The notes beneath the pieces are model-generated. The model saw only the letters and a program-made list of their open reading frames with translations. It was not told the origin of the DNA and ran no database searches. The position numbers and the translations under genes are program-made. DNA of 64,000 nt from an uncultured Lachnospiraceae bacterium. Its GTDB lineage: Bacteria; Bacillota; Clostridia; Lachnospirales; Lachnospiraceae. Every line of letters starts with the position of its first letter. The stretch's first letter is position 1. Location: positions 102,286-166,285 of the forward strand of contig CADANF010000002.1 in assembly GCA_902789175.1 (NCBI GenBank). The letters run 5' to 3'. Of the stretch, positions 1-64,000 are shown one piece after another.

Positions 1-1743
1 CACGAACAGGCCTCTGCTATGGCTGCTGAAGCTTATGCTAGAATTGACAACAGGATTGCGGCTGTATGCGTAACTACTGGACCGGGCGGAACAAATGCAC
101 TTACAGGTGTTGCCTGTGGATGGCTTGATTCCATTCCGATGATGATAATTAGTGGGCAGGTTAGATATGATACTACAGCAAGATATACATCACAGTTTAC
201 AGATGGAGAAGAATTAAGAGCGGTAGGAGATCAGGAATTTGATATAACAAAGGCTGCTGAGTCAATGACAAAATATGCTGTTATGATAGAAGATCCTCTT
301 ACTATAAGGTATCATCTTGAAAGAGCATTTCATCTTGCAACAACTGGAAGACCGGGACCTGTATGGATAGATATTCCTGTGAATTATCAGGGAATGTATA
401 TTGAAACCGACGATCTTATTGGTTATGAAAACGAAAATGATGTTATTGAGATTAATGGAGAAAATTATGAAACTAAAAGAGATGATGATTCTAATCTTCC
501 TCCATTAGTTGATTCAGAAACAATAGATGAAATAATAGAATTAATAAAAAAGGCTAAGAGACCTGTATTACATGCAGGTTATGGAATAAGACTTTCTGGT
601 GGATATGACAGTTTTAGAAAGGTAATAGATAAACTTAATATACCGGTAGTTACATATTGGAATGCTATAGATCTTATAGAAGACGAAAATCCTCTTTATG
701 TTGGTAGAGCTGGTAATATGGGAGATAGACCGGGAAACTGGGCTATTCAAAATGCGGATTTGATAGTAGCCATCGGAACCAGAATTTCAATAAGACAGGT
801 AGGATATAATTGGAAAACCTGGGCAAGATATGCAAAGGTTGTAATGGTTGATATTGATAAAGCAGAAATGAAAAAACATACCATACATGTGGATAAGGCT
901 GTGTGGGCAGATGCTAAAGATTTTCTTGCAAAGATAGATGAAAGACTTGTAGAAAGTGTTAATCTTCATAGTGAGTGGAATGAAATCTGTCAGAATTGGA
1001 AGAAGAATTATCCAGTTGTAAGAGCATCACAGTGGGAGGAAAATGGAAAAACAGCTAATGTTTATGCTTTTATTAAGTATCTTAGCCATAGCCTTTCAGA
1101 AAATTCTTATACAGCTGTATCAAATGGGGCTTGTTGTGTAGTTGGAAATCAGGCTTTTGAGATAAAAAAAGGAAGCAGATTTGATAATAATAGTGCAATA
1201 GCAAGTATGGGTTATGGCCTTCCGGCAGCTATAGGAACATGCCTTGGTGCGGGAGTTAAAAATACTATATGTCTTGAAGGGGATGGATCGATTATGATGA
1301 ACCTTCAGGAATTGCAAACAATAATTACAAATAGACTTCCAATTAAGATATTCCTTATTAATAATTCAGGATATCATTCCATAAGAATTACTCAGTCAAA
1401 TCTTTTTGCAGAACATTCTAAAGTTGGAATAGGTGAAGAATCAGGAGATTTATCCTTCCCTGAATATAAAAGGATAGCTGAGGCTTTCGGTTATAAGTAT
1501 TATAGTGCTCATTCTAATAAAGAAATGATGCAGGTTGTGGATGAGGTGTTAAACCAGGATGGACCTTTATTTGTAGAAATCTATACTGATACAGAACAAA
1601 GATGGGAACCAAAGAGTTCTACTAAGAGACTTGAGGATGGAACACTTGTTAGTCCTCCGCTTGAGGATTTAGCTCCTTTCCTTCCTAGAGAAGAATTAGA
1701 GAAGATAATGATTGTTCCATTGATTGATGAGAATTATAGGTAG
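1..1743 (+). CDS. TPP-dependent acetolactate synthase-like enzyme (5' partial)
   Basis: The reading frame is open from base 1. The first visible residues are HEQASAMAAEAYAR, the conserved segment around the TPP-activating glutamate of the acetolactate synthase/pyruvate decarboxylase superfamily, so about 50 N-terminal residues lie outside the window. All three TPP-enzyme domains are recognisable: the Pyr domain at the start, a central Rossmann-like domain (around VLHAGYGIRLSGG and VAIGTRISIRQVGYN), and the PP domain with the GDG...NN Mg/TPP motif (GDGSIMMN ... FLINNSGYHS). It sits beside an aldolase and glycosyltransferases rather than ilv genes, which argues against branched-chain amino acid synthesis. 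A role in adding a two-carbon acyl unit to a sugar, as the related enzyme YerE does, or in making another modified glycan precursor, is inference. The enzyme class is secure; the substrate is unknown. Confidence 0.85.
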   Translation, partial: HEQASAMAAEAYARIDNRIAAVCVTTGPGGTNALTGVACGWLDSIPMMIISGQVRYDTTARYTSQFTDGEELRAVGDQEFDITKAAESMTKYAVMIEDPLTIRYHLERAFHLATTGRPGPVWIDIPVNYQGMYIETDDLIGYENENDVIEINGENYETKRDDDSNLPPLVDSETIDEIIELIKKAKRPVLHAGYGIRLSGGYDSFRKVIDKLNIPVVTYWNAIDLIEDENPLYVGRAGNMGDRPGNWAIQNADLIVAIGTRISIRQVGYNWKTWARYAKVVMVDIDKAEMKKHTIHVDKAVWADAKDFLAKIDERLVESVNLHSEWNEICQNWKKNYPVVRASQWEENGKTANVYAFIKYLSHSLSENSYTAVSNGACCVVGNQAFEIKKGSRFDNNSAIASMGYGLPAAIGTCLGAGVKNTICLEGDGSIMMNLQELQTIITNRLPIKIFLINNSGYHSIRITQSNLFAEHSKVGIGEESGDLSFPEYKRIAEAFGYKYYSAHSNKEMMQVVDEVLNQDGPLFVEIYTDTEQRWEPKSSTKRLEDGTLVSPPLEDLAPFLPREELEKIMIVPLIDENYR

Positions 1744-1854
1744 AATGAATAGCGGTGGGTTCTTGAAGAATTAGGAAAAAATACAATGATTTAGAGTATA
1801 TATATAAGAATCATACAGAACAATTTAATGATATTAATAAAATGAGGGTGTTAA

Positions 1855-2640
1855 ATGATTTTAAAACATAAAATAGTTGAGGATTTAAAAGAATTAAAAT
1901 CGGAATATGGGGTAGTATCAATTAAAGCAGAATTTGAAGCAGAAGGTTCAAGAAAGGATGAGCTTATTATGCTTCGTGATTTTGTTGAGGAAGTAGGACT
2001 TGGACTAATTATAAAAATAGGTGGTTGTGAAGCGGTTCATGATTTAGATCAGTGTAAATTACTTGATGCAACTGGAGTTATGGCGCCTATGATTGAAACG
2101 CCTTTCGCTATGAAGAAATTTAAAGGGGCTGTTAAAAAGGTCTATAAAGATATAGATGATGAGAATTTTAATATTGAAAGAATTATTAATGCTGAGACAA
2201 AAACATGTCTTAAGAATTTTGATGATATATTAGATGAAGGTGAAGGGTTTCTTACAGGAGTTACGGTAGGAAGAAGTGATTTATCGGCATCTATGGATAT
2301 AGCAAAAAAAGATATCGAGACGGAACCAGTTTTTGCTGCAACAAAACAGTTTTGTGATATGGCTAAAAAAAGAGGACTGGTAACTAATTTTGGTGGCAAT
2401 ATTGGAATTGAATCAATTCCTTTTATTACTCGAATGAAAGATTGTATTGATAGATTTGAAACAAGAAAAGTAGTTATTGCTAAAAATGATAATCCGGGAT
2501 TTTTAAAGAAAGTTATTGCTGCAGCTCTTTCTTTTGAATTGGATTATCTTAAATTCAAGTCGGCTTATTATACAGCAATGGCAACAGAGGATGCAGCAAG
2601 AATCGAAAGACTGACAAAACAGGTCGAATCAGTAAAGTAA
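1855..2640 (+). CDS. HpcH/HpaI aldolase / citrate lyase family protein
   Basis: This 261-residue protein has the TIM-barrel features of the HpcH/HpaI aldolase and citrate lyase beta-subunit superfamily: an early acidic strand (VSIKAEFEAEGSR), GGCEAVHDLDQC, a MAPMIETPFAMKKF segment carrying the metal-binding Glu, and LTGVTVGRSDLSASM near the active-site loop. Such enzymes make or break C-C bonds between pyruvate-like donors and aldehydes, or act as lyases on CoA thioesters. The start has GAGGGTG upstream at good spacing. It follows the TPP enzyme by 111 bp and precedes glycosyltransferases, so the two probably work in sequence on an unusual glycan precursor. That pairing is inference; the substrate cannot be read from sequence. 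Confidence 0.75.
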   Translation: MILKHKIVEDLKELKSEYGVVSIKAEFEAEGSRKDELIMLRDFVEEVGLGLIIKIGGCEAVHDLDQCKLLDATGVMAPMIETPFAMKKFKGAVKKVYKDIDDENFNIERIINAETKTCLKNFDDILDEGEGFLTGVTVGRSDLSASMDIAKKDIETEPVFAATKQFCDMAKKRGLVTNFGGNIGIESIPFITRMKDCIDRFETRKVVIAKNDNPGFLKKVIAAALSFELDYLKFKSAYYTAMATEDAARIERLTKQVESVK

Positions 2641-2684
2641 TATAATTACTGATAAAATAAGACTTTTAATGGATGGTGTTTGAT

Positions 2685-3632
2685 ATGGGAGAGAGTAAAA
2701 AGAAAAAAATAAGTGTCCTTATTCCTTGCTATAATGAGCAGGAGAATGTGGGGGCAATGAGTGAGGCTATTGTTTCACTGTTTACAAAAGAATTAAAACA
2801 ATATGAATATGAGCTTATTTTTATAGACAACGATTCCAAAGACAATACAAGAACTTTACTTCGTGAAATATGTAAAAAGAATAAGAATGTTAAGGCTATT
2901 TTTAATGCAAAAAATTTTGGACAGTTTAATTCTCCTTACTATGGAATGCTTCAGGTAACTGGAGATTGTGTAATTGAGATGGTATGTGATTTCCAGGATC
3001 CAATCGAATTAATACCTGAATACCTTAAATATTGGGAAGAAGGCTATAAGATTTGCATTGGAATAAAGACAAACAGTAAAGAAAATAAACTGATGTATTT
3101 CTTTAGAACTATGTATTATAAGATGATAAAGAAGATGTCAGATGTGGAACAGATAGAACATTTTACTGGATCAGGACTTTATGACAGAGAATTTATAGAG
3201 GTTCTTCGTAATCTAAATGATCCTACACCGTTCCTTCGTGGCATTGTGGCAGAACTTGGCTTTAAACGTAAAGAAATACCATATGAACAGCCATTACGTA
3301 GAGCAGGAAAGACTCACAACAATTTTTGGACTCTTTATGATGCTGCTATGCTCAGTATTACATCATATACCAAAATTGGACTTAGGTTATGTACAATGCT
3401 TGGATTCATTGTTTCTATGGTTAGTGCTGTCCTCGGGGTTATATATCTTATTATGAAGCTTTGTATGTGGAATTCATTCCAGGCAGGTACTGCGCCGATT
3501 CTCATAGGAATGTTTTTCCTTGGAGCATTGCAGCTTTTCTTTATAGGATTTATAGGAGAATATATTATAAGCATTAATAAGAGAATAATGGATAGACCCT
3601 TGGTTATTGAGGAAGAGAGAATTAACTTTTAA
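2685..3632 (+). CDS. Polyprenyl-phosphate glycosyltransferase, GT2 (DPM1/GtrB/ArnC-like)
   Basis: An N-terminal GT-A domain (SVLIPCYNEQENVGAM; CDFQDPIELIPEYL; FTGSGLYDREF) is followed by two membrane segments (about residues 235-260 and 270-295) and a cytosolic tail. This is the architecture of DPM1/GtrB/ArnC enzymes, which transfer a sugar from a nucleotide donor to undecaprenyl phosphate. The usual DADLQDP reads as MVCDFQDP here, so the first Asp is replaced. An in-frame ATG at 2673 exists, but 2685 has the better upstream GGATGGTG and gives a normal N-terminus. With the TPP enzyme and aldolase just upstream, it may mount an unusual sugar on the lipid carrier; that is inference. Confidence 0.85.
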   Translation: MGESKKKKISVLIPCYNEQENVGAMSEAIVSLFTKELKQYEYELIFIDNDSKDNTRTLLREICKKNKNVKAIFNAKNFGQFNSPYYGMLQVTGDCVIEMVCDFQDPIELIPEYLKYWEEGYKICIGIKTNSKENKLMYFFRTMYYKMIKKMSDVEQIEHFTGSGLYDREFIEVLRNLNDPTPFLRGIVAELGFKRKEIPYEQPLRRAGKTHNNFWTLYDAAMLSITSYTKIGLRLCTMLGFIVSMVSAVLGVIYLIMKLCMWNSFQAGTAPILIGMFFLGALQLFFIGFIGEYIISINKRIMDRPLVIEEERINF

Positions 3633-3639
3633 AAATAAT

Positions 3640-4605
3640 ATGAAAAAAGAAATAATCAGTGTTATAGTGCCGGTATATAATTGTGAAAAGTATGTAGGCA
3701 GGTGCATTGAAAGTATTATCAATCAGACATATGACAAATGGGAATTAATTCTGGTGAATGATGGCTCTGAAGACAAAAGCTTAGAAATAATAAATAAATA
3801 TGTTTCTGAAGATAAAAGAATTAAACTATATAATAAAGTCAATGGAGGGGTTTCATCCGCAAGAAATTTAGGCTTGGACAAGGCGAGTGGAGATTATATA
3901 TGCTTTGTGGACGCAGATGATGAACTGGAAAATGAAACATTTTCAAAATGTATTGATTGTTTCAAAAATGAAAAAATACAAATAGTTGCATTTAACTATA
4001 TAGAAAAATATACTAACGAAATTATAAAAGAACATAATTGTAAAGCTGTTGATGGCGTTTATAAAAACACTCAGACACTTGAAATGGTGAACTATAGACA
4101 GGTTTGGTCAGGTGTCTGGGCTAAGGTTTTTGTGAGAGAAGCGATTGGAAGTAGTAGATTTCCTTTAAAAATAAAAGTTGGTGAAGACTATTCTTTTTTA
4201 GTTGAAGTACTTTTGAACGTTAAAAAAATATATTTGTTGGATTATAAAGGATATATATATAATCAAAATGATACCAGCGTCGTTCATGCAGGATATAAAG
4301 GAAAGGCTTTCCCGTATATTTGTAACTTTAAAAGAGCTTTTAATAGTCAGGTTCGATATGACTCAAAATTAAAAGAAAGTGCTTTGGCATTTTTTGAATT
4401 AGAAATGATGGCTGTTATTACAGCTATGGCTAAATCAAAGAAGAAAAATGCTGCAATATTAAATATAGCAAGAGGCTATATAGTGTTATATTTAAAAGAA
4501 TATTTAAAAAATAAAAATGTTGGTTTGTTTTATAAGGGGTGTGCTGTAATTATAAAGTTTAGTCCGCACCTTTTTATGAAAGTTTATAATATATTACAGA
4601 AATAA
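3640..4605 (+). CDS. Glycosyltransferase family 2
   Basis: The 321-residue protein starts with the classical GT-A nucleotide-binding strand (ISVIVPVYNCEKYVGRCI, then LILVNDGSEDKS) and has the FVDADDE metal/nucleotide motif, as in WcaA/EpsJ-type inverting transferases of capsule and exopolysaccharide loci. The start at ATG 3640 gives the family-typical N-terminus; a TTG at 3607 would overlap the previous gene and add non-conserved residues. The gene lies 7 bp after the GtrB-like gene. The DNA becomes clearly AT-richer from here on, with long A and T runs. Donor and acceptor sugars are not predictable. Confidence 0.88.
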   Translation: MKKEIISVIVPVYNCEKYVGRCIESIINQTYDKWELILVNDGSEDKSLEIINKYVSEDKRIKLYNKVNGGVSSARNLGLDKASGDYICFVDADDELENETFSKCIDCFKNEKIQIVAFNYIEKYTNEIIKEHNCKAVDGVYKNTQTLEMVNYRQVWSGVWAKVFVREAIGSSRFPLKIKVGEDYSFLVEVLLNVKKIYLLDYKGYIYNQNDTSVVHAGYKGKAFPYICNFKRAFNSQVRYDSKLKESALAFFELEMMAVITAMAKSKKKNAAILNIARGYIVLYLKEYLKNKNVGLFYKGCAVIIKFSPHLFMKVYNILQK

Positions 4606-4620
4606 TTGACAGAGGAATAT

Positions 4621-5739
4621 ATGAAACTATATGCATTTTACTTACCTCAATTTCATAGAACAAAGGAAAATGATGAATGGTGGGGAGAAGGCTTTACTGA
4701 ATGGACAAGTATAAGAAATTCAAAAAGCCTTTATAATGGTCATAACCAACCTAGAATACCATTAAATAATAATTATTATGACTTGTTAGATATTGAGGTT
4801 ATGAGATGGCAGGCAAATCTTGCAAAAAAATATCATATTGATGGTTTTTGTGTATATCATTACTGGTTTGATGGAAAAATGCTTTTGAATAAACCTATGG
4901 AAAATTTATTAAATAATAAAGATATAGATTTTCCTTTTATGTTTTGCTGGGCAAATGAGACCTGGACAAATGCGTGGGCAACCAATGATAGACATCCTAA
5001 GGTTCTTATGAATCAAACATATGGTGATGTAAATGAATGGGAGAGACATTTTAAATATCTGTTGCCATTTTTTAAAGATAAAAGATATATAAAAAAAGAT
5101 AATAAACCAATAATTGTTTTTTATCGCCCTGAGAACATTATACGATTTAATGATAGGGTTGAATATTATAGAAAAAGACTGGTAGAAGAAGGCTTTGACG
5201 GTGGAATATTTATTTCCCAGCAAAAAGATATCTATCTTGGAAAGTATGATACTAATTCTCTTGACTATATGATTGAATATCAACCGGGTTTAGGAGAATA
5301 TTACTCAACATCTGCTTATAGACATATGGTTGATAAAGTAAAACAGAAGATAATCGATTTTGCTCAGGAAAAATTAGATTATGGAGTAAAAAAGGTTCGA
5401 GGATTGTATATTGAGGATTATGATAAAATATGGCAGAGTGTTTTATCGATAAAACCTAAGAATAATAAAATGATTCCTGGAGCTTTCGTTGATTGGGATA
5501 ATACACCAAGATACGGGAATAAAGGCTTTGTAATACAAGGTGCGTGCCCTGAAAAGTTTGAAAAGTATTTTAGAGAACAGTATTCTAGAGCAAAAAAAGT
5601 ATATAAAAAGGATTGTATGTTTATTTTTGCTTGGAATGAATGGGCTGAAGGTGGATATCTTGAACCTGACGAAAAATATAAAGATGGATATTTAAAAGCA
5701 ATTAAAAAAATAGTTGAAGAACAAAAGGATAATGTCTAA
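4621..5739 (+). CDS. WbsX-family glycan protein (GH99-like domain)
   Basis: The 372-residue protein matches the WbsX family found in O-antigen and capsule loci: it starts MKLYAFYLPQFHRTKEND, continues with EWWGEGFTEWTS, has FCWANETWTNAW in the middle and ends with IFAWNEWAEGGYLEPD. The family has a TIM-barrel related to GH99 endo-mannanases/mannosidases and is usually annotated as a glycosyltransferase or carbohydrate-active enzyme; its reaction is not settled. The start at 4621 has AGAGGA 6 bp upstream; an upstream TTG at 4606 is unlikely. Its stop overlaps the next start (TAATG), suggesting translational coupling. Confidence 0.85.
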   Translation: MKLYAFYLPQFHRTKENDEWWGEGFTEWTSIRNSKSLYNGHNQPRIPLNNNYYDLLDIEVMRWQANLAKKYHIDGFCVYHYWFDGKMLLNKPMENLLNNKDIDFPFMFCWANETWTNAWATNDRHPKVLMNQTYGDVNEWERHFKYLLPFFKDKRYIKKDNKPIIVFYRPENIIRFNDRVEYYRKRLVEEGFDGGIFISQQKDIYLGKYDTNSLDYMIEYQPGLGEYYSTSAYRHMVDKVKQKIIDFAQEKLDYGVKKVRGLYIEDYDKIWQSVLSIKPKNNKMIPGAFVDWDNTPRYGNKGFVIQGACPEKFEKYFREQYSRAKKVYKKDCMFIFAWNEWAEGGYLEPDEKYKDGYLKAIKKIVEEQKDNV

Positions 5740-6293
5740 TGGGAAAAATAATTGAATTTCTTTTTTTATTAAAATCTCATAGATATAAGGTTAAATTCAA
5801 GCAGTGTGGATATAATTTTAAGATGGCAAAACCCTTTTCGCTTGTTGGTACAAATAACATAAGTATAGGTAATAACTTTTTTTCTGAAAAAAATGTTAGC
5901 CTTCAAACGTGGGAAAAATATCATGGAAAAAGTACAGGCTTAAAACCGGCAATGTTTATTGGTGATAATGTATCAATTATGTCTGGAAGTCATATTTCAT
6001 GCATGAATGAGATAGTGATAGGTGATGGATGCTTATTAGGTAACAATGTGTTTATTACAGATAATTTTCATGGAAGAAGTATAATGGAAGAGTTGAATAT
6101 TCCACCTCGTGAAAGAGAGCTATATTCTAAAGGAAAAGTAATAATTGGTAAAAATGTTTGGATAGGGAGAAATGCATGTGTTATGCCGGGGGTTACTATA
6201 GGCGATGGCGCTGTTATTGGAGCAAATGCAGTAGTAACAAAAGATGTTCCATGCAATAAAAAAGCTTTGGGCGTACCTGCTGAGATATTGTGA
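5739..6293 (+). CDS. Acyltransferase, left-handed beta-helix (hexapeptide repeat) family
   Basis: Imperfect hexapeptide repeats of the [LIV]-G-x4 type run through most of the 184 residues (NNISIGNNFF, MFIGDNVSIMSG, IVIGDGCLLGNN, VIIGKNVWIGRNACVMPGV, TIGDGAVIGANAV), with the loop ITDNFHG that in this family carries the catalytic His. This is typical of WcaF/LacA-type O-acetyltransferases that decorate surface sugars using acetyl-CoA. The gene overlaps the WbsX stop by one base and is followed within 17 bp by another glycosyltransferase, so it belongs to the same cassette. The C-terminus ends soon after the last coil, slightly shorter than many relatives. Confidence 0.85.
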   Translation: MGKIIEFLFLLKSHRYKVKFKQCGYNFKMAKPFSLVGTNNISIGNNFFSEKNVSLQTWEKYHGKSTGLKPAMFIGDNVSIMSGSHISCMNEIVIGDGCLLGNNVFITDNFHGRSIMEELNIPPRERELYSKGKVIIGKNVWIGRNACVMPGVTIGDGAVIGANAVVTKDVPCNKKALGVPAEIL

Positions 6294-6309
6294 GATTATT
6301 GAGGTGACT

Positions 6310-7218
6310 ATGAAAAATGAATTGTTACTTAGTATTTGTATTCCAACATATAACAGACCATACCTAATTAGAGATTTATTAAATAGTGTTATTTCGAAAA
6401 AAGTTGATCCAAAATATTATGAGATATGTATTTCGGATGATTCTACGAATGATGATACAGAAAAAATAGTAAATGAATTTCTTGATTTGAATAATAATAT
6501 TAATATTGTATATAGACACATTGAACCTTTGGACTCGTATATGAATATTCTTAATTCATTAAAGATGGGAAAAGGAAAATACTTAAAACTTGTTTCGGAT
6601 TATTGTTATTTTTTAGAAAATACTTTATCCGATATGATAGAAAAGATAAAAAAATATAATGTTTCAAAACCGCTTATATTTTGGTTGGATAAAAGTGAAG
6701 ATGATTTTGACGTAGTAGAATCGTTTCGTGATTTGAATGATTTTATTGTAAATAATAAAATCATGATTACTTGGGCTAAATGTTTTGGAATCTGGAAACA
6801 AGATTTTGATAAGGCAATTTTAAATGCTGAAATAGATAGTATGTTTCCTCATTTGAGCTTATTATTGGAGGTTGGTAAAGATAAAACATCATACTTGAAT
6901 ATTCCGAATAAAATATTTGATTCAAAAGACTTAAACGCCAAGGGCGGATATAGTATACCAAAAGTATTTGGAAATGGGTTATATTCAATATTGATTAAAT
7001 TAAAAGACGAAAATATTATTACTAAAAAAACGCTTTTAATATTTAAAGTTGATATTATAAAGTTTTTAGCATATTGGAAAGCTGTTTGTAAAAAGAAAGA
7101 AAATTTTTTTTATGATTATAGTGATGATTATAGAATAGTTTTTGAACAATTTGGATTATTATGGTGCATGTGTTATTGTATCTTTTTTTGGGGATATAAT
7201 TTTAAAGGAGATTTATGA
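6310..7218 (+). CDS. Glycosyltransferase family 2
   Basis: The N-terminus LLLSICIPTYNRPYLIRDLL followed by CISDDSTNDDT is the GT-A nucleotide-binding signature. After that, similarity to well-known members fades, as usual for variable polysaccharide loci. The start at ATG 6310 has GAGGTG 4 bp upstream; an in-frame ATG at 6244 lies inside the acyltransferase gene and adds unrelated residues. The protein is 302 residues with a hydrophobic, aromatic-rich C-terminus (LLWCMCYCIFFWGYNF) that may associate with the membrane. It overlaps the following epimerase gene by 4 bp (ATGA). Acceptor specificity is unknown. Confidence 0.8.
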   Translation: MKNELLLSICIPTYNRPYLIRDLLNSVISKKVDPKYYEICISDDSTNDDTEKIVNEFLDLNNNINIVYRHIEPLDSYMNILNSLKMGKGKYLKLVSDYCYFLENTLSDMIEKIKKYNVSKPLIFWLDKSEDDFDVVESFRDLNDFIVNNKIMITWAKCFGIWKQDFDKAILNAEIDSMFPHLSLLLEVGKDKTSYLNIPNKIFDSKDLNAKGGYSIPKVFGNGLYSILIKLKDENIITKKTLLIFKVDIIKFLAYWKAVCKKKENFFYDYSDDYRIVFEQFGLLWCMCYCIFFWGYNFKGDL

Positions 7219-8147
7219 AAGTAGTTGTTACTGGTGGAAATGGATTTGTTGGAAAATGGTTGATTAAGGAATTGTTGAAAAATAATGATATTGTATATTC
7301 GATAGTTCGAAATAATAATAAGATTCCGAAAGAATTCCTAAATGATAAAAATTTTTATTATATTGAGATGCAGAATGAACATATGACGGATTTGAAGTTG
7401 GAAGACATTGGAAAAGTGGACTGTTTTTATCATTTGGCATGGGGAGGGGTATCACCTGAGTATAAAAATGATTTATCATTGCAGTTAAAGAATATTAATT
7501 TGGCTATTGAGATGATGGATCTTTCAAATTATCTAAAGGCAAATAAATTTATTTCTGCTGGTACAGTCGCAGAATATGCTTTTTCAGAGAAAATAATTGA
7601 TTTATCAGCAAAGCAAACTCCAAATGACTATTATGGAGCAGCTAAAGTATCTACACATTATTTTTTAGATGTTAAAGCTAGAAGAGATAATTGCTCGTTT
7701 ATATGGGCTATGTTACCTAGTACGTTTGGGGAAGGAAGATTAAATAATAATATAATTACATATACTATTAGAGAGTTGATCCGAGGAAATAAACCTAAGT
7801 ATGGAAATTTAAATCAGATGTGGGATTTTTTATATGTTGCAGACGTTGCAGACGCGTTAAGAAAAATTGGGCTTTATGGGAAAAAAAATGCATTATATGG
7901 TATTGGATCGGGAATATATAGACCGTTAAAGGAATATATATATGAAATACGTGATATAATTAATCCTGAAGCAGAATTAGGAATTGGAGATTATCCAGAA
8001 TTGTCAAATGTTACATTGAGTTCCTGTGTGAATATTGAACAATTAAAAAAAGATACGGGATTTTATCCCAAAACAACATTTGCAGAAGGAATAAAAAAAA
8101 CTATAGATTATATGAAATGTATAGAAAAGTATGAAGATAGATTATAG
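7215..8147 (+). CDS. NAD(P)-dependent epimerase/dehydratase (extended SDR)
   Basis: The protein is an extended short-chain dehydrogenase: it starts with a Rossmann fold carrying GGNGFVG (residues 7-13), has an active-site Y140-x3-K144 (DYYGAAK), and the YHLAWGG segment after the fourth strand. The length of 310 residues is typical for nucleotide-sugar epimerases, dehydratases and reductases. In this position it probably makes an NDP-sugar for the neighbouring transferases, but the exact sugar cannot be read. It has a clear Shine-Dalgarno (AAAGGAG) and overlaps the previous gene by ATGA and the next gene by 17 bp. Confidence 0.87.
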   Translation: MKVVVTGGNGFVGKWLIKELLKNNDIVYSIVRNNNKIPKEFLNDKNFYYIEMQNEHMTDLKLEDIGKVDCFYHLAWGGVSPEYKNDLSLQLKNINLAIEMMDLSNYLKANKFISAGTVAEYAFSEKIIDLSAKQTPNDYYGAAKVSTHYFLDVKARRDNCSFIWAMLPSTFGEGRLNNNIITYTIRELIRGNKPKYGNLNQMWDFLYVADVADALRKIGLYGKKNALYGIGSGIYRPLKEYIYEIRDIINPEAELGIGDYPELSNVTLSSCVNIEQLKKDTGFYPKTTFAEGIKKTIDYMKCIEKYEDRL

Positions 8148-9453
8148 TTATAAAAATCTTAATAAAAATTCTTATGGTTCTTTAGTAATTAAATTATTTT
8201 CGGTCCTAGTTACAATAATTACAACTCCTTTGATTTTAAGAATTCTTGGGGAAGAGTTATATGGGGTTTGGGTAAGTATTGTATCTGTTGCATCATGGAT
8301 TTATTACTTGGATTTAGGAATCGGAGATGGACTTAGAATTAAATTGACGGAGTCCTTGGCAATATGCGCTTATAAGAAAGCTAGGGGATATATAAAAAAT
8401 GCGTATGTCTTATCTAACATAATGTCAATCTTTGTCGCGATAATTTTTATTTTAGGGACAAAAATAATTAATTTGTATAAATTTTTGAATATAGATAAAG
8501 ATGTTTGTAATAATTTAAATAGTATAATTGTTACTGTTACATTCTTTGTTTGTGTAAACTTTGTATTATCGTTATCTAATAATATCTACTATGCAATTCA
8601 AAAACCTGCATATGTTGTTTTTGGCACGTTAGTCTATCAAATATTGTATTTATTTGGAATTATAGTATTGTTGTTTAATCATATGTATTATTCTATATTA
8701 TTTTTGGTAGTAATAGATGGAGCTAGTCAATTATTTAAAAATATTCTTAGTATGTTGTGGGTTTTTAGAAATAATAAAGAGCTAATTCCAAGAAAAGAAA
8801 GGATGAGTAGAAAAAACAGCGGAGTAATAATTAAAATTGGGTTAAAGTCATTTTTAATAAAAGTTTCAGCATTGGTGTTAAATGCTACTGATAATGTTAT
8901 AATACTAAAATTTATTGGTGGTAAATATGTAACAAACTATTCAATATGTTTTAATTATTTTAATATGATAACAATACTGATGGCGACTATGGTGGTGACA
9001 TATCAATCGTCATATACTGCGTTAATGAAAAAACATGATGTTTTTGGGATAAAAAGAAATATGAAAAAATCGTTAATGATTTTTATGGTTTATGTATGTG
9101 CCACATTAGTGGGTTCTTTGTTATTTAGAACGTTATCATATATTTGGTTGGGTTATAAACTGGAAATAAGTAATAAGTTGATTTTTCTGTTTTCTATATA
9201 TGCCATTCTGCTAATGATTACTCATTTGTTTTCGGTGTTTCTAAATGGTATTGGAAAAATAAATGCAATCACTTTTGCCGCAATGATACAAATTGTATTA
9301 AATATTCCGGTTTCCGTTTTTTTTATCAAATTTCTAGGAGGAAAGGTAGAAGGGGCAATATTGGGAACGGTGTTATCAACATTTGTTAGTGCAGTGATAT
9401 ATGTTTTATCAGGAGTTAAAGAATATAAAAAAATATTAGAAGAGGTGTATTAA
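8131..9453 (+). CDS. Oligosaccharide flippase, Wzx/MATE-type membrane protein
   Basis: The 440-residue protein is almost entirely hydrophobic with about 12 predicted membrane segments. Its first helix pair (LVIKLFSVLVTIITTPLILR, then LGEELYGVWVSIVS) is characteristic of the polysaccharide-transporter/MOP (Wzx) superfamily that flips undecaprenyl-linked repeat units across the membrane. It is the only flippase in the visible part of the locus, and no obvious Wzy polymerase is visible; a polymerase may lie upstream of the window. It starts inside the epimerase gene and its stop overlaps the radical SAM start (TAATG). Confidence 0.85.
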   Translation: MKIDYSYKNLNKNSYGSLVIKLFSVLVTIITTPLILRILGEELYGVWVSIVSVASWIYYLDLGIGDGLRIKLTESLAICAYKKARGYIKNAYVLSNIMSIFVAIIFILGTKIINLYKFLNIDKDVCNNLNSIIVTVTFFVCVNFVLSLSNNIYYAIQKPAYVVFGTLVYQILYLFGIIVLLFNHMYYSILFLVVIDGASQLFKNILSMLWVFRNNKELIPRKERMSRKNSGVIIKIGLKSFLIKVSALVLNATDNVIILKFIGGKYVTNYSICFNYFNMITILMATMVVTYQSSYTALMKKHDVFGIKRNMKKSLMIFMVYVCATLVGSLLFRTLSYIWLGYKLEISNKLIFLFSIYAILLMITHLFSVFLNGIGKINAITFAAMIQIVLNIPVSVFFIKFLGGKVEGAILGTVLSTFVSAVIYVLSGVKEYKKILEEVY

Positions 9454-10322
9454 TGGAAAAAACTATAGAAATTACAACTAAAATTGGTTGCTCGTTATTT
9501 TGTGAATTTTGTCCCCAAAAAAAATTGATAAATGAATATAAAAAAAAATCAGATGAATTTACAATGACGTTTGATACGTTTAAAACTTGTATTGACAAAA
9601 TTCCCAAGAATATTGTAATTGATTTTTCAGGAATGTGTGAGCCTTGGTTGAATAAAGAATGTACTAAAATGATGAAATATGCGGTCGATTCAGGGCATCA
9701 AATTAATATTTATACAACATTGGTTGGAGTTAATATAGATGACTATACGGCAATTAAAGAAACGAATTATAAAACATTAGTATTACATATACCTGACGAG
9801 GAAGAAAATTCACATTTTAATTTAAGTGAAAGTTATTTATCTATTTTAAAAACTGCTTTGAATGATATAATTGCTGGAGAATTGAGGGTGAATAACTTTT
9901 CTTGTCATGGAAAAGTACATCCGTTAATAAAAGACTTGGTTGAAATGAGTGGTGTAAAGGTAATGTCAGAAATGTATGATAGAGCAGGAAACGTTGATAG
10001 TAATAAGGTACAGGGCGTTGAAAAAGAAAAAAAAGGACGTTTGATTTGCACATATTGTGGAGGAGATACATTAAATAGAAACGTGTTGTTGCCAAATGGA
10101 ATCGTGTTAATGTGTTGTATGGATTATGGAATGGAATTTGTTTTGGGAAATTTACTGGATGGGAGCTATGATGAAATTTGCCGAGGGATTAATAAGTCAA
10201 AATATAGAAAAAAAATGAAATCTATTCAAAATGGCGATATTTTGTGTAGGCATTGTCATGTTTCTGAAAATTATTATAAATATATGTTAAAAAAATGTGT
10301 GAGGTTTTTTGGTATTAAATGA
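9453..10322 (+). CDS. Radical SAM protein with SPASM-like C-terminus
   Basis: The N-terminus has Cys13-x3-Cys17-x2-Cys20 (GCSLFCEFC), the 4Fe-4S/SAM-binding motif of radical SAM enzymes, followed by a short TIM-barrel. The C-terminal part has further Cys clusters (LICTYCGG, VLMCCMDYG, ILCRHCH) plus the phrase FVLGNLLDGSYDEI, which is the pattern of SPASM domains holding auxiliary iron-sulfur clusters. SPASM enzymes modify peptides, and some act on sugars. Between a flippase and a glycosyltransferase, a glycan-modifying role is plausible but is inference. The start is coupled to the previous stop, and GAGGTG lies about 6 bp upstream. Confidence 0.83.
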   Translation: MEKTIEITTKIGCSLFCEFCPQKKLINEYKKKSDEFTMTFDTFKTCIDKIPKNIVIDFSGMCEPWLNKECTKMMKYAVDSGHQINIYTTLVGVNIDDYTAIKETNYKTLVLHIPDEEENSHFNLSESYLSILKTALNDIIAGELRVNNFSCHGKVHPLIKDLVEMSGVKVMSEMYDRAGNVDSNKVQGVEKEKKGRLICTYCGGDTLNRNVLLPNGIVLMCCMDYGMEFVLGNLLDGSYDEICRGINKSKYRKKMKSIQNGDILCRHCHVSENYYKYMLKKCVRFFGIK

Positions 10323-11308
10323 ATGAAATGAATAATAAAAATGTGTATTTTGATCGCAAACGTAAGTCAAGAGTGTATACTTTTTTTTGCTTAATGATTT
10401 ATAGTGTTGCAAATATTATGTATAAAGCGATACATTTGTTTTTTTGCAAAAAAAATAAAAATATTTCTAAAAAATATAATGTTTCGATTTGTGCTATTTT
10501 TAAAAATGAAGGAAGATATTTAAAGGAGTGGTTGGAATATTATAAGCTGATTGGTGTTGAACATTTTTTTTTATATAATAATCAGTCGGATGATAACTAT
10601 GAGGAAATTTTAAAAGATTATATAGATTCTGGAGTTGTAACATTGATAATGTGGCCGTATCAGGCTGCACAGATTGAAGCCTATCAAGATTGTATTATAC
10701 AATTTAAAGAATTGACAAATTGGATAGGGTTTGTAGATATTGATGAATTTGTGGTTCCGATTGAAGATGATAAAATTGGGGATTTTTTAAAAAAATATGA
10801 TTCATACCCGAGTGTGAAAATATATTGGAAAATGTTTGGAACATCAGGATTATTGAATAGAGATAAAACGTCTTTTGTTACTGAGGATTTTATTGTAGCA
10901 TGGGATAAATTGTATGAAGTTGGAAAATGCTTTTATAATACATCATATGATATCGATTTTAATGATCCACATAATAAATTAATGCATCATTGTTTATGGG
11001 GAAAATTTAAGGGGGGGATTTCTCTTCCACCTGTGAATTCTAAATACGATTTTTGCTTGGATGGATTAGAAACATATTCATATAACAAGACAGTGATTCA
11101 ATGTAATCACTATTTTACTAAGAGTTATAGCGAGTATATTGAAGGAAAAATGAGTAAATCAGATGTCTTTTTTAAAGATAATCCACATGATTTGGATTAT
11201 TTTTATAGACATGAATTAAAAGGAGTTTGTCCTGATTATCATATATTCAAATATTTAATTAAATTAAAATTGAAAATGTTGGATAAAGAAGGAGGAGCGG
11301 TTATATAA
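10319..11308 (+). CDS. GT92/GT2-like glycosyltransferase
   Basis: After a basic, hydrophobic N-terminal segment (about residues 20-42, a likely membrane anchor) the domain starts with VSICAIFKNEGRYLKEWLEY and contains GFVDIDEFVVP, the DxD-type nucleotide-sugar site. This layout (AIFKNE...YLxEWLEYY...GVEHFFLYNN) is typical of the GT92/DUF23-like transferases in bacterial capsule loci. It is the last gene of the AT-rich cassette. It overlaps the radical SAM gene by 4 bp, and its stop lies just before the ireB promoter, so the cassette ends cleanly here. Confidence 0.83.
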   Translation: MNEMNNKNVYFDRKRKSRVYTFFCLMIYSVANIMYKAIHLFFCKKNKNISKKYNVSICAIFKNEGRYLKEWLEYYKLIGVEHFFLYNNQSDDNYEEILKDYIDSGVVTLIMWPYQAAQIEAYQDCIIQFKELTNWIGFVDIDEFVVPIEDDKIGDFLKKYDSYPSVKIYWKMFGTSGLLNRDKTSFVTEDFIVAWDKLYEVGKCFYNTSYDIDFNDPHNKLMHHCLWGKFKGGISLPPVNSKYDFCLDGLETYSYNKTVIQCNHYFTKSYSEYIEGKMSKSDVFFKDNPHDLDYFYRHELKGVCPDYHIFKYLIKLKLKMLDKEGGAVI

Positions 11309-11309
11309 C

Positions 11310-11338
11310 TTGCAACTTCCCTCAATTTTTACTATAAT
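11310..11338 (+). promoter_or_regulatory. Sigma-A promoter of the ireB-ruvX operon
   Basis: TTGCAA (11310-11315) and TATAAT (11333-11338) are separated by exactly 17 bp. The start codon of ireB follows 34 bp after the -10. This is the first strong promoter after the polysaccharide cassette and marks the return to conserved housekeeping genes. Confidence 0.75.
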
Positions 11339-11371
11339 AGCAAATAATGCGTACGGATAGGATGTGATAAT

Positions 11372-11641
11372 ATGTATAACGCAAACGGTGGAGAAACACA
11401 GAATGTTAATATCAGCAAGGATTTAGAACTTAATGTTCCTGTTATCCTTGAGAAGGTTTATCAGGCCTTGGCTGAGAAGGGATATAACCCTGTTAATCAG
11501 ATAGTTGGATATATCATGAGTGGTGATCCAACTTATATAACAAGTTATAACGGTGCCAGAAGTCTTATCATGAAAGCTGAAAGAGATGAGATTATAGAAG
11601 TTCTCATGGAAAATTATATCGAGACAAGACTTAATAAATAA
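11372..11641 (+). CDS. ireB: IreB family regulatory phosphoprotein
   Basis: The 89-residue protein matches IreB (UPF0297, YrzL in Bacillus): [38 protein letters not shown] is diagnostic. In Enterococcus, IreB is a small cytosolic substrate of the IreK/IreP Ser/Thr kinase-phosphatase pair and affects cephalosporin resistance; phosphorylation is on N-terminal threonines. A threonine is present at position 9 here. The gene is followed by ruvX as in most Firmicutes. Identity is secure; its physiological role in this organism is inferred. Confidence 0.95.
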
Positions 11642-11672
11642 GTCTTAAATACTTTGATCAGGAGATAGACAT

Positions 11673-12098
11673 ATGAGATACATGGGTCTCGATTATGGAA
11701 CCAAAACAGTAGGAGTTGCATTATCTGATGAACTCCTTATTACTGCGCAGCCTTTTGAAACAATTACAAGAGAGAAAGAGACTAAACTGCGTAAAACTTA
11801 CCAGAGGATTGAAGAGATAATAGCAGAAAAAAATGTTGAGAAGATAATCCTTGGGTATCCTAAGAATATGAATAATACTGTTGGAGAGCGTGCTCTTGCA
11901 ACAGAAGAATTTAAAGAAAATTTAGAACGTCGGACATCACTGCCGGTTATTCTGCAGGATGAACGCCTTACTACCATTGAAGCTGATAGAATACTGGACG
12001 CAACAGGCGTTGCGGAATCTGGAAGAAAACAGTATATCGATAAGATGGCAGCGGCTATTATCCTTCAGAGTTATCTCGATGCAGAAAAGAATAAATAA
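11673..12098 (+). CDS. ruvX: Putative pre-16S rRNA nuclease / Holliday junction resolvase YqgF
   Basis: The RNase H-like fold starts [19 protein letters not shown] with the first catalytic Asp, has [12 protein letters not shown] with the conserved G-x-P loop, and [11 protein letters not shown] with the next acidic residues; the last, in [15 protein letters not shown], completes the site. The 141-residue length is normal for YqgF/RuvX, which matures the 5' end of 16S rRNA in E. coli and was earlier proposed as a resolvase. It is preceded by ireB at 31 bp and sits in the conserved ireB-ruvX order. Confidence 0.93.
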
Positions 12099-12148
12099 TT
12101 TTTGTACGGATTTTTGGACAGTTAACGGACCGATAATTGGAGGTAAAA

Positions 12149-13816
12149 TTGAATAAGAAGAATAATAAGACTGTAAAGATCATTCCTCTCGGAGGGCTGG
12201 AACAGATTGGAATGAATATTACAGCGATTGAATATGAAGATTCAATCATAGTGGTGGATTGCGGCCTTTCATTCCCTGATGATGACATGCTTGGAATTGA
12301 TCTTGTAATTCCTGATGTTACTTATCTTGTAGAGAATAAAGATAAAGTAAAGGGGCTGGTGATAACCCACGGACATGAGGATCATATTGGATCAATCCCT
12401 TATGTAGAAAAGCAGATCAATATGCCTATTTATGCTACAAAGCTTACCATGGGAATCATTGAGTCAAAGCTTGATGAGCATGGTCTCATGAATAATGTTA
12501 AGCGTAAAGTGGTAAGTTATGGACAGACTATAAACCTTGGCTGCTTCAGGATAGAATTTATAAGAACCAACCATTCTATTGCTGATTCAGCAGCACTTGC
12601 TATATTTACACCTGAAGGAATAATAGTTCACACAGGTGACTTTAAAGTGGATTATACTCCTGTGTTTGGAGGTATCATAGATCTCCAGAGATTTGGAGAA
12701 CTTGGAAAGAAGGGTGTACTTGCTTTAATGGCGGATTCTACAAATGTAGAACGTCCTGGTTTTACTCCTTCCGAAATGATGGTTGGAAGAACTTTTAATG
12801 AGATATTTGATGACAATGTGCATCACAGAATGATAATAGCAACATTTGCATCAAATGTTGACCGTGTTCAGATGATAATCAATACGGCTGCCAAATATAA
12901 GAGAAAAGTTATAGTAGATGGAAGAAGTATGATAAATATCATTCGTATTGCATCTGAACTTGGCTATATAAATATACCGGATAATACTCTTATAGAGATA
13001 GATGATGCTAAGAATTATCCGGATGAACAGCTGGTATATATTACCACTGGTTCTCAGGGAGAGAATATGGCTGTTCTTTCAAGGATAGCATCAAATACAC
13101 ATAATAAGATTTCTGTTAAACCGGGAGATGTGGTGGTTCTTTCTTCTAATCCTATCCCTGGAAATGAGAAATCAGTTTATAATATAATCAATGATCTTGA
13201 AATGAAGGGTGCTCATGTTATAAACCATAATACTCATGTTTCAGGACATGCATGTCAGGAAGAATTAAAACTTATTTATGCCTTAACAAAGCCTAAATAT
13301 GCTATTCCTGTACATGGTGAATATAGACATTTAAAACGTCATGCACTTCTTGCAAATGAGATGGGCATTCCAATGGAGAATGTAAAGATCATGAAGAGTG
13401 GAGATGTGCTTGAAGTAAGTAATGATACATTTGATATAACAGGACGTGTACCTGCACAGGGCGTTCTCGTTGATGGACTTGGAGTAGGGGATGTTGGAAA
13501 TATAGTCCTTCGTGACAGACAGCATCTTTCCGAAAACGGACTGATCGTAGTAGTAGTGACACTCGAAAAGTATTCTAACCAGATACTGGCTGGGCCGGAT
13601 ATTGTATCAAGAGGTTTTGTATATGTAAGAGAATCAGAGTCTCTTATAGATGATTGCAGAATGGTTGTCCAGGAAACTTTGGATGACTGCCTTTCAAGAT
13701 ATAATAACTGTGACTGGTCAAAGATAAAGGGGGCTATAAAGGATTCTCTTGGAGAATTCTTATGGAAGAGGACTAAGAGAAGTCCTATGATTCTTCCTAT
13801 TATCTCTGAAGTTTAA
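12149..13816 (+). CDS. Ribonuclease J (TTG start)
   Basis: This is a beta-CASP metallo-beta-lactamase ribonuclease: the metal site THGHEDHIGSIPY, VHTGDFKVD, ADSTNVERPG, and the beta-CASP region with VDGRSMINIIRIA, TTGSQGENMAVLSRIA and HVSGHACQEEL. The 555 residues match RNase J1/J2, which have 5'-exonuclease and endonuclease activity in mRNA turnover and rRNA maturation. The start is a TTG at 12149 with GGAGG 5 bp upstream; the TTG at 12137 overlaps that Shine-Dalgarno and is less likely. It lies between ruvX and the YlbF-like gene, where many relatives carry a DUF1292 gene. Confidence 0.94.
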   Translation: MNKKNNKTVKIIPLGGLEQIGMNITAIEYEDSIIVVDCGLSFPDDDMLGIDLVIPDVTYLVENKDKVKGLVITHGHEDHIGSIPYVEKQINMPIYATKLTMGIIESKLDEHGLMNNVKRKVVSYGQTINLGCFRIEFIRTNHSIADSAALAIFTPEGIIVHTGDFKVDYTPVFGGIIDLQRFGELGKKGVLALMADSTNVERPGFTPSEMMVGRTFNEIFDDNVHHRMIIATFASNVDRVQMIINTAAKYKRKVIVDGRSMINIIRIASELGYINIPDNTLIEIDDAKNYPDEQLVYITTGSQGENMAVLSRIASNTHNKISVKPGDVVVLSSNPIPGNEKSVYNIINDLEMKGAHVINHNTHVSGHACQEELKLIYALTKPKYAIPVHGEYRHLKRHALLANEMGIPMENVKIMKSGDVLEVSNDTFDITGRVPAQGVLVDGLGVGDVGNIVLRDRQHLSENGLIVVVVTLEKYSNQILAGPDIVSRGFVYVRESESLIDDCRMVVQETLDDCLSRYNNCDWSKIKGAIKDSLGEFLWKRTKRSPMILPIISEV

Positions 13817-13851
13817 ACTGTAAGTCATTTGCAGTGAAAAGAGGCCGTGTT

Positions 13852-14181
13852 ATGGATGATATACTAAATGTTTGTAGAAATTTAAATGAAGCTATAAAGG
13901 AGTCTAAACAGTATAGAGAATTTGTTTCTTCCAAGGCTGCGCTAAAGTCTTCGGGAGAACTCTATAACAGACTTCTTGAATTTAAAAGACAATATAATGA
14001 TATAGAGACTTATTATGATGGAAATCCCTATGATGAGATCTATAAACTGTGGGATGATAATGATGATCTCTTACATAATTCGCTTGTTAGTGATTATCTG
14101 AAGAAGGAAAATGAATTATCGGAACTTGTTAAAAAAATGGTGGGTACTATCACAGACGGACTTACAAATATCATGGAGTAA
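13852..14181 (+). CDS. YlbF/YmcA family regulator
   Basis: The protein is 109 residues, helical and highly charged. The family pattern is visible: an N-terminal helix (LNEAIKESKQYREFVSSKAAL) and a second helix with LLEFKRQYNDIE. YlbF and YmcA in Bacillus form the RicAFT complex with YaaT, which binds RNase Y and tunes mRNA processing, sporulation and biofilm development. The position directly after an RNase J gene fits an RNA-processing role. The start at ATG 13852 has AAGAGG at 7 bp; an upstream GTG at 13834 is less likely. Confidence 0.82.
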   Translation: MDDILNVCRNLNEAIKESKQYREFVSSKAALKSSGELYNRLLEFKRQYNDIETYYDGNPYDEIYKLWDDNDDLLHNSLVSDYLKKENELSELVKKMVGTITDGLTNIME

Positions 14182-14185
14182 ATAA

Positions 14186-14728
14186 ATGGCTGCTAAGAAA
14201 AAGAACAATTCATATAAGACAGAGCTAAGACTTAAAACATCACTATTTTATGCGATTCAGATTCTTGTGGATATAATTATCCTTCTTATTCTTGTTAAAG
14301 GATTCTCTATGGCTTATGGGTTTTCCTATAGTGTTTTTAATGATTCTGCAAAGAATCCAGCTTCGACAGAATATAAAGTTATAACAATACTTGATGGCGA
14401 TTCTACTTCAAAGATTTCTGAGAAATTAGAGAAAGAAGGGATCATAGATAATAAGTATGTTATGATGGCAAAGATTAAAGTCGGTTCTTATGGAAGTAAG
14501 ATTAAATCAGGTCAGTATGGCCTTTCTCCATCTATGACTTATAACGAGATAATAAAGATAATAACAAATGAGCAGGATGATGATGGTAAGAATAAGGATA
14601 AAGATAAAGTAAATACTACAGGTAAGGAGGTTACTGCCACCTCCACGGATGCTGCTGAAAAAGAAACTGAAAGTGTATCTGAAGGAGAAAGTAATCCGGA
14701 TGGATCAGGTGAGGATGATAATGAATAA
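14186..14728 (+). CDS. MltG/YceG-like protein lacking the catalytic domain
   Basis: A basic cytosolic start (MAAKKKNNSYKTELRLK) and one membrane helix (about residues 24-47) precede a LysM-like extracytoplasmic domain (YKVITILDGDSTSKISEKL ... IKSGQYGLSPSMTYNEIIKII), the N-terminal part of the MltG endolytic transglycosylase family. The protein then ends in a D/E/T/S/K-rich tail (about residues 132-180) instead of the catalytic domain, giving 180 residues against about 340 or more for full MltG. The gene position (before trmR) is where mltG (yrrL) lies in Bacillus. No frameshift to a downstream catalytic domain is visible, so this looks like a natural short form, perhaps a septal glycan-binding protein. 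Confidence 0.75.
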   Translation: MAAKKKNNSYKTELRLKTSLFYAIQILVDIIILLILVKGFSMAYGFSYSVFNDSAKNPASTEYKVITILDGDSTSKISEKLEKEGIIDNKYVMMAKIKVGSYGSKIKSGQYGLSPSMTYNEIIKIITNEQDDDGKNKDKDKVNTTGKEVTATSTDAAEKETESVSEGESNPDGSGEDDNE

Positions 14729-15404
14729 CGGTATAAATGATTATGCAAGGATACGTTCTTTCATCAATTCATTTAATAAGAATGATGAAAATGAAATCCT
14801 CGCAGATATTTACTTTAGTGCAAAAGACATGAAAGTGCCGGTTATTAGAGAAGATATGAAGGAGCTGATAAGGCTCCTTCTTCTGATTAATAAACCAAAG
14901 AAAATACTGGAAATAGGAACTGCTGTAGGATATTCAGCTTCCTTTATGGTGGATGTTCTAAAGAAAGATGTATCAATTGATACTTTGGAACTGGATAGGG
15001 AAAGGATTCTTATAGCTAAAGAAAATATCAAAAGATTAGGATTTGAAGATAATATAAATATCATTGAAGGGGATGCTGAGGAGTCCTTAAAAGAACTTTC
15101 TAAGAGTGATATTAATATTTATGACATGATATTTATAGACGCAGCCAAAGGACAGTATATGATATATCTGGATGAGGCGCTTAAGATGTCTAAACCGGGA
15201 ACAATTATCATAAGTGATAACATACTTGAAGACGGAAAGATAATTGAATCTCATTTTCTGGTTGAAAAAAGAGAGATTACAATTCATGACAGGATAAGAC
15301 AGTATCTTTATAGATTAAAGAATGATGAAAGACTTGCTACAGATATTCTTTCTGTGGGAGATGGGGCTGCGGTTTCTCTGGTTATAAAAAAATTTGATAT
15401 ATAG
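14721..15404 (+). CDS. trmR: O-methyltransferase family 3, TrmR-like tRNA methyltransferase
   Basis: The 227-residue class I SAM-dependent methyltransferase has the SAM loop ILEIGTAVGYSASFM, the acidic end of strand 2 (IDTLELDRERILIAKENI), and the YDMIFIDAAKGQY motif IV of the caffeoyl-CoA-type O-methyltransferase family. In Bacillus the ortholog TrmR (YrrM) methylates 5-hydroxyuridine at tRNA position 34, acting after TrhP, and the gene that follows here is trhP-like. The start at ATG 14721 has GGTGAGGA upstream and overlaps the preceding stop by 8 bp; longer in-frame starts would lie inside the previous gene. Confidence 0.87.
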   Translation: MNNGINDYARIRSFINSFNKNDENEILADIYFSAKDMKVPVIREDMKELIRLLLLINKPKKILEIGTAVGYSASFMVDVLKKDVSIDTLELDRERILIAKENIKRLGFEDNINIIEGDAEESLKELSKSDINIYDMIFIDAAKGQYMIYLDEALKMSKPGTIIISDNILEDGKIIESHFLVEKREITIHDRIRQYLYRLKNDERLATDILSVGDGAAVSLVIKKFDI

Positions 15405-15451
15405 TTTCGTGCGATAAACTAAGTGTGATATATAATACGAGGATTAAATAT

Positions 15452-16711
15452 ATGGATAATAAGAAAAAAATTGAACTTCTCTGCCCGGCGGGCGGTCTTG
15501 AAACTCTTAAGTGTGCTGTGGATTATGGGGCGGATGCGGTTTATATCGGAGGACAGCATTTCAGTCTTCGTGCGAAAGCGGATAATTTCAGTAAAGAGGA
15601 TATGATAGAGGCTGTAAAATATGCTCATAGTCACAATGTTAAAGTATATGTAACTGTCAATATATTTGCTCATAACAGAGATATAGAAGGACTTAGATCT
15701 TATTTTGAAAGTATAAGAGATGTAGGAATTGATGCTCTTCTTATTTCTGATCCGGGTGTATTTACTCTTTGCAGGGAAGTTCTTCCGGAAATGGAGATAC
15801 ATATTTCAACTCAGGCAAATAATACCAATTATATGACTTATAATTTCTGGCATAAGATGGGAGCTACAAGAGTTGTTGCGGCTCGTGAACTTTCGTTATC
15901 TGAATTAAAGGATATAAGAAAAAATACAGATCCTGATCTTGAAATAGAAGCGTTTATTCATGGGGCAATGTGTATTTCTTATTCCGGGCGTTGCCTGCTT
16001 TCTAATTATTTTACCGGGAGAGATGCAAATCAGGGAGCTTGTACACATCCCTGCAGATGGAAATATGCTGTTATGGAAGAAACAAGACCCGGGGAATATA
16101 TGCCTGTAGAAGAAGATGAAAGAGGGACATATATATTTAACTCAAAAGATCTTTGCATGATAGAACATATTCCGGAACTTGTTGATGCAGGAGTCTATTC
16201 TTTTAAAATTGAAGGAAGGATGAAGACAAATCTTTATGTGGCTGTTGCGGCCAGAACATATAGAGAAGCTATAGATGATTATCTTAATGATCCTGAACTT
16301 TATAAAAGTAAGATAGAACATTATAAAAAAGAGATATCTGACTGTACCATGAGAAATTTTTCTACAGGATTTTATTTTGGAAAACCTGGGTCTGATGGCC
16401 AGATCTATGATAGCAATACTTATTTTCAAAATGCTATTTATCTTGGGCTTGTAGAAGATGTTTTGTCTCAGGATGAAAAGAATGCAGTTGTTATGATACA
16501 TCAGAAGAATAAATTCCTTGTGGGGGACGAAATAGAAGTTATGCTTTTTGATGGACGTAATTTGAAGTGTAAAGTATCTGGGATTACCGATGAGGATGGA
16601 AACTCTATGGAGGCGGCGCCTCATCCAAAACAAAAGATTTTTATCAGTTTGGAAAAGTGTGGACAGGGTGACATAACTCGAGGTATGATTCTGCGCAATA
16701 GAAAGGATTGA
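15452..16711 (+). CDS. trhP: Peptidase U32 family, TrhP-like tRNA hydroxylation protein
   Basis: The U32 core is clear: KIELLCPAGGLETLKCAVDYGADAVYIGG at the start, FIHGAMCISYSGRCLLSNY with the first Cys pair and GACTHPCRWKY with the second, and KIEGRMKTNLYVA near the end of the core. These four Cys ligands hold an iron-sulfur cluster in the family. YrhP/TrhP proteins take part in prephenate-dependent synthesis of 5-hydroxyuridine in tRNA. The length (419) corresponds to the larger of the two Bacillus U32 paralogs (YrrO). The start at 15452 has CGAGGA at 8 bp. Confidence 0.88.
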   Translation: MDNKKKIELLCPAGGLETLKCAVDYGADAVYIGGQHFSLRAKADNFSKEDMIEAVKYAHSHNVKVYVTVNIFAHNRDIEGLRSYFESIRDVGIDALLISDPGVFTLCREVLPEMEIHISTQANNTNYMTYNFWHKMGATRVVAARELSLSELKDIRKNTDPDLEIEAFIHGAMCISYSGRCLLSNYFTGRDANQGACTHPCRWKYAVMEETRPGEYMPVEEDERGTYIFNSKDLCMIEHIPELVDAGVYSFKIEGRMKTNLYVAVAARTYREAIDDYLNDPELYKSKIEHYKKEISDCTMRNFSTGFYFGKPGSDGQIYDSNTYFQNAIYLGLVEDVLSQDEKNAVVMIHQKNKFLVGDEIEVMLFDGRNLKCKVSGITDEDGNSMEAAPHPKQKIFISLEKCGQGDITRGMILRNRKD

Positions 16712-16737
16712 CAAAAGTGAGGTTAAACGGTTGCGCT

Positions 16738-16752
16738 TGTGCAGTATGCACA
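16738..16752. repeat. Short perfect palindrome ahead of the pilus operon
   Basis: TGTGCA-GTA-TGCACA (16738-16752) is a 6-bp perfect inverted repeat with a 3-bp spacer, shortly after the trhP stop. It has no T-run, so it is not a standard terminator; it may be a protein-binding site. Confidence 0.35.
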
Positions 16753-16796
16753 GAATAATTGTGAAAAATAGGTAAAAAACCACATATAACAGGGGT

Positions 16797-16879
16797 TGTT
16801 AATGTAAAAATGACGAAAAGAGTTTGCGATGCTTTTCATCTTTATGTTAATGTGTTAATATTTTTATATCTGTTAATAT
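16797..16879 (+). promoter_or_regulatory. Cluster of four TGTTAATRT sites upstream of pilB
   Basis: TGTTAATGT occurs at 16797-16805 and 16845-16853, and TGTTAATAT at 16853-16861 and 16871-16879, all on the same strand within 83 bp, ending 20 bp before the pilB start. The last two are 18 bp apart. The same 9-mer is found inverted (ATATTAACA) at 19821-19829 ahead of pilC. A shared regulator site is the simplest reading, but AT-rich DNA makes some chance matches likely. Confidence 0.4.
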
Positions 16880-16899
16880 CGGATAGGAGAGGGTGTAAT

Positions 16900-18621
16900 A
16901 TGCGAATAAGTGGAGCTAGAAAACAGATCCGAATCGGGGATCTGCTTGTAGAGGCGGGTGCTATAACTGAGGATCAGCTTCAACAGGCACTTGTAGTGCA
17001 AAAGGAAACTGGTGGAAGACTTGGTAATGTTATAATGGATTTGGGGTTCATAAGTCGTGAACTTCTTATCACGGTTCTTACTACCCAGATGGGTATCGAT
17101 TATGTCGAATTAAAAACGGTCAAAATAGATGATTCGGTTATTGATCTTATACCGGAACCTTTGGTACGTAAACATAAGGCTATGCCGATAGCTTTTGATG
17201 ATCATAACGCTAATATTCTTAAAGTGGCCATGGCAGATCCTATGGATCTTTCCGCAATAGATGATTTAAGTATTGCGTCGGGATATCAGGTTGATCCTCT
17301 TATTGCTTTTGAAGAGGATATCAATGACGCTATAGGAAAATACTACGGCAGTGCGTCTGCTATGGAAGCGGCTGAGAAGTTTAAGCTTGAGCAGCAGGCT
17401 AATCAGGTGTTGGATGAAGAAGAGGCTGCAGCAAATGCTGATATCGACAATTCTCCTATTGTACAGCTTGTAAATCAGATAATTGAAGGCGGTGTAAGAC
17501 AGAGGGCTTCTGATATTCATATCGAGCCTATGGAAACTTATGTCCGTGTAAGATATAGAATAGACGGTGCTTTAAAACAGGTAATGAGCTATGATCAGTC
17601 TCTTTCATCAGCTATCAGTGCCCGTATTAAGATTGTAGGTGGCATGGATATAGCGGAAAAGAGAAAACCTCAGGATGGTCGTATCACCATTATGGTAGAC
17701 AGAAGAGAGTTCGATGTCCGTGTATCTATTCTTCCTACAGTATATGGTGAAAAGACGGTTATGAGACTTACTTCCAAGGATGGACTTACAAAACCTAAGT
17801 CTGGTCTTGGATTCTCGCCTGAAGAAATTAAAACGTTTGATGGTATACTTAGTAATCCTCATGGCATCATCCTTGTTACAGGACCTACAGGATCAGGTAA
17901 ATCTACAACACTATATACTTCACTTTCAGAACTTAATACAGAAGATGTTAATATCATAACAGTTGAAGACCCTGTAGAAGCAAATATTGATGGCATAAAT
18001 CAGGTACAGGTTAATGCAAAAGCAGGACTTACCTTTGCGGCTGCGCTTAGATCTATCCTTCGTCAGGATCCGGATATCATAATGATAGGAGAAATCCGTG
18101 ACGGCGAGACAGCGACTATTGCGGTACAGGCCGCTATCACCGGTCACCTTGTTGTATCAACACTTCATACTAACTCTGCTGCTTCAACAGTTACCCGTGT
18201 AATTGATATGGGTATTGAACCTTATATCATTGGAGATGCTCTTGTAGGTGTTATCGCGCAGCGACTTGTTAGACGTCTCTGCCAGGCTTGTAAACAGCCT
18301 CGACTTGCAACAGAAGCAGAAAAGAAGGCTCTTAGAGTGGAGGACCTTTCAGAAGATGTAGTAATCTATGAGCCGAAAGGGTGTCCGCTTTGTAATGATA
18401 CGGGTTATTCAGGACGTATCGGTGTGTATGAAATGATGGCAGTTTCCCCTTCTCTTCAGGTGGTTATAGCTAAAGGGGCTACAGCCGATGTGATTGAAAA
18501 ACAGGCACTTGCGGAAGGTATGTCAACACTCCGTATGTCTGCAGGAAGACATGTTCTTAATGGAATTACTTCTATTGAAGAAATGAAGAAGATCACCTAC
18601 ACAGCTGGTGATGACTATTAA
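16900..18621 (+). CDS. pilB: Type IV pilus assembly ATPase PilB/GspE with MshEN domain
   Basis: This hexameric AAA-like ATPase powers pilus extension. From ATG 16900 the protein is 573 residues. The N-terminus carries two 24-residue MshEN motifs, R11-Q34 (RIGDLLVEAGAI...) and R40-Q63 (RLGNVIMDLGFI...), separated by exactly 5 residues, the layout known to bind cyclic di-GMP. A linker leads to the N2 and C-terminal ATPase domains: Walker A GPTGSGKST (328-336), Walker B-like DIIMIGEIRD (392-401), and a zinc site with C461-x2-C464 and C495-x2-C498. The start has AGGAGAGGG just upstream; an in-frame ATG at 16810 lies in the regulatory region. It heads the pilus operon and pairs with pilT at 84 bp. 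Confidence 0.95.
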   Translation: MRISGARKQIRIGDLLVEAGAITEDQLQQALVVQKETGGRLGNVIMDLGFISRELLITVLTTQMGIDYVELKTVKIDDSVIDLIPEPLVRKHKAMPIAFDDHNANILKVAMADPMDLSAIDDLSIASGYQVDPLIAFEEDINDAIGKYYGSASAMEAAEKFKLEQQANQVLDEEEAAANADIDNSPIVQLVNQIIEGGVRQRASDIHIEPMETYVRVRYRIDGALKQVMSYDQSLSSAISARIKIVGGMDIAEKRKPQDGRITIMVDRREFDVRVSILPTVYGEKTVMRLTSKDGLTKPKSGLGFSPEEIKTFDGILSNPHGIILVTGPTGSGKSTTLYTSLSELNTEDVNIITVEDPVEANIDGINQVQVNAKAGLTFAAALRSILRQDPDIIMIGEIRDGETATIAVQAAITGHLVVSTLHTNSAASTVTRVIDMGIEPYIIGDALVGVIAQRLVRRLCQACKQPRLATEAEKKALRVEDLSEDVVIYEPKGCPLCNDTGYSGRIGVYEMMAVSPSLQVVIAKGATADVIEKQALAEGMSTLRMSAGRHVLNGITSIEEMKKITYTAGDDY

Positions 18622-18705
18622 AATGTATAATTTGAATTTAAGCTTTACGATCAGCTTTTAATTCTTTTATAAAGACAATAACAATAAATATCAGGAGGAT
18701 GATAT

Positions 18706-19761
18706 ATGATCGATATGGACGAACTGCTTAGTTTGGCAGTTGACCAGAACGCATCTGATATACATCTTGCAGTAGGTATCCCACCTAAGTTCCGTATTGC
18801 TGGTAAGCTTGTGGATGTAAATGTTCCACCTCTTACAGCTACAGATGCTGCAGAAAGTATCGGAATGACAATGAATGAGAGACAGAAGGCTATTCTTAAA
18901 GACAGAGGTGAATGTGACTTTGCATATTCTGTCGGAGAAAAAGGAAGATTCCGTGTAAATGTTTTCATGGATAAAGGTAATATGGCTGCTGCTTATAGAA
19001 AGATCGACACCATAATACCTAGACCAGAGACTTTAGGTCTTCCACCTGCAGTTGTGGAACTTTATAGAAAGAAGAGAGGACTTGTTCTTGTAACAGGACC
19101 TACCGGTTCCGGTAAATCAACAACCCTTGCTTCTATCATTAATAAATGTAATGAGAATCTTAGTTCTCACATTATTACGCTTGAAGATCCTATAGAATAT
19201 ATACATCATCATAAGAAGTCTATCGTTAACCAGAGAGAACTTGGTATGGATACTCTTTCTTTTGAAAATGCACTTCGTGCAGCGCTACGTGAAGATCCGG
19301 ATGTTATTCTCGTAGGTGAAATGAGAGATCCTGAAACGATAAGTATTGCTATTACAGCGGCTGAAACAGGACATCTTGTATTTTCAACACTTCATACAAT
19401 TGGTGCGGCAAGTACTGTGGACCGTATCATTGACGTATTCCCTCCTCACCAGCAGCAACAGGTAAGAATCCAGCTGGCTCAGGTTATAGAGGGTGTTATC
19501 TCACAGCAGCTTATACCAACTGTATCAGGTAAGGGCAGATGTGCTGCATTTGAAGTAATGCTGGCTACTCCAGCCATCAGAGCTCAGATAAGAGAAGCAA
19601 AGACTCATCAGATTGAATCAACTATACAGACATCTAAACAGATGGGAATGATCACAATGGACGATTCACTAGTGGATCTTTACAGAAACGGAATGATAAC
19701 TAAGGAAAGTGCATTGTCATATGCAGTTGACATGCAGTTGATGAAGAAAAATCTTTACTAA
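18706..19761 (+). CDS. pilT: Type IV pilus retraction ATPase PilT
   Basis: The 351-residue protein starts with the PilT-type PAS-like domain (LLSLAVDQNASDIHLAVG), then Walker A GPTGSGKST (131-139), the Asp box, Walker B DVILVGEMRD, and the AIRAQIREAKTHQI segment (290-303), the PilT hallmark that separates retraction from extension ATPases. It lacks the zinc site of PilB, as expected. A strong AGGAGG precedes the start. Its presence argues that this machine retracts and so is a true type IV pilus rather than only a type II secretion-like or competence pseudopilus. Confidence 0.95.
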   Translation: MIDMDELLSLAVDQNASDIHLAVGIPPKFRIAGKLVDVNVPPLTATDAAESIGMTMNERQKAILKDRGECDFAYSVGEKGRFRVNVFMDKGNMAAAYRKIDTIIPRPETLGLPPAVVELYRKKRGLVLVTGPTGSGKSTTLASIINKCNENLSSHIITLEDPIEYIHHHKKSIVNQRELGMDTLSFENALRAALREDPDVILVGEMRDPETISIAITAAETGHLVFSTLHTIGAASTVDRIIDVFPPHQQQQVRIQLAQVIEGVISQQLIPTVSGKGRCAAFEVMLATPAIRAQIREAKTHQIESTIQTSKQMGMITMDDSLVDLYRNGMITKESALSYAVDMQLMKKNLY

Positions 19762-19788
19762 AACTTAAACTTAACCAAATATTTTCCG

Positions 19789-19829
19789 TTTGTTAACAAA
19801 TTGTTCATATAAAATGTGGAATATTAACA
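19789..19829. promoter_or_regulatory. Palindrome and inverted TGTTAATAT ahead of pilC
   Basis: TTTGTTAACAAA (19789-19800) is a perfect 12-bp palindrome, and ATATTAACA (19821-19829) is the exact reverse complement of the 9-mer found twice directly before pilB. Both lie just upstream of the pilC promoter. They could be operator sites shared by the two pilus promoters. Confidence 0.4.
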
Positions 19830-19835
19830 AAAACG

Positions 19836-19864
19836 TTGCATTCACTTTTATCAGGTTGTATAAT
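19836..19864 (+). promoter_or_regulatory. Sigma-A promoter ahead of pilC
   Basis: TTGCAT (19836-19841) and TATAAT (19859-19864) are separated by 17 bp; the pilC start follows 43 bp after the -10. The second half of the pilus locus therefore probably has its own transcript. Confidence 0.65.
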
Positions 19865-19907
19865 GAAGAAAAAGTGATAGAACGACTAATGGGTTGGAGG
19901 ATTAAAG

Positions 19908-21116
19908 ATGGCAAAATATTCTTTTAATGTCGTTGACCGTACAGGTAAATCGATGAAGAAGATTGTTGATGCAAACACAGAAGATGCCGCCAAGTCAAAA
20001 CTTAGATCTGAAGGGTATTCAGTTGTTGGTGCCGGTAAGGAACAAAGTAGTGGCGGAGTATCGTTATTTAAAAAGAAAGTTAAGGAACAGGATCTGGCGG
20101 TTTTTTGTAAGCAGTTCGCAGCAGTCCTAAGAGCTGGTGTTACAGTAATATCTGCTCTTGAGATGATGGGTGATCAGATGGATAATAAAACCCTTCAGGA
20201 AGCCATAAGAGATGCACAGGTTCATGTTCAGAAGGGTGGAAGTCTTTCAGATGCATTGAAACTTCATCCGAATGTATTCCCAGCAATTCTCTATAACATG
20301 GTTGCTGCCGGTGAATCATCTGGTAAGCTGGAAATCTGTTTTGAAAGATGTGCTACACAGTTTGAAAAGAGTTCAAAGCTTAATGGTAAGATCAAGGGTG
20401 CTATGACCTATCCTATCGTAGTACTTGTAGTTATAGCTATTGTAGTTGTAATAATGCTTATAGCCGTTATTCCTACATTTGAATCAATGTTTGCAGAAAT
20501 GGGAACACAGCTTCCTCTTGCTACAAGAATGCTGGTTTCCTTCTCTAATATGCTGATTCACAGAGGTTGGCTGGTGGCACTTATTGTGATTGGCATTGTG
20601 GTTGCAATTAAGTCGTTTAACAAGACTCCTACAGGACAGGAATTTACAGGAAGTCTTGCACTTAAACTTCCGATTTTTGGAACACTTAATCTTAAATCTG
20701 CAGCAGCAACGTTCTCAAGAACTTTTGCAACGCTTCTTGCATCAGGCATTCCGCTTATAGATGCGGTTGAACAGACAGCAAAGGTTATTAAGAATAAGGT
20801 CATCCGTGATAAGATTATGGATTGTAAGACACAGGTTGCAAAGGGTGTTCCTCTTTCAAAACCTATTAAAGATCAGGACATCTTTCCACCGATGGTTAGC
20901 CAGATGATGCACATTGGTGAAGAAACAGGTAATATCGAAGACATGATGTCTAAGGTTGCAGACTTCTATGAAGAAGAAGTTGATAGAATGGCTGATAACC
21001 TGACAACACTGATGGAACCACTTATCATGGTTGTTATGGCTGGTATCGTAGGTGTGATTGTAATGGCTATTTATGGCCCAATCATGAGTATGTACTCAGC
21101 TGTAGACAGTCAGTAA
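19908..21116 (+). CDS. pilC: Type IV pilus platform protein PilC/GspF
   Basis: The 402-residue inner-membrane platform protein has an N-terminal ARM-like stretch (KYSFNVVDRTGKSMKKIVDA), two homologous cytosolic GspF domains (LAVFCKQFAAVLRAGVTVIS and AATFSRTFATLLASGIPLID) and membrane helices after each (around 163-190, 215-235 and at the C-terminus LIMVVMAGIVGVIVMAIYGP). It couples the ATPases to pilin polymerisation. A good GGAGG precedes the start. It is separated from pilT by 146 bp containing a promoter. Confidence 0.95.
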   Translation: MAKYSFNVVDRTGKSMKKIVDANTEDAAKSKLRSEGYSVVGAGKEQSSGGVSLFKKKVKEQDLAVFCKQFAAVLRAGVTVISALEMMGDQMDNKTLQEAIRDAQVHVQKGGSLSDALKLHPNVFPAILYNMVAAGESSGKLEICFERCATQFEKSSKLNGKIKGAMTYPIVVLVVIAIVVVIMLIAVIPTFESMFAEMGTQLPLATRMLVSFSNMLIHRGWLVALIVIGIVVAIKSFNKTPTGQEFTGSLALKLPIFGTLNLKSAAATFSRTFATLLASGIPLIDAVEQTAKVIKNKVIRDKIMDCKTQVAKGVPLSKPIKDQDIFPPMVSQMMHIGEETGNIEDMMSKVADFYEEEVDRMADNLTTLMEPLIMVVMAGIVGVIVMAIYGPIMSMYSAVDSQ

Positions 21117-21138
21117 AATTCGTATAAATTTTGGTAGT

Positions 21139-21152
21139 AAGCCTAAAGGCTT
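21139..21152. repeat. Small inverted repeat in the pilC-pilin gap
   Basis: AAGCCT-aa-AGGCTT (21139-21152) lies 23 bp after the pilC stop. The rest of the 146-bp gap is AT-rich with -10-like hexamers (e.g. TATAAT 21158-21163) but no matching -35, so a separate pilin promoter is possible, not shown. Confidence 0.35.
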
Positions 21153-21262
21153 CTATATATAATCCTTAGGAATATATTCATTCGGGCGAGCGATATGATA
21201 TATATTATAAATAAGGGATGAAAAAACAATAAACAAATATTTTAAAGGAGAGAAAAATATTT

Positions 21263-21751
21263 ATGAAGAAGACAAACAAAGGTTTCTCACTCGTAGAACT
21301 TATTATCGTTATTGCTATTATGGCAATCCTTGCTGCAGCACTTGCTCCAGCTCTTATCCGTTACATTGACAAGTCAAGAAGATCATCTGACCTTTCTAAC
21401 GCTGGCATCCTTCAGTCAGCTGCTCAGTCAGCTGCTGCTGATGAAACAGCTTATACAGAAATTTCTGGTGCTATCTCAAAGACAGCTAATACAACAATTC
21501 TTACAGCTAATGCTGATGGTAAGACAAATTGGGCAATTGCTACAGGACTTACAGGATTACAGAATAATGGCAATACATTCTTAGACGAGTTCACATCAAC
21601 AGCTGGTAAGGCTGCACCTGCTTTAAAGCTTAGAAAGGGTGCTCCTGCAACTCCAGTATGGAACGTTGCTATTACACCAGAAGGTGGTTTCGTAGTTATG
21701 ATCAATACTACAGAGCTTGTTCCATCAGCAAAGGATATTTGGGCTAAATAA
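21263..21751 (+). CDS. Major type IV pilin (prepilin)
   Basis: The 162-residue prepilin has the class III leader MKKTNKG followed by FSLVELIIVIAIMAILAA: cleavage after Gly7 leaves Phe as residue 1 and Glu at position 5 of the mature 155-residue protein. The single hydrophobic helix is followed by an Ala/Thr/Ser-rich globular domain without cysteines. The strong Shine-Dalgarno (AAAGGAGAG), its own gap upstream and the hairpin directly after the gene suggest it is made in excess of its neighbours, as expected of the main shaft subunit. The prepilin peptidase gene is not in the window. Confidence 0.93.
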   Translation: MKKTNKGFSLVELIIVIAIMAILAAALAPALIRYIDKSRRSSDLSNAGILQSAAQSAAADETAYTEISGAISKTANTTILTANADGKTNWAIATGLTGLQNNGNTFLDEFTSTAGKAAPALKLRKGAPATPVWNVAITPEGGFVVMINTTELVPSAKDIWAK

Positions 21752-21768
21752 TTAAAAGAAATCTTTTT

Positions 21769-21800
21769 GATGGGTATCCGACTCGCAGCGGGTATCCATC
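21769..21800 (+). terminator. Hairpin after the pilin gene, likely attenuator or mRNA stabiliser
   Basis: GATGGGTATCCG (21769-21780) pairs with CGGGTATCCATC (21789-21800), a 12-bp stem with two G-U pairs and an 8-base loop, 18 bp after the stop. Only TTT follows, so it is a weak terminator at best. It could raise pilin over downstream genes by partial termination or 3'-end protection. Confidence 0.55.
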
Positions 21801-21872
21801 TTTAAGTGTAAATATGAAGATTTATTTGTTTTATTGTTTAAAGGATTATATCAACTTAGAATAAGGTATTTT

Positions 21873-21901
21873 AAGACCGACTATGGTCTTCATGATATAA
21901 T
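21873..21901 (+). promoter_or_regulatory. Extended -10 promoter with overlapping inverted repeat ahead of pilM
   Basis: TGATATAAT (21893-21901) is a perfect extended -10 element. Just upstream, where the -35 would be, AAGACC-gactat-GGTCTT (21873-21890) forms a 6-bp inverted repeat that could be an operator. The pilMN start follows 38 bp after the -10. Confidence 0.5.
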
Positions 21902-21939
21902 TAACAAATTATAATAATCGTAGCGAGGGAGGCTATAGG

Positions 21940-23547
21940 ATGGCAAAAACTGGAAAAGTCTTATCAATAGACATCAATAATGAAAGTATTACTATAGTAG
22001 AGGTAACACCTTCAGAGAAGAAGCAGACCTATATCCATAAGGTCTTAATATTTGAAACACCGGAAGATTCTTTTGAAGATGGTGTAATAAGAGATATTGA
22101 TAGAATAGCTGCTGAGATCCGTACTCAGTTAGCAACAAATGGTATCTCTAATAAAAATGCAATCTTTGTTATGAACTCACAGAAGGTGATCAACAGAGAA
22201 GTAACTTTAACAAATGTAAATCCGAAAAAAATCAAGGAAGCGATCAATGCTAATGCATCTGAATACTTCCCGGTTAGTATAGAAGATTATATAGTTTCAA
22301 GTTCTGTTCTTGAAGAGACAACAAGTCCTGATGGACAGAAGCAGCTTCGTGTTATGGCTGTAGCTGCACCTGAAGCTATGGTTCATGGTTATTATGATCT
22401 TGGTAATGCTGCAGGACTTAAGGTTGTAGCTATAGATTACATCGGTAACAGTATGCTTCAGCTTATCAAGACTCAGACTAATGAACAGTCAACAGCCATG
22501 GTTATCCAGCTTGGAAGCGAATCAACAGTTCTTAACGTTGTACAGGGTAAGAATCTGTTGCTTCAGCGTACAGTACCATATGGTACAAACCCAGTTGTTA
22601 ATGTTGTTATGGAAGAAAAGGGAGTTGATGCAACAACTGCTATGACGCTCCTTCAGAACGACAGAATAATTACAGTAGATTTTGATGATAATGAAGCTAC
22701 AGGCGCTTTCAGATATCTTATCAATAATATTGGACGTGTAATGGATTACTATGCAAGTAATCATCCGGATGCGCCAATTGATGATGTATTCCTTACAGGT
22801 GATGGAGCGCTTATTAGAGGAATTGATGGACTCTTTAAGATTCAGCTTAATGTATCAACACGTATCATGGATACATTATTTAATGTAAAATTTGATCCTT
22901 CAATCGATCAGAAGATTTACAGCCCTGTATATTTAATTGCTCCGATTGGTGCTGCTCTTAGTCCAATGGGATTTGAGATAATGCAGGCTAAGTCTCAGAG
23001 CAAGGGGGAGATTGGATTCGCTCCATTTATCGCAATCCTTGCTGTTGGACTTATTGCATCAGGCGGCCTTGCATTCTATATTTCACATCAAAAGTCTGTA
23101 GAACAGGATAATAAGGCTGCTCTTGAAAGGCAGATAAAGGAAAAAGAATATATTGAAACAGTTATTCAGGAACATGATGCAGCACAGGCTAAAGCTTTAG
23201 ATATTGCTGCAATGTCACTTTCAACATATTCAACAAATGAGCAGTGTCTTGCATTTATTAATGAACTTGAAGAAAAGATTCCTACAAATGTCATTGTACA
23301 GTCTTTTGCTGCGAGTGATACAGGAATAACTATTCCATGTACAGCAACAAATTATGATGAAATAGCAGACTTCATTGTACAGCTTAAGACAATCAGCTGT
23401 ATTCAGGATGTTTATGTTGCAAGTGTAAATAAAGAGTTAAAAGATGATGGAACAGAAAGTTTTGTGTATACTCTTACATGTACATATACAAATCCTTTTG
23501 ATATAGCAACTGAGTCAAGTGATGATTCTGGAATTGTTACTGAATAA
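21940..23547 (+). CDS. Type IV pilus assembly PilM-PilN fusion
   Basis: The first about 340 residues are an actin-like ATPase fold as in PilM (GKVLSIDINNESITIVEV at the start; IQLGSESTVLNVVQGKN; VFLTGDGALIRGIDGLF). They are followed by one membrane helix (about 360-385, FIAILAVGLIASGGLAFY), a coiled coil (VEQDNKAALERQIKEKEYI) and a ferredoxin-like extracytoplasmic domain, the layout of PilN. In Gram-negative loci PilM and PilN are separate and the short N-terminal tail of PilN binds PilM; here they are one 535-residue chain. With the PilO-like gene 14 bp downstream it forms the alignment subcomplex. The domain split is inferred from the pattern. Confidence 0.85.
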   Translation: MAKTGKVLSIDINNESITIVEVTPSEKKQTYIHKVLIFETPEDSFEDGVIRDIDRIAAEIRTQLATNGISNKNAIFVMNSQKVINREVTLTNVNPKKIKEAINANASEYFPVSIEDYIVSSSVLEETTSPDGQKQLRVMAVAAPEAMVHGYYDLGNAAGLKVVAIDYIGNSMLQLIKTQTNEQSTAMVIQLGSESTVLNVVQGKNLLLQRTVPYGTNPVVNVVMEEKGVDATTAMTLLQNDRIITVDFDDNEATGAFRYLINNIGRVMDYYASNHPDAPIDDVFLTGDGALIRGIDGLFKIQLNVSTRIMDTLFNVKFDPSIDQKIYSPVYLIAPIGAALSPMGFEIMQAKSQSKGEIGFAPFIAILAVGLIASGGLAFYISHQKSVEQDNKAALERQIKEKEYIETVIQEHDAAQAKALDIAAMSLSTYSTNEQCLAFINELEEKIPTNVIVQSFAASDTGITIPCTATNYDEIADFIVQLKTISCIQDVYVASVNKELKDDGTESFVYTLTCTYTNPFDIATESSDDSGIVTE

Positions 23548-23561
23548 GGAGGAGGGTTACG

Positions 23562-24695
23562 ATGAATAATGATACAAAGAATGCAATAAAATTATTACTT
23601 GTACTGCTTGGAATAGGAAGCGTTGCTGCTACATTTTTCCTGTTTTTTAAACCTACAAAAGAAGAAGTTGATTCTTTAAAAGCAACTAATAGTACACTTC
23701 AGGCAAGACTTGATGATCTTAAGGCAAAAGAAGCAAAGAAAGCTCAACTTGAAGAAGAAACAAAACAGTATGAACAGTCTTTTCAGGATGAGTTAGCTAA
23801 TTATCCTGCTGATCTTAATCAGGCAACAACTGTTATGTTTATGAAAGGAACAGAACAGCAGACAGGTGTTTTGAATAAATCATTTACAATGCCAGAAGCA
23901 ACAACATATTATACACTTGGACAGGGGGTAGCTAATCCTGATACAACTATTACTACAGCGGATAGTGAAACTTTAAATAGTAATGATTATATTGTAACAA
24001 CTTGTCCTTACAATGTAGCCTATGAGGGAACTTATGTTGATCTTAAGAAGTATCTTAATTATATTTCGGAATATAAGTATAGAATGAATATTTCCCAGAT
24101 TAATATCACATTTGATCAGGATGAAATGAAGTGTTCAGGGGCTGTAACACTTAATGGTTATGCAATTTCAGGTCCGGACAGAACACCTGAAACAGTTGAT
24201 TTAAATGTTAAAGAAGGTAAGGATAACCTCTTCACTCAGTCAGCTGGTTCAACAAATGCAGCTGCATCAAAATATGATACAGATAAGGGAGCGTCAATTG
24301 TAAGCAATCATAATCTTATGATCTATCTTAACAATGCTCAGAATGATTCTTCATCAGGTATCATTGTTGCATCTGATGAAAATGATGAATCAACATATGT
24401 TACTTCAACAAATAATTCAGTTGAGGATCTTACAATTACAATTAATGAAGTATCTGGTAAGAAAACAATCACTTATCAGATTGGAGATAAGTCATATTCA
24501 GCACCTATTTCAACAAGTGATGTAACTATTTACGTTAAGTCATCATCTCGTGTTGATACTTCAGATAAGAATGGTGTTAATGTTTCTGTCAGAAATGCAA
24601 CAGGTGTTGGTGTATATATCAAGGTTGCTGATGATGATGCAACAAGCCCAAGATTTAAGCTTGCATCAAAGATAGGTACAGTTAAGGTTTATTAA
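23562..24695 (+). CDS. PilO-like type IV pilus alignment protein
   Basis: The 377-residue protein has a short cytosolic start, one membrane helix (about residues 10-30), a coiled coil (EEVDSLKATNSTLQARLDDLK ... AQLEEETKQYEQ in two stretches), then an extracytoplasmic domain rich in Thr/Ser. The segment YVDLKKYLNYISEYKYRMNI is the typical PilO element linking helix and strands. It is longer than normal PilO (about 200), with a C-terminal extension of roughly 150 residues (from about residue 205) that has no recognised domain. Strong GGAGGAGGG precedes the start. Confidence 0.78.
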   Translation: MNNDTKNAIKLLLVLLGIGSVAATFFLFFKPTKEEVDSLKATNSTLQARLDDLKAKEAKKAQLEEETKQYEQSFQDELANYPADLNQATTVMFMKGTEQQTGVLNKSFTMPEATTYYTLGQGVANPDTTITTADSETLNSNDYIVTTCPYNVAYEGTYVDLKKYLNYISEYKYRMNISQINITFDQDEMKCSGAVTLNGYAISGPDRTPETVDLNVKEGKDNLFTQSAGSTNAAASKYDTDKGASIVSNHNLMIYLNNAQNDSSSGIIVASDENDESTYVTSTNNSVEDLTITINEVSGKKTITYQIGDKSYSAPISTSDVTIYVKSSSRVDTSDKNGVNVSVRNATGVGVYIKVADDDATSPRFKLASKIGTVKVY

Positions 24696-24713
24696 CATTT
24701 AACGGAGGAGTAG

Positions 24714-26279
24714 ATGAGAAGGACGAATAACAAAGGCTTCAGCTTAGTTGAACTTGTGGTAGCTATAGCTGTACTGTCTATCTTAATAACACCTATCATC
24801 AATAAATTAGTGGCTTCACTAAAACTTTCTGCTAGAGCAAAAGAGAGTCAGTATGCTTATCAGAATGCCGCATATGTTTACGACTATTTTGATAAAACAG
24901 ATAAATCTACTCTTGATTCGGGCGGAACGTCGGATTTTAGTATTGATTCTACAGCTGTAAGTAATTACAGCTGTAGGCTTTATACAGTGAATGATACTGG
25001 GTCAGGAACAAGTCATAATTATAGTATATTAGATGCAGGAATTGATGTTGATTACTCAGTTACAACATATAATCTTCCGGCGGTAAGTATTAAACCTAAT
25101 AATAATAAGTATACAAGAAGCGTCGATTTGGATGACCTTGATAGTAAAGCCAGAGTAAAAGGATATAATGTTATTTATAATATTCTTTCTGATTCACAGA
25201 ATAAATTAGGAAAGTATGTTCAAGATAATGGTTGGACCTTGCTTGATGATGGGAAAGCTGTAAAATATACAGATGGACATATATCAGCAGTTTTATGTTC
25301 AAAGATGTCTAAAGCTTCAACGAATTATAGCATGCAGGGACTTAATTCTAATACAGTAGCCCTTATTGATGGTACTGAGGCAAACTATGATAAACAGTTT
25401 GCTGCTGATTTAAGAACTGCGATGATTAAAATTGATGCTGATGCAGGATTTACTGATACTGCAACAGTTAATAGCCATATTTCACAGTATTTAGCTACTT
25501 ATGGTGAAAATATCAACAGATATATGGCAATATCAGTAAGAACAATTCTTAGTGCAAATGGTAAACAGGTTGATCATTATCATGTTACTGTCAGTGTTTA
25601 TTTTAACTGCACATCAAATTTCAGAGGAAAAGAATTACCTAAATTTTCTTATGTTGCATATGATAAGGATTTTTATACAACAGAGTCACCAGATGTATAT
25701 CTTATATATGAACCATTTGTAATAGGTAAGGGTGATTCATCTGTAGAAAACTATTCCCCAAATGATTATATAATAACATATGGTGATCAGTATGCATCAA
25801 CTGGAAATCTTCCAAATGGTGGAAAAACTAATCCATCGAAGGTTTATCTCATTAGACCACAAAATACTTGGTTTAACAGTGTATCTAACAGAGCTTCTTC
25901 AACAATAATGACTAGTAATATTTATTATTATAAGAAATCTGGAACATACAATAACAATAAGGTTCGTATCTATCTTAATGAGGTAGTGGATTCAAAAACT
26001 CCGGGAACAGAACAGCTTAAGGTATATACAAATGTTTCTGTTACAGATCAGGGGGATTCGATAATAGTTGGACAGTTTGCTTATGACAACTTTTCATCAG
26101 CATTTGTTACATCTAATATTTTATCATCAGGTCAGAGCCTTAATAAGTACATTGGAACAAACAATATGGCCATAAAGCAGGATGTTAATGACACTGCAAG
26201 ACTTTATGGAATTACAGTAAATATGGAAAATGAGAATGGCTCTGTTATTCATTACACAGGTTCTAAGGAGGCTGATTAA
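24714..26279 (+). CDS. Minor prepilin, PilV/GspI-like position, large C-terminal domain
   Basis: The leader MRRTNNKG and FSLVELVVAIAVLSILITP make a canonical prepilin N-terminus with Glu at +5. The remaining about 480 residues are far longer than a usual minor pilin (150-200) and are rich in Ser/Thr/Asn/Tyr. The gene lies between pilO-like and the E5-less pilin-like gene, matching the PilV/GspI place in minor-pilin operons; that assignment is by position. GGAGGAG precedes the start, and the end of the gene carries the Shine-Dalgarno of the next. Confidence 0.8.
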   Translation: MRRTNNKGFSLVELVVAIAVLSILITPIINKLVASLKLSARAKESQYAYQNAAYVYDYFDKTDKSTLDSGGTSDFSIDSTAVSNYSCRLYTVNDTGSGTSHNYSILDAGIDVDYSVTTYNLPAVSIKPNNNKYTRSVDLDDLDSKARVKGYNVIYNILSDSQNKLGKYVQDNGWTLLDDGKAVKYTDGHISAVLCSKMSKASTNYSMQGLNSNTVALIDGTEANYDKQFAADLRTAMIKIDADAGFTDTATVNSHISQYLATYGENINRYMAISVRTILSANGKQVDHYHVTVSVYFNCTSNFRGKELPKFSYVAYDKDFYTTESPDVYLIYEPFVIGKGDSSVENYSPNDYIITYGDQYASTGNLPNGGKTNPSKVYLIRPQNTWFNSVSNRASSTIMTSNIYYYKKSGTYNNNKVRIYLNEVVDSKTPGTEQLKVYTNVSVTDQGDSIIVGQFAYDNFSSAFVTSNILSSGQSLNKYIGTNNMAIKQDVNDTARLYGITVNMENENGSVIHYTGSKEAD

Positions 26280-26282
26280 AGG

Positions 26283-29200
26283 ATGAAAATTTTAAAAAAA
26301 TTAAAAAAGAAAATCCGAAATACTGGATCAGGCCTTGTACTTGTAGTAGTTGCATTAGGTTTTGTGGGTATCCTTGTTGGAGCTCTTCTTACTGCAGCAA
26401 AACTTCTTGTAGCTCTGCAGCAGTATGAATATAACGCAAGAGATAACTTCAATTATCTGCAGCAGGCTATGAATAAGATCTATCAGAGTATTGGTGAAGA
26501 ATCTAATGTATGCATGCAGAAAGCTTATGAGGATACTCTTAAGTATATGGTTGTTTATAATCCAACAACTAACACTTATGATACAAGGGATGATGCAAAA
26601 GTAAATGAATATTTTAAAGATGTGTTCATGGCAAAACTTGTGTCTAGTAGTGCTCTTGATAAGACTACATTAGCTAGAAACATGCAGGAAGTAATATCAG
26701 GTAATGAAATGGCTAAGCCAAGAGATAGTGCCGGAACACAAACAACTCTTATTTCTAGAGCTGATGCAGAAAAAAATTATAGCATAACTCTTAATGTTAA
26801 TTCTCTTTCAGTTGTAGCCTATGATCTTACAGGGCATCAGATGACTCTTCAGGATGCTAAGAATAATTCAAATAAAGTTGGTAAGTTTGTGATCAGAGGT
26901 GTAGAGCTTACAAGAACTGTGGATTATGCAAGATCAATTTCTGGTCAAGGAAAATATAGACAGACAATAAATACTGATATTGTTATTTCAAGACCTTCAT
27001 TTGATGTAAGATTTGATGTTTCTTCAATTGATTCAAATTCCCTTTTTGATTATTGCATCATTGCAGATTCAGGAATTGAGATTGATGGAACAGCACCTGG
27101 TGGGGTTACTATCGCAGGTAATGTTTATGCAGCGAGCGATTTCTATAATAAGGATTATAATAATTATGATGGAAATCATGGTAATCTTGCTACTGAAGAT
27201 TTAAAAATCTATCAGCAGGAAGATGTTTATCATATGAATAAGGTAAGTAATTATATATATGATGAATCTTCGAGACTCACTTCATTATTTAACAAAAACC
27301 AGTTATTAAAAAACGATGAAACATATCGTACTACTGGAACAACAACAGGTACAGTAGTAGATGATTATTTGTACAATGGTGAGAACCAGTATAGTAAATA
27401 TTCAGGAATATATGTAAATGGTACAAATGTACTTATGGTTTCAGGAAAAGTAATAGTTCCTGGTACAGTAGCAGTTATGAATTCTGGAAATCTTACACTT
27501 AGTGGTATTAATGGTGCGGGAGCTGGAAATTCAGAAATGTGGGTTGATAACCTTTATCTTGGTGGTTCATCTAATGTAACTTCTGGAACTGCCAGCAAGG
27601 GTGGTGCGGTAGCAAATATAAATGCTAACCTGTATGTTCGAGATGATACAACTATTGATGCAGAAGGTGCTGAACTTAAGATCAACGGATCATATTTTGG
27701 TTATAGCAACTCAACAACATCTGATAAGAGAACATTCGTTCCAACTACTGCTAAGGATTCAGATGGTAATTTCATCTACCAGGAAGTTGTAACTAATGGA
27801 AATGAAACCATTATTCAGAACAGAGGACATTATAACAGTAGTGCTATGATCGTAAATGGTCAGGATTCTACACTTGATATTTCGGATCTTAACACTTTAT
27901 ATATTGCAGGTCGTTCATATATTGAATTATCAAGACAAAAGAACGGCACAAAATATGATGAGAACAATAATATTATTGAAACTTATCAGTATAATTCTAA
28001 GACAGGAGATTATAAGACAGGTGAGTCTATTTCTGTAAGAAGTACACAGCTTGCTTATATCCCTCTTAGTAATCCTTCAGCTGATGATAGAGTAGAAGGT
28101 AATACTTACCTTGTAGATATGCCTGATATTTTAAAAACAGCTAATCTTTTTACAAAATATTTTGGATATAATAATTCAGCAAATAAGATTCCTGTAATCA
28201 TGGTTACAGAGAATGTTACAACTGCAGCTGGTACAACAGCTCCAAGAACATTCTGTTATTTTGATTTTAGCTATGCAGCTAAGATGAAGATGTATGATCC
28301 TGACAAGTTTGATAGTGATGTAAAAGCAGATGATCTTTCAGCTTCATTTATTAAAGATTATATGTATTATTTCGACTATTTCGAGAAATATAAAAATAGC
28401 GATCCTAACATCCCTTCAGATGTAGATACAGATATCTTTAATACAACATCTGGAGTTCTTGTAGATCTTACATCTACACTTAAAGATGTAACAAATTATT
28501 CAAGCTTTAAAGCAGGGGAGATTTCTCTTGCATCAGCTGATGATAATACAAGAAATTATTATGCATCAGGTGTACTTACAAAAGCTCTCGATACAGATGA
28601 TACAACAGGAAATATTACTTTTGGTGTTGAAACAGCAAGTGATACAGTTGTAACAACACTTTCAGAAAATTATGATGCTACAGGTTCAGGTATCATTGAT
28701 AGTTCTTACAGTACTGGAACAGAAACAGGACGTCTCTCAATGTCTGATCAGTATTTAAGACACTATAACTATCTTAAGTGGAACTTATCTGACATTGTTG
28801 GATCTGATTCAGAAGCTGCATTTATTAATTCACTTTTAAATGATGCTAACTATGGTGAAGCAGCATTAACGCCTATTAATAAATTCTTTAATTTTGAAAA
28901 GATCCATAATCCAAATGCTACAACAGCTTATGTAAACGAAGTATTTGGTACGGATCATAGAATTATTATATCTGATTCAGATGTTACTATTAAGGACAAT
29001 GATAGTGATGGAATCTTCAATGGTATTGTAATTACCAAGGGTGATGTATTCTTTGATGCTAATGTAAAGACCTTTAATGGACTTATTGTAAGTGGTGGTA
29101 AGGTTTATATTGATAGTAATACACTTGAAAGTATAAATTCTTCTTCACTTTCGCTGGAAGCTATTAACGCATGTATGGTTGCCATTGGTTCAGATAAAGA

Positions 29201-29399
29201 TGAGCAGGCAACTAAGGTACTCGGTTTATTCAAGTCATATCAGGGTTATCTTACATCGACAGCAACAGCAGCTTCTACTCAGGCTAGTGCCGATAATAAG
29301 TTATCAATCACACAGATTGACTATACAAATTATATGGGTTACGAGAACTGGATGAAGAATGTTGAATACGATAACTGGTATAATCAGATTGATTATTAA
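26283..29399 (+). CDS. Very large PilX/GspK-like minor pilin candidate
   Basis: A basic start (MKILKKLKKKIRNTG) is followed by SGLVLVVVALGFVGILVGAL, a pilin-like helix that has Leu rather than Glu at +5 if cleavage occurs after the Gly. This is the feature of GspK and related PilX-type subunits. Helical sequence follows (to about 70), then about 950 residues with beta-helix-like stretches resembling bactofilin repeats (around 388-475: VIVPGTVAVMNSGNLTLSG, NINANLYVRDDTTID) and again near 905-940 (FNGIVITKGDVFFDANVKTF). GspK is normally about 300 residues, so 1038 is extreme. It sits in the minor-pilin cluster, 3 bp after the previous gene. Not sure whether it is processed by the prepilin peptidase. 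Confidence 0.7.
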   Translation: MKILKKLKKKIRNTGSGLVLVVVALGFVGILVGALLTAAKLLVALQQYEYNARDNFNYLQQAMNKIYQSIGEESNVCMQKAYEDTLKYMVVYNPTTNTYDTRDDAKVNEYFKDVFMAKLVSSSALDKTTLARNMQEVISGNEMAKPRDSAGTQTTLISRADAEKNYSITLNVNSLSVVAYDLTGHQMTLQDAKNNSNKVGKFVIRGVELTRTVDYARSISGQGKYRQTINTDIVISRPSFDVRFDVSSIDSNSLFDYCIIADSGIEIDGTAPGGVTIAGNVYAASDFYNKDYNNYDGNHGNLATEDLKIYQQEDVYHMNKVSNYIYDESSRLTSLFNKNQLLKNDETYRTTGTTTGTVVDDYLYNGENQYSKYSGIYVNGTNVLMVSGKVIVPGTVAVMNSGNLTLSGINGAGAGNSEMWVDNLYLGGSSNVTSGTASKGGAVANINANLYVRDDTTIDAEGAELKINGSYFGYSNSTTSDKRTFVPTTAKDSDGNFIYQEVVTNGNETIIQNRGHYNSSAMIVNGQDSTLDISDLNTLYIAGRSYIELSRQKNGTKYDENNNIIETYQYNSKTGDYKTGESISVRSTQLAYIPLSNPSADDRVEGNTYLVDMPDILKTANLFTKYFGYNNSANKIPVIMVTENVTTAAGTTAPRTFCYFDFSYAAKMKMYDPDKFDSDVKADDLSASFIKDYMYYFDYFEKYKNSDPNIPSDVDTDIFNTTSGVLVDLTSTLKDVTNYSSFKAGEISLASADDNTRNYYASGVLTKALDTDDTTGNITFGVETASDTVVTTLSENYDATGSGIIDSSYSTGTETGRLSMSDQYLRHYNYLKWNLSDIVGSDSEAAFINSLLNDANYGEAALTPINKFFNFEKIHNPNATTAYVNEVFGTDHRIIISDSDVTIKDNDSDGIFNGIVITKGDVFFDANVKTFNGLIVSGGKVYIDSNTLESINSSSLSLEAINACMVAIGSDKDEQATKVLGLFKSYQGYLTSTATAASTQASADNKLSITQIDYTNYMGYENWMKNVEYDNWYNQIDY

Positions 29400-29420
29400 T
29401 GCAGAAATGGAGACTAAAGA

Positions 29421-30044
29421 ATGGGGAAAACTTTAAAAAACAATAAAGCATATTCATTCGTCGAGATGATAGTAGTAATAGGTATTCTACTGGTAGTTTC
29501 TGGAATGTCTCTTCTGTCTTTTACTATTATTAAATCAGCTAGAGGACAGGATGCAGCGCTGGTTTTTGATTCGACTATTTCAGAGCTTATTACCCGGTCA
29601 AAGAACATGAATGCGGCAAAAGAAAAGAACATGAAATGGGTTACAGGTGACCAGAGTTATGATTTTGAAACAATAGGTTATACCTTAAAAATCTATTGGG
29701 ATGATGAAGATGAAGTGTATGCTCTCCAATTCGGTGACTATTATGCCGACGATAAGAGTGAGGGAACAAGTGCAACTGGTGGAAAATTAGTTTCTAGAAG
29801 AAGAAGGTCATATTATGGCGATTATAAGTCTCAAAGTCTTACAGGAGATTGTGTTATCTATTACACAATTGAAGGAACTGATACAAGAGTTATGATAGAT
29901 GAAGATCATCCTATTGAGATCAGATATACCAAGAGAGGTTTATGTGTTGATGGCTTTGGAAAATATGAATTCTATAGAAGTGATGGAACAACGCATATTG
30001 CCGATGTTATAGTAAGACGTAACGGAAGCCATGAAGTACATTAA
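29421..30044 (+). CDS. Minor prepilin, FimT/GspH-like
   Basis: The N-terminus MGKTLKNNKA-YSFVEMIVVIGILLVV is a prepilin signal with Ala at -1 and Tyr at +1 in place of the usual Gly-Phe; Glu is at +5. The mature domain is about 197 residues and short compared with its neighbours, as for GspH/FimT/FimU. It is followed 14 bp later by the GspJ/PilW-like gene, consistent with a minor pilin set of four. The assignment to the H-type is by size and position. Confidence 0.8.
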   Translation: MGKTLKNNKAYSFVEMIVVIGILLVVSGMSLLSFTIIKSARGQDAALVFDSTISELITRSKNMNAAKEKNMKWVTGDQSYDFETIGYTLKIYWDDEDEVYALQFGDYYADDKSEGTSATGGKLVSRRRRSYYGDYKSQSLTGDCVIYYTIEGTDTRVMIDEDHPIEIRYTKRGLCVDGFGKYEFYRSDGTTHIADVIVRRNGSHEVH

Positions 30045-30058
30045 GGAGGCGAAGTAGA

Positions 30059-31315
30059 GTGAGTTCAATGAAAAAACGTAATAATAAAGGCGTAACTTTA
30101 GTAGAACTTCTGGTTTCTATGGCTGTACTTGCTGTCCTTATGGTAGCCGTTATTGGTTTTATGACAGCATTCATAAATATATATAGAAATAGAAAAAAAT
30201 CCAGGGCTATCCAGCAGACAGCTCAAAGTATTTATGATAATATGTCTGATGCTATAATGCAGGCGGATGTCATTGAAATAAAAGGTTATACGTATAGTGG
30301 CTCTGGTGAAAAGACACAGGTTGATTTTACTCTTAAAAATGGTTCAATTGCAAATGGATCGATTGAATATGCTTCATACGCTAATACTAATACTACTAAT
30401 CTTAGTGAGTTTACGTGTGATATTACATATAATGGATCTAAATATGTACCATATTATCAGGGTTGGAGAACTTATTATAGTCTTGAGTCCTTTTCAAAGA
30501 AAACTACTAAAATAGATAGAAGTAGTATAGTTTGGAAAGTTGTTCCTGAATTTAAGAAGGTACTCACATTATCAGGTAGTGATATTGCTAATTATATTGA
30601 TTATGTTAATATTCCGGCAAGGGAGTATTATGGATCAAGTATATATTATGATAAACAAGGAAATACGTATTATGAGACATCTACAGATAATATGTATGTT
30701 CAGGTTCCTGCATCAAAGATGACTTTTGTTTCATTTGATTGGAAAGAGACAGGTGCGGTTACGGTATCAGGTAAGAGAAGTTTTCAGTATCTTAAAACTG
30801 GTTCTGCCCCGGTTAATCTATATATTACAGAAATGAAGGTGCATTATAGTGTCCCACTTGACTGGAAATATGCGATTAAGACACTAGAAGATTCTGATGG
30901 AAATCATTATGACGGAGATGAAAGATGGTCAAATATAAGTGGATTTAATTTTCAAATTAGTTCTAACTCGTCAGATGCATATCATTATCTAACATTATCA
31001 AATAATTCCAGTATCATTATTGATCATGATGATGTAACAACCACATATTCATTTGATAAAAATGTAATGAAGGTGTCATCTAAATATAAGTATATGTATA
31101 AACTTGATACATATTCTATAGATGATAAGGAATATACTAACCTTATAAAATATTTAAATATTGGTGGTAAAGATGTTCCTGGTATTATTGCAAGAGTAGA
31201 TGCTGAGAATCAGAGTATTGAACTTGAGATTCATGTAGGAAATGATAAAGAATCATTTGTTTCATCAGGTATTATTAATCTTAAGAACAATAACGTACTT
31301 ATGTATGAAGAATAA
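30059..31315 (+). CDS. Minor prepilin, PilW/GspJ-like (GTG start)
   Basis: The leader is basic (MKKRNNKG) and followed by VTLVELLVSMAVLAVLMVA, with Val at +1 and Glu at +5. The chain then has a long amphipathic helix (RNRKKSRAIQQTAQSIYDNM) typical of PilW/GspJ minor pilins and a 340-residue beta-rich domain. The start is GTG 30059, with AAGGAGG 9 bp upstream; ATG 30068 would be 18 bp away. The product is 418 residues, about twice a usual GspJ. It precedes the giant exported protein by 19 bp. Confidence 0.82.
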   Translation: MSSMKKRNNKGVTLVELLVSMAVLAVLMVAVIGFMTAFINIYRNRKKSRAIQQTAQSIYDNMSDAIMQADVIEIKGYTYSGSGEKTQVDFTLKNGSIANGSIEYASYANTNTTNLSEFTCDITYNGSKYVPYYQGWRTYYSLESFSKKTTKIDRSSIVWKVVPEFKKVLTLSGSDIANYIDYVNIPAREYYGSSIYYDKQGNTYYETSTDNMYVQVPASKMTFVSFDWKETGAVTVSGKRSFQYLKTGSAPVNLYITEMKVHYSVPLDWKYAIKTLEDSDGNHYDGDERWSNISGFNFQISSNSSDAYHYLTLSNNSSIIIDHDDVTTTYSFDKNVMKVSSKYKYMYKLDTYSIDDKEYTNLIKYLNIGGKDVPGIIARVDAENQSIELEIHVGNDKESFVSSGIINLKNNNVLMYEE

Positions 31316-31334
31316 AGAAAGGAAAGTGTAAGGA

Positions 31335-34300
31335 ATGAAAAAAGGTAATTTGAAAATTAAATTAATTGCTTTAGCCGCATTCATAGTTGCAGCTATATCC
31401 TGCGCTTTGTTCCCATTCCTTCTTGCGGATGAGGGAGAAGGTGATTCTTCAACTGGGGTACAGGCACAAGAGGAAAGTAATAATACAAATATCGATAATA
31501 TCATCAATGATAGTAATAATGCTGATATTACTGATTATAAGTATAGGATTGTTGAAATTGGTTCTTCAAAGACACCTTCTGGATTAAAGAAGATAGCTGA
31601 AGAATCAAAAGATTCAGCAACTAATGCTACTAAATCAATATTTAAAGATTATATTATTGATGCTAATAAGAAGGTTACACCAACTATGGCTGCTGGTAAG
31701 GTAGACTATGTTTACTATTATGTTGGCGCTGCAGCTGATCAGACAGATTCAGAGAGAACTTCTGTCTGGTATAACCTTGATGGTAAAGAAGTAAATGAAG
31801 ATACTGTAGCAAATGCAGTAAAGAATGCTGATATGATCTATGTAAGTAATGATCCTTCAGATATGTATACAAAAGAGAAAGATATTACAGAACATGTTAA
31901 GCTTGCTCTTGCAACAGCAGCTACAGGAGATTATGTTCCTTTCATAATCGATAATTTTGCTGAAACAACTGATGATAAAGAAGATGAGCAACAGACTTCT
32001 AGTATTGTAACAGTTGGTCAGCTTGTTAATAATAATTTTGCTAAAAAAGGCAAAAAGTACGCAACTTACGAATATAAAGATTCATATACTTCTATTGAAG
32101 AACTTATGGATCTTTCAACTTCAACAGCTCTTTTTACATCTGTAAATGGTGCTAATCAGATAAATAACAATGTCTGGTCAGTTACAGATGATACAAAAGA
32201 TAAAGATGAAAAGAAATATGTTGCCAAAGTTCTTACTATTTATAATTCAGATAAGTCTTTTACTGGATATATAAAGGAAGCAGCAGGAATCACTTCTGCA
32301 TCAGGAAATGAAAATGTAAAGATTGACGGGGCAGATGTATCTGTTTATAAGTTCAATAAAGATTCATCTTTTGCTAAGAATGGATATTATACCCTTGAAG
32401 CTATTCCGGATTATTTAGTGTTTGATGAAGTAAATGTTAATAGTAGTGCAGCAACACTTAAAGACATGGATCTTTCAAAATATGATTATATCGTTTTTGA
32501 AAGCGGATGTGCCGGGGAGCAGATTAGCGAAGAAATCTATAAAAAGTTTGCTGCTGCAATGGTTGGACGTGTTCATATTCTTTACAGCGAATCACTTAAG
32601 AATACTTCATCAGGAAGTTCTTCATCTTCAGGAAGTGAAACTCCTGTTGATAATAAGGCTTCTAACTATGCATATGTTCTTGATAAGGTTGCTACATCAA
32701 CAGGTGATTCAAGATTTGGTAATGTTCTTGTAACTTCTAAGTCTGGAATGGATGCATACTCTGTTGCAGAAGGTCCTGCTTCAGTTTATGATATAGCAAG
32801 AATCATCATTGCCGGTTCTTACAGAGGTATTGCTGGTACAAACAGTGGTGGTGATACATCAAATGTTTATACAGTACTTGAAATTCAGCCTGATTATCCG
32901 GTTGATTTAGATCTTGCTGGAAAGCTTTATGGTATTAGAAAATTAAATGATAATAAGTCTACATTTGCTGGTAAGACTTGGACATTTTTAGAAGCAAGTG
33001 CAAGAAATCATGGTAACCCTCAGTATGATATTAATGGAAATACTAATCCACATCTTCCAACTGCTTTCTACTATATTAGAACAGATGGCGTATCAAATCT
33101 TAATGCTGATGAGATTTCATATGATGGAACAAAATCTCTTAGTGAGATGATGTCAGATGGTTCTATCGATGATTATCTTGGTACAGCAGACGCTGCAACT
33201 ATGGAAACAGTTGTAGATTATTATAATTGGAGCCTTTCAAAGGCAAAGATTGCTCATGCTACAGGAAGATCTTATGATGAAGTAAATGTTATTCACATGT
33301 CATCAGCTGAATTTAATACTAGTCGTGAAACGCTTCTTGACAGCTATGATGCAATTTACATTGGTGGTGATAATTCAGCTATAAAAGATGAGAGTTTATG
33401 GTTCTCAAAGAAGAATGGACTTGATTATTATACTATGTATTACCATACAGGTGATGCATATAAATATCCATCTGGTGTAAAGGGTTATGTTCAGGATGGA
33501 AATCAGATAGGACTTCTTACCGGTAATGATATTACTCAGGATAAGGAAGAGGAGCTTAGAGAATATATTAATAACGGAATGCCTGTTATTTTAGATAAAG
33601 CTCTTTCTGATGCTTATGATTCATGTGGAAGTGATCATTTACTTGATCCTAATTCTAATATGAAGCATTTCCTTGACTCTGCTAATGCCAAAAAGACAAC
33701 AGATGGTGGAAATGTTCTTTGGTATTTTGATAATAAGAGTACATTTAAGACATATAATGATGGTATCCTTTATGGAACAACCTATAGTGGCTATGCTACT
33801 GTATTTGCAGGTAACTCAAATACAACAGATGGTAAAACTTTAGATTATAAAGGTAATGAAGTAGTAGTTAACTCAACTGTAAATGAAAAGCAGTTAAGAG
33901 ATCTTCTTACTTCAACTAAAACAACAGTTAGACCTCGTCTGGCTGTAACATCACTTACTGCTAATAGTAAGTATGTATCTGCATATAAAGAAGGCGATGA
34001 AAGTACATATCTTACACTTGGTAAGACTGCAGGTGAAAGATCTGTTAAGTTTAATTACTCGATTGGTGGAAACAGTAACAATTTAGAGACTAAGCTTTTC
34101 ATTGATCAGAATGATGATGGTCTCTTTACTGAGACTAAACCTTCAGAAAAGGTTGATTCTGGAGCAGGCAATAAGGGAACACTTACATTTAATGTTCCAA
34201 CATCTTCATATGGTGGAGTTTACTGGAAGATTGAGACTACAGATATTAATACTGGAGCTAAGTCTTCAAAGACTGGTGTATTCCGCGTTAAGAGAAACTC

Positions 34301-37300
34301 TAACCAGAAGAAGGCGGTTATAGATCTTCTTCAGATTATGCCGGCTGTAAATAGAGGTTCAAATTCTCCTGCAACACTTTATTTTTGTACAGAGTGTCAG
34401 ATGGCAAGAGGTATTCTTACAGTTAACAGATGTGGCCCGGTTGGTAAGTATTCACATGATAATCTTGCTGCACTTTCAAGTTCACAGTGGAATAATGAAG
34501 TGAGTGGTATTGCATCAGTTCCTGATTCTACTAATTTTATAGTTAGTGTCATTAAGGCAGATAATCCTGATTATGAATATGATGGAACATCACTTGGTGT
34601 TCATGAGCATAAATTTGGTATTGTAAAATATTATGATGATCTTGAATTTGATGGATTCACAGGTGCAGATGATATCAACTCTAACTGGTTTGATTCCATT
34701 GCAGATGATTATGATGTTCAGGAAACAATTCTTACTACAAGACAGTATGAAGATATGGTTAATACCATTGAAGCTCAGTACGCAGATAAATCTGCTAAAG
34801 AAGCAGAACAGATGATTTCTGATTATGCTACTGAAGCAGCTAAATATCAGAAGTTATATGAAGCTACAAGAAATCTTATTAATGGTGAATATAATGATGA
34901 ATCAAAACGTGATTCAAATTATAAAGAGCTTGTTACATATCTTACTGGTTTAACAGATTCATCTTCAGGTACTGCTAAGGCATTCTTTACTGAAGCTGAT
35001 ATTCTTGCTTATGGTAAGGCATCTGAAAATCTTGATGAATATTTACTTAATAATAGAGAAAATATTGCATCGGCATTTACAGATAAGACAACTCCAGAGG
35101 ATGCAAGAAGAGAAGTTGATTTTGAAACAAACAGTGAGATTGAAAGAGATAAGAGAAGTTATTATGATCTTTATTCTTTGGTTAACAGTGCAAGTTCTGG
35201 AACAGCAGCAGACACTATCTATAAAGCTTATGGACCACTTTATTCAAAGTATAGAGATATAAAGATTTTAGAGCAGTATTTTAAGAATGCAGCTCTTGGT
35301 TATAGATTAATATCTTCTGTTGATACAAATGGTAAGAAGGTAGTTTGTGATCTTGATCAGTCATTCAGCTGTATTGTTCTCGGTGCTGCTGAAAATTTTG
35401 GTAATGATGATATTGCCAGTGGTGCACCAATAAATGCTCTTGTTAAGTATGTTAAGGAAGATAATGATGTTCTTCTTTTCCACGATACACTTACAGCAAG
35501 CAGTGGTAATACAACAAATATGACTAATAATCTTGCATCACTCTTTGGACAGAATGCAAGACATTACGTTAAAGATACTGCCGGTGTTGAGAAGACACTT
35601 GCCGATCAGAAACTTACAATAAAGTATAAGCCTGAATATCAGGAATATACAGCAACGGTTGATCTTCCAGCATCCTTTGGTAAGTCAACAGTTACTATTA
35701 AAGAACAGGGTACTGCTGAATATAAGCTTAAATCTGGACTTGATAGTGGTCATACAATTGATATCACATATGGTAATGGTAAGAATGCTGAGATAACTGG
35801 ACTATCAACATCTGTTGAAAATACAGTATTTACTATCACAAAGGCAGAAAAGGTTTTTGATACAACACAAAAAACTATGGACGTATATTATTATCCATAT
35901 ACAGCGTCAACAAAGTATCAATACGGACAGCATTATTATGACGGAGGAACTTATAGTTTCTTTAAGAGTGGTGATACATATTGGGCAAATACGAGTAACG
36001 GATATAAAGAAGTAGTTAAGAGTAATGATGGTAGATACTATTTTTCAAATAGTCGTAACTATTTTGTAGATATGGATACTATGAAAGTATCAGATAGTAC
36101 TTCCGAAGTTACTTACACTGCTCCTAGTTACAATCTGAAGTTCTATACTTCTGATTCATATCAAAATAATGCTATACCTGATTGGGCAAAAAATAATTAT
36201 ATATTGAACAGTGATATATTTGCAGATACAAATTTAATTGAAGCTAAGCTTGTTAGACCTTGGGGTCAGTTCCTGTATTCTTCAAATTATCGTACTGCTA
36301 GTGTTGAACAGACTCTTGATAAGAATTCAAGTGATAAGAAGGAAGTAAGAATCCAAATAACCTATGATTATGTATCGAATAATAGGTGGAAAAATGAGAA
36401 ATTTAATTATGATGTTCAGTTATATGCTGTTGTAAATAATGATTATAATAATCCAATAAAGCTTAATTATGTAGAAGAGTATTATGATAAGTATGCAGCT
36501 TTTGCAAATTACAGAGCAACATACAGTGATCCTGTTGTCACCACAGAAGGAACACTTCCTGATGGATTTGGTAAGCAGACATTTACAATCAGAGTTGTAG
36601 ATGGAGATAATAATCCAATAGCTGATGAAAAAGTAGATTATGTGCTTAATAAATCTGAAATGTATACCTACCAGAATAGCTCATATTTAGCTGGTGGTGA
36701 TGTGACTGATGCAGATGGAAATGTAGAATTTACTATGGAAAATTCAACATACAACAAGTCAGTAACCGGAATTACTGCTTCTATTGTTAAGGATGGAACA
36801 ATATCTAAAGAAATTGATAACCAGCAGGTAACATTTAAGTTTGTTGATCCAAATGGTAATATCTTAAAAGATACATCATTTACTGTTTCATCTAATAACG
36901 CGGCAAATGCTGACAAGAGCCTTAAGACTGGAAGCAATGGTGAGATAGTTGTAAATGACAATAAGAATTATACTGAAAAGACCGTATCTGCTAGATATAC
37001 TCTTGAAAATGATTATGCTGGTAAGTCAGAAACCTATTATTATAATAAGAATGGTGGAAATTATACTGTAAATCCAACTTCTCTTAACATTAAGAATATT
37101 CCTGAGTATCAGAGTCTCGGTGCAGCAATGGACTTTAACTCTAATATGGGTGGATCAATGTTTAAGTATTCTCATTATGATTATGAATATGCAGAAACAA
37201 ACAATCAGGTTTTACAGCAGGAACATGATGTAAGAGAACAACTTAGAACAGATGGTAAGGGTGGTTCAACTGATAAGGCTACACAGACTAATGTAGGTTT

Positions 37301-38087
37301 TGTAACACTTTATCCATTTAATATAGGTTCAAGACTTCAGATTTCACCAACTTCAATGCAGTGTTATACAGCTGATATTGAAGACAGAGACTTGATAGTT
37401 TATTACGCTCTGGCTGGTGGTTCTGCAGGTTCACCTTCATCTGTATTTGCAGCTGATCCAAACAATGGTGCAGAGAATTACTTCCTTTACAGATATGGAA
37501 ATATTACTTATACAGGTGCAGGTCATGGTTGTGTAACTGGTTATGGTAGAAATAATAATGATGAAAGAAGACTTTTCATTAATATCATTCTTAGCTCTGC
37601 TCATAGCGTGGTTGAAGAATCAGATCTTAACCTTTATGATGAAACATCAACAATTAATAATCTTACAAACAGAAAGGTTATTAAGGATCCAACAGGTGTT
37701 AATGATTATGTAATTAAGGTTACTACAAATAACGATACTCCAGTATTCTCATTCCTTCCAACTCTTGATAGTAGTGAAGGCGTAGAACTTACAAGTATTC
37801 AGATCTTCTATGATCTTGATAATAATGGTGAGTATGGTGCTGGTGATGTAGAGATCTTTAATGAAGAAAGACAGGCTGGATTAGTTGATTCAGGTGTACT
37901 GACAAAGATTAATGCAGATACAATTAAGGATTTCAGATCTGAATATGAAGGCAGACTTCAGCTTCAGGCTAACTACTTCATAGATGGTTATGCATATATC
38001 GTAGTAATTATGAAAGATTCAACAGGAATGGAATATAAGAAGACAATTCGAATTGAACTTCCTGAAGAATTACAGTATCTTAACTAA
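31335..38087 (+). CDS. Giant exported protein, PilY1-position pilus tip candidate
   Basis: The 2250-residue protein begins with a signal peptide (hydrophobic core LIALAAFIVAAISCALFPFL; likely cut near the LLA-DEG boundary). The body is acidic and Ser/Thr/Asn/Tyr-rich. Several stretches have an alternating fold with loop phrases such as DAIYIGGDN and EEELREYINNGMPVILD (about 725-750), a Cys group (FCTECQ ... NRCGP, about 1017-1034), two Ig/Cna-B-like modules (about 1737-1900, with VTDADGNVEFTM and KTGSNGEIVVND), and a C-terminal block with NITYTGAGHG (about 2054-2064). From memory the last resembles DUF5057 proteins. No LPxTG motif or C-terminal anchor is present. Position at the end of the minor-pilin run mirrors pilY1. 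Function as tip adhesin is inference. Confidence 0.7.
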   Translation: MKKGNLKIKLIALAAFIVAAISCALFPFLLADEGEGDSSTGVQAQEESNNTNIDNIINDSNNADITDYKYRIVEIGSSKTPSGLKKIAEESKDSATNATKSIFKDYIIDANKKVTPTMAAGKVDYVYYYVGAAADQTDSERTSVWYNLDGKEVNEDTVANAVKNADMIYVSNDPSDMYTKEKDITEHVKLALATAATGDYVPFIIDNFAETTDDKEDEQQTSSIVTVGQLVNNNFAKKGKKYATYEYKDSYTSIEELMDLSTSTALFTSVNGANQINNNVWSVTDDTKDKDEKKYVAKVLTIYNSDKSFTGYIKEAAGITSASGNENVKIDGADVSVYKFNKDSSFAKNGYYTLEAIPDYLVFDEVNVNSSAATLKDMDLSKYDYIVFESGCAGEQISEEIYKKFAAAMVGRVHILYSESLKNTSSGSSSSSGSETPVDNKASNYAYVLDKVATSTGDSRFGNVLVTSKSGMDAYSVAEGPASVYDIARIIIAGSYRGIAGTNSGGDTSNVYTVLEIQPDYPVDLDLAGKLYGIRKLNDNKSTFAGKTWTFLEASARNHGNPQYDINGNTNPHLPTAFYYIRTDGVSNLNADEISYDGTKSLSEMMSDGSIDDYLGTADAATMETVVDYYNWSLSKAKIAHATGRSYDEVNVIHMSSAEFNTSRETLLDSYDAIYIGGDNSAIKDESLWFSKKNGLDYYTMYYHTGDAYKYPSGVKGYVQDGNQIGLLTGNDITQDKEEELREYINNGMPVILDKALSDAYDSCGSDHLLDPNSNMKHFLDSANAKKTTDGGNVLWYFDNKSTFKTYNDGILYGTTYSGYATVFAGNSNTTDGKTLDYKGNEVVVNSTVNEKQLRDLLTSTKTTVRPRLAVTSLTANSKYVSAYKEGDESTYLTLGKTAGERSVKFNYSIGGNSNNLETKLFIDQNDDGLFTETKPSEKVDSGAGNKGTLTFNVPTSSYGGVYWKIETTDINTGAKSSKTGVFRVKRNSNQKKAVIDLLQIMPAVNRGSNSPATLYFCTECQMARGILTVNRCGPVGKYSHDNLAALSSSQWNNEVSGIASVPDSTNFIVSVIKADNPDYEYDGTSLGVHEHKFGIVKYYDDLEFDGFTGADDINSNWFDSIADDYDVQETILTTRQYEDMVNTIEAQYADKSAKEAEQMISDYATEAAKYQKLYEATRNLINGEYNDESKRDSNYKELVTYLTGLTDSSSGTAKAFFTEADILAYGKASENLDEYLLNNRENIASAFTDKTTPEDARREVDFETNSEIERDKRSYYDLYSLVNSASSGTAADTIYKAYGPLYSKYRDIKILEQYFKNAALGYRLISSVDTNGKKVVCDLDQSFSCIVLGAAENFGNDDIASGAPINALVKYVKEDNDVLLFHDTLTASSGNTTNMTNNLASLFGQNARHYVKDTAGVEKTLADQKLTIKYKPEYQEYTATVDLPASFGKSTVTIKEQGTAEYKLKSGLDSGHTIDITYGNGKNAEITGLSTSVENTVFTITKAEKVFDTTQKTMDVYYYPYTASTKYQYGQHYYDGGTYSFFKSGDTYWANTSNGYKEVVKSNDGRYYFSNSRNYFVDMDTMKVSDSTSEVTYTAPSYNLKFYTSDSYQNNAIPDWAKNNYILNSDIFADTNLIEAKLVRPWGQFLYSSNYRTASVEQTLDKNSSDKKEVRIQITYDYVSNNRWKNEKFNYDVQLYAVVNNDYNNPIKLNYVEEYYDKYAAFANYRATYSDPVVTTEGTLPDGFGKQTFTIRVVDGDNNPIADEKVDYVLNKSEMYTYQNSSYLAGGDVTDADGNVEFTMENSTYNKSVTGITASIVKDGTISKEIDNQQVTFKFVDPNGNILKDTSFTVSSNNAANADKSLKTGSNGEIVVNDNKNYTEKTVSARYTLENDYAGKSETYYYNKNGGNYTVNPTSLNIKNIPEYQSLGAAMDFNSNMGGSMFKYSHYDYEYAETNNQVLQQEHDVREQLRTDGKGGSTDKATQTNVGFVTLYPFNIGSRLQISPTSMQCYTADIEDRDLIVYYALAGGSAGSPSSVFAADPNNGAENYFLYRYGNITYTGAGHGCVTGYGRNNNDERRLFINIILSSAHSVVEESDLNLYDETSTINNLTNRKVIKDPTGVNDYVIKVTTNNDTPVFSFLPTLDSSEGVELTSIQIFYDLDNNGEYGAGDVEIFNEERQAGLVDSGVLTKINADTIKDFRSEYEGRLQLQANYFIDGYAYIVVIMKDSTGMEYKKTIRIELPEELQYLN

Positions 38088-38100
38088 ATAATTTATTATT

Positions 38101-38130
38101 AAAGGACTGGTACATTTGTATCAGTCCTTT
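38101..38130 (+). terminator. Rho-independent terminator-like hairpin after the pilus locus
   Basis: AAAGGACTG (38101-38109) pairs with CAGTCCTTT (38122-38130); the inner bases TAC/GTA extend the stem. It begins 14 bp after the giant gene stop and ends in a T run, TTTTCC. Confidence 0.75.
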
Positions 38131-38195
38131 TCCTATATAATATTTAATTTTTTAAATACAGCACATAGGGTAATTATCGTAATAAATAAAAAAAG

Positions 38196-38226
38196 ACTCC
38201 TCAAATTGATTTGAGGAGTTTTTTTT
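38196..38226. terminator. Strong bidirectional terminator between the pilus locus and efp
   Basis: ACTCCTCAAA (38196-38205), loop TTGA, TTTGAGGAGT (38210-38219), followed by eight T on the + strand and preceded by an A run that gives a T run on the - strand. It can stop both the convergent pilus transcript and the efp transcript. Confidence 0.9.
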
Positions 38227-38240
38227 AATATAACTAATTA

Positions 38241-38798
38241 TTAAGCTCTACCTGTATATTCACCAGTTCTTGTATCGATTGTGATCATATCACCTGTATT
38301 TACGAAGAGTGGAATATTAAGTGTTGCGCCTGTTTCTACTGTACATGGCTTTGTAGCATTAGTAGCAGTGTTACCCTTAACACCTGGTTCACAATCTGTA
38401 ACCTGGAGAGTTACGCTGATAGGAGGTTCAACTGAGAATACTTCACCCTTATATGAAGAAAGCTTGCAGTTTTCATTCTCCTTAACGAATTTCATATCAT
38501 CAGCGATAAGAGATTCAGCAACAGGGATCATCTCAAATGATTCTGGATCCATGAAGTAGAATAAATCACCATCTTTATATGAATATGTCATTTCTCTCTT
38601 TTCGATATGTGCTGTATCAAACTTTTCTGTTGGACGGAATGTACGTTCAACAACACCACCATTGATGATATCCTTTAATTTTGTTCTAACGAATGCAGCA
38701 CCCTTACCTGGTTTAACATGCATGAATTCAATGATCTGATAAACTTTTCCTTCGATTTCAACGGTCATACCGTTTCTAAATTCACCTGCTGATAACAT
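38241..38798 (-). CDS. efp: Translation elongation factor P
   Basis: The 185-residue protein has all three EF-P domains: [40 protein letters not shown] with Lys at the tip loop ([10 protein letters not shown]), the middle OB domain ([23 protein letters not shown]-like region) and the C-terminal OB domain ([17 protein letters not shown] ... [17 protein letters not shown]). EF-P rescues ribosomes stalled at polyproline. GGAGGAAA precedes the start. It lies 61 bp after the YfhO gene on the same strand and may share its transcript. Confidence 0.97.
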
Positions 38799-38859
38799 TT
38801 ATAATTTCCTCCTTTAATTAGCACGCATAACTGTTAACATTTTAATATAAAAATCCTTA

Positions 38860-41800
38860 TTAAGCAACAGTTTTTGCATCTTTTTTCTTGTTTCTCTTTG
38901 TAAGATATGATGTAAATATTAATAAAGCTATTGTACAGAAGGTTACAATAAAACCTCCGTACATTCCTCTTGGAGTGTAAACAAGTGATATCTTATGATC
39001 ACCGCTTGTTACAGGTATTCCTATACCACCAAGGAAAGTAGAATGATCAACTCTCTTTCCATCAACATAGGTTTCAAAACTTCCTAAATTTGGAAGGGAG
39101 ATATATATTGTTCCTTCAGCCGGGGTGGTAATAGTTCCATCGATGGAATTCCAGTCGGAAGATATATTCTGCAGTGTATATCTGCTTAAATCCTGATGTA
39201 ATGCTTTAAGATTTTCTTTATTTGCAATACCAAAGGACATTTCTGATAATTCTTTTGGAGATGGGATAGTTATCTCTAATATTTCATCCGAATCGGAATC
39301 TTTTCTGCCACCGTAGAAGATGAAGTCCCCATAACCTATGTAGATATCCCCTTTTATATCTGCTGACAAATGCATTGCTACATTATAGTTAATGGTTCCA
39401 TATACTTCGTTAGTAGTGGTTGTTGTATCACTTTTTGTTATCTGATAGAAATTATCTTTAGCTGTATAAGTTTTATCTTTATCATATTCCTCAAGAGAGA
39501 TGATATTATAGATATCTCCATATCCTAAAGAATTACTGAAAGCATTCTGATATTTTAAAGAATTTGAGTAATCATCTTTATCGGACATATCCCACTTTGT
39601 TAATAAATCATTATTATTAAAGAATACGCCCATTGGAAGATAGGTATCTGCTTCATAAATTTCAATATTTGCTACCTGACCGGTCTTCTCATAATATGAT
39701 CCTGAATATGCATCATACATATCAGCCAGATGATATTTGATATGAAGCATCATATCAGACAACAGGTTGCCTAAAGGATAGTAGATAACATTTGCTGAAT
39801 AAAGCTGATTCCATTTAGCAACAATATTTGCATGAGGAATAGTAAGGCTGCTGTTAAATGTTGATAAGGTATTGATTCCTGTAAAGTTTCCTATATTATT
39901 GAGGTCGGAATTGATCAATTCTGTATTTACATCAGCTTTAAGCATATCTGGATATTTCTTTTCAATTTCTCTTATAGTATAAACATTATCAATATTTACA
40001 GCTTTTGCACCCACATGTCTATACATCGTTCCAAAGCAGTTTATTATTACTTCAAGTATTAATAAAAAGATAAGGACTTTTTTAGCTGTTTTAAAGTTTT
40101 CTTTTCTATAATATAAGAAATAGAAAATGTTTAGATAAATGATTATAAATAATACTGAAACAATATATGACATATCAGGTGTTTTACCAATATTTGGTAT
40201 TGCCCATATTGAGAGAATAGTAATTGATGATATCGCCAGTACTCTTAATACATTTTTCTTATTTAATTCGCAAAGGTTTTCTATTATATCTATACCCATT
40301 GTAATAAGCATAAATATGATAAATATTGAGAATCGGTTTGGCACCATGGTCTGGTTATGGAATCCATGGAAGATATAATTAAGTGTTTCATTATTAAAAG
40401 CCAGATAGTAAAGGGCTATCAGTAATATCTTCTTAATCCTTACCTGCATAGGAACTTTTCTTAGAAGTAAATAAACAGGGAGGATCATAAGGAATAATAT
40501 GCCACAATATATATTTATTTGATAAAAAACTTTTGTAACAGAACTCTGTTCATTAAAAATCTGGAATTCCTGTATAGTATTAAAATAGTTAGTACCAACA
40601 GAGCTTTTTTGAACTTCGGCATCTCCTACAAGATAAAGGGACTCTCTGGTCTTTAAGAAATAAGGTATTAAAATATAGGCACGAAGTCCAGCGCCTGCAA
40701 TTGAAGCAAGGCCAAATCTTACTGATTTCTTAAAGAAGTCTTTAATATCATCAAACTTAAATGTAAGAAAATAAAAGAACAGGAACATACATGTCATAAA
40801 TCCATAATATGGATCTCCTATTGCAAGGAAAAGTGCTGCGATATAGAGAGCAGGTTTATTCTCCTTAACTAATAGTTCTAATCCCAGTATTACTATTGGA
40901 AGTATCTGTAAAAAACCAAAGTTTTGATATCCAAAATATGAAATAGAATAACTACAGATTGAATATGTAAGGCCATATATAAGAATCCGTTTATCAGTTT
41001 TCTTTATCTTTTTAGAATATCTTCTATGAGATAAGTAGAAGATAAGAGAAAGTCCACCAATGGAAAATTTTGTAACAAAATCTAATGCAAAGAATAAATT
41101 ATATAAAGATTCAGGGATTAGATAATTTATTAACCTTGAGAAAGGGCTAATAATTGAACTAATAAATCCGTTATAATTATCTGAAAATAGACCGCTGTTT
41201 GTTGCAAATAATGAATAGTGATTATTCTTAGCATTAATATAGCTAAGTAAAGTGCCTGAATACCACTGCTGATAGGTGTCAGCGTTACCTAGAGCGTTAT
41301 CTCCAAAAGGCGCAACTGAAACAATAATAAGCATGATAGTAGCAATCATAAAAGATATAGTAAAGCAGTAGATATACATTCTGTTATCTACTATAAATCT
41401 TATAGTCTTATTATTTACTGCAAATGTACTTATATTACATGCGAGATTTTTGATTAAGATGAGAGCCAGTAAGAACACGCCAATAAGAGATATCAGGATG
41501 CTGCTGACGAGATATGTTCTGTCAACATTAATCATGATATCATTTTCACCAGCAAGAACCGGGATGCTAATAAGATTTTTATTTACCTTTGTTCCGTAAA
41601 CAGTTTCATTATTATTACATATCTTTAAATCTGAATATGTATCGATAGGTACAAGGATTGAACCATTATATGGGGCGTTGATCTTAAAACTACCCTTATC
41701 ATTTTTTTGGCATACTAAAGAATTGGATATGTTTTCCTTCATGGCATCAGCGTCGAAGAAGGCATATCTTACATTCATATTTCCATTTTTAAAAAGATAT

Positions 41801-43908
41801 TTTGAAGTGAAAAAGTATCTAAGGGCAATTCCTTCTTCATCCATATAACCATGACTTACAATCTGATCATTATAATGACCATAAAGATCACCAGATCCAT
41901 AAGGTGAAAATTTAAAGATGAAATAACTGGTATAGTTGTCTTCTACACCTTCAGGTCGAACATATGTGTCTTGAGAAGACATGAATTCACCATCTGTAAC
42001 AGTATAAACATCCTTTCCATAAAGGTATGAAGAAAGAAGGAGATTAAGGGATTCGAAATAGTTTGAATCACTTAATTTCCAGCTGGTAATGTCATATGGA
42101 GTATATACTGGGGCATCATATTTTAATTCATTCTTATATATGTAAATGTTATAGAATTCTTCATCAAGAGGAAGAAAGTCTTCATCAAGAAGATTCTTGT
42201 CAGCTATTACATAATCATATCCTTCTATTGCGGAAAGTACCGGGTCGTAATTTGGATTTGATCTTGAATAGGTGAGGATTGATGCATCAGGATCCTTAGC
42301 TAAGATGTGCTTTTTTGCCATAAAGAAGGCATAATCAGTTGAAAAACGGCTGTCAGCAGTATTAGCTTTGATCTTTCTTATGGCAATAAAGAAAGTTGGG
42401 ATTATCTCAAGGATTATAAGAAAACCAAGGCAGATCCTAAAGATACTCTTAGTCATACTGTTTGATCTATATATCAGAATAAGAAGATATACAGCAAGAA
42501 GGAATGCACTTGAGTAATAGAATACTGCGATGTTTTCCACGTGATATGATTTGAATAATGCCAGCATAGTAAGAGCTGCTGATATAAGAAGAGAGAGGTG
42601 TATATCAGGAGTTCTGGTATGTTCGATATTGATATATTCTTCATAACTAAGTAAAAGAAGGATAGCTATAAATGCAAAGTCATAAAGATTAAGATTCTTA
42701 TCACTGAAATAGAATCCATTTAATATATAGTTTAATGAAGAGAATACATGTCCAAAGAGAAGGATTGTTATAGGAATAAGTGCCTTTAATCTTCTAAGAA
42801 CTGTAATGTTTCTATTTAAAAGGAAGAGACACACTAAAAGAAGTACAAATATTCCTGCGTAAATATCTGTACCAAGGGAGTAATAGGATATGCTTGAAGG
42901 ACTGAATCCCATTACCTGAGTTTTTAAAGTATCAAAGATACTTGAAAATGTTGTAAATATCGGAAACTTTATTGAAAAGCTTTCTTTAAATTCTGCGTTT
43001 TTTATGGCAGGGATTATCACGATGGCTGCCATTGCTATGGAAAGAGCATCGCTCATTAGTTTATAGAGAAGGCTCTTCATAAAATGCTGTGGCTCTTTAT
43101 AGTCCTGGATAAGGAAGTATATAAGGGAAATGATAAAGGCTACAAGAGCTAAGTGGAAGTTGCCAAAGATTGAAAGAGTGAAGGCTATAGTGTAAATGAG
43201 CCATTTGTTTTCTCTTACAATCTTATCGATTCCCATGATAAGAAGAGGGAAGAGAGCGGCTACTGTAAGATAACCTGTGTTCATTCCCTTTGAAAGCATA
43301 AATGATGAAAGTGAGTAAGCCATGGAAAAGGCAAGGACAGGAAAGTCAAAACCTCTAAAGAAGAGGATGACAGGGTTTTTAGTTTCCTTGTCGCTTCCAA
43401 TCTTAAAGTCTTTCTTCTGATTTTTCTTCTTTAATTTCTTTGCTTCTAATTTTGCTTTGTAGGCGGCAATTTTCTCTTTTCTTTTTTCTTCCATATTAGC
43501 TTTTTCGTAAAGAAGAGAAGTCTTTTTATAAGAAAGAAGCATGCAAAAGAAAAGACCAGCACAACCGATCTTTAAGATATAAATGATATTTAAAACTGTT
43601 GGCATGGTACGTTTTGGAAAAAGTACTGCAATAAGATTAAGTGGGTCGGAAATATAATAGGCTATGGTTGTACCAAAGTCGTTATATGCATTTCCGAGAG
43701 AACCTGTTAAGACGCTGGCACCGGTATAGAGCTTGTCATTTAGCTCGTAGTAGAAGGCCATAACGTTGCTATAGCCGCCTGCAGTGTAAACATCCTTTCC
43801 GCCAAATGGAGCAAATCTTCCTAAGATAAGCCCTATAAAAGCGATAATGACTGGCAGCATAAATGAAAGTGCCAGTAAAGTTTTTTTCTTTTTTGATGTC
43901 GTATTCAT
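38860..43908 (-). CDS. Tandem-duplicated YfhO-family polytopic membrane protein
   Basis: The 1682-residue protein contains two copies of the YfhO-type membrane glycosyltransferase-like fold. Copy 1 starts near residue 20 (IGLILGRFAPFGGKDVYTAGG ... SDPLNLIAVLFP in two stretches) and copy 2 near residue 860 (VAPFGDNALGNADTYQQWY ... ISPFSRLINYLIPESLYNLF in two stretches). Each copy has about 10-12 membrane helices and an extracytoplasmic region at its end. YfhO proteins resemble GT-C enzymes and are linked to lipoteichoic acid glycosylation in Bacillus/Listeria; substrate here is unknown. The start at ATG 43908 has GGAGG at 5 bp; an in-frame TTG at 43923 would contain that Shine-Dalgarno. Confidence 0.85.
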   Translation of the reverse strand: MNTTSKKKKTLLALSFMLPVIIAFIGLILGRFAPFGGKDVYTAGGYSNVMAFYYELNDKLYTGASVLTGSLGNAYNDFGTTIAYYISDPLNLIAVLFPKRTMPTVLNIIYILKIGCAGLFFCMLLSYKKTSLLYEKANMEEKRKEKIAAYKAKLEAKKLKKKNQKKDFKIGSDKETKNPVILFFRGFDFPVLAFSMAYSLSSFMLSKGMNTGYLTVAALFPLLIMGIDKIVRENKWLIYTIAFTLSIFGNFHLALVAFIISLIYFLIQDYKEPQHFMKSLLYKLMSDALSIAMAAIVIIPAIKNAEFKESFSIKFPIFTTFSSIFDTLKTQVMGFSPSSISYYSLGTDIYAGIFVLLLVCLFLLNRNITVLRRLKALIPITILLFGHVFSSLNYILNGFYFSDKNLNLYDFAFIAILLLLSYEEYINIEHTRTPDIHLSLLISAALTMLALFKSYHVENIAVFYYSSAFLLAVYLLILIYRSNSMTKSIFRICLGFLIILEIIPTFFIAIRKIKANTADSRFSTDYAFFMAKKHILAKDPDASILTYSRSNPNYDPVLSAIEGYDYVIADKNLLDEDFLPLDEEFYNIYIYKNELKYDAPVYTPYDITSWKLSDSNYFESLNLLLSSYLYGKDVYTVTDGEFMSSQDTYVRPEGVEDNYTSYFIFKFSPYGSGDLYGHYNDQIVSHGYMDEEGIALRYFFTSKYLFKNGNMNVRYAFFDADAMKENISNSLVCQKNDKGSFKINAPYNGSILVPIDTYSDLKICNNNETVYGTKVNKNLISIPVLAGENDIMINVDRTYLVSSILISLIGVFLLALILIKNLACNISTFAVNNKTIRFIVDNRMYIYCFTISFMIATIMLIIVSVAPFGDNALGNADTYQQWYSGTLLSYINAKNNHYSLFATNSGLFSDNYNGFISSIISPFSRLINYLIPESLYNLFFALDFVTKFSIGGLSLIFYLSHRRYSKKIKKTDKRILIYGLTYSICSYSISYFGYQNFGFLQILPIVILGLELLVKENKPALYIAALFLAIGDPYYGFMTCMFLFFYFLTFKFDDIKDFFKKSVRFGLASIAGAGLRAYILIPYFLKTRESLYLVGDAEVQKSSVGTNYFNTIQEFQIFNEQSSVTKVFYQINIYCGILFLMILPVYLLLRKVPMQVRIKKILLIALYYLAFNNETLNYIFHGFHNQTMVPNRFSIFIIFMLITMGIDIIENLCELNKKNVLRVLAISSITILSIWAIPNIGKTPDMSYIVSVLFIIIYLNIFYFLYYRKENFKTAKKVLIFLLILEVIINCFGTMYRHVGAKAVNIDNVYTIREIEKKYPDMLKADVNTELINSDLNNIGNFTGINTLSTFNSSLTIPHANIVAKWNQLYSANVIYYPLGNLLSDMMLHIKYHLADMYDAYSGSYYEKTGQVANIEIYEADTYLPMGVFFNNNDLLTKWDMSDKDDYSNSLKYQNAFSNSLGYGDIYNIISLEEYDKDKTYTAKDNFYQITKSDTTTTTNEVYGTINYNVAMHLSADIKGDIYIGYGDFIFYGGRKDSDSDEILEITIPSPKELSEMSFGIANKENLKALHQDLSRYTLQNISSDWNSIDGTITTPAEGTIYISLPNLGSFETYVDGKRVDHSTFLGGIGIPVTSGDHKISLVYTPRGMYGGFIVTFCTIALLIFTSYLTKRNKKKDAKTVA

Positions 43909-43949
43909 GTGTATCCTCCGCAATATATATCTAGAAAAAACGCATTTTA

Positions 43950-43973
43950 ATTATATCATTTTTCTGTTATAAT
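43950..43973. promoter_or_regulatory. Back-to-back extended -10 promoters (YfhO / TM2)
   Basis: On the - strand TGATATAAT (43958-43950) can drive the YfhO gene; on the + strand TGTTATAAT (43965-43973) can drive the TM2 gene. The -10 hexamers are only 12 bp apart, so polymerase binding at one should block the other. A second + strand -10 (TATAAT, 44049-44054) lies nearer the TM2 start with a weak -35 (CTGACA, 44024-44029). Confidence 0.5.
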
Positions 43974-43974
43974 A

Positions 43975-44011
43975 ACCAGTGTAACGTCCGTAAAAGAGGC
44001 GTTATACTGGT
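43975..44011. repeat. 12-bp inverted repeat in the YfhO/TM2 divergent region
   Basis: ACCAGTGTAACG (43975-43986) pairs with CGTTATACTGGT (44000-44011) with one G-U pair and a 13-base loop. It lies directly after the + strand -10 and over the -35 region of the - strand promoter. It may be an operator or a 5'-UTR hairpin; no T run follows. Confidence 0.5.
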
Positions 44012-44071
44012 AGGTATATGATTCTGACACAAAGCAGGATTTTAAAAATATAATGTAAGAGAGTTACGCAT

Positions 44072-44350
44072 ATGGAAAATAAGAAAAACAAAGCTGAGGC
44101 AGTTGATATGAATAAGAAATCTGTTGAGGCAGTTTCAAGTCAAGAGAAAAAAGAAAAGAAAGATAAAAAAGAGAAAAAAAAGAACTATATCATAGCTGGA
44201 TTTCTTGCATTTTTCTTTGGAAGTGTAGGACTTCATAAGTTTTATATGGGAGAATATAAGACAGGACTTTTATATGTGCTTTTTTGCTGGACAGGAATTC
44301 CTGGCACCATAGCATTTTATGAAGGGGCAAAGTATATGATGGAAGTTTAG
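44072..44350 (+). CDS. TM2 domain protein
   Basis: The 92-residue protein has a strongly basic, Lys/Glu-rich N-terminal half (residues 1-37; repeats of KKEKKDKKEKKK) and then the TM2 domain: YIIAGFLAFFFGSVGLHKFYMGEYKTG, a glycine-rich helical hairpin with the typical G-x-HxFY motif, and a second helix. TM2 proteins are widespread small membrane proteins without a settled biochemical role. Family membership is secure. Confidence 0.88.
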   Translation: MENKKNKAEAVDMNKKSVEAVSSQEKKEKKDKKEKKKNYIIAGFLAFFFGSVGLHKFYMGEYKTGLLYVLFCWTGIPGTIAFYEGAKYMMEV

Positions 44351-44386
44351 GTAAGTTAAGTAAGTTAGGTAAGTTAAGTGAGTTAA
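44351..44386. repeat. Four 9-bp tandem repeats after the TM2 gene
   Basis: GTAAGTTAA, GTAAGTTAG, GTAAGTTAA, GTGAGTTAA follow one another directly after the TM2 stop. Each unit carries a stop codon (TAA/TAG). Rest of the gap up to 44505 shows no gene and no clear promoter. Confidence 0.8.
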
Positions 44387-44505
44387 GATAGAAGCTTATG
44401 TTAATAGAGGTCTATGTCATACGGGATTAAATATTTTAGGCCTATATTATATTGAAATGACTTGGATATAAGGGTTTGAATGATTTGTAAGGGAGGAGAC
44501 TAACT

Positions 44506-44895
44506 ATGGCAGACGTAGAAAAAGATGATTCAATATATACTATTGAAAGTGAAGATAAGATGGGATATATACAGATAGCTGATGATGTGGTTTCGTCTAT
44601 TGCAGCGATTGCTATCACTGAAGTTGATGGGGTTTCAAGACTTACAGGTAATATCCCTACAGAGCTTATTGCTAAACTTGGCAAAAGAAATCTTGCCAAA
44701 AGCGTTAGAATTGCATATGATAATGACTCGGTTAAAGTTGATGCATCAATACAGGTGAAATTTGGATATAACATAGTAGATGTATCCAAAGCTGTGCAGG
44801 AGAAAGTTAAGTCAGCCCTTGATCTTATGACGGGACTGAAATGTTCTACTGTTAATGTCAGAGTTTCGGGCATTGATTTTAATGAGGACAAATAG
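44506..44895 (+). CDS. Asp23/Gls24 family envelope stress protein
   Basis: The 129-residue protein fits the Asp23/Gls24 (DUF322) family: GYIQIADDVVSSIAAIAITEVDGVSRL, then VRIAYDNDSVKVDASIQVKFGYNI and AVQEKVKSALDLMTGLKCSTVNVRVSGIDF. These proteins lie at the membrane or envelope and respond to alkaline or cell-wall stress; the paralog directly upstream of nusB (YqhY in Bacillus) is linked to the control of acetyl-CoA carboxylase. The gene precedes nusB at 14 bp as in many Firmicutes. Confidence 0.93.
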   Translation: MADVEKDDSIYTIESEDKMGYIQIADDVVSSIAAIAITEVDGVSRLTGNIPTELIAKLGKRNLAKSVRIAYDNDSVKVDASIQVKFGYNIVDVSKAVQEKVKSALDLMTGLKCSTVNVRVSGIDFNEDK

Positions 44896-44909
44896 GAGAA
44901 TTATAAATT

Positions 44910-45359
44910 ATGATGACAAGACATGAAATAAGAGATTCTATCTTTAGGATCATCTTCCGTGAACAGTTTGTAGGAAAGGATAATATGGAGCTTCAGGCAG
45001 GAGATTATATCGAATCTCTTAAGGAAGAGCCTTCTACTTATCTTCCAAAATCCAGGATGAAGGAAGATGGCGTATCTGCTGAAGAAGCAGCATATATCAG
45101 CGGTAAGGCATCTAAGATCCTTGCGGCTACAGATGATATTGATAAGATTCTCGCAGGAGCAAGTAAGGGATGGGACATTAGTCGTATCGGAAAGGCTGAG
45201 CTTGCTATACTTCGTGTTGCTGTTTATGAGATTAAATATGATGAGGATGTTCCAGGTAAGGTAGCTATAAATGAAGCTATCGAACTTTCAAAAGAGTATT
45301 GTGATGAGAAAGCTTCTGCATTTATTAACGGAGTGCTTAGCTCGCTGATCGAGGCTTAG
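44910..45359 (+). CDS. nusB: Transcription antitermination protein NusB
   Basis: The all-helical 149-residue protein has the NusB features: MTRHEIRDSIFRIIFREQF at the start, and the C-terminal IGKAELAILRVAVYEIKY and VAINEAIELSKEYCDEKASAFINGVL segments. NusB with NusE (S10) binds boxA RNA in rRNA antitermination. A possible second start is ATG 44913. The last seven codons are part of the first unit of a 19-bp tandem repeat that continues past the stop. Confidence 0.95.
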   Translation: MMTRHEIRDSIFRIIFREQFVGKDNMELQAGDYIESLKEEPSTYLPKSRMKEDGVSAEEAAYISGKASKILAATDDIDKILAGASKGWDISRIGKAELAILRVAVYEIKYDEDVPGKVAINEAIELSKEYCDEKASAFINGVLSSLIEA

Positions 45360-45393
45360 CTTACTGATCAAGTATTAGCTCGCTGATCGAGGC
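45337..45393. repeat. Three contiguous 19-bp tandem repeats over the nusB stop
   Basis: TTAGCTCGCTGATCGAGGC (45337-45355), TTAGCTTACTGATCAAGTA (45356-45374) and TTAGCTCGCTGATCGAGGC (45375-45393) follow without gaps. Units 1 and 3 are identical; unit 2 differs at five positions. Unit 1 is coding (end of NusB). Each has an imperfect CTCG-CGAG dyad. Downstream, ATAGGATC (45395-45402) and GATCCTAT may pair over a long loop. Confidence 0.85.
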
Positions 45394-45471
45394 ATAGGAT
45401 CAGGTAACACAGAATTAATCAGATGCGAAAAGATCGATCCTATATTGAACATTTGAATTATTAGAGAATAT

Positions 45472-46671
45472 ATGAAAGTTTATTCAGTTGGACAGATAAA
45501 TAATTATCTTAAGAATTTAATACAGAGTGACTACCTTCTTCGCAATTTCCTTGTGAAGGGGGAGATCTCTAATTGCAAATATCACAGCATGGGGCATATC
45601 TATTTCTCATTAAAGGATGAGACAGGTTCCATGCCGTGTGTTATGTTTAAGGGAAATGTACCTTCTGGCCTTAAGTTTGAATTAAAGAATGGACAGGCGG
45701 TTATAGTTCAGGGCTCTCTTGGAGTCTATGAGCAGGGAGGGATGTATCAGCTTTATGCAAAAAATATCCAGCTGGATGGTCTGGGTGAAGGAGAACTTCA
45801 TCTTAAATTTGAACAATTGAAATTAAAGCTCTATGAAGAAGGGCTTTTTGATTTTGAAATAAAAAAGCCAATCCCCAAATTTCCAAAGTCGGTAGGAATA
45901 GTTACAGCAAAGACAGGAGCAGCCATACAGGATATCATGAATATCGCAAGGCGTAGAGATCCTTATGTACAGCTGGTTTTATATCCTGCAAAGGTTCAAG
46001 GGGATGGTGCGGCAGAGACGATAGTAAAAGGTATTAAGACTCTCGATAAGATGGGGCTTGATACTATAATAGTCGGACGTGGTGGTGGTTCTATAGAAGA
46101 TCTTTGGGCATTCAATGAAGAGATTGTGGCCCGTGCTATTTACGAGGCAAAGACTCCTATCATATCCGGTACCGGACACGAGATAGATAATACGATAGCG
46201 GATTATGTATCTGATCTTCGGGCACCGACTCCATCGGCTGCAGCGGAACTTGCTATTCCGGATATCATGTCTGAAATAAGAAAGATTGATAATTTAAGAA
46301 GTGGGATAGAGAGGTCTACTAAGGCCAGAATCGACAGATTACGGCTGCTTAATGATAAATATATTGCCAGATTAGAGAAGTTAAGCCCTGAGCAAAAGCT
46401 TATCAATAATAATCTTTATCTTGCCGGTCTTTCTGACAGGATGAAAGGTGCCATTGAAAGGAAATATGCTTTGTATGAGAGAAGGCTTAGCCTTGATATA
46501 GCAAGACTTGACGGACTTTCCCCTACAGCAAAGTTAATAAACGGTTTTGGATATATTTCAAAAAATGATGAACCTGTTACTTCAGCAAAGAAGGTTAAGG
46601 CAGGGGATGAGATAGAGATTATTTTACATGACGGCTCGGTTCGTACCAGAGTAGAGCAGGTCCACAATTAA
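45472..46671 (+). CDS. xseA: Exodeoxyribonuclease VII large subunit
   Basis: The 399-residue protein has the N-terminal OB-fold (FLVKGEISNCKYHSMGHIYFSLKD) followed by the catalytic exonuclease core (KSVGIVTAKTGAAIQDIMN, IIVGRGGGSIEDLWAFNEE, PIISGTGHEIDNTIADYVSD, LRAPTPSAAAELA) and a helical C-terminal region. It degrades single-stranded DNA as part of the XseA-XseB complex and works in repair. It is followed by xseB at 61 bp. The Shine-Dalgarno is weak (AGAGAAT). Confidence 0.96.
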   Translation: MKVYSVGQINNYLKNLIQSDYLLRNFLVKGEISNCKYHSMGHIYFSLKDETGSMPCVMFKGNVPSGLKFELKNGQAVIVQGSLGVYEQGGMYQLYAKNIQLDGLGEGELHLKFEQLKLKLYEEGLFDFEIKKPIPKFPKSVGIVTAKTGAAIQDIMNIARRRDPYVQLVLYPAKVQGDGAAETIVKGIKTLDKMGLDTIIVGRGGGSIEDLWAFNEEIVARAIYEAKTPIISGTGHEIDNTIADYVSDLRAPTPSAAAELAIPDIMSEIRKIDNLRSGIERSTKARIDRLRLLNDKYIARLEKLSPEQKLINNNLYLAGLSDRMKGAIERKYALYERRLSLDIARLDGLSPTAKLINGFGYISKNDEPVTSAKKVKAGDEIEIILHDGSVRTRVEQVHN

Positions 46672-46732
46672 ATGCATTGTTCGTTGGGATTATATGTGCC
46701 GGGTTTGCTTAATTTTAAAAGAGGTATAAAAT

Positions 46733-46945
46733 ATGCCAAGAGCAAAGAAAAGTGAAGAAAAAGAGATAAATATTGAAGAATCATTTAAAAGGTTAGAAGA
46801 GATAACTGCACTCCTTGAAAAGCCGGATACTAAGCTTAAGGAAGCTATGGAGCTTTATACAGAAGGAGTTAAGTTAGCTGATAGCTGTAAGAAGACTCTT
46901 GAAGGAGTTGAGAAGGAGATAAAGATCCTTTCTGAAGACGAGTAA
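46733..46945 (+). CDS. xseB: Exodeoxyribonuclease VII small subunit
   Basis: The 70-residue helical protein matches XseB: FKRLEEITALLEKPDTKLKEAMELYTEGVKLADSCKKTLEG is the characteristic coiled-coil core. It binds XseA to form the active complex. AAGAGGT lies about 7 bp upstream. It lies between xseA and ispA in the expected order. Confidence 0.95.
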   Translation: MPRAKKSEEKEINIEESFKRLEEITALLEKPDTKLKEAMELYTEGVKLADSCKKTLEGVEKEIKILSEDE

Positions 46946-46997
46946 GTTATTAAGAGCAGACTTTTTTATGGATCATGGATCCTTTCGGAGGCAAAAG

Positions 46998-47909
46998 ATG
47001 ATTGATAAAAATATATTAGAGAATCTTCGACTTACATGTGAAGATGTTATAAAAAAATATATGCCACAAACTACGGGACGTAATGGCAGGGTGGCAGAGG
47101 CTATGAATTATTCCCTTGAAGCCGGGGGAAAGAGACTCCGTCCAATGCTTATGTTTCTTACCTATAAGGCATTTCTTGGTGAAAGAGAAGATGATAAGGT
47201 TGTAGAACCATTTATGGCAGCACTTGAGATGATACATACTTATTCTCTTATCCATGATGATCTGCCTGCTATGGATAATGATGACTTAAGACGTGGACTT
47301 CCTACCTGTCATAAGAAGTTTGGGGAGGATATCGCAATCCTTGCAGGAGACGGATTACTTAACTTAGCTTATGAAGTAGCCTGTAATGGTTTTATGATAA
47401 GACCTGGAAATCTGGCAGTAGAGAGAGCTTTTAAAGTCCTTGCAACAAGACCGGGGCTTAATGGCATGCTGGGAGGCCAGGCAGCGGATGTCTGCCTCAC
47501 AGGAAAAAAGTTAGATGCATCAGATATTGATTATATATATGAAAATAAGACTGCAGCGCTTCTTATGTGTGCCATGGAGATTGGTGCAATCCTTGCAGGA
47601 GCAACTGATTCAGAGATTTGTCAGATCTCTGAAGCTGCATATTCCATCGGAATGGCATTTCAGGTTCAGGATGATATCATAGATATGACCGGAGATGCCG
47701 AGGTTGTTGGTAAAGAAGTAGGTCAGGACGAAAGAAATGACAAATATACTTATGCCTCGATCAATGGCATTGAGAGATCAAGAGAATATGTCCGTGACCT
47801 GTCATTAAAGGCGGCTGATTCTTTAGATGATTTATTTAAGGATAAAAAGAATGATTATTCAGCGATGCTTACAGAGGTTGTAATGTCACTGGTGGATAGA
47901 GAAAAATAA
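46998..47909 (+). CDS. ispA: Geranylgeranyl/farnesyl diphosphate synthase family
   Basis: This is a trans-polyprenyl diphosphate synthase of 303 residues with the first Asp-rich motif DDLPAMDNDDLRRG (DDxxxxD form, typical of bacterial FPP synthases), GQAADVCLTGK and the second motif DDIIDMTGD. It makes farnesyl diphosphate from IPP and DMAPP. ATG 46998 has GGAGG at 7 bp; an in-frame ATG 46968 is not supported. It is followed by dxs after 1 bp, coupling the two isoprenoid genes. Confidence 0.94.
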   Translation: MIDKNILENLRLTCEDVIKKYMPQTTGRNGRVAEAMNYSLEAGGKRLRPMLMFLTYKAFLGEREDDKVVEPFMAALEMIHTYSLIHDDLPAMDNDDLRRGLPTCHKKFGEDIAILAGDGLLNLAYEVACNGFMIRPGNLAVERAFKVLATRPGLNGMLGGQAADVCLTGKKLDASDIDYIYENKTAALLMCAMEIGAILAGATDSEICQISEAAYSIGMAFQVQDDIIDMTGDAEVVGKEVGQDERNDKYTYASINGIERSREYVRDLSLKAADSLDDLFKDKKNDYSAMLTEVVMSLVDREK

Positions 47910-47910
47910 T

Positions 47911-49818
47911 ATGGCAATACTTGATAATATTAAAAAAGAAAATGATATAAAGAAGCTTAAAGCAGGAAGTCTTAATGATCTTTCAAAAGAGATAAGAGAG
48001 TTTATCATTGAAAATGTATCTAAGACCGGTGGTCATCTTGCGTCTAATCTTGGGGCTGTTGAACTTACCATTGCTCTCCATAGATGTATGACTTTTCCTG
48101 AGGATAAGCTTATTTTTGATGTAGGCCATCAGAGTTATACCCATAAAATACTTACAGGAAGAAAGAGCGGCTTTACAAAGCTTAGAAAACTGGATGGTAT
48201 GAGCGGATTCCCTAAGTCTATTGAGTCGGCTTCAGATCCATTTAATACAGGGCATAGTTCGACTTCTATTTCTGCAGCTTTGGGATACTGCGTTGCAAGA
48301 GATCTTAAGGGTGGTAAGGAAAAAGTCTGCGCTGTGATAGGGGACGGTTCTCTTACTGGTGGTATGGCTTATGAAGCTTTAGACAGGCTGGCACAGCTTA
48401 GATCTCAGTGTGTTATCATCGTAAATGATAATCAGATGTCCATAGGAAAGAATGTAGGTGGGCTTTCTAAAGCGCTGAATCGTATAAGAGTAAGTGATAC
48501 CTATAATGATATGAAATCAAATGTGGAATCTGCGCTTCAGTCTATTCCTGCCGTTGGATTTAAGATGGCAAGAGGGATCAAGCGTTCTAAGGATTCCATA
48601 AGAAATATACTTATACATGACAACATCTTTGAAGAGATGGGACTTACTTATGTTGGACCTATTGATGGCCATAACATAGAAGAGATGGTAAGCACCTTTA
48701 AGGAAGCTTTCTCTCTTAATAAGCCTATTGTTATCCATGTATGCACAAAGAAAGGTAAGGGATATCCTCTTGCAGAGAAATATCCTGAGCATTTCCATGG
48801 GGTTGCGCCTTTCGATATTGAGACAGGACGTACCAGGAGTCATAAGACTGGTGCTACAAATACAGATGTCTTTGCAAAAGAGCTGGTATGTCTTGGAAGT
48901 AGTAATGAAAAAATAGTTGCTATTACTGCCGCTATGGCGCAAGGAACCGGTGTAAGCCTTTTCAGGAGACATTTTCCAAAGAGAACCTTTGATGTGGGAA
49001 TAGCGGAGCAGCATGCAGTGACTTTTGCAGCGGGACTTGCTAAAGGCGGCATGATACCGGTGGTGGCTATTTATTCTTCATTCTTACAGAGGGCCTATGA
49101 TCAGATTCTTCATGATGTCTGTCTTCAGAGACTTCATGTGATATTTGCGATAGACAGATCTGGACTTGTAGGGCCGGATGGAGAGACTCATCAGGGAATT
49201 TATGATACTTCTTTCCTTAGAGAAATGCCGGGGCTTACGATCCTTGCTCCTAAAGGTGCAAAAGAGATTGAGGAAGCTCTTAGATTTGCCGTAAACGAAT
49301 GCGACGGCCCGGTTGCTATTAAATACAGTCGTGCTCAGGCGGATTATTCTTTTGATAAGTGGAACGAGCCATTTAGATCAGGCCATTCTGAAATGATCCA
49401 GGACTTTGGTTTTAATCCAATGGTTGTTAAAAAGGAAATGGATTATAAGAAGAAGATCTCCATTGTTTCAGTTGGAAATATGATGGAAATATCAAATGAA
49501 GTGGCTGATCTTTTAAAAGAAAGATGCGGCATTGTGCCTCGTCTTATAAATGCCAGATTTATCAAGCCTCTTGATAAGAATTTCCTTAAAGAAACTGCTG
49601 ATGCATCAGATATCATGGTAGTGGTTGAAGAGAATGTGCGTCGTGGAAGTTTTGGCGAAGCACTTTGCTATGAATTATATATGAGCGGTGTTAAAACTGA
49701 AATGATCCACTGCTGTATAGATGCTGAGATGGTGCCTCATGGTGGCATTGGAGAATTAAGAGAGAGACTGGGACTTGATCCAGAGAGTATATATAATAAG
49801 ATTTATATTAAATTATAA
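47911..49818 (+). CDS. dxs: 1-deoxy-D-xylulose-5-phosphate synthase
   Basis: DXS of 635 residues: TPP-binding part with GHQSYTHKILTGR, GDGSLTGGMAYEALD and NDNQMSIGKNVGG, the central domain with FDVGIAEQHAVTFAAGLAK (catalytic Glu of EQH), and the transketolase C-domain. It catalyses the first step of the MEP isoprenoid pathway from pyruvate and glyceraldehyde 3-phosphate. It is normal length and complete, between ispA and tlyA as in the standard Firmicute order. Confidence 0.97.
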   Translation: MAILDNIKKENDIKKLKAGSLNDLSKEIREFIIENVSKTGGHLASNLGAVELTIALHRCMTFPEDKLIFDVGHQSYTHKILTGRKSGFTKLRKLDGMSGFPKSIESASDPFNTGHSSTSISAALGYCVARDLKGGKEKVCAVIGDGSLTGGMAYEALDRLAQLRSQCVIIVNDNQMSIGKNVGGLSKALNRIRVSDTYNDMKSNVESALQSIPAVGFKMARGIKRSKDSIRNILIHDNIFEEMGLTYVGPIDGHNIEEMVSTFKEAFSLNKPIVIHVCTKKGKGYPLAEKYPEHFHGVAPFDIETGRTRSHKTGATNTDVFAKELVCLGSSNEKIVAITAAMAQGTGVSLFRRHFPKRTFDVGIAEQHAVTFAAGLAKGGMIPVVAIYSSFLQRAYDQILHDVCLQRLHVIFAIDRSGLVGPDGETHQGIYDTSFLREMPGLTILAPKGAKEIEEALRFAVNECDGPVAIKYSRAQADYSFDKWNEPFRSGHSEMIQDFGFNPMVVKKEMDYKKKISIVSVGNMMEISNEVADLLKERCGIVPRLINARFIKPLDKNFLKETADASDIMVVVEENVRRGSFGEALCYELYMSGVKTEMIHCCIDAEMVPHGGIGELRERLGLDPESIYNKIYIKL

Positions 49819-49832
49819 AAAGGTTTAGCTAT

Positions 49833-50642
49833 ATGAAGAAAAGACTGGATGTTTTACTGGTGGAGAAAGGTTTTGCTGATTCAAGAGAAAAGGCAAAGCG
49901 CCTTATAATGTCAGGCATCGTATATGTTGATAATATTAAGGAAGACAAGGCCGGAAGTACATTTGAAGAAACAAAGAATATAGAAGTAAGAGGTACTACA
50001 TTAAAGTATGTAAGCCGTGGCGGACTTAAATTAGAGAAAGCTATGGAGAATTTCCCTGTTAAGTTAGAGGGGACAGTATGTATGGATGTTGGTTCTTCTA
50101 CAGGTGGATTTACTGACTGTATGCTGCAGAATGGAGCGCTTAAGGTTTATTCCGTAGATGTAGGTCATGGTCAGCTGGACTGGAAGCTTCGTAACGACGA
50201 GAGAGTTGTGGTTATGGAGAAGACCAATATCAGATATGTTACACCTGAAAATATAGATGAATTACTGGATTTTGCATCCATAGATGTATCATTTATCTCA
50301 CTTACCAAGGTGCTTCTTCCTGTTTTTAATCTGCTTAAGGAAGACGGTGAGATAGTATGTCTTATCAAGCCTCAGTTTGAAGCAGGCCGTGAGAAGGTTG
50401 GTAAGCATGGAGTTGTAAGAGATAAGAAGGTTCATAAGGAAGTTATAGACATGGTACTTGACTATGCTAAATCTATTAATCTTTATGTTTCAGGACTAAC
50501 TTTTTCACCTGTTAAGGGACCGGAAGGAAATATCGAATATTTAGCTTATTTAAAAAAGCAGCCTTCAGATGAAGAAGTAGTAATAGATGTTGATAAAGTA
50601 GTTGAAGAAAGTCATGCCACACTTGATAAAAAGGCCGAGTAA
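49833..50642 (+). CDS. tlyA: TlyA family 16S/23S rRNA methyltransferase
   Basis: The 269-residue protein has an N-terminal S4 RNA-binding domain (KKRLDVLLVEKGFADSREKAK ... SGIVYVDN in two stretches) and an FtsJ-like methyltransferase domain (YVSRGGLKLEKAM, CMDVGSSTGGFTDCMLQNGA, VDVGHGQLDWKLR, DVSFISLTKVL). TlyA enzymes 2'-O-methylate rRNA and are linked to capreomycin sensitivity in mycobacteria. It lies in the conserved dxs-tlyA-nadK order. Confidence 0.93.
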   Translation: MKKRLDVLLVEKGFADSREKAKRLIMSGIVYVDNIKEDKAGSTFEETKNIEVRGTTLKYVSRGGLKLEKAMENFPVKLEGTVCMDVGSSTGGFTDCMLQNGALKVYSVDVGHGQLDWKLRNDERVVVMEKTNIRYVTPENIDELLDFASIDVSFISLTKVLLPVFNLLKEDGEIVCLIKPQFEAGREKVGKHGVVRDKKVHKEVIDMVLDYAKSINLYVSGLTFSPVKGPEGNIEYLAYLKKQPSDEEVVIDVDKVVEESHATLDKKAE

Positions 50643-50647
50643 AAAGT

Positions 50648-51490
50648 ATGAAACAGTTAAAGAATTTTCTTCTTTATACCAATATTAATAAAGATAGAGA
50701 ACTTGAAGTTGCAAATGATGTAAAGAGCAGGATCTCTCTTCGGGGGGGAAATGCCTATATCTGCTGCAACGAGGATATCGATCTTTGTGCAAAAGAAAAA
50801 GAAATCGATCTGGACAGTCTGGATGCTATTATCGTTCTTGGAGGAGATGGAACTCTTCTTAGGGCAGCCCATACTGTAGGTGAAAGATATATCCCTATGA
50901 TCGGTATCAACCTTGGAACAGTAGGTTTTCTTACGGAAGTAGATCTTCCTAAGGTGGATGAAATGGTATGCCGCCTTATGAATGGAGATTATACGATAGA
51001 GAAACGTATGATGCTGGATGGAAAAGTAAATGACTCTGACTTCACATCTCTTAACGATGTGGTGGTTGCTCGTCAGGGAGCTTTAAGACTTCTGGCATTT
51101 AAGATATTTGTAAATGATGTATTTTTTGATACCTATGAGGCAGATGGAATCATAGTATCTACCCCTACAGGTTCAACAGGTTATAATCTTTCTGCGGGAG
51201 GGCCGATTGTAAGTCCTAAGGCAAGCCTGATACTGGTTACTCCTGTAGCGCCACATTCTCTTTCGAAGAAGAGCGTGGTATTTTCTGCAGAGGATTCCAT
51301 CAGGATCGAACTGGTTGAAAAGAGAAAGACACAGGTAAATGAAGCTCTTGTAAGTTTTGACGGTTTCAAGAACTTTGAAATAGGGGTTAATGACAAGATA
51401 GAGATAAGAAGGTCAGAAAATGAGCTCGAACTTATCAAAATTGATGAGGAAAGCTTTTATGAGGTAATTAGCAGGAAATTCAGGATATGA
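50648..51490 (+). CDS. nadK: NAD kinase
   Basis: The 280-residue protein shows the NAD kinase signature IIVLGGDGTLLRAAH, then GINLGTVGFLTEVD, ADGIIVSTPTGSTGYNLSAGGPIV and VTPVAPHSL. It makes NADP from NAD and ATP (or polyphosphate). It is followed by argR with a 4-bp overlap (ATGA), so the two are translationally coupled, as in many Clostridia. Confidence 0.95.
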   Translation: MKQLKNFLLYTNINKDRELEVANDVKSRISLRGGNAYICCNEDIDLCAKEKEIDLDSLDAIIVLGGDGTLLRAAHTVGERYIPMIGINLGTVGFLTEVDLPKVDEMVCRLMNGDYTIEKRMMLDGKVNDSDFTSLNDVVVARQGALRLLAFKIFVNDVFFDTYEADGIIVSTPTGSTGYNLSAGGPIVSPKASLILVTPVAPHSLSKKSVVFSAEDSIRIELVEKRKTQVNEALVSFDGFKNFEIGVNDKIEIRRSENELELIKIDEESFYEVISRKFRI

Positions 51491-51936
51491 AAAGGGACAG
51501 ACAAAGAACAATACTCAGACTTATTACAGATTATGAGATAGAGACACAGGAAGAACTGGCTACAAAGCTTACAGAAGAAGGTTTTGATACAACACAGGCC
51601 ACTGTGTCCCGTGATATAAGAGAATTAAGACTTCGTAAGATCACATCAGAAAGTGGAAGACAAAAGTATGCTCCAGGAGAAGCGTCGCTTTCTACTTCAG
51701 CAGCTTCTTATAGACAGATTCTTCGCACTGGTATAAGCAGTGTTGAAGCGGCTGAAAATATCGTTGTGATAAAAACAGTATCAGGTGTTGCCATGGCAGT
51801 TGCAGCAGCTCTTGATCATATGCATATTGATGGCATTGCAGGATGTATTGCAGGAGATGATACCATATTTATTGCGGTACGTAAGAAAGTCCTGGTGGAT
51901 TCAGTGGTTGATGCTATCCATATGACACTTAATTAG
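51487..51936 (+). CDS. argR: Arginine repressor
   Basis: The 149-residue ArgR/AhrC has an N-terminal winged helix (RQRTILRLITDYEIETQEELA, then TQATVSRDIRELRLRKI with the recognition helix) and a C-terminal arginine-binding hexamer domain with GIAGCIAGDDTIFIAVR. It controls arginine synthesis and use. Overlap with nadK by 4 bp; recN follows at 41 bp. This position is the classical argR-recN linkage of Firmicutes. Confidence 0.96.
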   Translation: MKRDRQRTILRLITDYEIETQEELATKLTEEGFDTTQATVSRDIRELRLRKITSESGRQKYAPGEASLSTSAASYRQILRTGISSVEAAENIVVIKTVSGVAMAVAAALDHMHIDGIAGCIAGDDTIFIAVRKKVLVDSVVDAIHMTLN

Positions 51937-51977
51937 TTTTCTATTTTTCTATATAAAGGGAAGGACAAAGTAAAGAT

Positions 51978-53654
51978 ATGTTACAGAGTCTTCACATTAA
52001 AAATCTTGCTCTTATAGATGAGATTTCTGTGGATTTTTCTGATGGGCTGAATATCCTTACGGGTGAGACAGGCGCCGGAAAATCCATAATCATTGGCTCT
52101 ATCGGTATCGGATTGGGAGGAAAATTTGATAGTTCTCTTCTAAGAGATAAAAATTCCGAAGGACTTGTGGAACTTATCTTCTGGGTGGATCCAGAGAGTG
52201 AGAAAGCACTTCGTGAATTAGACAGTGAGATCACACCATGTGAGGGACAGCTTATAATCCAGAGACGTCTTGTTAATGGCCGCACTACTAACAGGATAAA
52301 TGATCATAGCGTTACCATCACTAAGTTAAGGGAAGTGGCAGAGGTTCTTATTAATCTTCATGCCCAGCATGAGAGTACCACATTGCTTAAACCAAGGAAG
52401 CATCTTGCTATCATTGATTCATCTGATCCAGAAATCATAGATCTAAAGGAAAAAGTCAGCGACAGTTATAAAAAATATAAAGAAGTATGTGACAACCTTA
52501 AAGAACTTTCAAAGGATGAAGGAGAGATGGCAAAACGTCTTGATTTTATCGGCTTTGAGATATCAGAGATTGAAAGTGCCTGCCTTAATGAAGGAGAAGA
52601 CACTTTATTAGAAGAGCAGTATAAGAAGATGAATGCTTCGAGAGACATTTTATCTGTCTTAAATGATATTTACAGGGTTACGGGATATGATGACAGTAAT
52701 TCTGCGGGAAATGTCATTTCGAGGAATCTGCCTCGTTTGAGAGATCTTATCAGATATGATAAGGACATTGAAGATATAGCAGAATATCTTTCTAATATTG
52801 ACGGACTTCTTAATGATTTTAACCGTTCTCTTTCGGATTATATGTCTTCTATGGAATTTGATGAAGCAGATCTAAGAAATACAGAAGAAAGATTAGATCT
52901 TATCAATTCTCTTAAGATGAAATATGGAAAGACCATTGATCTTATTAAGGACACCTTAGAAGAACTTAAAAGTGAAAGAGAAAAACTTGCTAATCATGAT
53001 GAGATAATAGCTGAATTAAAACAAAAGAAAGATAAGCTTTATAAGGAATTATCCCATGCGGCAGATGAACTTTCTCTTAAGAGAAAGGCAGCTGCAGATA
53101 TTCTTACTGAAAAGATAAAAGAGTCCCTTCTTTTGCTTAATTTTAATGATGTCAGATTTTCTACTGATTTTAAGAAAAAAGAAGAGATCACTCAGGATGG
53201 TTGTGATGAAGTATGCTTTATGATATCCACTAATGTGGGAGAAGATATAAAGCCTCTTCAGGATGTTGCATCCGGTGGTGAATTATCACGAGTTATGCTG
53301 GCTATAAAGGCGTCTCTTACAACGGATAATGATATGACTACGCTTGTATTTGATGAGATTGATACAGGTATAAGTGGGATCACAGCAGAAGCTGTAGGAA
53401 AGATGATGAAATGCATCGCAGCAAAAAGACAGGTTATCTGTATCACCCATTTAGCTCAGATAGCGGCTGTTTCAGACCATTCATTTATCATTGAGAAAAA
53501 AGTTACCGGAGAGGAAACTGATAAGAAAACGGTGACTCTTATAAGAGAGATAGATGAAGAGGGTAAGATCATGGAAATCGCCCGTCTCCTGGGAGGAGCT
53601 CAGATAACAGATAATGTTTTGGCTACAGCAAGAGAGATGGTTAAGAGTAAGTGA
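51978..53654 (+). CDS. recN: DNA repair protein RecN
   Basis: SMC-like ATPase of 558 residues: N-terminal LIDEISVDFSDGLNILTGETGAGKSI (Walker A), two coiled-coil arms around a short centre, the signature DVASGGELSRVMLAIK, and Walker B with TLVFDEIDTGISG. It works in the early response to double-strand breaks. It ends the conserved block; the next 150 bp carry a new promoter. Confidence 0.97.
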   Translation: MLQSLHIKNLALIDEISVDFSDGLNILTGETGAGKSIIIGSIGIGLGGKFDSSLLRDKNSEGLVELIFWVDPESEKALRELDSEITPCEGQLIIQRRLVNGRTTNRINDHSVTITKLREVAEVLINLHAQHESTTLLKPRKHLAIIDSSDPEIIDLKEKVSDSYKKYKEVCDNLKELSKDEGEMAKRLDFIGFEISEIESACLNEGEDTLLEEQYKKMNASRDILSVLNDIYRVTGYDDSNSAGNVISRNLPRLRDLIRYDKDIEDIAEYLSNIDGLLNDFNRSLSDYMSSMEFDEADLRNTEERLDLINSLKMKYGKTIDLIKDTLEELKSEREKLANHDEIIAELKQKKDKLYKELSHAADELSLKRKAAADILTEKIKESLLLLNFNDVRFSTDFKKKEEITQDGCDEVCFMISTNVGEDIKPLQDVASGGELSRVMLAIKASLTTDNDMTTLVFDEIDTGISGITAEAVGKMMKCIAAKRQVICITHLAQIAAVSDHSFIIEKKVTGEETDKKTVTLIREIDEEGKIMEIARLLGGAQITDNVLATAREMVKSK

Positions 53655-53693
53655 ATTTATTCAAAAAAAACAGCCAAAAAGTTAAAAAAATGA

Positions 53694-53723
53694 TTGACGG
53701 TAATTGCTTTATTAAAGTAAAAT
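53694..53723 (+). promoter_or_regulatory. Sigma-A promoter of the repeat-rich basic protein gene
   Basis: TTGACG (53694-53699) and TAAAAT (53718-53723) are separated by 18 bp; the GTG start follows 82 bp after the -10, so the mRNA has a leader of about 75 bases. Confidence 0.6.
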
Positions 53724-53805
53724 GTGACCGTTGAGTATAAGAGAATAAATCTCTAGAAAAAAATATTTTAAAATAGTTTTTTAATGAAAAACGAAGGAGT
53801 AAAAA

Positions 53806-54504
53806 GTGCAGACTCAGGGAACTAACGAATCCGGCCGCGAGAGAAATACGGACAAGAAGCAGTTTTTTGACAGGAATTCTTCTGATAGGAATTCTTTCGA
53901 CAGAAATTCTTACCGTGGTAAAAGAGAAGGGAATGGATCCAAGGATGAAAACGGATCTTACCGTAGCAGGGATGGAAAGCCTTATCGAGGATTTAGAGAT
54001 GGAAATGGCGAAGGCAGATCATTTGTAAAGAGAGATGGAGAAGAAAGACCTTCTTACAGAAAAGATGGAGAAGGAAGACCTTCTTACAGAAAAGACGGAG
54101 AAGGAAGACCATCTTACCGCGACAGAAATAACAATGGTAATGGTGGATTTAAATCCCGTGATGGATTTAAGCCTCGCGATGGATACAGTAAGAATGCCGG
54201 TTTCGCGAAAGACAAGGATGAAGATGATGATGAGAGAAGCAACATGCATAGAAGTCATTCTTCACGCCCTCAGAAAAGCAAGGTTGCAGGTGCTGTGGCA
54301 CAGCCTGATAAGGCTAAGACAGCAATGAGATTTGAGAAGGAACAAAAGACTATGAAGAAAAAGTCTGAAGGTAATTCTCAGCAGAAAGATAAGAAGAGCC
54401 AACGTCCTCAGCCTAAATTACATAGACAGAATAACATCAATTACACCAAGGCATATTTAAATGGTGAGTATGATGATTATGAAGACTATTACGATGAGTT
54501 TTAA
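53806..54504 (+). CDS. Basic low-complexity repeat protein, unknown function (GTG start)
   Basis: The 232-residue protein has no recognised domain. It is very hydrophilic: Arg/Lys/Gly/Asp/Ser/Asn-rich over the first about 135 residues, with DRNS-type repeats near the start (DRNSSDRNSFDRNSY) and a 10-residue repeat (DGEGRPSYRK and variants) in three tandem copies. A Lys/Gln-rich middle and an acidic, Tyr-rich end (YDDYEDYYDEF) follow. Such RGG-like tails occur on RNA helicases, but here the tail is the whole protein. GTG 53806 has AAGGAG at 7 bp; it has its own promoter and terminator, so it is a real single-gene unit. Binding of RNA or DNA is inference. Confidence 0.75.
   Translation: MQTQGTNESGRERNTDKKQFFDRNSSDRNSFDRNSYRGKREGNGSKDENGSYRSRDGKPYRGFRDGNGEGRSFVKRDGEERPSYRKDGEGRPSYRKDGEGRPSYRDRNNNGNGGFKSRDGFKPRDGYSKNAGFAKDKDEDDDERSNMHRSHSSRPQKSKVAGAVAQPDKAKTAMRFEKEQKTMKKKSEGNSQQKDKKSQRPQPKLHRQNNINYTKAYLNGEYDDYEDYYDEF
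54031..54120. repeat. Three 30-bp in-frame tandem repeats
   Basis: Units at 54031-54060, 54061-54090 and 54091-54120 are near-identical (core GATGGAGAAGGAAGACC) and encode the 10-residue protein repeat. The high DNA identity points to recent expansion, and copy number may vary between strains. Confidence 0.85.
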
Positions 54505-54537
54505 AACATTGTAATATCTAGTTAGTTAATGTATGAT

Positions 54538-54580
54538 AAGCAAGGACACAGAAAATTTTTAGGTGTTCTTGCTTTTTATT
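54538..54580 (+). terminator. Rho-independent terminator
   Basis: AAGCAAGGACAC (54538-54549) pairs with GTGTTCTTGCTT (54563-54574) with one G-U pair, followed by a T-rich run. It ends the single-gene unit. Confidence 0.85.
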
Positions 54581-54596
54581 TTATAAGGATTATGAA

Positions 54597-55550
54597 ATGA
54601 TAGAAACTGTAGCTTCAATTAACCTGAATGTGGCAGAGTCTCTTAAGATAAAGAAAAACAGACTGATGCCGGATTTTCCAACAGGTCATGAAAGAAGAAT
54701 ATGTATTGTTTCCGGTGTTTATGGGGACGAACTTATAGGCCAGTTTGTCTGCTATGAGGTAATAAGAAGGATCAAGGAAAACTTCAACTGCCTCAAAGGA
54801 ATAGTTGATGTATATCCTGCGCTTAATCCCATGGGCCTTGAAGCAAAGACAAGAGAGATCCCAGGATCCGCCATTGAGATGAATGGCCTTTTCCCGGGTT
54901 CTAAGTCTGGTGTTATGGGAGAGTATGCGGCCTATTGTATAATTGAGGATATCAAAGGGGCAGAATTCTGCCTGGATGTACATGGTAGTAATATGTATCT
55001 GCATGAGATACTGCAGATAAGAATGAATGATGATGTAGTTGATAAGGTCATGCCTTATGCTAAGATGCTTAATACTGATATGATATGGATCCATCCTTCA
55101 AATCAGGTTAACAGAGGCAGTCTGAGCTACGAATTAAATCGACTTGGAGTGCATACCTGCGTAACAGAAAGCAGTTATGCTTATAAGATAGATCAGACAT
55201 ACTGCCTGCAGCTGGTAGATGGAATATTCAGTCTCATGAAAGAGATGGGTATCTGGGGCGGAGAAGTAATAGTTCCCCGTGAGCCCCTTATCACAGATGA
55301 TAATGAAATGCATTTTGTTAATTCTGAATCCAGTGGGATATTTATTCCAAATGTATCAGTTCATACTTATGTAAGAGAAGGTGATATGATCGGTAAAGTA
55401 GTCGATGTTATCACTGGATCCGTGGAAGAAGTGATACAGGCTCCTTGTGAAGGAGTTATTTCTGCCATGAGAGAATATCCTGCTATTGAGGAAGGTTCTC
55501 TTATCTGTAGAATAGTAGGAAGTAATAAAAACGGAGGTGGAAAGAATTGA
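54597..55550 (+). CDS. AspA/AstE-family (M14-like) protein, paralog 1
   Basis: The 317-residue protein belongs to the succinylglutamate desuccinylase/aspartoacylase group of M14-type zinc hydrolases: IVSGVYGDELIGQFVCYEV, NPMGLEAKTREIPG, FCLDVHGSNM, and THVTE-like TCVTESSYAY. The usual zinc motif H-G-[DN]-E reads Y42-G-D-E45, so the first His ligand is Tyr; His129 (DVHG) and Glu191 are present. The NR of the NRxFPG motif reads NG here. The C-terminal 80 residues look like a small beta-barrel (lipoyl-type) domain. It is paired with a paralog that starts at its stop codon. Substrate unknown. Confidence 0.78.
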   Translation: MIETVASINLNVAESLKIKKNRLMPDFPTGHERRICIVSGVYGDELIGQFVCYEVIRRIKENFNCLKGIVDVYPALNPMGLEAKTREIPGSAIEMNGLFPGSKSGVMGEYAAYCIIEDIKGAEFCLDVHGSNMYLHEILQIRMNDDVVDKVMPYAKMLNTDMIWIHPSNQVNRGSLSYELNRLGVHTCVTESSYAYKIDQTYCLQLVDGIFSLMKEMGIWGGEVIVPREPLITDDNEMHFVNSESSGIFIPNVSVHTYVREGDMIGKVVDVITGSVEEVIQAPCEGVISAMREYPAIEEGSLICRIVGSNKNGGGKN

Positions 55551-56482
55551 TAAAAGCAGAACTTTTTTCAATGCAGACTGCATTCCGTGGTGAACACTGT
55601 ATTTATGGCTATCATTTCGGGCAGGGAGAAAAAGCTGCCTGCATAGTTGGAGCCATGCGTGGAAATGAATATCAGCAGCTTTATATATGCTCACTTCTTT
55701 CCAGTAAATTAGCAGAACTTGAGGCAAGTGGCAATATTACAAATGGAAAAGAGATACTTCTTATTCCTTGTCTTAATTCCAGTGCCATGAACGCTAGTCA
55801 TAAATTATGGTTATCTGATGATTCAGATATAAACAGAGAATTTCCAGGAAATCCTGCGGGAACAGCAACTTCCCGTATTGCTTTTAAAACATTGGATGTT
55901 TCCAGAGAATATCAATATGGAATTCATTTTCCAAGCTTTTATCTGCCGGGAATGTTTATCCCTCATGTAAGGATCCTTGAAACAGGCAGAGAAAGTGTGA
56001 ATCTTGCCAATCTCTTCGGACTTCAGTGTGTGCTTTTAAGTGAACCAAGAGCTTATGATCTTCACACGCTTAATTACAATTGGCAGCAGATGGGAACAGA
56101 GGCATTTTCTATATATTCAGGTGGAACAGATCATCTTAATCAGAAATATGCTGAGATTGCGGTGTCCGCAGTACTTCGTTTCCTTTCACGTATGGGAATT
56201 ATCAAATATAACAATCTGAGTGGTTATATCTCAGAAGTCATGAATGAAGATGAAATGACTAATATCAAGGCCGATGACGCTGGTTTCCTGAGGCGTTATG
56301 TGGGCGCAAATGAAGAGGTGCGCCGTGGTCAGAAACTCGCAGATATTGTTGATCCTATGGATGGCAAGATCAGGTCGGAGGTTATCGCTCCAGGAGACGG
56401 AATAATATTTTTCGTTATGGATGAACCGATGATATCACAGAATGTTACCGTTTTTAAATTGATAAGAAGGCTTCATAAGTAA
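55547..56482 (+). CDS. AspA/AstE-family (M14-like) protein, paralog 2 (TTG start)
   Basis: The 311-residue paralog has CIVGAMRGNEYQQLYIC, SDINREFPGNPAGTATSRIA (the NRxFPG motif intact), YGIHFPSFYLPG and GTEAFSIYSGG. The H-G-N-E zinc motif is R38-G-N-E41, while His127 and Glu185 remain. As in paralog 1 the C-terminus has a beta-barrel domain (QKLADIVDPMDGKIRSEVIA). Start is TTG 55547 (overlapping the previous TGA), with GGAGG about 9 bp upstream. The two proteins probably form a heteromer; that is inference. Confidence 0.78.
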   Translation: MIKAELFSMQTAFRGEHCIYGYHFGQGEKAACIVGAMRGNEYQQLYICSLLSSKLAELEASGNITNGKEILLIPCLNSSAMNASHKLWLSDDSDINREFPGNPAGTATSRIAFKTLDVSREYQYGIHFPSFYLPGMFIPHVRILETGRESVNLANLFGLQCVLLSEPRAYDLHTLNYNWQQMGTEAFSIYSGGTDHLNQKYAEIAVSAVLRFLSRMGIIKYNNLSGYISEVMNEDEMTNIKADDAGFLRRYVGANEEVRRGQKLADIVDPMDGKIRSEVIAPGDGIIFFVMDEPMISQNVTVFKLIRRLHK

Positions 56483-56510
56483 GCTTTTATAATACTAGGA
56501 GGACTTAAAA

Positions 56511-59500
56511 ATGAGCAATGTCAGGAGAATTTACGTTGAAAAGAAGGAGAGCTATCGAGTTCTTGCAAATGAACTTAAGGAAGAATTCCATGATTATCTT
56601 GGACTTAAAAATCTTAAGGTAAGACGTCTTGTAAGATACGATATCGAGAATCTTTCAGACGAGGTTTATGAAAAAGCCTTAGTTACAGTATTTTCTGAAC
56701 CACCAGTAGACTATGTCTATGAAGGAACATTTCCAGGAGAAGATACAGACTTCGTATTTTCAACAGAATATCTTCCAGGTCAGTTCGATCAGAGAGCTGA
56801 TTCGGCAGAACAGTGTGTTAAGCTTCTTTCAGACACAGCAGAACCAATCATCAAATCAGCAGTTACATTTGTAATTTCAGGAGAACTCACAGCTGATGAT
56901 AAAAAGGCTATTCAGGACTATGTTGTAAACCCTGTAGATTCAAGAATCACAGATGAGACTATTCCTGAGACTCTTGTTGCTGATTATCCAGAACCAGCCG
57001 ATGTAAAGATTTTTGATGGATTTGGCTCACTTAATGAGGCAGATTTAAATGAATTATACAGCTCACTTGGTCTTGCAATGACATTTGCAGATTTTAAGTG
57101 GATCCAGAAGTATTTCCAGGAAGAGGAAAAGCGTGATCCTAGCATGACTGAAATCCGTGTTCTTGATACATACTGGTCAGATCACTGCCGTCATACAACA
57201 TTCGCTACTGAATTAAAGAATATCAAGTTTAACGATGGTAAATATGCAAAGCCTATCGTTGATTCATATAATAAGTACTTAGAGGATGCAAAGGTTATCA
57301 ATAAGGGAAGAGATGATAAGTATACATGTCTTATGGACATAGCCCTTATGGGTATGAAGAAGCTCCGTGCTGACGGAAAGCTTGATGATCTTGATGTTTC
57401 AGACGAGATCAATGCCTGCACGATAGTTGTTCCTATCACAATCGATGGCGTAGAAGAAGAGTGGCTTGTAAGCTTTAAAAATGAAACTCACAACCATCCT
57501 ACAGAGATTGAGCCATTTGGTGGTGCTGCAACATGTCTTGGTGGTGCTATCCGTGATCCACTTTCAGGCCGTACTTATGTATATCAGGCTATGCGTGTAA
57601 CTGGTGCCGCAGATCCTACAAAGTCTCTTAAGGAAACACTTCCTAACAAGCTTCCTCAGAGAAAGATCGTTACAACAGCTGCAGAAGGTTACTCATCATA
57701 TGGTAACCAGGTTGGTCTTGCTACAGGTTTCGTAAATGAGATCTACCATCCAAATTATGTTGCTAAGCGTATGGAAGTTGGTGCTGTTATCGGTGCTGCT
57801 CCAAAGAAGAATGTTAAGCGTTTCTCATCTGATCCTGGAGATGTTATAGTTCTCCTTGGTGGACGTACAGGTCGTGATGGTATCGGTGGTGCTACAGGTT
57901 CTTCTAAGGCTCATGATTCCAAGTCACTTGATTCATGCGGAGCTGAAGTTCAGAAGGGTAATGCTCCTACAGAGCGTAAGATCCAGAGACTTTTCCGTCG
58001 TGAAGAAGTTGCTTCAATGATAAAGAAATGTAATGACTTTGGTGCAGGTGGAGTTTCAGTTGCTATCGGTGAACTTGCTGCAGGTCTTGATATCAATCTT
58101 GATCTTGTTCCTAAGAAATATGCAGGTCTTGATGGTACAGAACTTTCTATCTCAGAGTCTCAGGAAAGAATGGCAGTAGTTGTTGCTGCAAGCGATGCAG
58201 ATAAGTTTATCGACTATGCTGCTGAAGAAAACTTAGAGGCTGTTAAGGTTGCGGTTGTTACAGAAAGTCCACGTATGGTAATTAAGTGGAGAGGTAAAGA
58301 GATCGTTAACTTAAGCCGTGCATTTATAGATACAAATGGTGCCCATCAGGAAACTGACGTTGAAGTTGTAATGCCTTCAGAAAGAAGTCATTTTGAAACA
58401 AAGGAAGAGGTTAAGGATGTTAAGGAAACATGGCTTAATACTCTTGCTGAGCTTAATGTATGTTCAGAGCGTGGTCTTGTTGAGAGATTCGATGCTACAA
58501 TCGGTGCAGGTACTGTAACAATGCCATATGGTGGTAAGTATCAGCTTTCTCCTATCCAGACTATGACAGCCAAGATTCCTGTTCTTAAGGGGAAGACAGA
58601 TGCAGTTACAATGATGAGTTATGGTTATGATCCATATCTTGCAAGCTGGAGCCCATATCATGGTGCTGTTTATGCAGTTCTTGATTCAGTGGCAAAAGTA
58701 GCTGCTGCCGGTGGTGATGCATCACGTATCCGTCTTACATTCCAGGAGTATTTCGGACGTATGACAGGAGATGCTAAGCGTTGGGGTATGCCTCTTTCAG
58801 CACTCCTTGGTGCTTACTCAGCTCAGATCGGACTTGGACTTCCATCAATCGGTGGTAAGGACTCAATGTCAGGAACATTTAACGATATCGATGTTCCTCC
58901 AACACTTGTTTCATTTGCAGTTGATGTAAACAGCTACATGAATATCGTAACTACAGAATTTAAGGAAGCTGGTAACCTTATCCTTAAGCTGGATGTTGAA
59001 AAGGATGAGTATGACCTTCCTGTATATAGTGATGTTCTTTCAAAATATGATGCTTATCGCAAGGCTGTTGTTGATGGTAAGATCGAGTCTGCTTATGCAG
59101 TAGGCTTTGGTGGTATCATCGAAGCTGTTTCTAAGATGGCATTCGGTAATAAGCTTGGCGTAAGTCTTGATGCTAATGTTATCGCTAAGAACGATCTTGA
59201 TGCTAAGCAGTATGGTTCTATCATTTTCGAAGTTAAGGCTGAAAACCTTGCAGAGCTTAGTGTCCCTGCAACTGTTATCGGTAAAGTTACAGATGATAAG
59301 AAATTTACTTATGGTTCAGTTTCAATCGACCTTGAGGAAGCACTTAAAGCCTGGACAAATACTCTTGAAAAGGTATTCCCAACAAAGTCAAATGTAGAGC
59401 AGGTAGAGATAAATACTGATATCTATGAAGCAAAGAATATCTACGTTTGCAAGGAAAGAATAGCCCGCCCTCGCGTATTTATTCCTGTATTCCCAGGAAC

Positions 59501-60263
59501 TAACTGCGAATATGATACCCAGAAGGCATTTGAGAGAGCAGGAGCTGATGTTCATACAGTTATCCTTAAGAATACAACAGCTCAGGGAATCAGAGATTCT
59601 GTTGATGCATTTGCAAGAGAAATAAGTGAAGCACAGATCGTTATGTTCCCAGGTGGTTTCTCAGGTGGTGATGAACCTGACGGATCAGGTAAGTTTATAG
59701 CAACAACATTTAGAAATGATAAGATCAAGGATGAAGTTATGAAACTCCTTAACGAAAGAGATGGTCTTGTACTTGGTATCTGTAACGGATTCCAGGCCCT
59801 CATCAAGCTTGGTCTTGTTCCTTACGGCGAGATCAGACCACAGGAAGCTGATTCTCCAACACTTACAAGAAATTCAATCGGTCGTCATCAGTCTCATATG
59901 GCTTATACTAAGGTTGTATCTAATAAGTCACCTTGGTTACAGAAGGCTGAACTTGGCGGAGTGTATGCAATTCCTGTTTCACATGGTGAAGGAAGATTTG
60001 TTGCTTCTAAGGAATGGCTCGATAAGCTCTTCGCTAACGGACAGGTTGCAACTCAGTATGTTGACCTTAACGGAAATCCTACAATGGATGAGGACTACAA
60101 CATCAACGGTTCATACATGGCAATCGAAGGTATCACAAGCTTAGACGGCCGTGTACTTGGTAAGATGGGTCACTCAGAGCGACGTGACACAGCAGATTAC
60201 ATCAACATCTATGGTGACAAGAACCAGTTCATCATGGAATCAGGTGTGGAATACTTTAAATAA
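56511..60263 (+). CDS. purL: Phosphoribosylformylglycinamidine synthase (large, fused type)
   Basis: The 1250-residue enzyme combines the PurL synthetase (STEYLPGQFDQRADSAEQC, the ATP site with VSFKNETHNHPTEIEPFGGA, and GGRTGRDGIGGATGSS) with the C-terminal glutamine amidotransferase domain (VFIPVFPGTNCEYDTQ, VLGICNGFQALIKLG with the catalytic Cys, and the His/Glu of SHGEGRF). It is the fourth step of purine synthesis: FGAR plus Gln and ATP to FGAM. Bacteria with the small type use purL/purQ/purS as separate genes. AGGAGG precedes the start; no purine riboswitch fits into the 28-bp gap. Confidence 0.96.
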   Translation: MSNVRRIYVEKKESYRVLANELKEEFHDYLGLKNLKVRRLVRYDIENLSDEVYEKALVTVFSEPPVDYVYEGTFPGEDTDFVFSTEYLPGQFDQRADSAEQCVKLLSDTAEPIIKSAVTFVISGELTADDKKAIQDYVVNPVDSRITDETIPETLVADYPEPADVKIFDGFGSLNEADLNELYSSLGLAMTFADFKWIQKYFQEEEKRDPSMTEIRVLDTYWSDHCRHTTFATELKNIKFNDGKYAKPIVDSYNKYLEDAKVINKGRDDKYTCLMDIALMGMKKLRADGKLDDLDVSDEINACTIVVPITIDGVEEEWLVSFKNETHNHPTEIEPFGGAATCLGGAIRDPLSGRTYVYQAMRVTGAADPTKSLKETLPNKLPQRKIVTTAAEGYSSYGNQVGLATGFVNEIYHPNYVAKRMEVGAVIGAAPKKNVKRFSSDPGDVIVLLGGRTGRDGIGGATGSSKAHDSKSLDSCGAEVQKGNAPTERKIQRLFRREEVASMIKKCNDFGAGGVSVAIGELAAGLDINLDLVPKKYAGLDGTELSISESQERMAVVVAASDADKFIDYAAEENLEAVKVAVVTESPRMVIKWRGKEIVNLSRAFIDTNGAHQETDVEVVMPSERSHFETKEEVKDVKETWLNTLAELNVCSERGLVERFDATIGAGTVTMPYGGKYQLSPIQTMTAKIPVLKGKTDAVTMMSYGYDPYLASWSPYHGAVYAVLDSVAKVAAAGGDASRIRLTFQEYFGRMTGDAKRWGMPLSALLGAYSAQIGLGLPSIGGKDSMSGTFNDIDVPPTLVSFAVDVNSYMNIVTTEFKEAGNLILKLDVEKDEYDLPVYSDVLSKYDAYRKAVVDGKIESAYAVGFGGIIEAVSKMAFGNKLGVSLDANVIAKNDLDAKQYGSIIFEVKAENLAELSVPATVIGKVTDDKKFTYGSVSIDLEEALKAWTNTLEKVFPTKSNVEQVEINTDIYEAKNIYVCKERIARPRVFIPVFPGTNCEYDTQKAFERAGADVHTVILKNTTAQGIRDSVDAFAREISEAQIVMFPGGFSGGDEPDGSGKFIATTFRNDKIKDEVMKLLNERDGLVLGICNGFQALIKLGLVPYGEIRPQEADSPTLTRNSIGRHQSHMAYTKVVSNKSPWLQKAELGGVYAIPVSHGEGRFVASKEWLDKLFANGQVATQYVDLNGNPTMDEDYNINGSYMAIEGITSLDGRVLGKMGHSERRDTADYINIYGDKNQFIMESGVEYFK

Positions 60264-60281
60264 AATAATATGTTATATCTT

Positions 60282-60310
60282 CCCCGGAGAGTCAGATCTC
60301 CGGGGTTTTT
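60282..60310 (+). terminator. Rho-independent terminator after purL
   Basis: CCCCGGAGA (60282-60290), loop GTCAGA, TCTCCGGGG (60297-60305), then TTTTT. A strong GC-rich stem. Confidence 0.95.
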
Positions 60311-60346
60311 ATTTTAATTTGTAATAAGAAATGTAATGTGTTATTC

Positions 60347-60364
60347 TTGAAATAAAGATTTCAA
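60347..60364. promoter_or_regulatory. Palindrome upstream of abiEi, candidate autoregulatory operator
   Basis: TTGAAAT-aaag-ATTTCAA (60347-60364) is a perfect 7-bp inverted repeat 66 bp before the abiEi start. A -10-like TATACT lies at 60394-60399. AbiEi antitoxins repress their own promoters through inverted repeats, so this is a candidate site. Confidence 0.4.
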
Positions 60365-60429
60365 AAACAACACAAAGTATTTAAAATTGCAAATATACTA
60401 TGTAAAAATCAAAATGGAGATGATATATC

Positions 60430-61194
60430 ATGAAACATTACGAGGATTTAGTAGCGCGTGGGTGTTTTTCCAGAGATGAATTAATAAAACTGGTGAAAAA
60501 ACCAAGTACTGCGAATAATATAATATACAATTATCAAAAAAAGGGATTAATAGAAAAGGTAAAACGCGATTACTATGTCGTTATAAGCTTAGAGACAAAG
60601 CAACCTATCCTTTCGAGATATCAGATAGGTGCTTATATGTATCCGGATGCATATTTAACACATCATAGTGCATTTGAGGTGTATGGATATGGAAGTCAGG
60701 TGTTTTATGAATGTTTTGTAGCTACTGATAAGAGATTTACTGATTTTGAGTATAATGGGGTTTTGTACCACAGAGTTCCGAAAAAAACTGATACGGATGT
60801 GATAATGCATGGAAATATTCGTGTAACCTCCGTAGAACAGACTGTGGTGGACAGTATTAGAGACTTTGAAAAGATAGCAGGTCTTGAAGAAGTAATCAGA
60901 TGTTTATTGCTTGTACCAGGATTGAATGAAAAGAAAATGATTGAATGTTTGGAAAAAAATAATAATGGATTCTTATATCAGAAGTGTGGATATATTTTTG
61001 AAGAATTAAGTAAAGAATTCCATTTATCATCAGCTTTCTTTGAAGAATGCGAGAAGAAAGCCTCTGGTGCCAAGAGGTATTTAATAAAAGATTTAAGAGA
61101 GAGTGTGTATCAGGAAAGGTGGAGGTTATATACGCCGTCTTCGTTAAATTCTTTAATCAATAAAGGAGTAAGTGATTATGATGCAATTGGATAG
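60430..61194 (+). CDS. AbiEi-type antitoxin/transcriptional regulator
   Basis: The 254-residue protein has an N-terminal winged helix (FSRDELIKLVKKPSTANNII, GLIEKVKRDYYVV), then the AbiEi-type domain with YLTHHSAFEVYGYG and GNIRVTSVEQTVVDSIRD, as in type IV toxin-antitoxin antitoxins. It should neutralise the AbiEii toxin without direct contact and repress the operon. The gene is isolated from purL by a strong terminator and overlaps the toxin gene start by 17 bp. Confidence 0.88.
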   Translation: MKHYEDLVARGCFSRDELIKLVKKPSTANNIIYNYQKKGLIEKVKRDYYVVISLETKQPILSRYQIGAYMYPDAYLTHHSAFEVYGYGSQVFYECFVATDKRFTDFEYNGVLYHRVPKKTDTDVIMHGNIRVTSVEQTVVDSIRDFEKIAGLEEVIRCLLLVPGLNEKKMIECLEKNNNGFLYQKCGYIFEELSKEFHLSSAFFEECEKKASGAKRYLIKDLRESVYQERWRLYTPSSLNSLINKGVSDYDAIG

Positions 61195-62116
61195 ATTAAC
61201 ACTTGGAAGGACGGCAAAAGAATTGGGCTTTGTCAGGGATACATTGGAGAAAGTCTGCAGATTGGTAGATGTTTTGAAATTCTTTGAATCGGATGAACTC
61301 TTGGCAGATGCACTTGCTTTAAAGGGTGGGACAGCAATTAACTTGACTATATTTGATTTACCAAGACTATCAGTTGATATCGATTTGGATTATTGTAAAA
61401 GTATAGATAGAAAAGAGATGTTGTCGGATCGAGAAATTGTTTCAAATAAAATCGACAAGTATATGGTGGCGAATGGATATACACTTAGTCCAAAATCAAA
61501 GAATTATCATGCTTTGGATTCTTTTGTATATGATTATATTAATACTGGTGGGGTAAAGGATAATCTTAAAATCGAAATCAATTATATGCTGCGATGTCAT
61601 ATTCTTCCGGTAGAGAAGAGAAAAGTGAATCTTCTATGGAGTGATGAAGCTATAAAGGTTCTTTCTGTAGCACCTATTGAAATATTTTCTTCTAAGACAG
61701 TGGCGCTTCTTTCGAGAACCGCGCCAAGGGATTTGTATGATATCCATAACATGGTCAGATTTGGTGTGATTGATGATGATATGAAGGAACTGTATAGAAA
61801 GTGTGTTGTTTTTTATAATGCAATCAGTACAGAGCATCCGCCAAAAGACTTTATTCTTGATAATATTGGAAATGTTACAAAGATGCAGATTAGGCGTGAC
61901 CTGGATCCTGTTCTTAGAAAAGGTGAGCGTTTTGAGCTAAATCAGTTACAGGAAGAGGTTAAAAGCTTCCTATTAGGTGTTCTTGTGGCTAGAGATAATG
62001 AAAAAATGTTTTGGAAGAGCTTTTCAGAGAAAGAATATAAACCGGAACTGATATTTGATGAAGATGCTGGTAGAATAAAAAAGCATCCCATGGCTCTATG
62101 GAAGTGCAGATCGTAG
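61178..62116 (+). CDS. AbiEii-type nucleotidyltransferase toxin
   Basis: The 312-residue protein belongs to the AbiEii/AbiGii family: the nucleotidyltransferase core ALKGGTAINLTIFDLPRLSVDIDLDY carries the GG-T and D-x-D motifs, and APIEIFSSKTVALLSRTAPRDLYDIHNM is the second family block. AbiEii proteins transfer nucleotides to RNA targets (for MenT3-type relatives, tRNA 3' ends) and stop growth, giving abortive phage infection. ATG 61178 has AAAGGAG at about 9 bp; GTG 61172 and ATG 61181 are alternatives. It starts inside the antitoxin gene. Confidence 0.88.
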   Translation: MMQLDRLTLGRTAKELGFVRDTLEKVCRLVDVLKFFESDELLADALALKGGTAINLTIFDLPRLSVDIDLDYCKSIDRKEMLSDREIVSNKIDKYMVANGYTLSPKSKNYHALDSFVYDYINTGGVKDNLKIEINYMLRCHILPVEKRKVNLLWSDEAIKVLSVAPIEIFSSKTVALLSRTAPRDLYDIHNMVRFGVIDDDMKELYRKCVVFYNAISTEHPPKDFILDNIGNVTKMQIRRDLDPVLRKGERFELNQLQEEVKSFLLGVLVARDNEKMFWKSFSEKEYKPELIFDEDAGRIKKHPMALWKCRS

Positions 62117-62235
62117 TATTATGACTTAAGTGTTAAAAGTCAGACAGCGTTTCTGCATACAGTACTAGTCAAACAACCGGAAAATTACAAAAATTATGTA
62201 AACTACATCTTTGCCTAATAGTAACAAAATTAAAA

Positions 62236-62263
62236 AAAGGTTCAGTAACTAACTGAACCTTTT
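62236..62263. terminator. Terminator after the AbiE pair
   Basis: AAAGGTTCAGT (62236-62246), loop AACTA, ACTGAACCTTT (62252-62262), with A-runs before and T after, so it works in both directions. The 62117-62235 stretch before it holds no visible gene. Confidence 0.85.
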
Positions 62264-62340
62264 AATCCAAGAAAACACCCTCTTTTACTATTTGATTATG
62301 GTGGATTCCTGAAGTTATATGGTATAGTAAAATAACAGTA

Positions 62341-62628
62341 GCTTGTAAATTTTTATTTAAGAGTCTTTTAAAAAACAAAATGTTTCAAGGAATATTAAGT
62401 GGTATAAAACCTTGTATTATTGGTATTATTCTTGCGACTGGAATATATATGATCTGGAAGAATTTTAATATCTGTTCGAGCACAGTGTCTGATGTCCCAG
62501 CTATTGTTTTAACTATAGCTTTGGGTGGATTATATTTTGGATTAAGAAAGCTTATAAAAAAGAAAATATCTCCTATACTGCTAATATGTGTATCAGCAGT
62601 ATGTGGAATGATAGTTTATGGATGGTAG
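62341..62628 (+). pseudogene. Chromate transporter (ChrA-type) 3' remnant
   Basis: The 82-residue frame from ATG 62380 (MFQGILSGIKPCIIGIIL ... ISPILLICVSAVCGMIVYGW) matches the last third of half-size chromate transporters. The frame is open back to about 62296, and the codons before the ATG (FLFKSLLKNK) fit the family region that precedes it. About 100 N-terminal residues are missing, and no upstream remnant of the N-terminal part was recognised. It is therefore a truncated gene. It could still be translated as a small membrane protein, but a transport function is unlikely. Confidence 0.72.
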
Positions 62629-62636
62629 TTCGTGGA

Positions 62637-63479
62637 ATGAGGATAATAAATCTTATTGAAAATACGGAAGGCAGCATGGGATGTGCATATGCGCATGGTC
62701 TGTCATTCTATGTTGAAACAAAAAAACATAAGCTTCTTATGGATCTCGGACCGTCAGAGGAGACTCTTAAGAATGCTGAGAAGCTGGGAATTGATCTTAC
62801 ACAGGTGGATACAGTTATCTTAAGTCATGGTCATTATGATCATTCAGGTGGGATTATGGCTTTTACAAAGATCAATCCTGATGCCGTCATATATATGCAG
62901 GAATCAGCAGGAGATGATTACTATGCCGATGATGGAGAAAATGTAGATAAGGAACGCTACAGGTATATCGGGATAGACAGGGACATTATGAACCTGCCAC
63001 AGGTTAAGACTGTACAGGGGTATCATAGGATTGACGATGAGCTTGAACTGTTCACTGTGAAGAAAAGAACACATAAATTGCCATTCACGAACAAGAGACT
63101 TCTGATTAAAGAAAATGATGAGTATGTCCGGGATGATTTCAGACATGAGCATTATCTGGTGATCAGTGACGCTAATAAAAAGGTCCTTATATCAGGATGT
63201 GCACATAACGGGATTCTAAGTATCCTTGACGTTTATAAGGTGAAGTACGGCTCTTATCCGGATGTAGTAATCAGCGGATTTCATCTGATGAAGAAGACGA
63301 AATATACAGATGAGGAGATTCGCGAGGTTTTGGATATTGGCAGAGAACTGAAAAAATATCCTACAATGTTCTATACCTGCCATTGTACCGGTGAACCTGC
63401 ATATAAAGTGATGAAACTTTCTATGGGCGAACAGCTTCAGTATGTCCATTCGGGAGATGAAGTAATGATGGGAACATAG
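62637..63479 (+). CDS. MBL-fold metallohydrolase, COG1237-like
   Basis: The 280-residue protein has the metallo-beta-lactamase fold with the metal motif LSHGHYDHSGGI, a late VLISGCAHNGILSIL and the C-terminal YTCHCTGEPAYKVM, the pattern of the family named after 7,8-dihydropterin-6-methyl-4-(beta-D-ribofuranosyl)-aminobenzene 5'-phosphate synthase. In bacteria its function is mostly unknown. The start at ATG 62637 matches the family start (MRIINLIENTEG); no good Shine-Dalgarno is seen, and upstream in-frame starts overlap the chromate remnant. Confidence 0.87.
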   Translation: MRIINLIENTEGSMGCAYAHGLSFYVETKKHKLLMDLGPSEETLKNAEKLGIDLTQVDTVILSHGHYDHSGGIMAFTKINPDAVIYMQESAGDDYYADDGENVDKERYRYIGIDRDIMNLPQVKTVQGYHRIDDELELFTVKKRTHKLPFTNKRLLIKENDEYVRDDFRHEHYLVISDANKKVLISGCAHNGILSILDVYKVKYGSYPDVVISGFHLMKKTKYTDEEIREVLDIGRELKKYPTMFYTCHCTGEPAYKVMKLSMGEQLQYVHSGDEVMMGT

Positions 63480-63522
63480 GAAATATTTCAGTATAAACTT
63501 ACTATCAGAGGAGGAGCGCGGT

Positions 63523-63653
63523 ATGTTTGAAATAAAGGATTGTGAGGATTACGAAGAAGTAAATTGTGCTGATGGCGTGGCTTCTATGAGAATGACTTTA
63601 TAAGTTATATGTTACAGGATAATGAAATAAGCAAATCGGGGATTGGAGGGTAA
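63523..63653 (+). pseudogene. Small frame-broken gene or tiny ORF
   Basis: A GAGGAGG-type ribosome site precedes ATG 63523, which gives 26 residues (MFEIKDCEDYEEVNCADGVA...). A -1 shift near 63583 would continue into a sensible frame ending at 63653 (FYENDFISYMLQDNEISKSG). This suggests a small gene broken by one frameshift, just before the DUF4256 gene. No family recognised. Confidence 0.35.
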
Positions 63654-63656
63654 AAC

Positions 63657-64000
63657 ATGTTAGAAATATTAAAAGCGAGGTTTCAGGATAATATGAATCT
63701 TCATATGGAACTGAGTTGGCTTGACGTGGAGAAACGTTTGCTTGAGCATCCGGGCTCCATAGAAGTTTTGAGAAGGATGGAGGAGAGCGGCGGAGAACCG
63801 GATACCATCGGCTATGACGAAAAGACGGGAAAACTAATTTTCTGCGACTGCGCAAAGGAGTCCCCTTCTGGGCGCAGAAGCCTGTGCTATGACGAAAAGG
63901 CATTACAGGGGCGTGCTAAAAACCCGCCGTCAGGCAGCGCCGAATGGAAAGCAAAAGAAATCGGCGTTTTGATCATGACGGAGGAACTCTATCGCCGACT
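63657..64000 (+). CDS. DUF4256 family protein (3' partial)
   Basis: The frame from ATG 63657 is open to the window end (114 codons). GGAGGG lies 6 bp upstream. The sequence fits DUF4256: LEILKARFQDNMNLHMELSW, then EESGGEPDTIGYDEKTGKLIFCD, ESPSGRRSLCYDEKAL and IGVLIMTEELYRRL. The family is about 180-200 residues, so the C-terminus lies outside. The DNA here is GC-richer than in neighbouring genes, which suggests a different origin. Function unknown. Confidence 0.85.
   Translation, partial: MLEILKARFQDNMNLHMELSWLDVEKRLLEHPGSIEVLRRMEESGGEPDTIGYDEKTGKLIFCDCAKESPSGRRSLCYDEKALQGRAKNPPSGSAEWKAKEIGVLIMTEELYRR

Follow-up and report, generated by a model that had tools for sequence, protein, structure and literature searches.

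A predicted type IVa pilus locus of an uncultured Lachnospiraceae bacterium encodes an HIJK-like minor pilin set and a giant DUF5057 protein that may act at the pilus tip

The window analysed here is a stretch of 64,000 nucleotides from an uncultured Lachnospiraceae bacterium. Between its positions 16900 and 38087 lie eleven genes, all on the plus strand (Table 1), for PilB, PilT, PilC, a major pilin, a PilM-PilN fusion, a PilO-like protein, four minor-pilin-like proteins and an exported protein of 2250 aa. An earlier interpretation made from the letters of this DNA (the sequence-only reading) had named these genes, and every frame was confirmed in its place and on the same strand. PilB, PilT, PilC, PilM, PilN and the major pilin all score above their Pfam cut-offs; the MshE-type c-di-GMP domain of PilB is also recognised by NF053729 (67.8 bits against a cut-off of 38), and PilT carries the motif AIRAQIRE, which fits the pattern AIRxxIRE that we take to be the mark of the retraction ATPase. 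With PilB, PilT, PilC, PilM, PilN and a major pilin bearing a class III signal in the locus, and with a prepilin peptidase gene elsewhere in the genome, the locus is, by its gene content, one that encodes a type IVa pilus machine. It had been described as complete, which it is not, because the only A24 prepilin peptidase (PF01478) match of the genome sits in a different filament locus, on a separate contig. The interval between pilA and pilMN was read in nine relatives, eight of which carry in it a gene of about 250 aa whose first letters look PilD-like by eye; the window has no such gene at this place. The description of the host as a secretin-less cell was borne out, the secretin family having no match across the genome, and it is on this, together with the near relatives being Lachnospiraceae, that our designation of the host as a monoderm rests. 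From pilMN through the giant gene the intergenic gaps measure 3 to 21 bases, which makes a single operon likely for this part, and likely ribosome-binding sites were seen there by eye. A promoter scan of positions 16600-26300 returned 39 sites, where shuffled sequence gave a mean of 37.0, and no known RNA, riboswitches included, reached its gathering score in the window.

Table 1. Genes and protein features of the pilus locus (window positions).
Feature	Position	Strand	Evidence
pilB, extension ATPase, MshE-type c-di-GMP-binding N-terminus	16900..18621	+	PF00437 447 bits, PF05157 74 bits
pilT, retraction ATPase	18706..19761	+	NCBIfam PilT/PilU TIGR01420 478.9 bits, cut-off 319.1
pilC, platform protein	19908..21116	+	PF00482 212 bits
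pilA, major pilin	21263..21751	+	PF07963 36 bits, above cut-off
pilM-pilN fusion	21940..23547	+	PF11104 97.7 bits and PF05137 31.5 bits, both above cut-off
PilO-like protein	23562..24695	+	Place, kept in relatives; PF04350 E 0.013, below cut-off
I-type minor pilin, 521 aa (PilV of the sequence-only reading)	24714..26279	+	PF07963 31.7 bits; Glu5 present; order conserved
K-type minor pilin, 1038 aa, without Glu5	26283..29399	+	GSGLVLVVV around cleavage Gly; Glu5 pattern of relatives
Beta-solenoid-like body of K-type, residues 250-989	27030..29249	+	
H-type minor pilin, 207 aa, Ala at -1	29421..30044	+	PF07963 20.1 bits, cut-off 21.2; Glu5 present
J-type minor pilin, 418 aa (PilW of the sequence-only reading)	30059..31315	+	PF07963 34 bits; Glu5 present
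Exported non-pilin of 2250 aa, DUF5057 family	31335..38087	+	Export signal by eye; neither sortase signal nor C-terminal membrane stretch
DUF5057 (PF16480), model positions 1-265	33525..34352	+	75.6 bits, cut-off 27.9; same place by genome search
Remainder of DUF5057 domain	35256..35495	+	Own profile from relatives, residues 1308-1387
Ig-like domain (Big_1)	36534..36836	+	36.9 bits in whole protein, cut-off 34.9; 30.5 bits on piece
C-terminal conserved block (GNITYTGAGH here)	37137..37619	+	Most widely shared stretch of giants matching the 2250-aa protein

The pilin-like genes stand in one fixed order, I-K-H-J, and three of the four proteins show the N-methylation motif at E < 0.001, the one encoded from 29421 scoring just below the cut-off. 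In HMM searches against GspH/I/J/K, which the sequence-only reading had proposed, the NCBIfam matches of H, I and J are N-terminal or weak, with only the generic pilin-signal model (for I and J) above cut-off, and the K-type protein has no Pfam or NCBIfam match. H, I and J were accordingly assigned from gene order, Glu5 and N-terminal motif, and the pilin motif of the K-type was recognised by eye and through its relatives. Across the locus and its relatives, a glutamate at position +5 is present in 43/43 pilA, 37/37 H, 41/41 J and 36/38 I proteins and in 0/38 K proteins, counts that use labels given by best BLAST match (some H, I, J and pilA labels stem from other filament systems), with three duplicate loci dropped and one of 39 K proteins, whose start is missing, left out. 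The locus thus holds four linked minor pilins of which the largest is a K-type without Glu5. That the four genes behave as an HIJK set of the Gram-negative type, as had been suggested, is supported by their fixed order and by the K-type alone regularly lacking Glu5. Published work is cited here from the accessible part of each source; there, the HIJK pattern is one in which a K subunit without Glu5 caps the pilus tip (PMC9934059). A K-type without Glu5 beside H and J with it matches this pattern and not the streptococcal PilABC one, which replaces HIJK in Streptococcus sanguinis (PMC10191384). The S. sanguinis system resembles ours in being a type IVa pilus of a monoderm whose minor pilins are large and modular, but it has three of these, the one lacking Glu5 being the I-like PilA (PMC9934059), and has no non-pilin giant. 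Clostridioides difficile offers another clostridial pilus, with PilU, PilV and PilK as a proposed tip complex, and here too, unlike at this locus, the accessible text mentions no giant non-pilin partner (PMC9556784).

Type II secretion also makes use of HIJK sets, which there contact secreted effectors (PMC10191384), and the genome holds a second PilB/GspE-like locus. A secretion pseudopilus, with the minor pilins in their type II role and the 2250-aa protein as its released substrate, is nevertheless very improbable, given that a PilT above its family cut-off is encoded in the locus and that, with no secretin, a Sec-exported protein could presumably leave the cell without a pseudopilus.

The 2250-aa protein is a member of the DUF5057 family (PF16480 above the gathering score). 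A whole-protein Pfam scan missed the domain, which an insert of some 300 residues splits here and which was found with a 600-residue piece and by the genome search. The protein had been placed where PilY1 would be expected; as a position this holds, but kinship does not follow, the family being DUF5057 and three pieces covering the protein giving no match to PilC/PilY1 (IPR008707) against Pfam to E 10. A structure model for a piece of a relative's giant (mean pLDDT 38.6) was too poor to judge a beta-propeller fold, and searches of the PDB by sequence with the DUF5057 piece, its second half and the K-type profiles gave nothing credible. There is a weak link to the ThuA (class I amidotransferase-like) domains: of 19 pieces taken from relatives, four (2/9 and 2/10) show a match to PF06283 in the second half of DUF5057 together with the C-terminal GNxTYxGxGH block. 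Three of these matches span most of the model and that of L157 part of it, with a best E of 1.1e-5 and a best score of 26.2 bits against a cut-off of 33.4. All of these matches lie below the curated cut-off, and the window's own protein gave no PF06283 match.

Among 120 genomes of the same family, the 1038-aa K-type protein has a match in 25 (the window's own included), the 2250-aa protein in 18, and PilT-like ATPases, other ATPases included, in 119. Gene neighbourhoods were examined for part of the matching genomes, and the order pilB-pilT-pilC-pilA-pilMN-pilO-I-K-H-J-giant recurs in relatives, as the sequence-only reading had wished to see compared; the large proteins and pilB/pilT/pilC are conserved together, so the condition under which that reading would have been refuted does not hold. 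DUF5057 itself scores above cut-off in 28/120 genomes of the family, 7/398 of the phylum, 5/291 of the class and 17/59 of a second family, f33, which belongs to another class. When these sets are merged and overlaps removed, 49 genomes remain, and in 47 of them the DUF5057 gene lies beside type IV pilus genes on the same stretch; in the two exceptions (G009 and G100) the gene runs to the contig end. The linkage was seen in four families (f1, f10, f33 and f195) of one phylum. The arrangement in f33 is different: the DUF5057 gene and pilB diverge, and on the other side of the DUF5057 gene a K-type gene, which by eye lacks Glu5, is the immediate neighbour in 14 of 17 cases, farther off in two and not seen in one. 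In G025 a fragmentary giant frame follows pilB-pilT-pilC, with no minor pilins. Contrary cases exist: G054 has a tail-only DUF5057 match (29.3 bits with neighbours), and G040, G112 and G553 have matches below cut-off, all with no pilus genes adjoining. Of 20 PilT loci drawn from genomes in which DUF5057 has no match, six include minor-pilin sets: four lack a giant gene, and the other two encode an exported protein, 802 or 1024 aa long. A different exported frame follows J in G017 and G064, neither of which has a DUF5057 match.

That some otherwise similar pilus loci do without the giant would suit a different reading, in which it is a secreted or wall-bound surface protein, co-transcribed for a shared attachment role and remaining outside the pilus; its Sec-type N-terminus (by eye) and Ig-like domain would fit as well. 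We consider this unlikely, since it would leave the linkage in nearly all DUF5057 genomes, and in a second family with different gene arrangement, to be accounted for, and since the C-terminal end of these proteins is conserved and, with one exception, shows no sign of anchoring. An LPxTG signal was found at the C-terminal end of 0/29 giants (one of them, L106, is cut), and a hydrophobic C-terminal stretch in one of the 29. The end is instead occupied, in 28 of 38 giants outside f33, by an LFxLD-type motif whose frequency inside these proteins is 0.0028 per position; the 38 include fragments and a few proteins without DUF5057, and three of the ten misses (L106, L170 and L171) are cut at the edge. 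The f33 giants end in Tyr after D/E/N-x in 17/17 cases (by eye). Within the family, the C-terminal block is the most widely shared stretch among giants that match the 2250-aa protein.

The likeness to PilC/PilY1 of diderm type IVa pili lies in a large exported non-pilin encoded beside four minor pilins, and in the combination of a conserved carrier region with variable modules. PilY1 has an EF-hand-like calcium site, a conserved C-terminus and diverse N-termini (PMC4471445); an EF-hand-like loop, D-x-[DNS]-x-[DNS]-G, occurs in 22/29 giants (31 sites, where shuffling gives 4.05 on average and 9 at most) and is absent from all three f33 giants in this set. The difference is one of family, the giants having DUF5057, and in relatives the weak ThuA similarity, in place of a PilY1 match. 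PilC/PilY1 has been described as absent in monoderms (PMC9934059), so far as the accessible text goes.

The minor pilins here had been described as much larger than the Gram-negative set. They are large, but great length is common in relatives, where K-type proteins longer than 500 aa measure 566 (in a cut protein) to 1079 aa, J-type proteins reach 1049 aa and giants run from 652 aa (a fragment) to 2392 aa, the uncut ones from 1238 aa upwards; size is thus no trait of this genome alone. Completeness and PilY1 kinship do not stand, while the HIJK set, the PilY1 place and the co-conservation do. The same lengths bear on whether the enlarged I, K and J proteins are themselves the adhesins, with the giant helping assembly, for example by leading the pilus through the wall of the cell. 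Modular minor pilins of S. sanguinis do bind ligands (PMC9934059, PMC8179133), and pili without a giant gene exist. We nonetheless regard this as quite improbable, because an assembly part would be expected to be more uniform in length and ever-present, and the uncut giants span a wide range and are missing from some loci.

We find the whole best explained, with moderate confidence, by DUF5057 proteins acting, in monoderms, as non-pilin effectors at the tips of type IV pili, where they take the role of PilY1 through an unrelated domain. The locus would then equip a single-membrane cell with a retractable type IVa pilus, extended by PilB, perhaps under a c-di-GMP switch, and retracted by PilT. 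The four minor pilins would form an HIJK-type priming and tip complex, with the K-type protein lacking Glu5, enlarged by its solenoid body, as the outermost member. In Myxococcus xanthus, priming of the pilus is the work of PilY1 and the minor pilins, which are also located at the tip and halt retraction (PMC7541494), and by analogy we infer that the DUF5057 protein is exported by Sec and then docks non-covalently on a priming complex of I, J, H and K; held there, it would be moved outward and pulled back by the pilus. It is plausible that the giant works like PilY1, with an unrelated carrier domain and variable modules, and that the tip is adhesive, the likely task being a grip on insoluble plant polysaccharide or mucus.

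The literature searched yielded no paper naming DUF5057, none joining ThuA with type IV pili and, by title, none on type IV pilus loci of Lachnospiraceae; within it, the pilus linkage is the first functional context for DUF5057. Next to the accounts given in the accessible parts of PMC9934059 and PMC10191384, this locus and its relatives show an HIJK-like set with a dedicated giant non-pilin. Two carriers of tip effectors have been described, the pilin and the PilY1 propeller (PMC8179133). More tentatively, and with a confidence that stops a little short of even, DUF5057 could be a third such module, a giant non-pilin effector that evolved in monoderms on an HIJK complex, with the Lachnospiraceae K-type as a tapirin-like fibre adhesin. 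A Foldseek search with the K-type model gave no significant match, and K-type profiles against the PDB gave no sequence match to tapirins, a difference from those of Caldicellulosiruptor. The model, which is of low confidence, resembles tapirin, a cellulose adhesin, and this resemblance suggests that the K-type binds plant fibre. With such a partner the pili would be retractile grips on the plant cell wall, and the locus offers a testable route to how rumen and gut Lachnospiraceae hold insoluble substrate.

Across the whole genome, the A24 prepilin peptidase family has a single match, which sits in another filament locus of the same genome (L098, on contig C18), where PilB-, PilC- and PilM-like proteins are encoded together with a small pilin. 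This peptidase is placed outside the pilus locus and is probably common to the window pilus system and the L098 filament system. A 133-aa protein adjoining the L098 locus resembles, by eye, a separate N-terminal part of PilD. The H-type prepilin of the window carries alanine rather than glycine at the residue preceding its cleavage site, a substitution found in none of the other H-type prepilins compared (1 of 37).

In the giant protein, a CxxC pair follows the first DUF5057 part, with an H-x-H motif approximately 70 residues further on. Each motif is kept in four of five aligned giant proteins, and they may form a metal site.

Features of the window
Feature	Position	Strand
H-type prepilin, cleavage site region	29421-29450	+
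Giant protein, CxxC and H-x-H	34386-34610	+
Membrane protein, 1687 aa	38860-43923	-

The J-type minor pilin is larger (839-1049 aa) in three pilus loci of relatives (L155, L160 and L168), and the minor pilin that is enlarged therefore differs between genera. One genome (G039) holds two similar pilus loci (L116 and L166), both with a giant gene of more than 2300 aa. At L193:4932 (minus strand), an open frame of 3632 aa begins with a pilin signature and is adjoined by small pilin-like genes. The 1687-aa membrane protein beyond the pilus locus, which we take to be YfhO-like, is retained with efp near the pilus locus of one relative (L103). In seven further loci (L191, L194, L195, L196, L197, L201 and L204), pilT is present and pilB and pilC are absent from the stretch examined; in some of these, pilT lies close to genes judged by eye to be flagellar- or topoisomerase-like.
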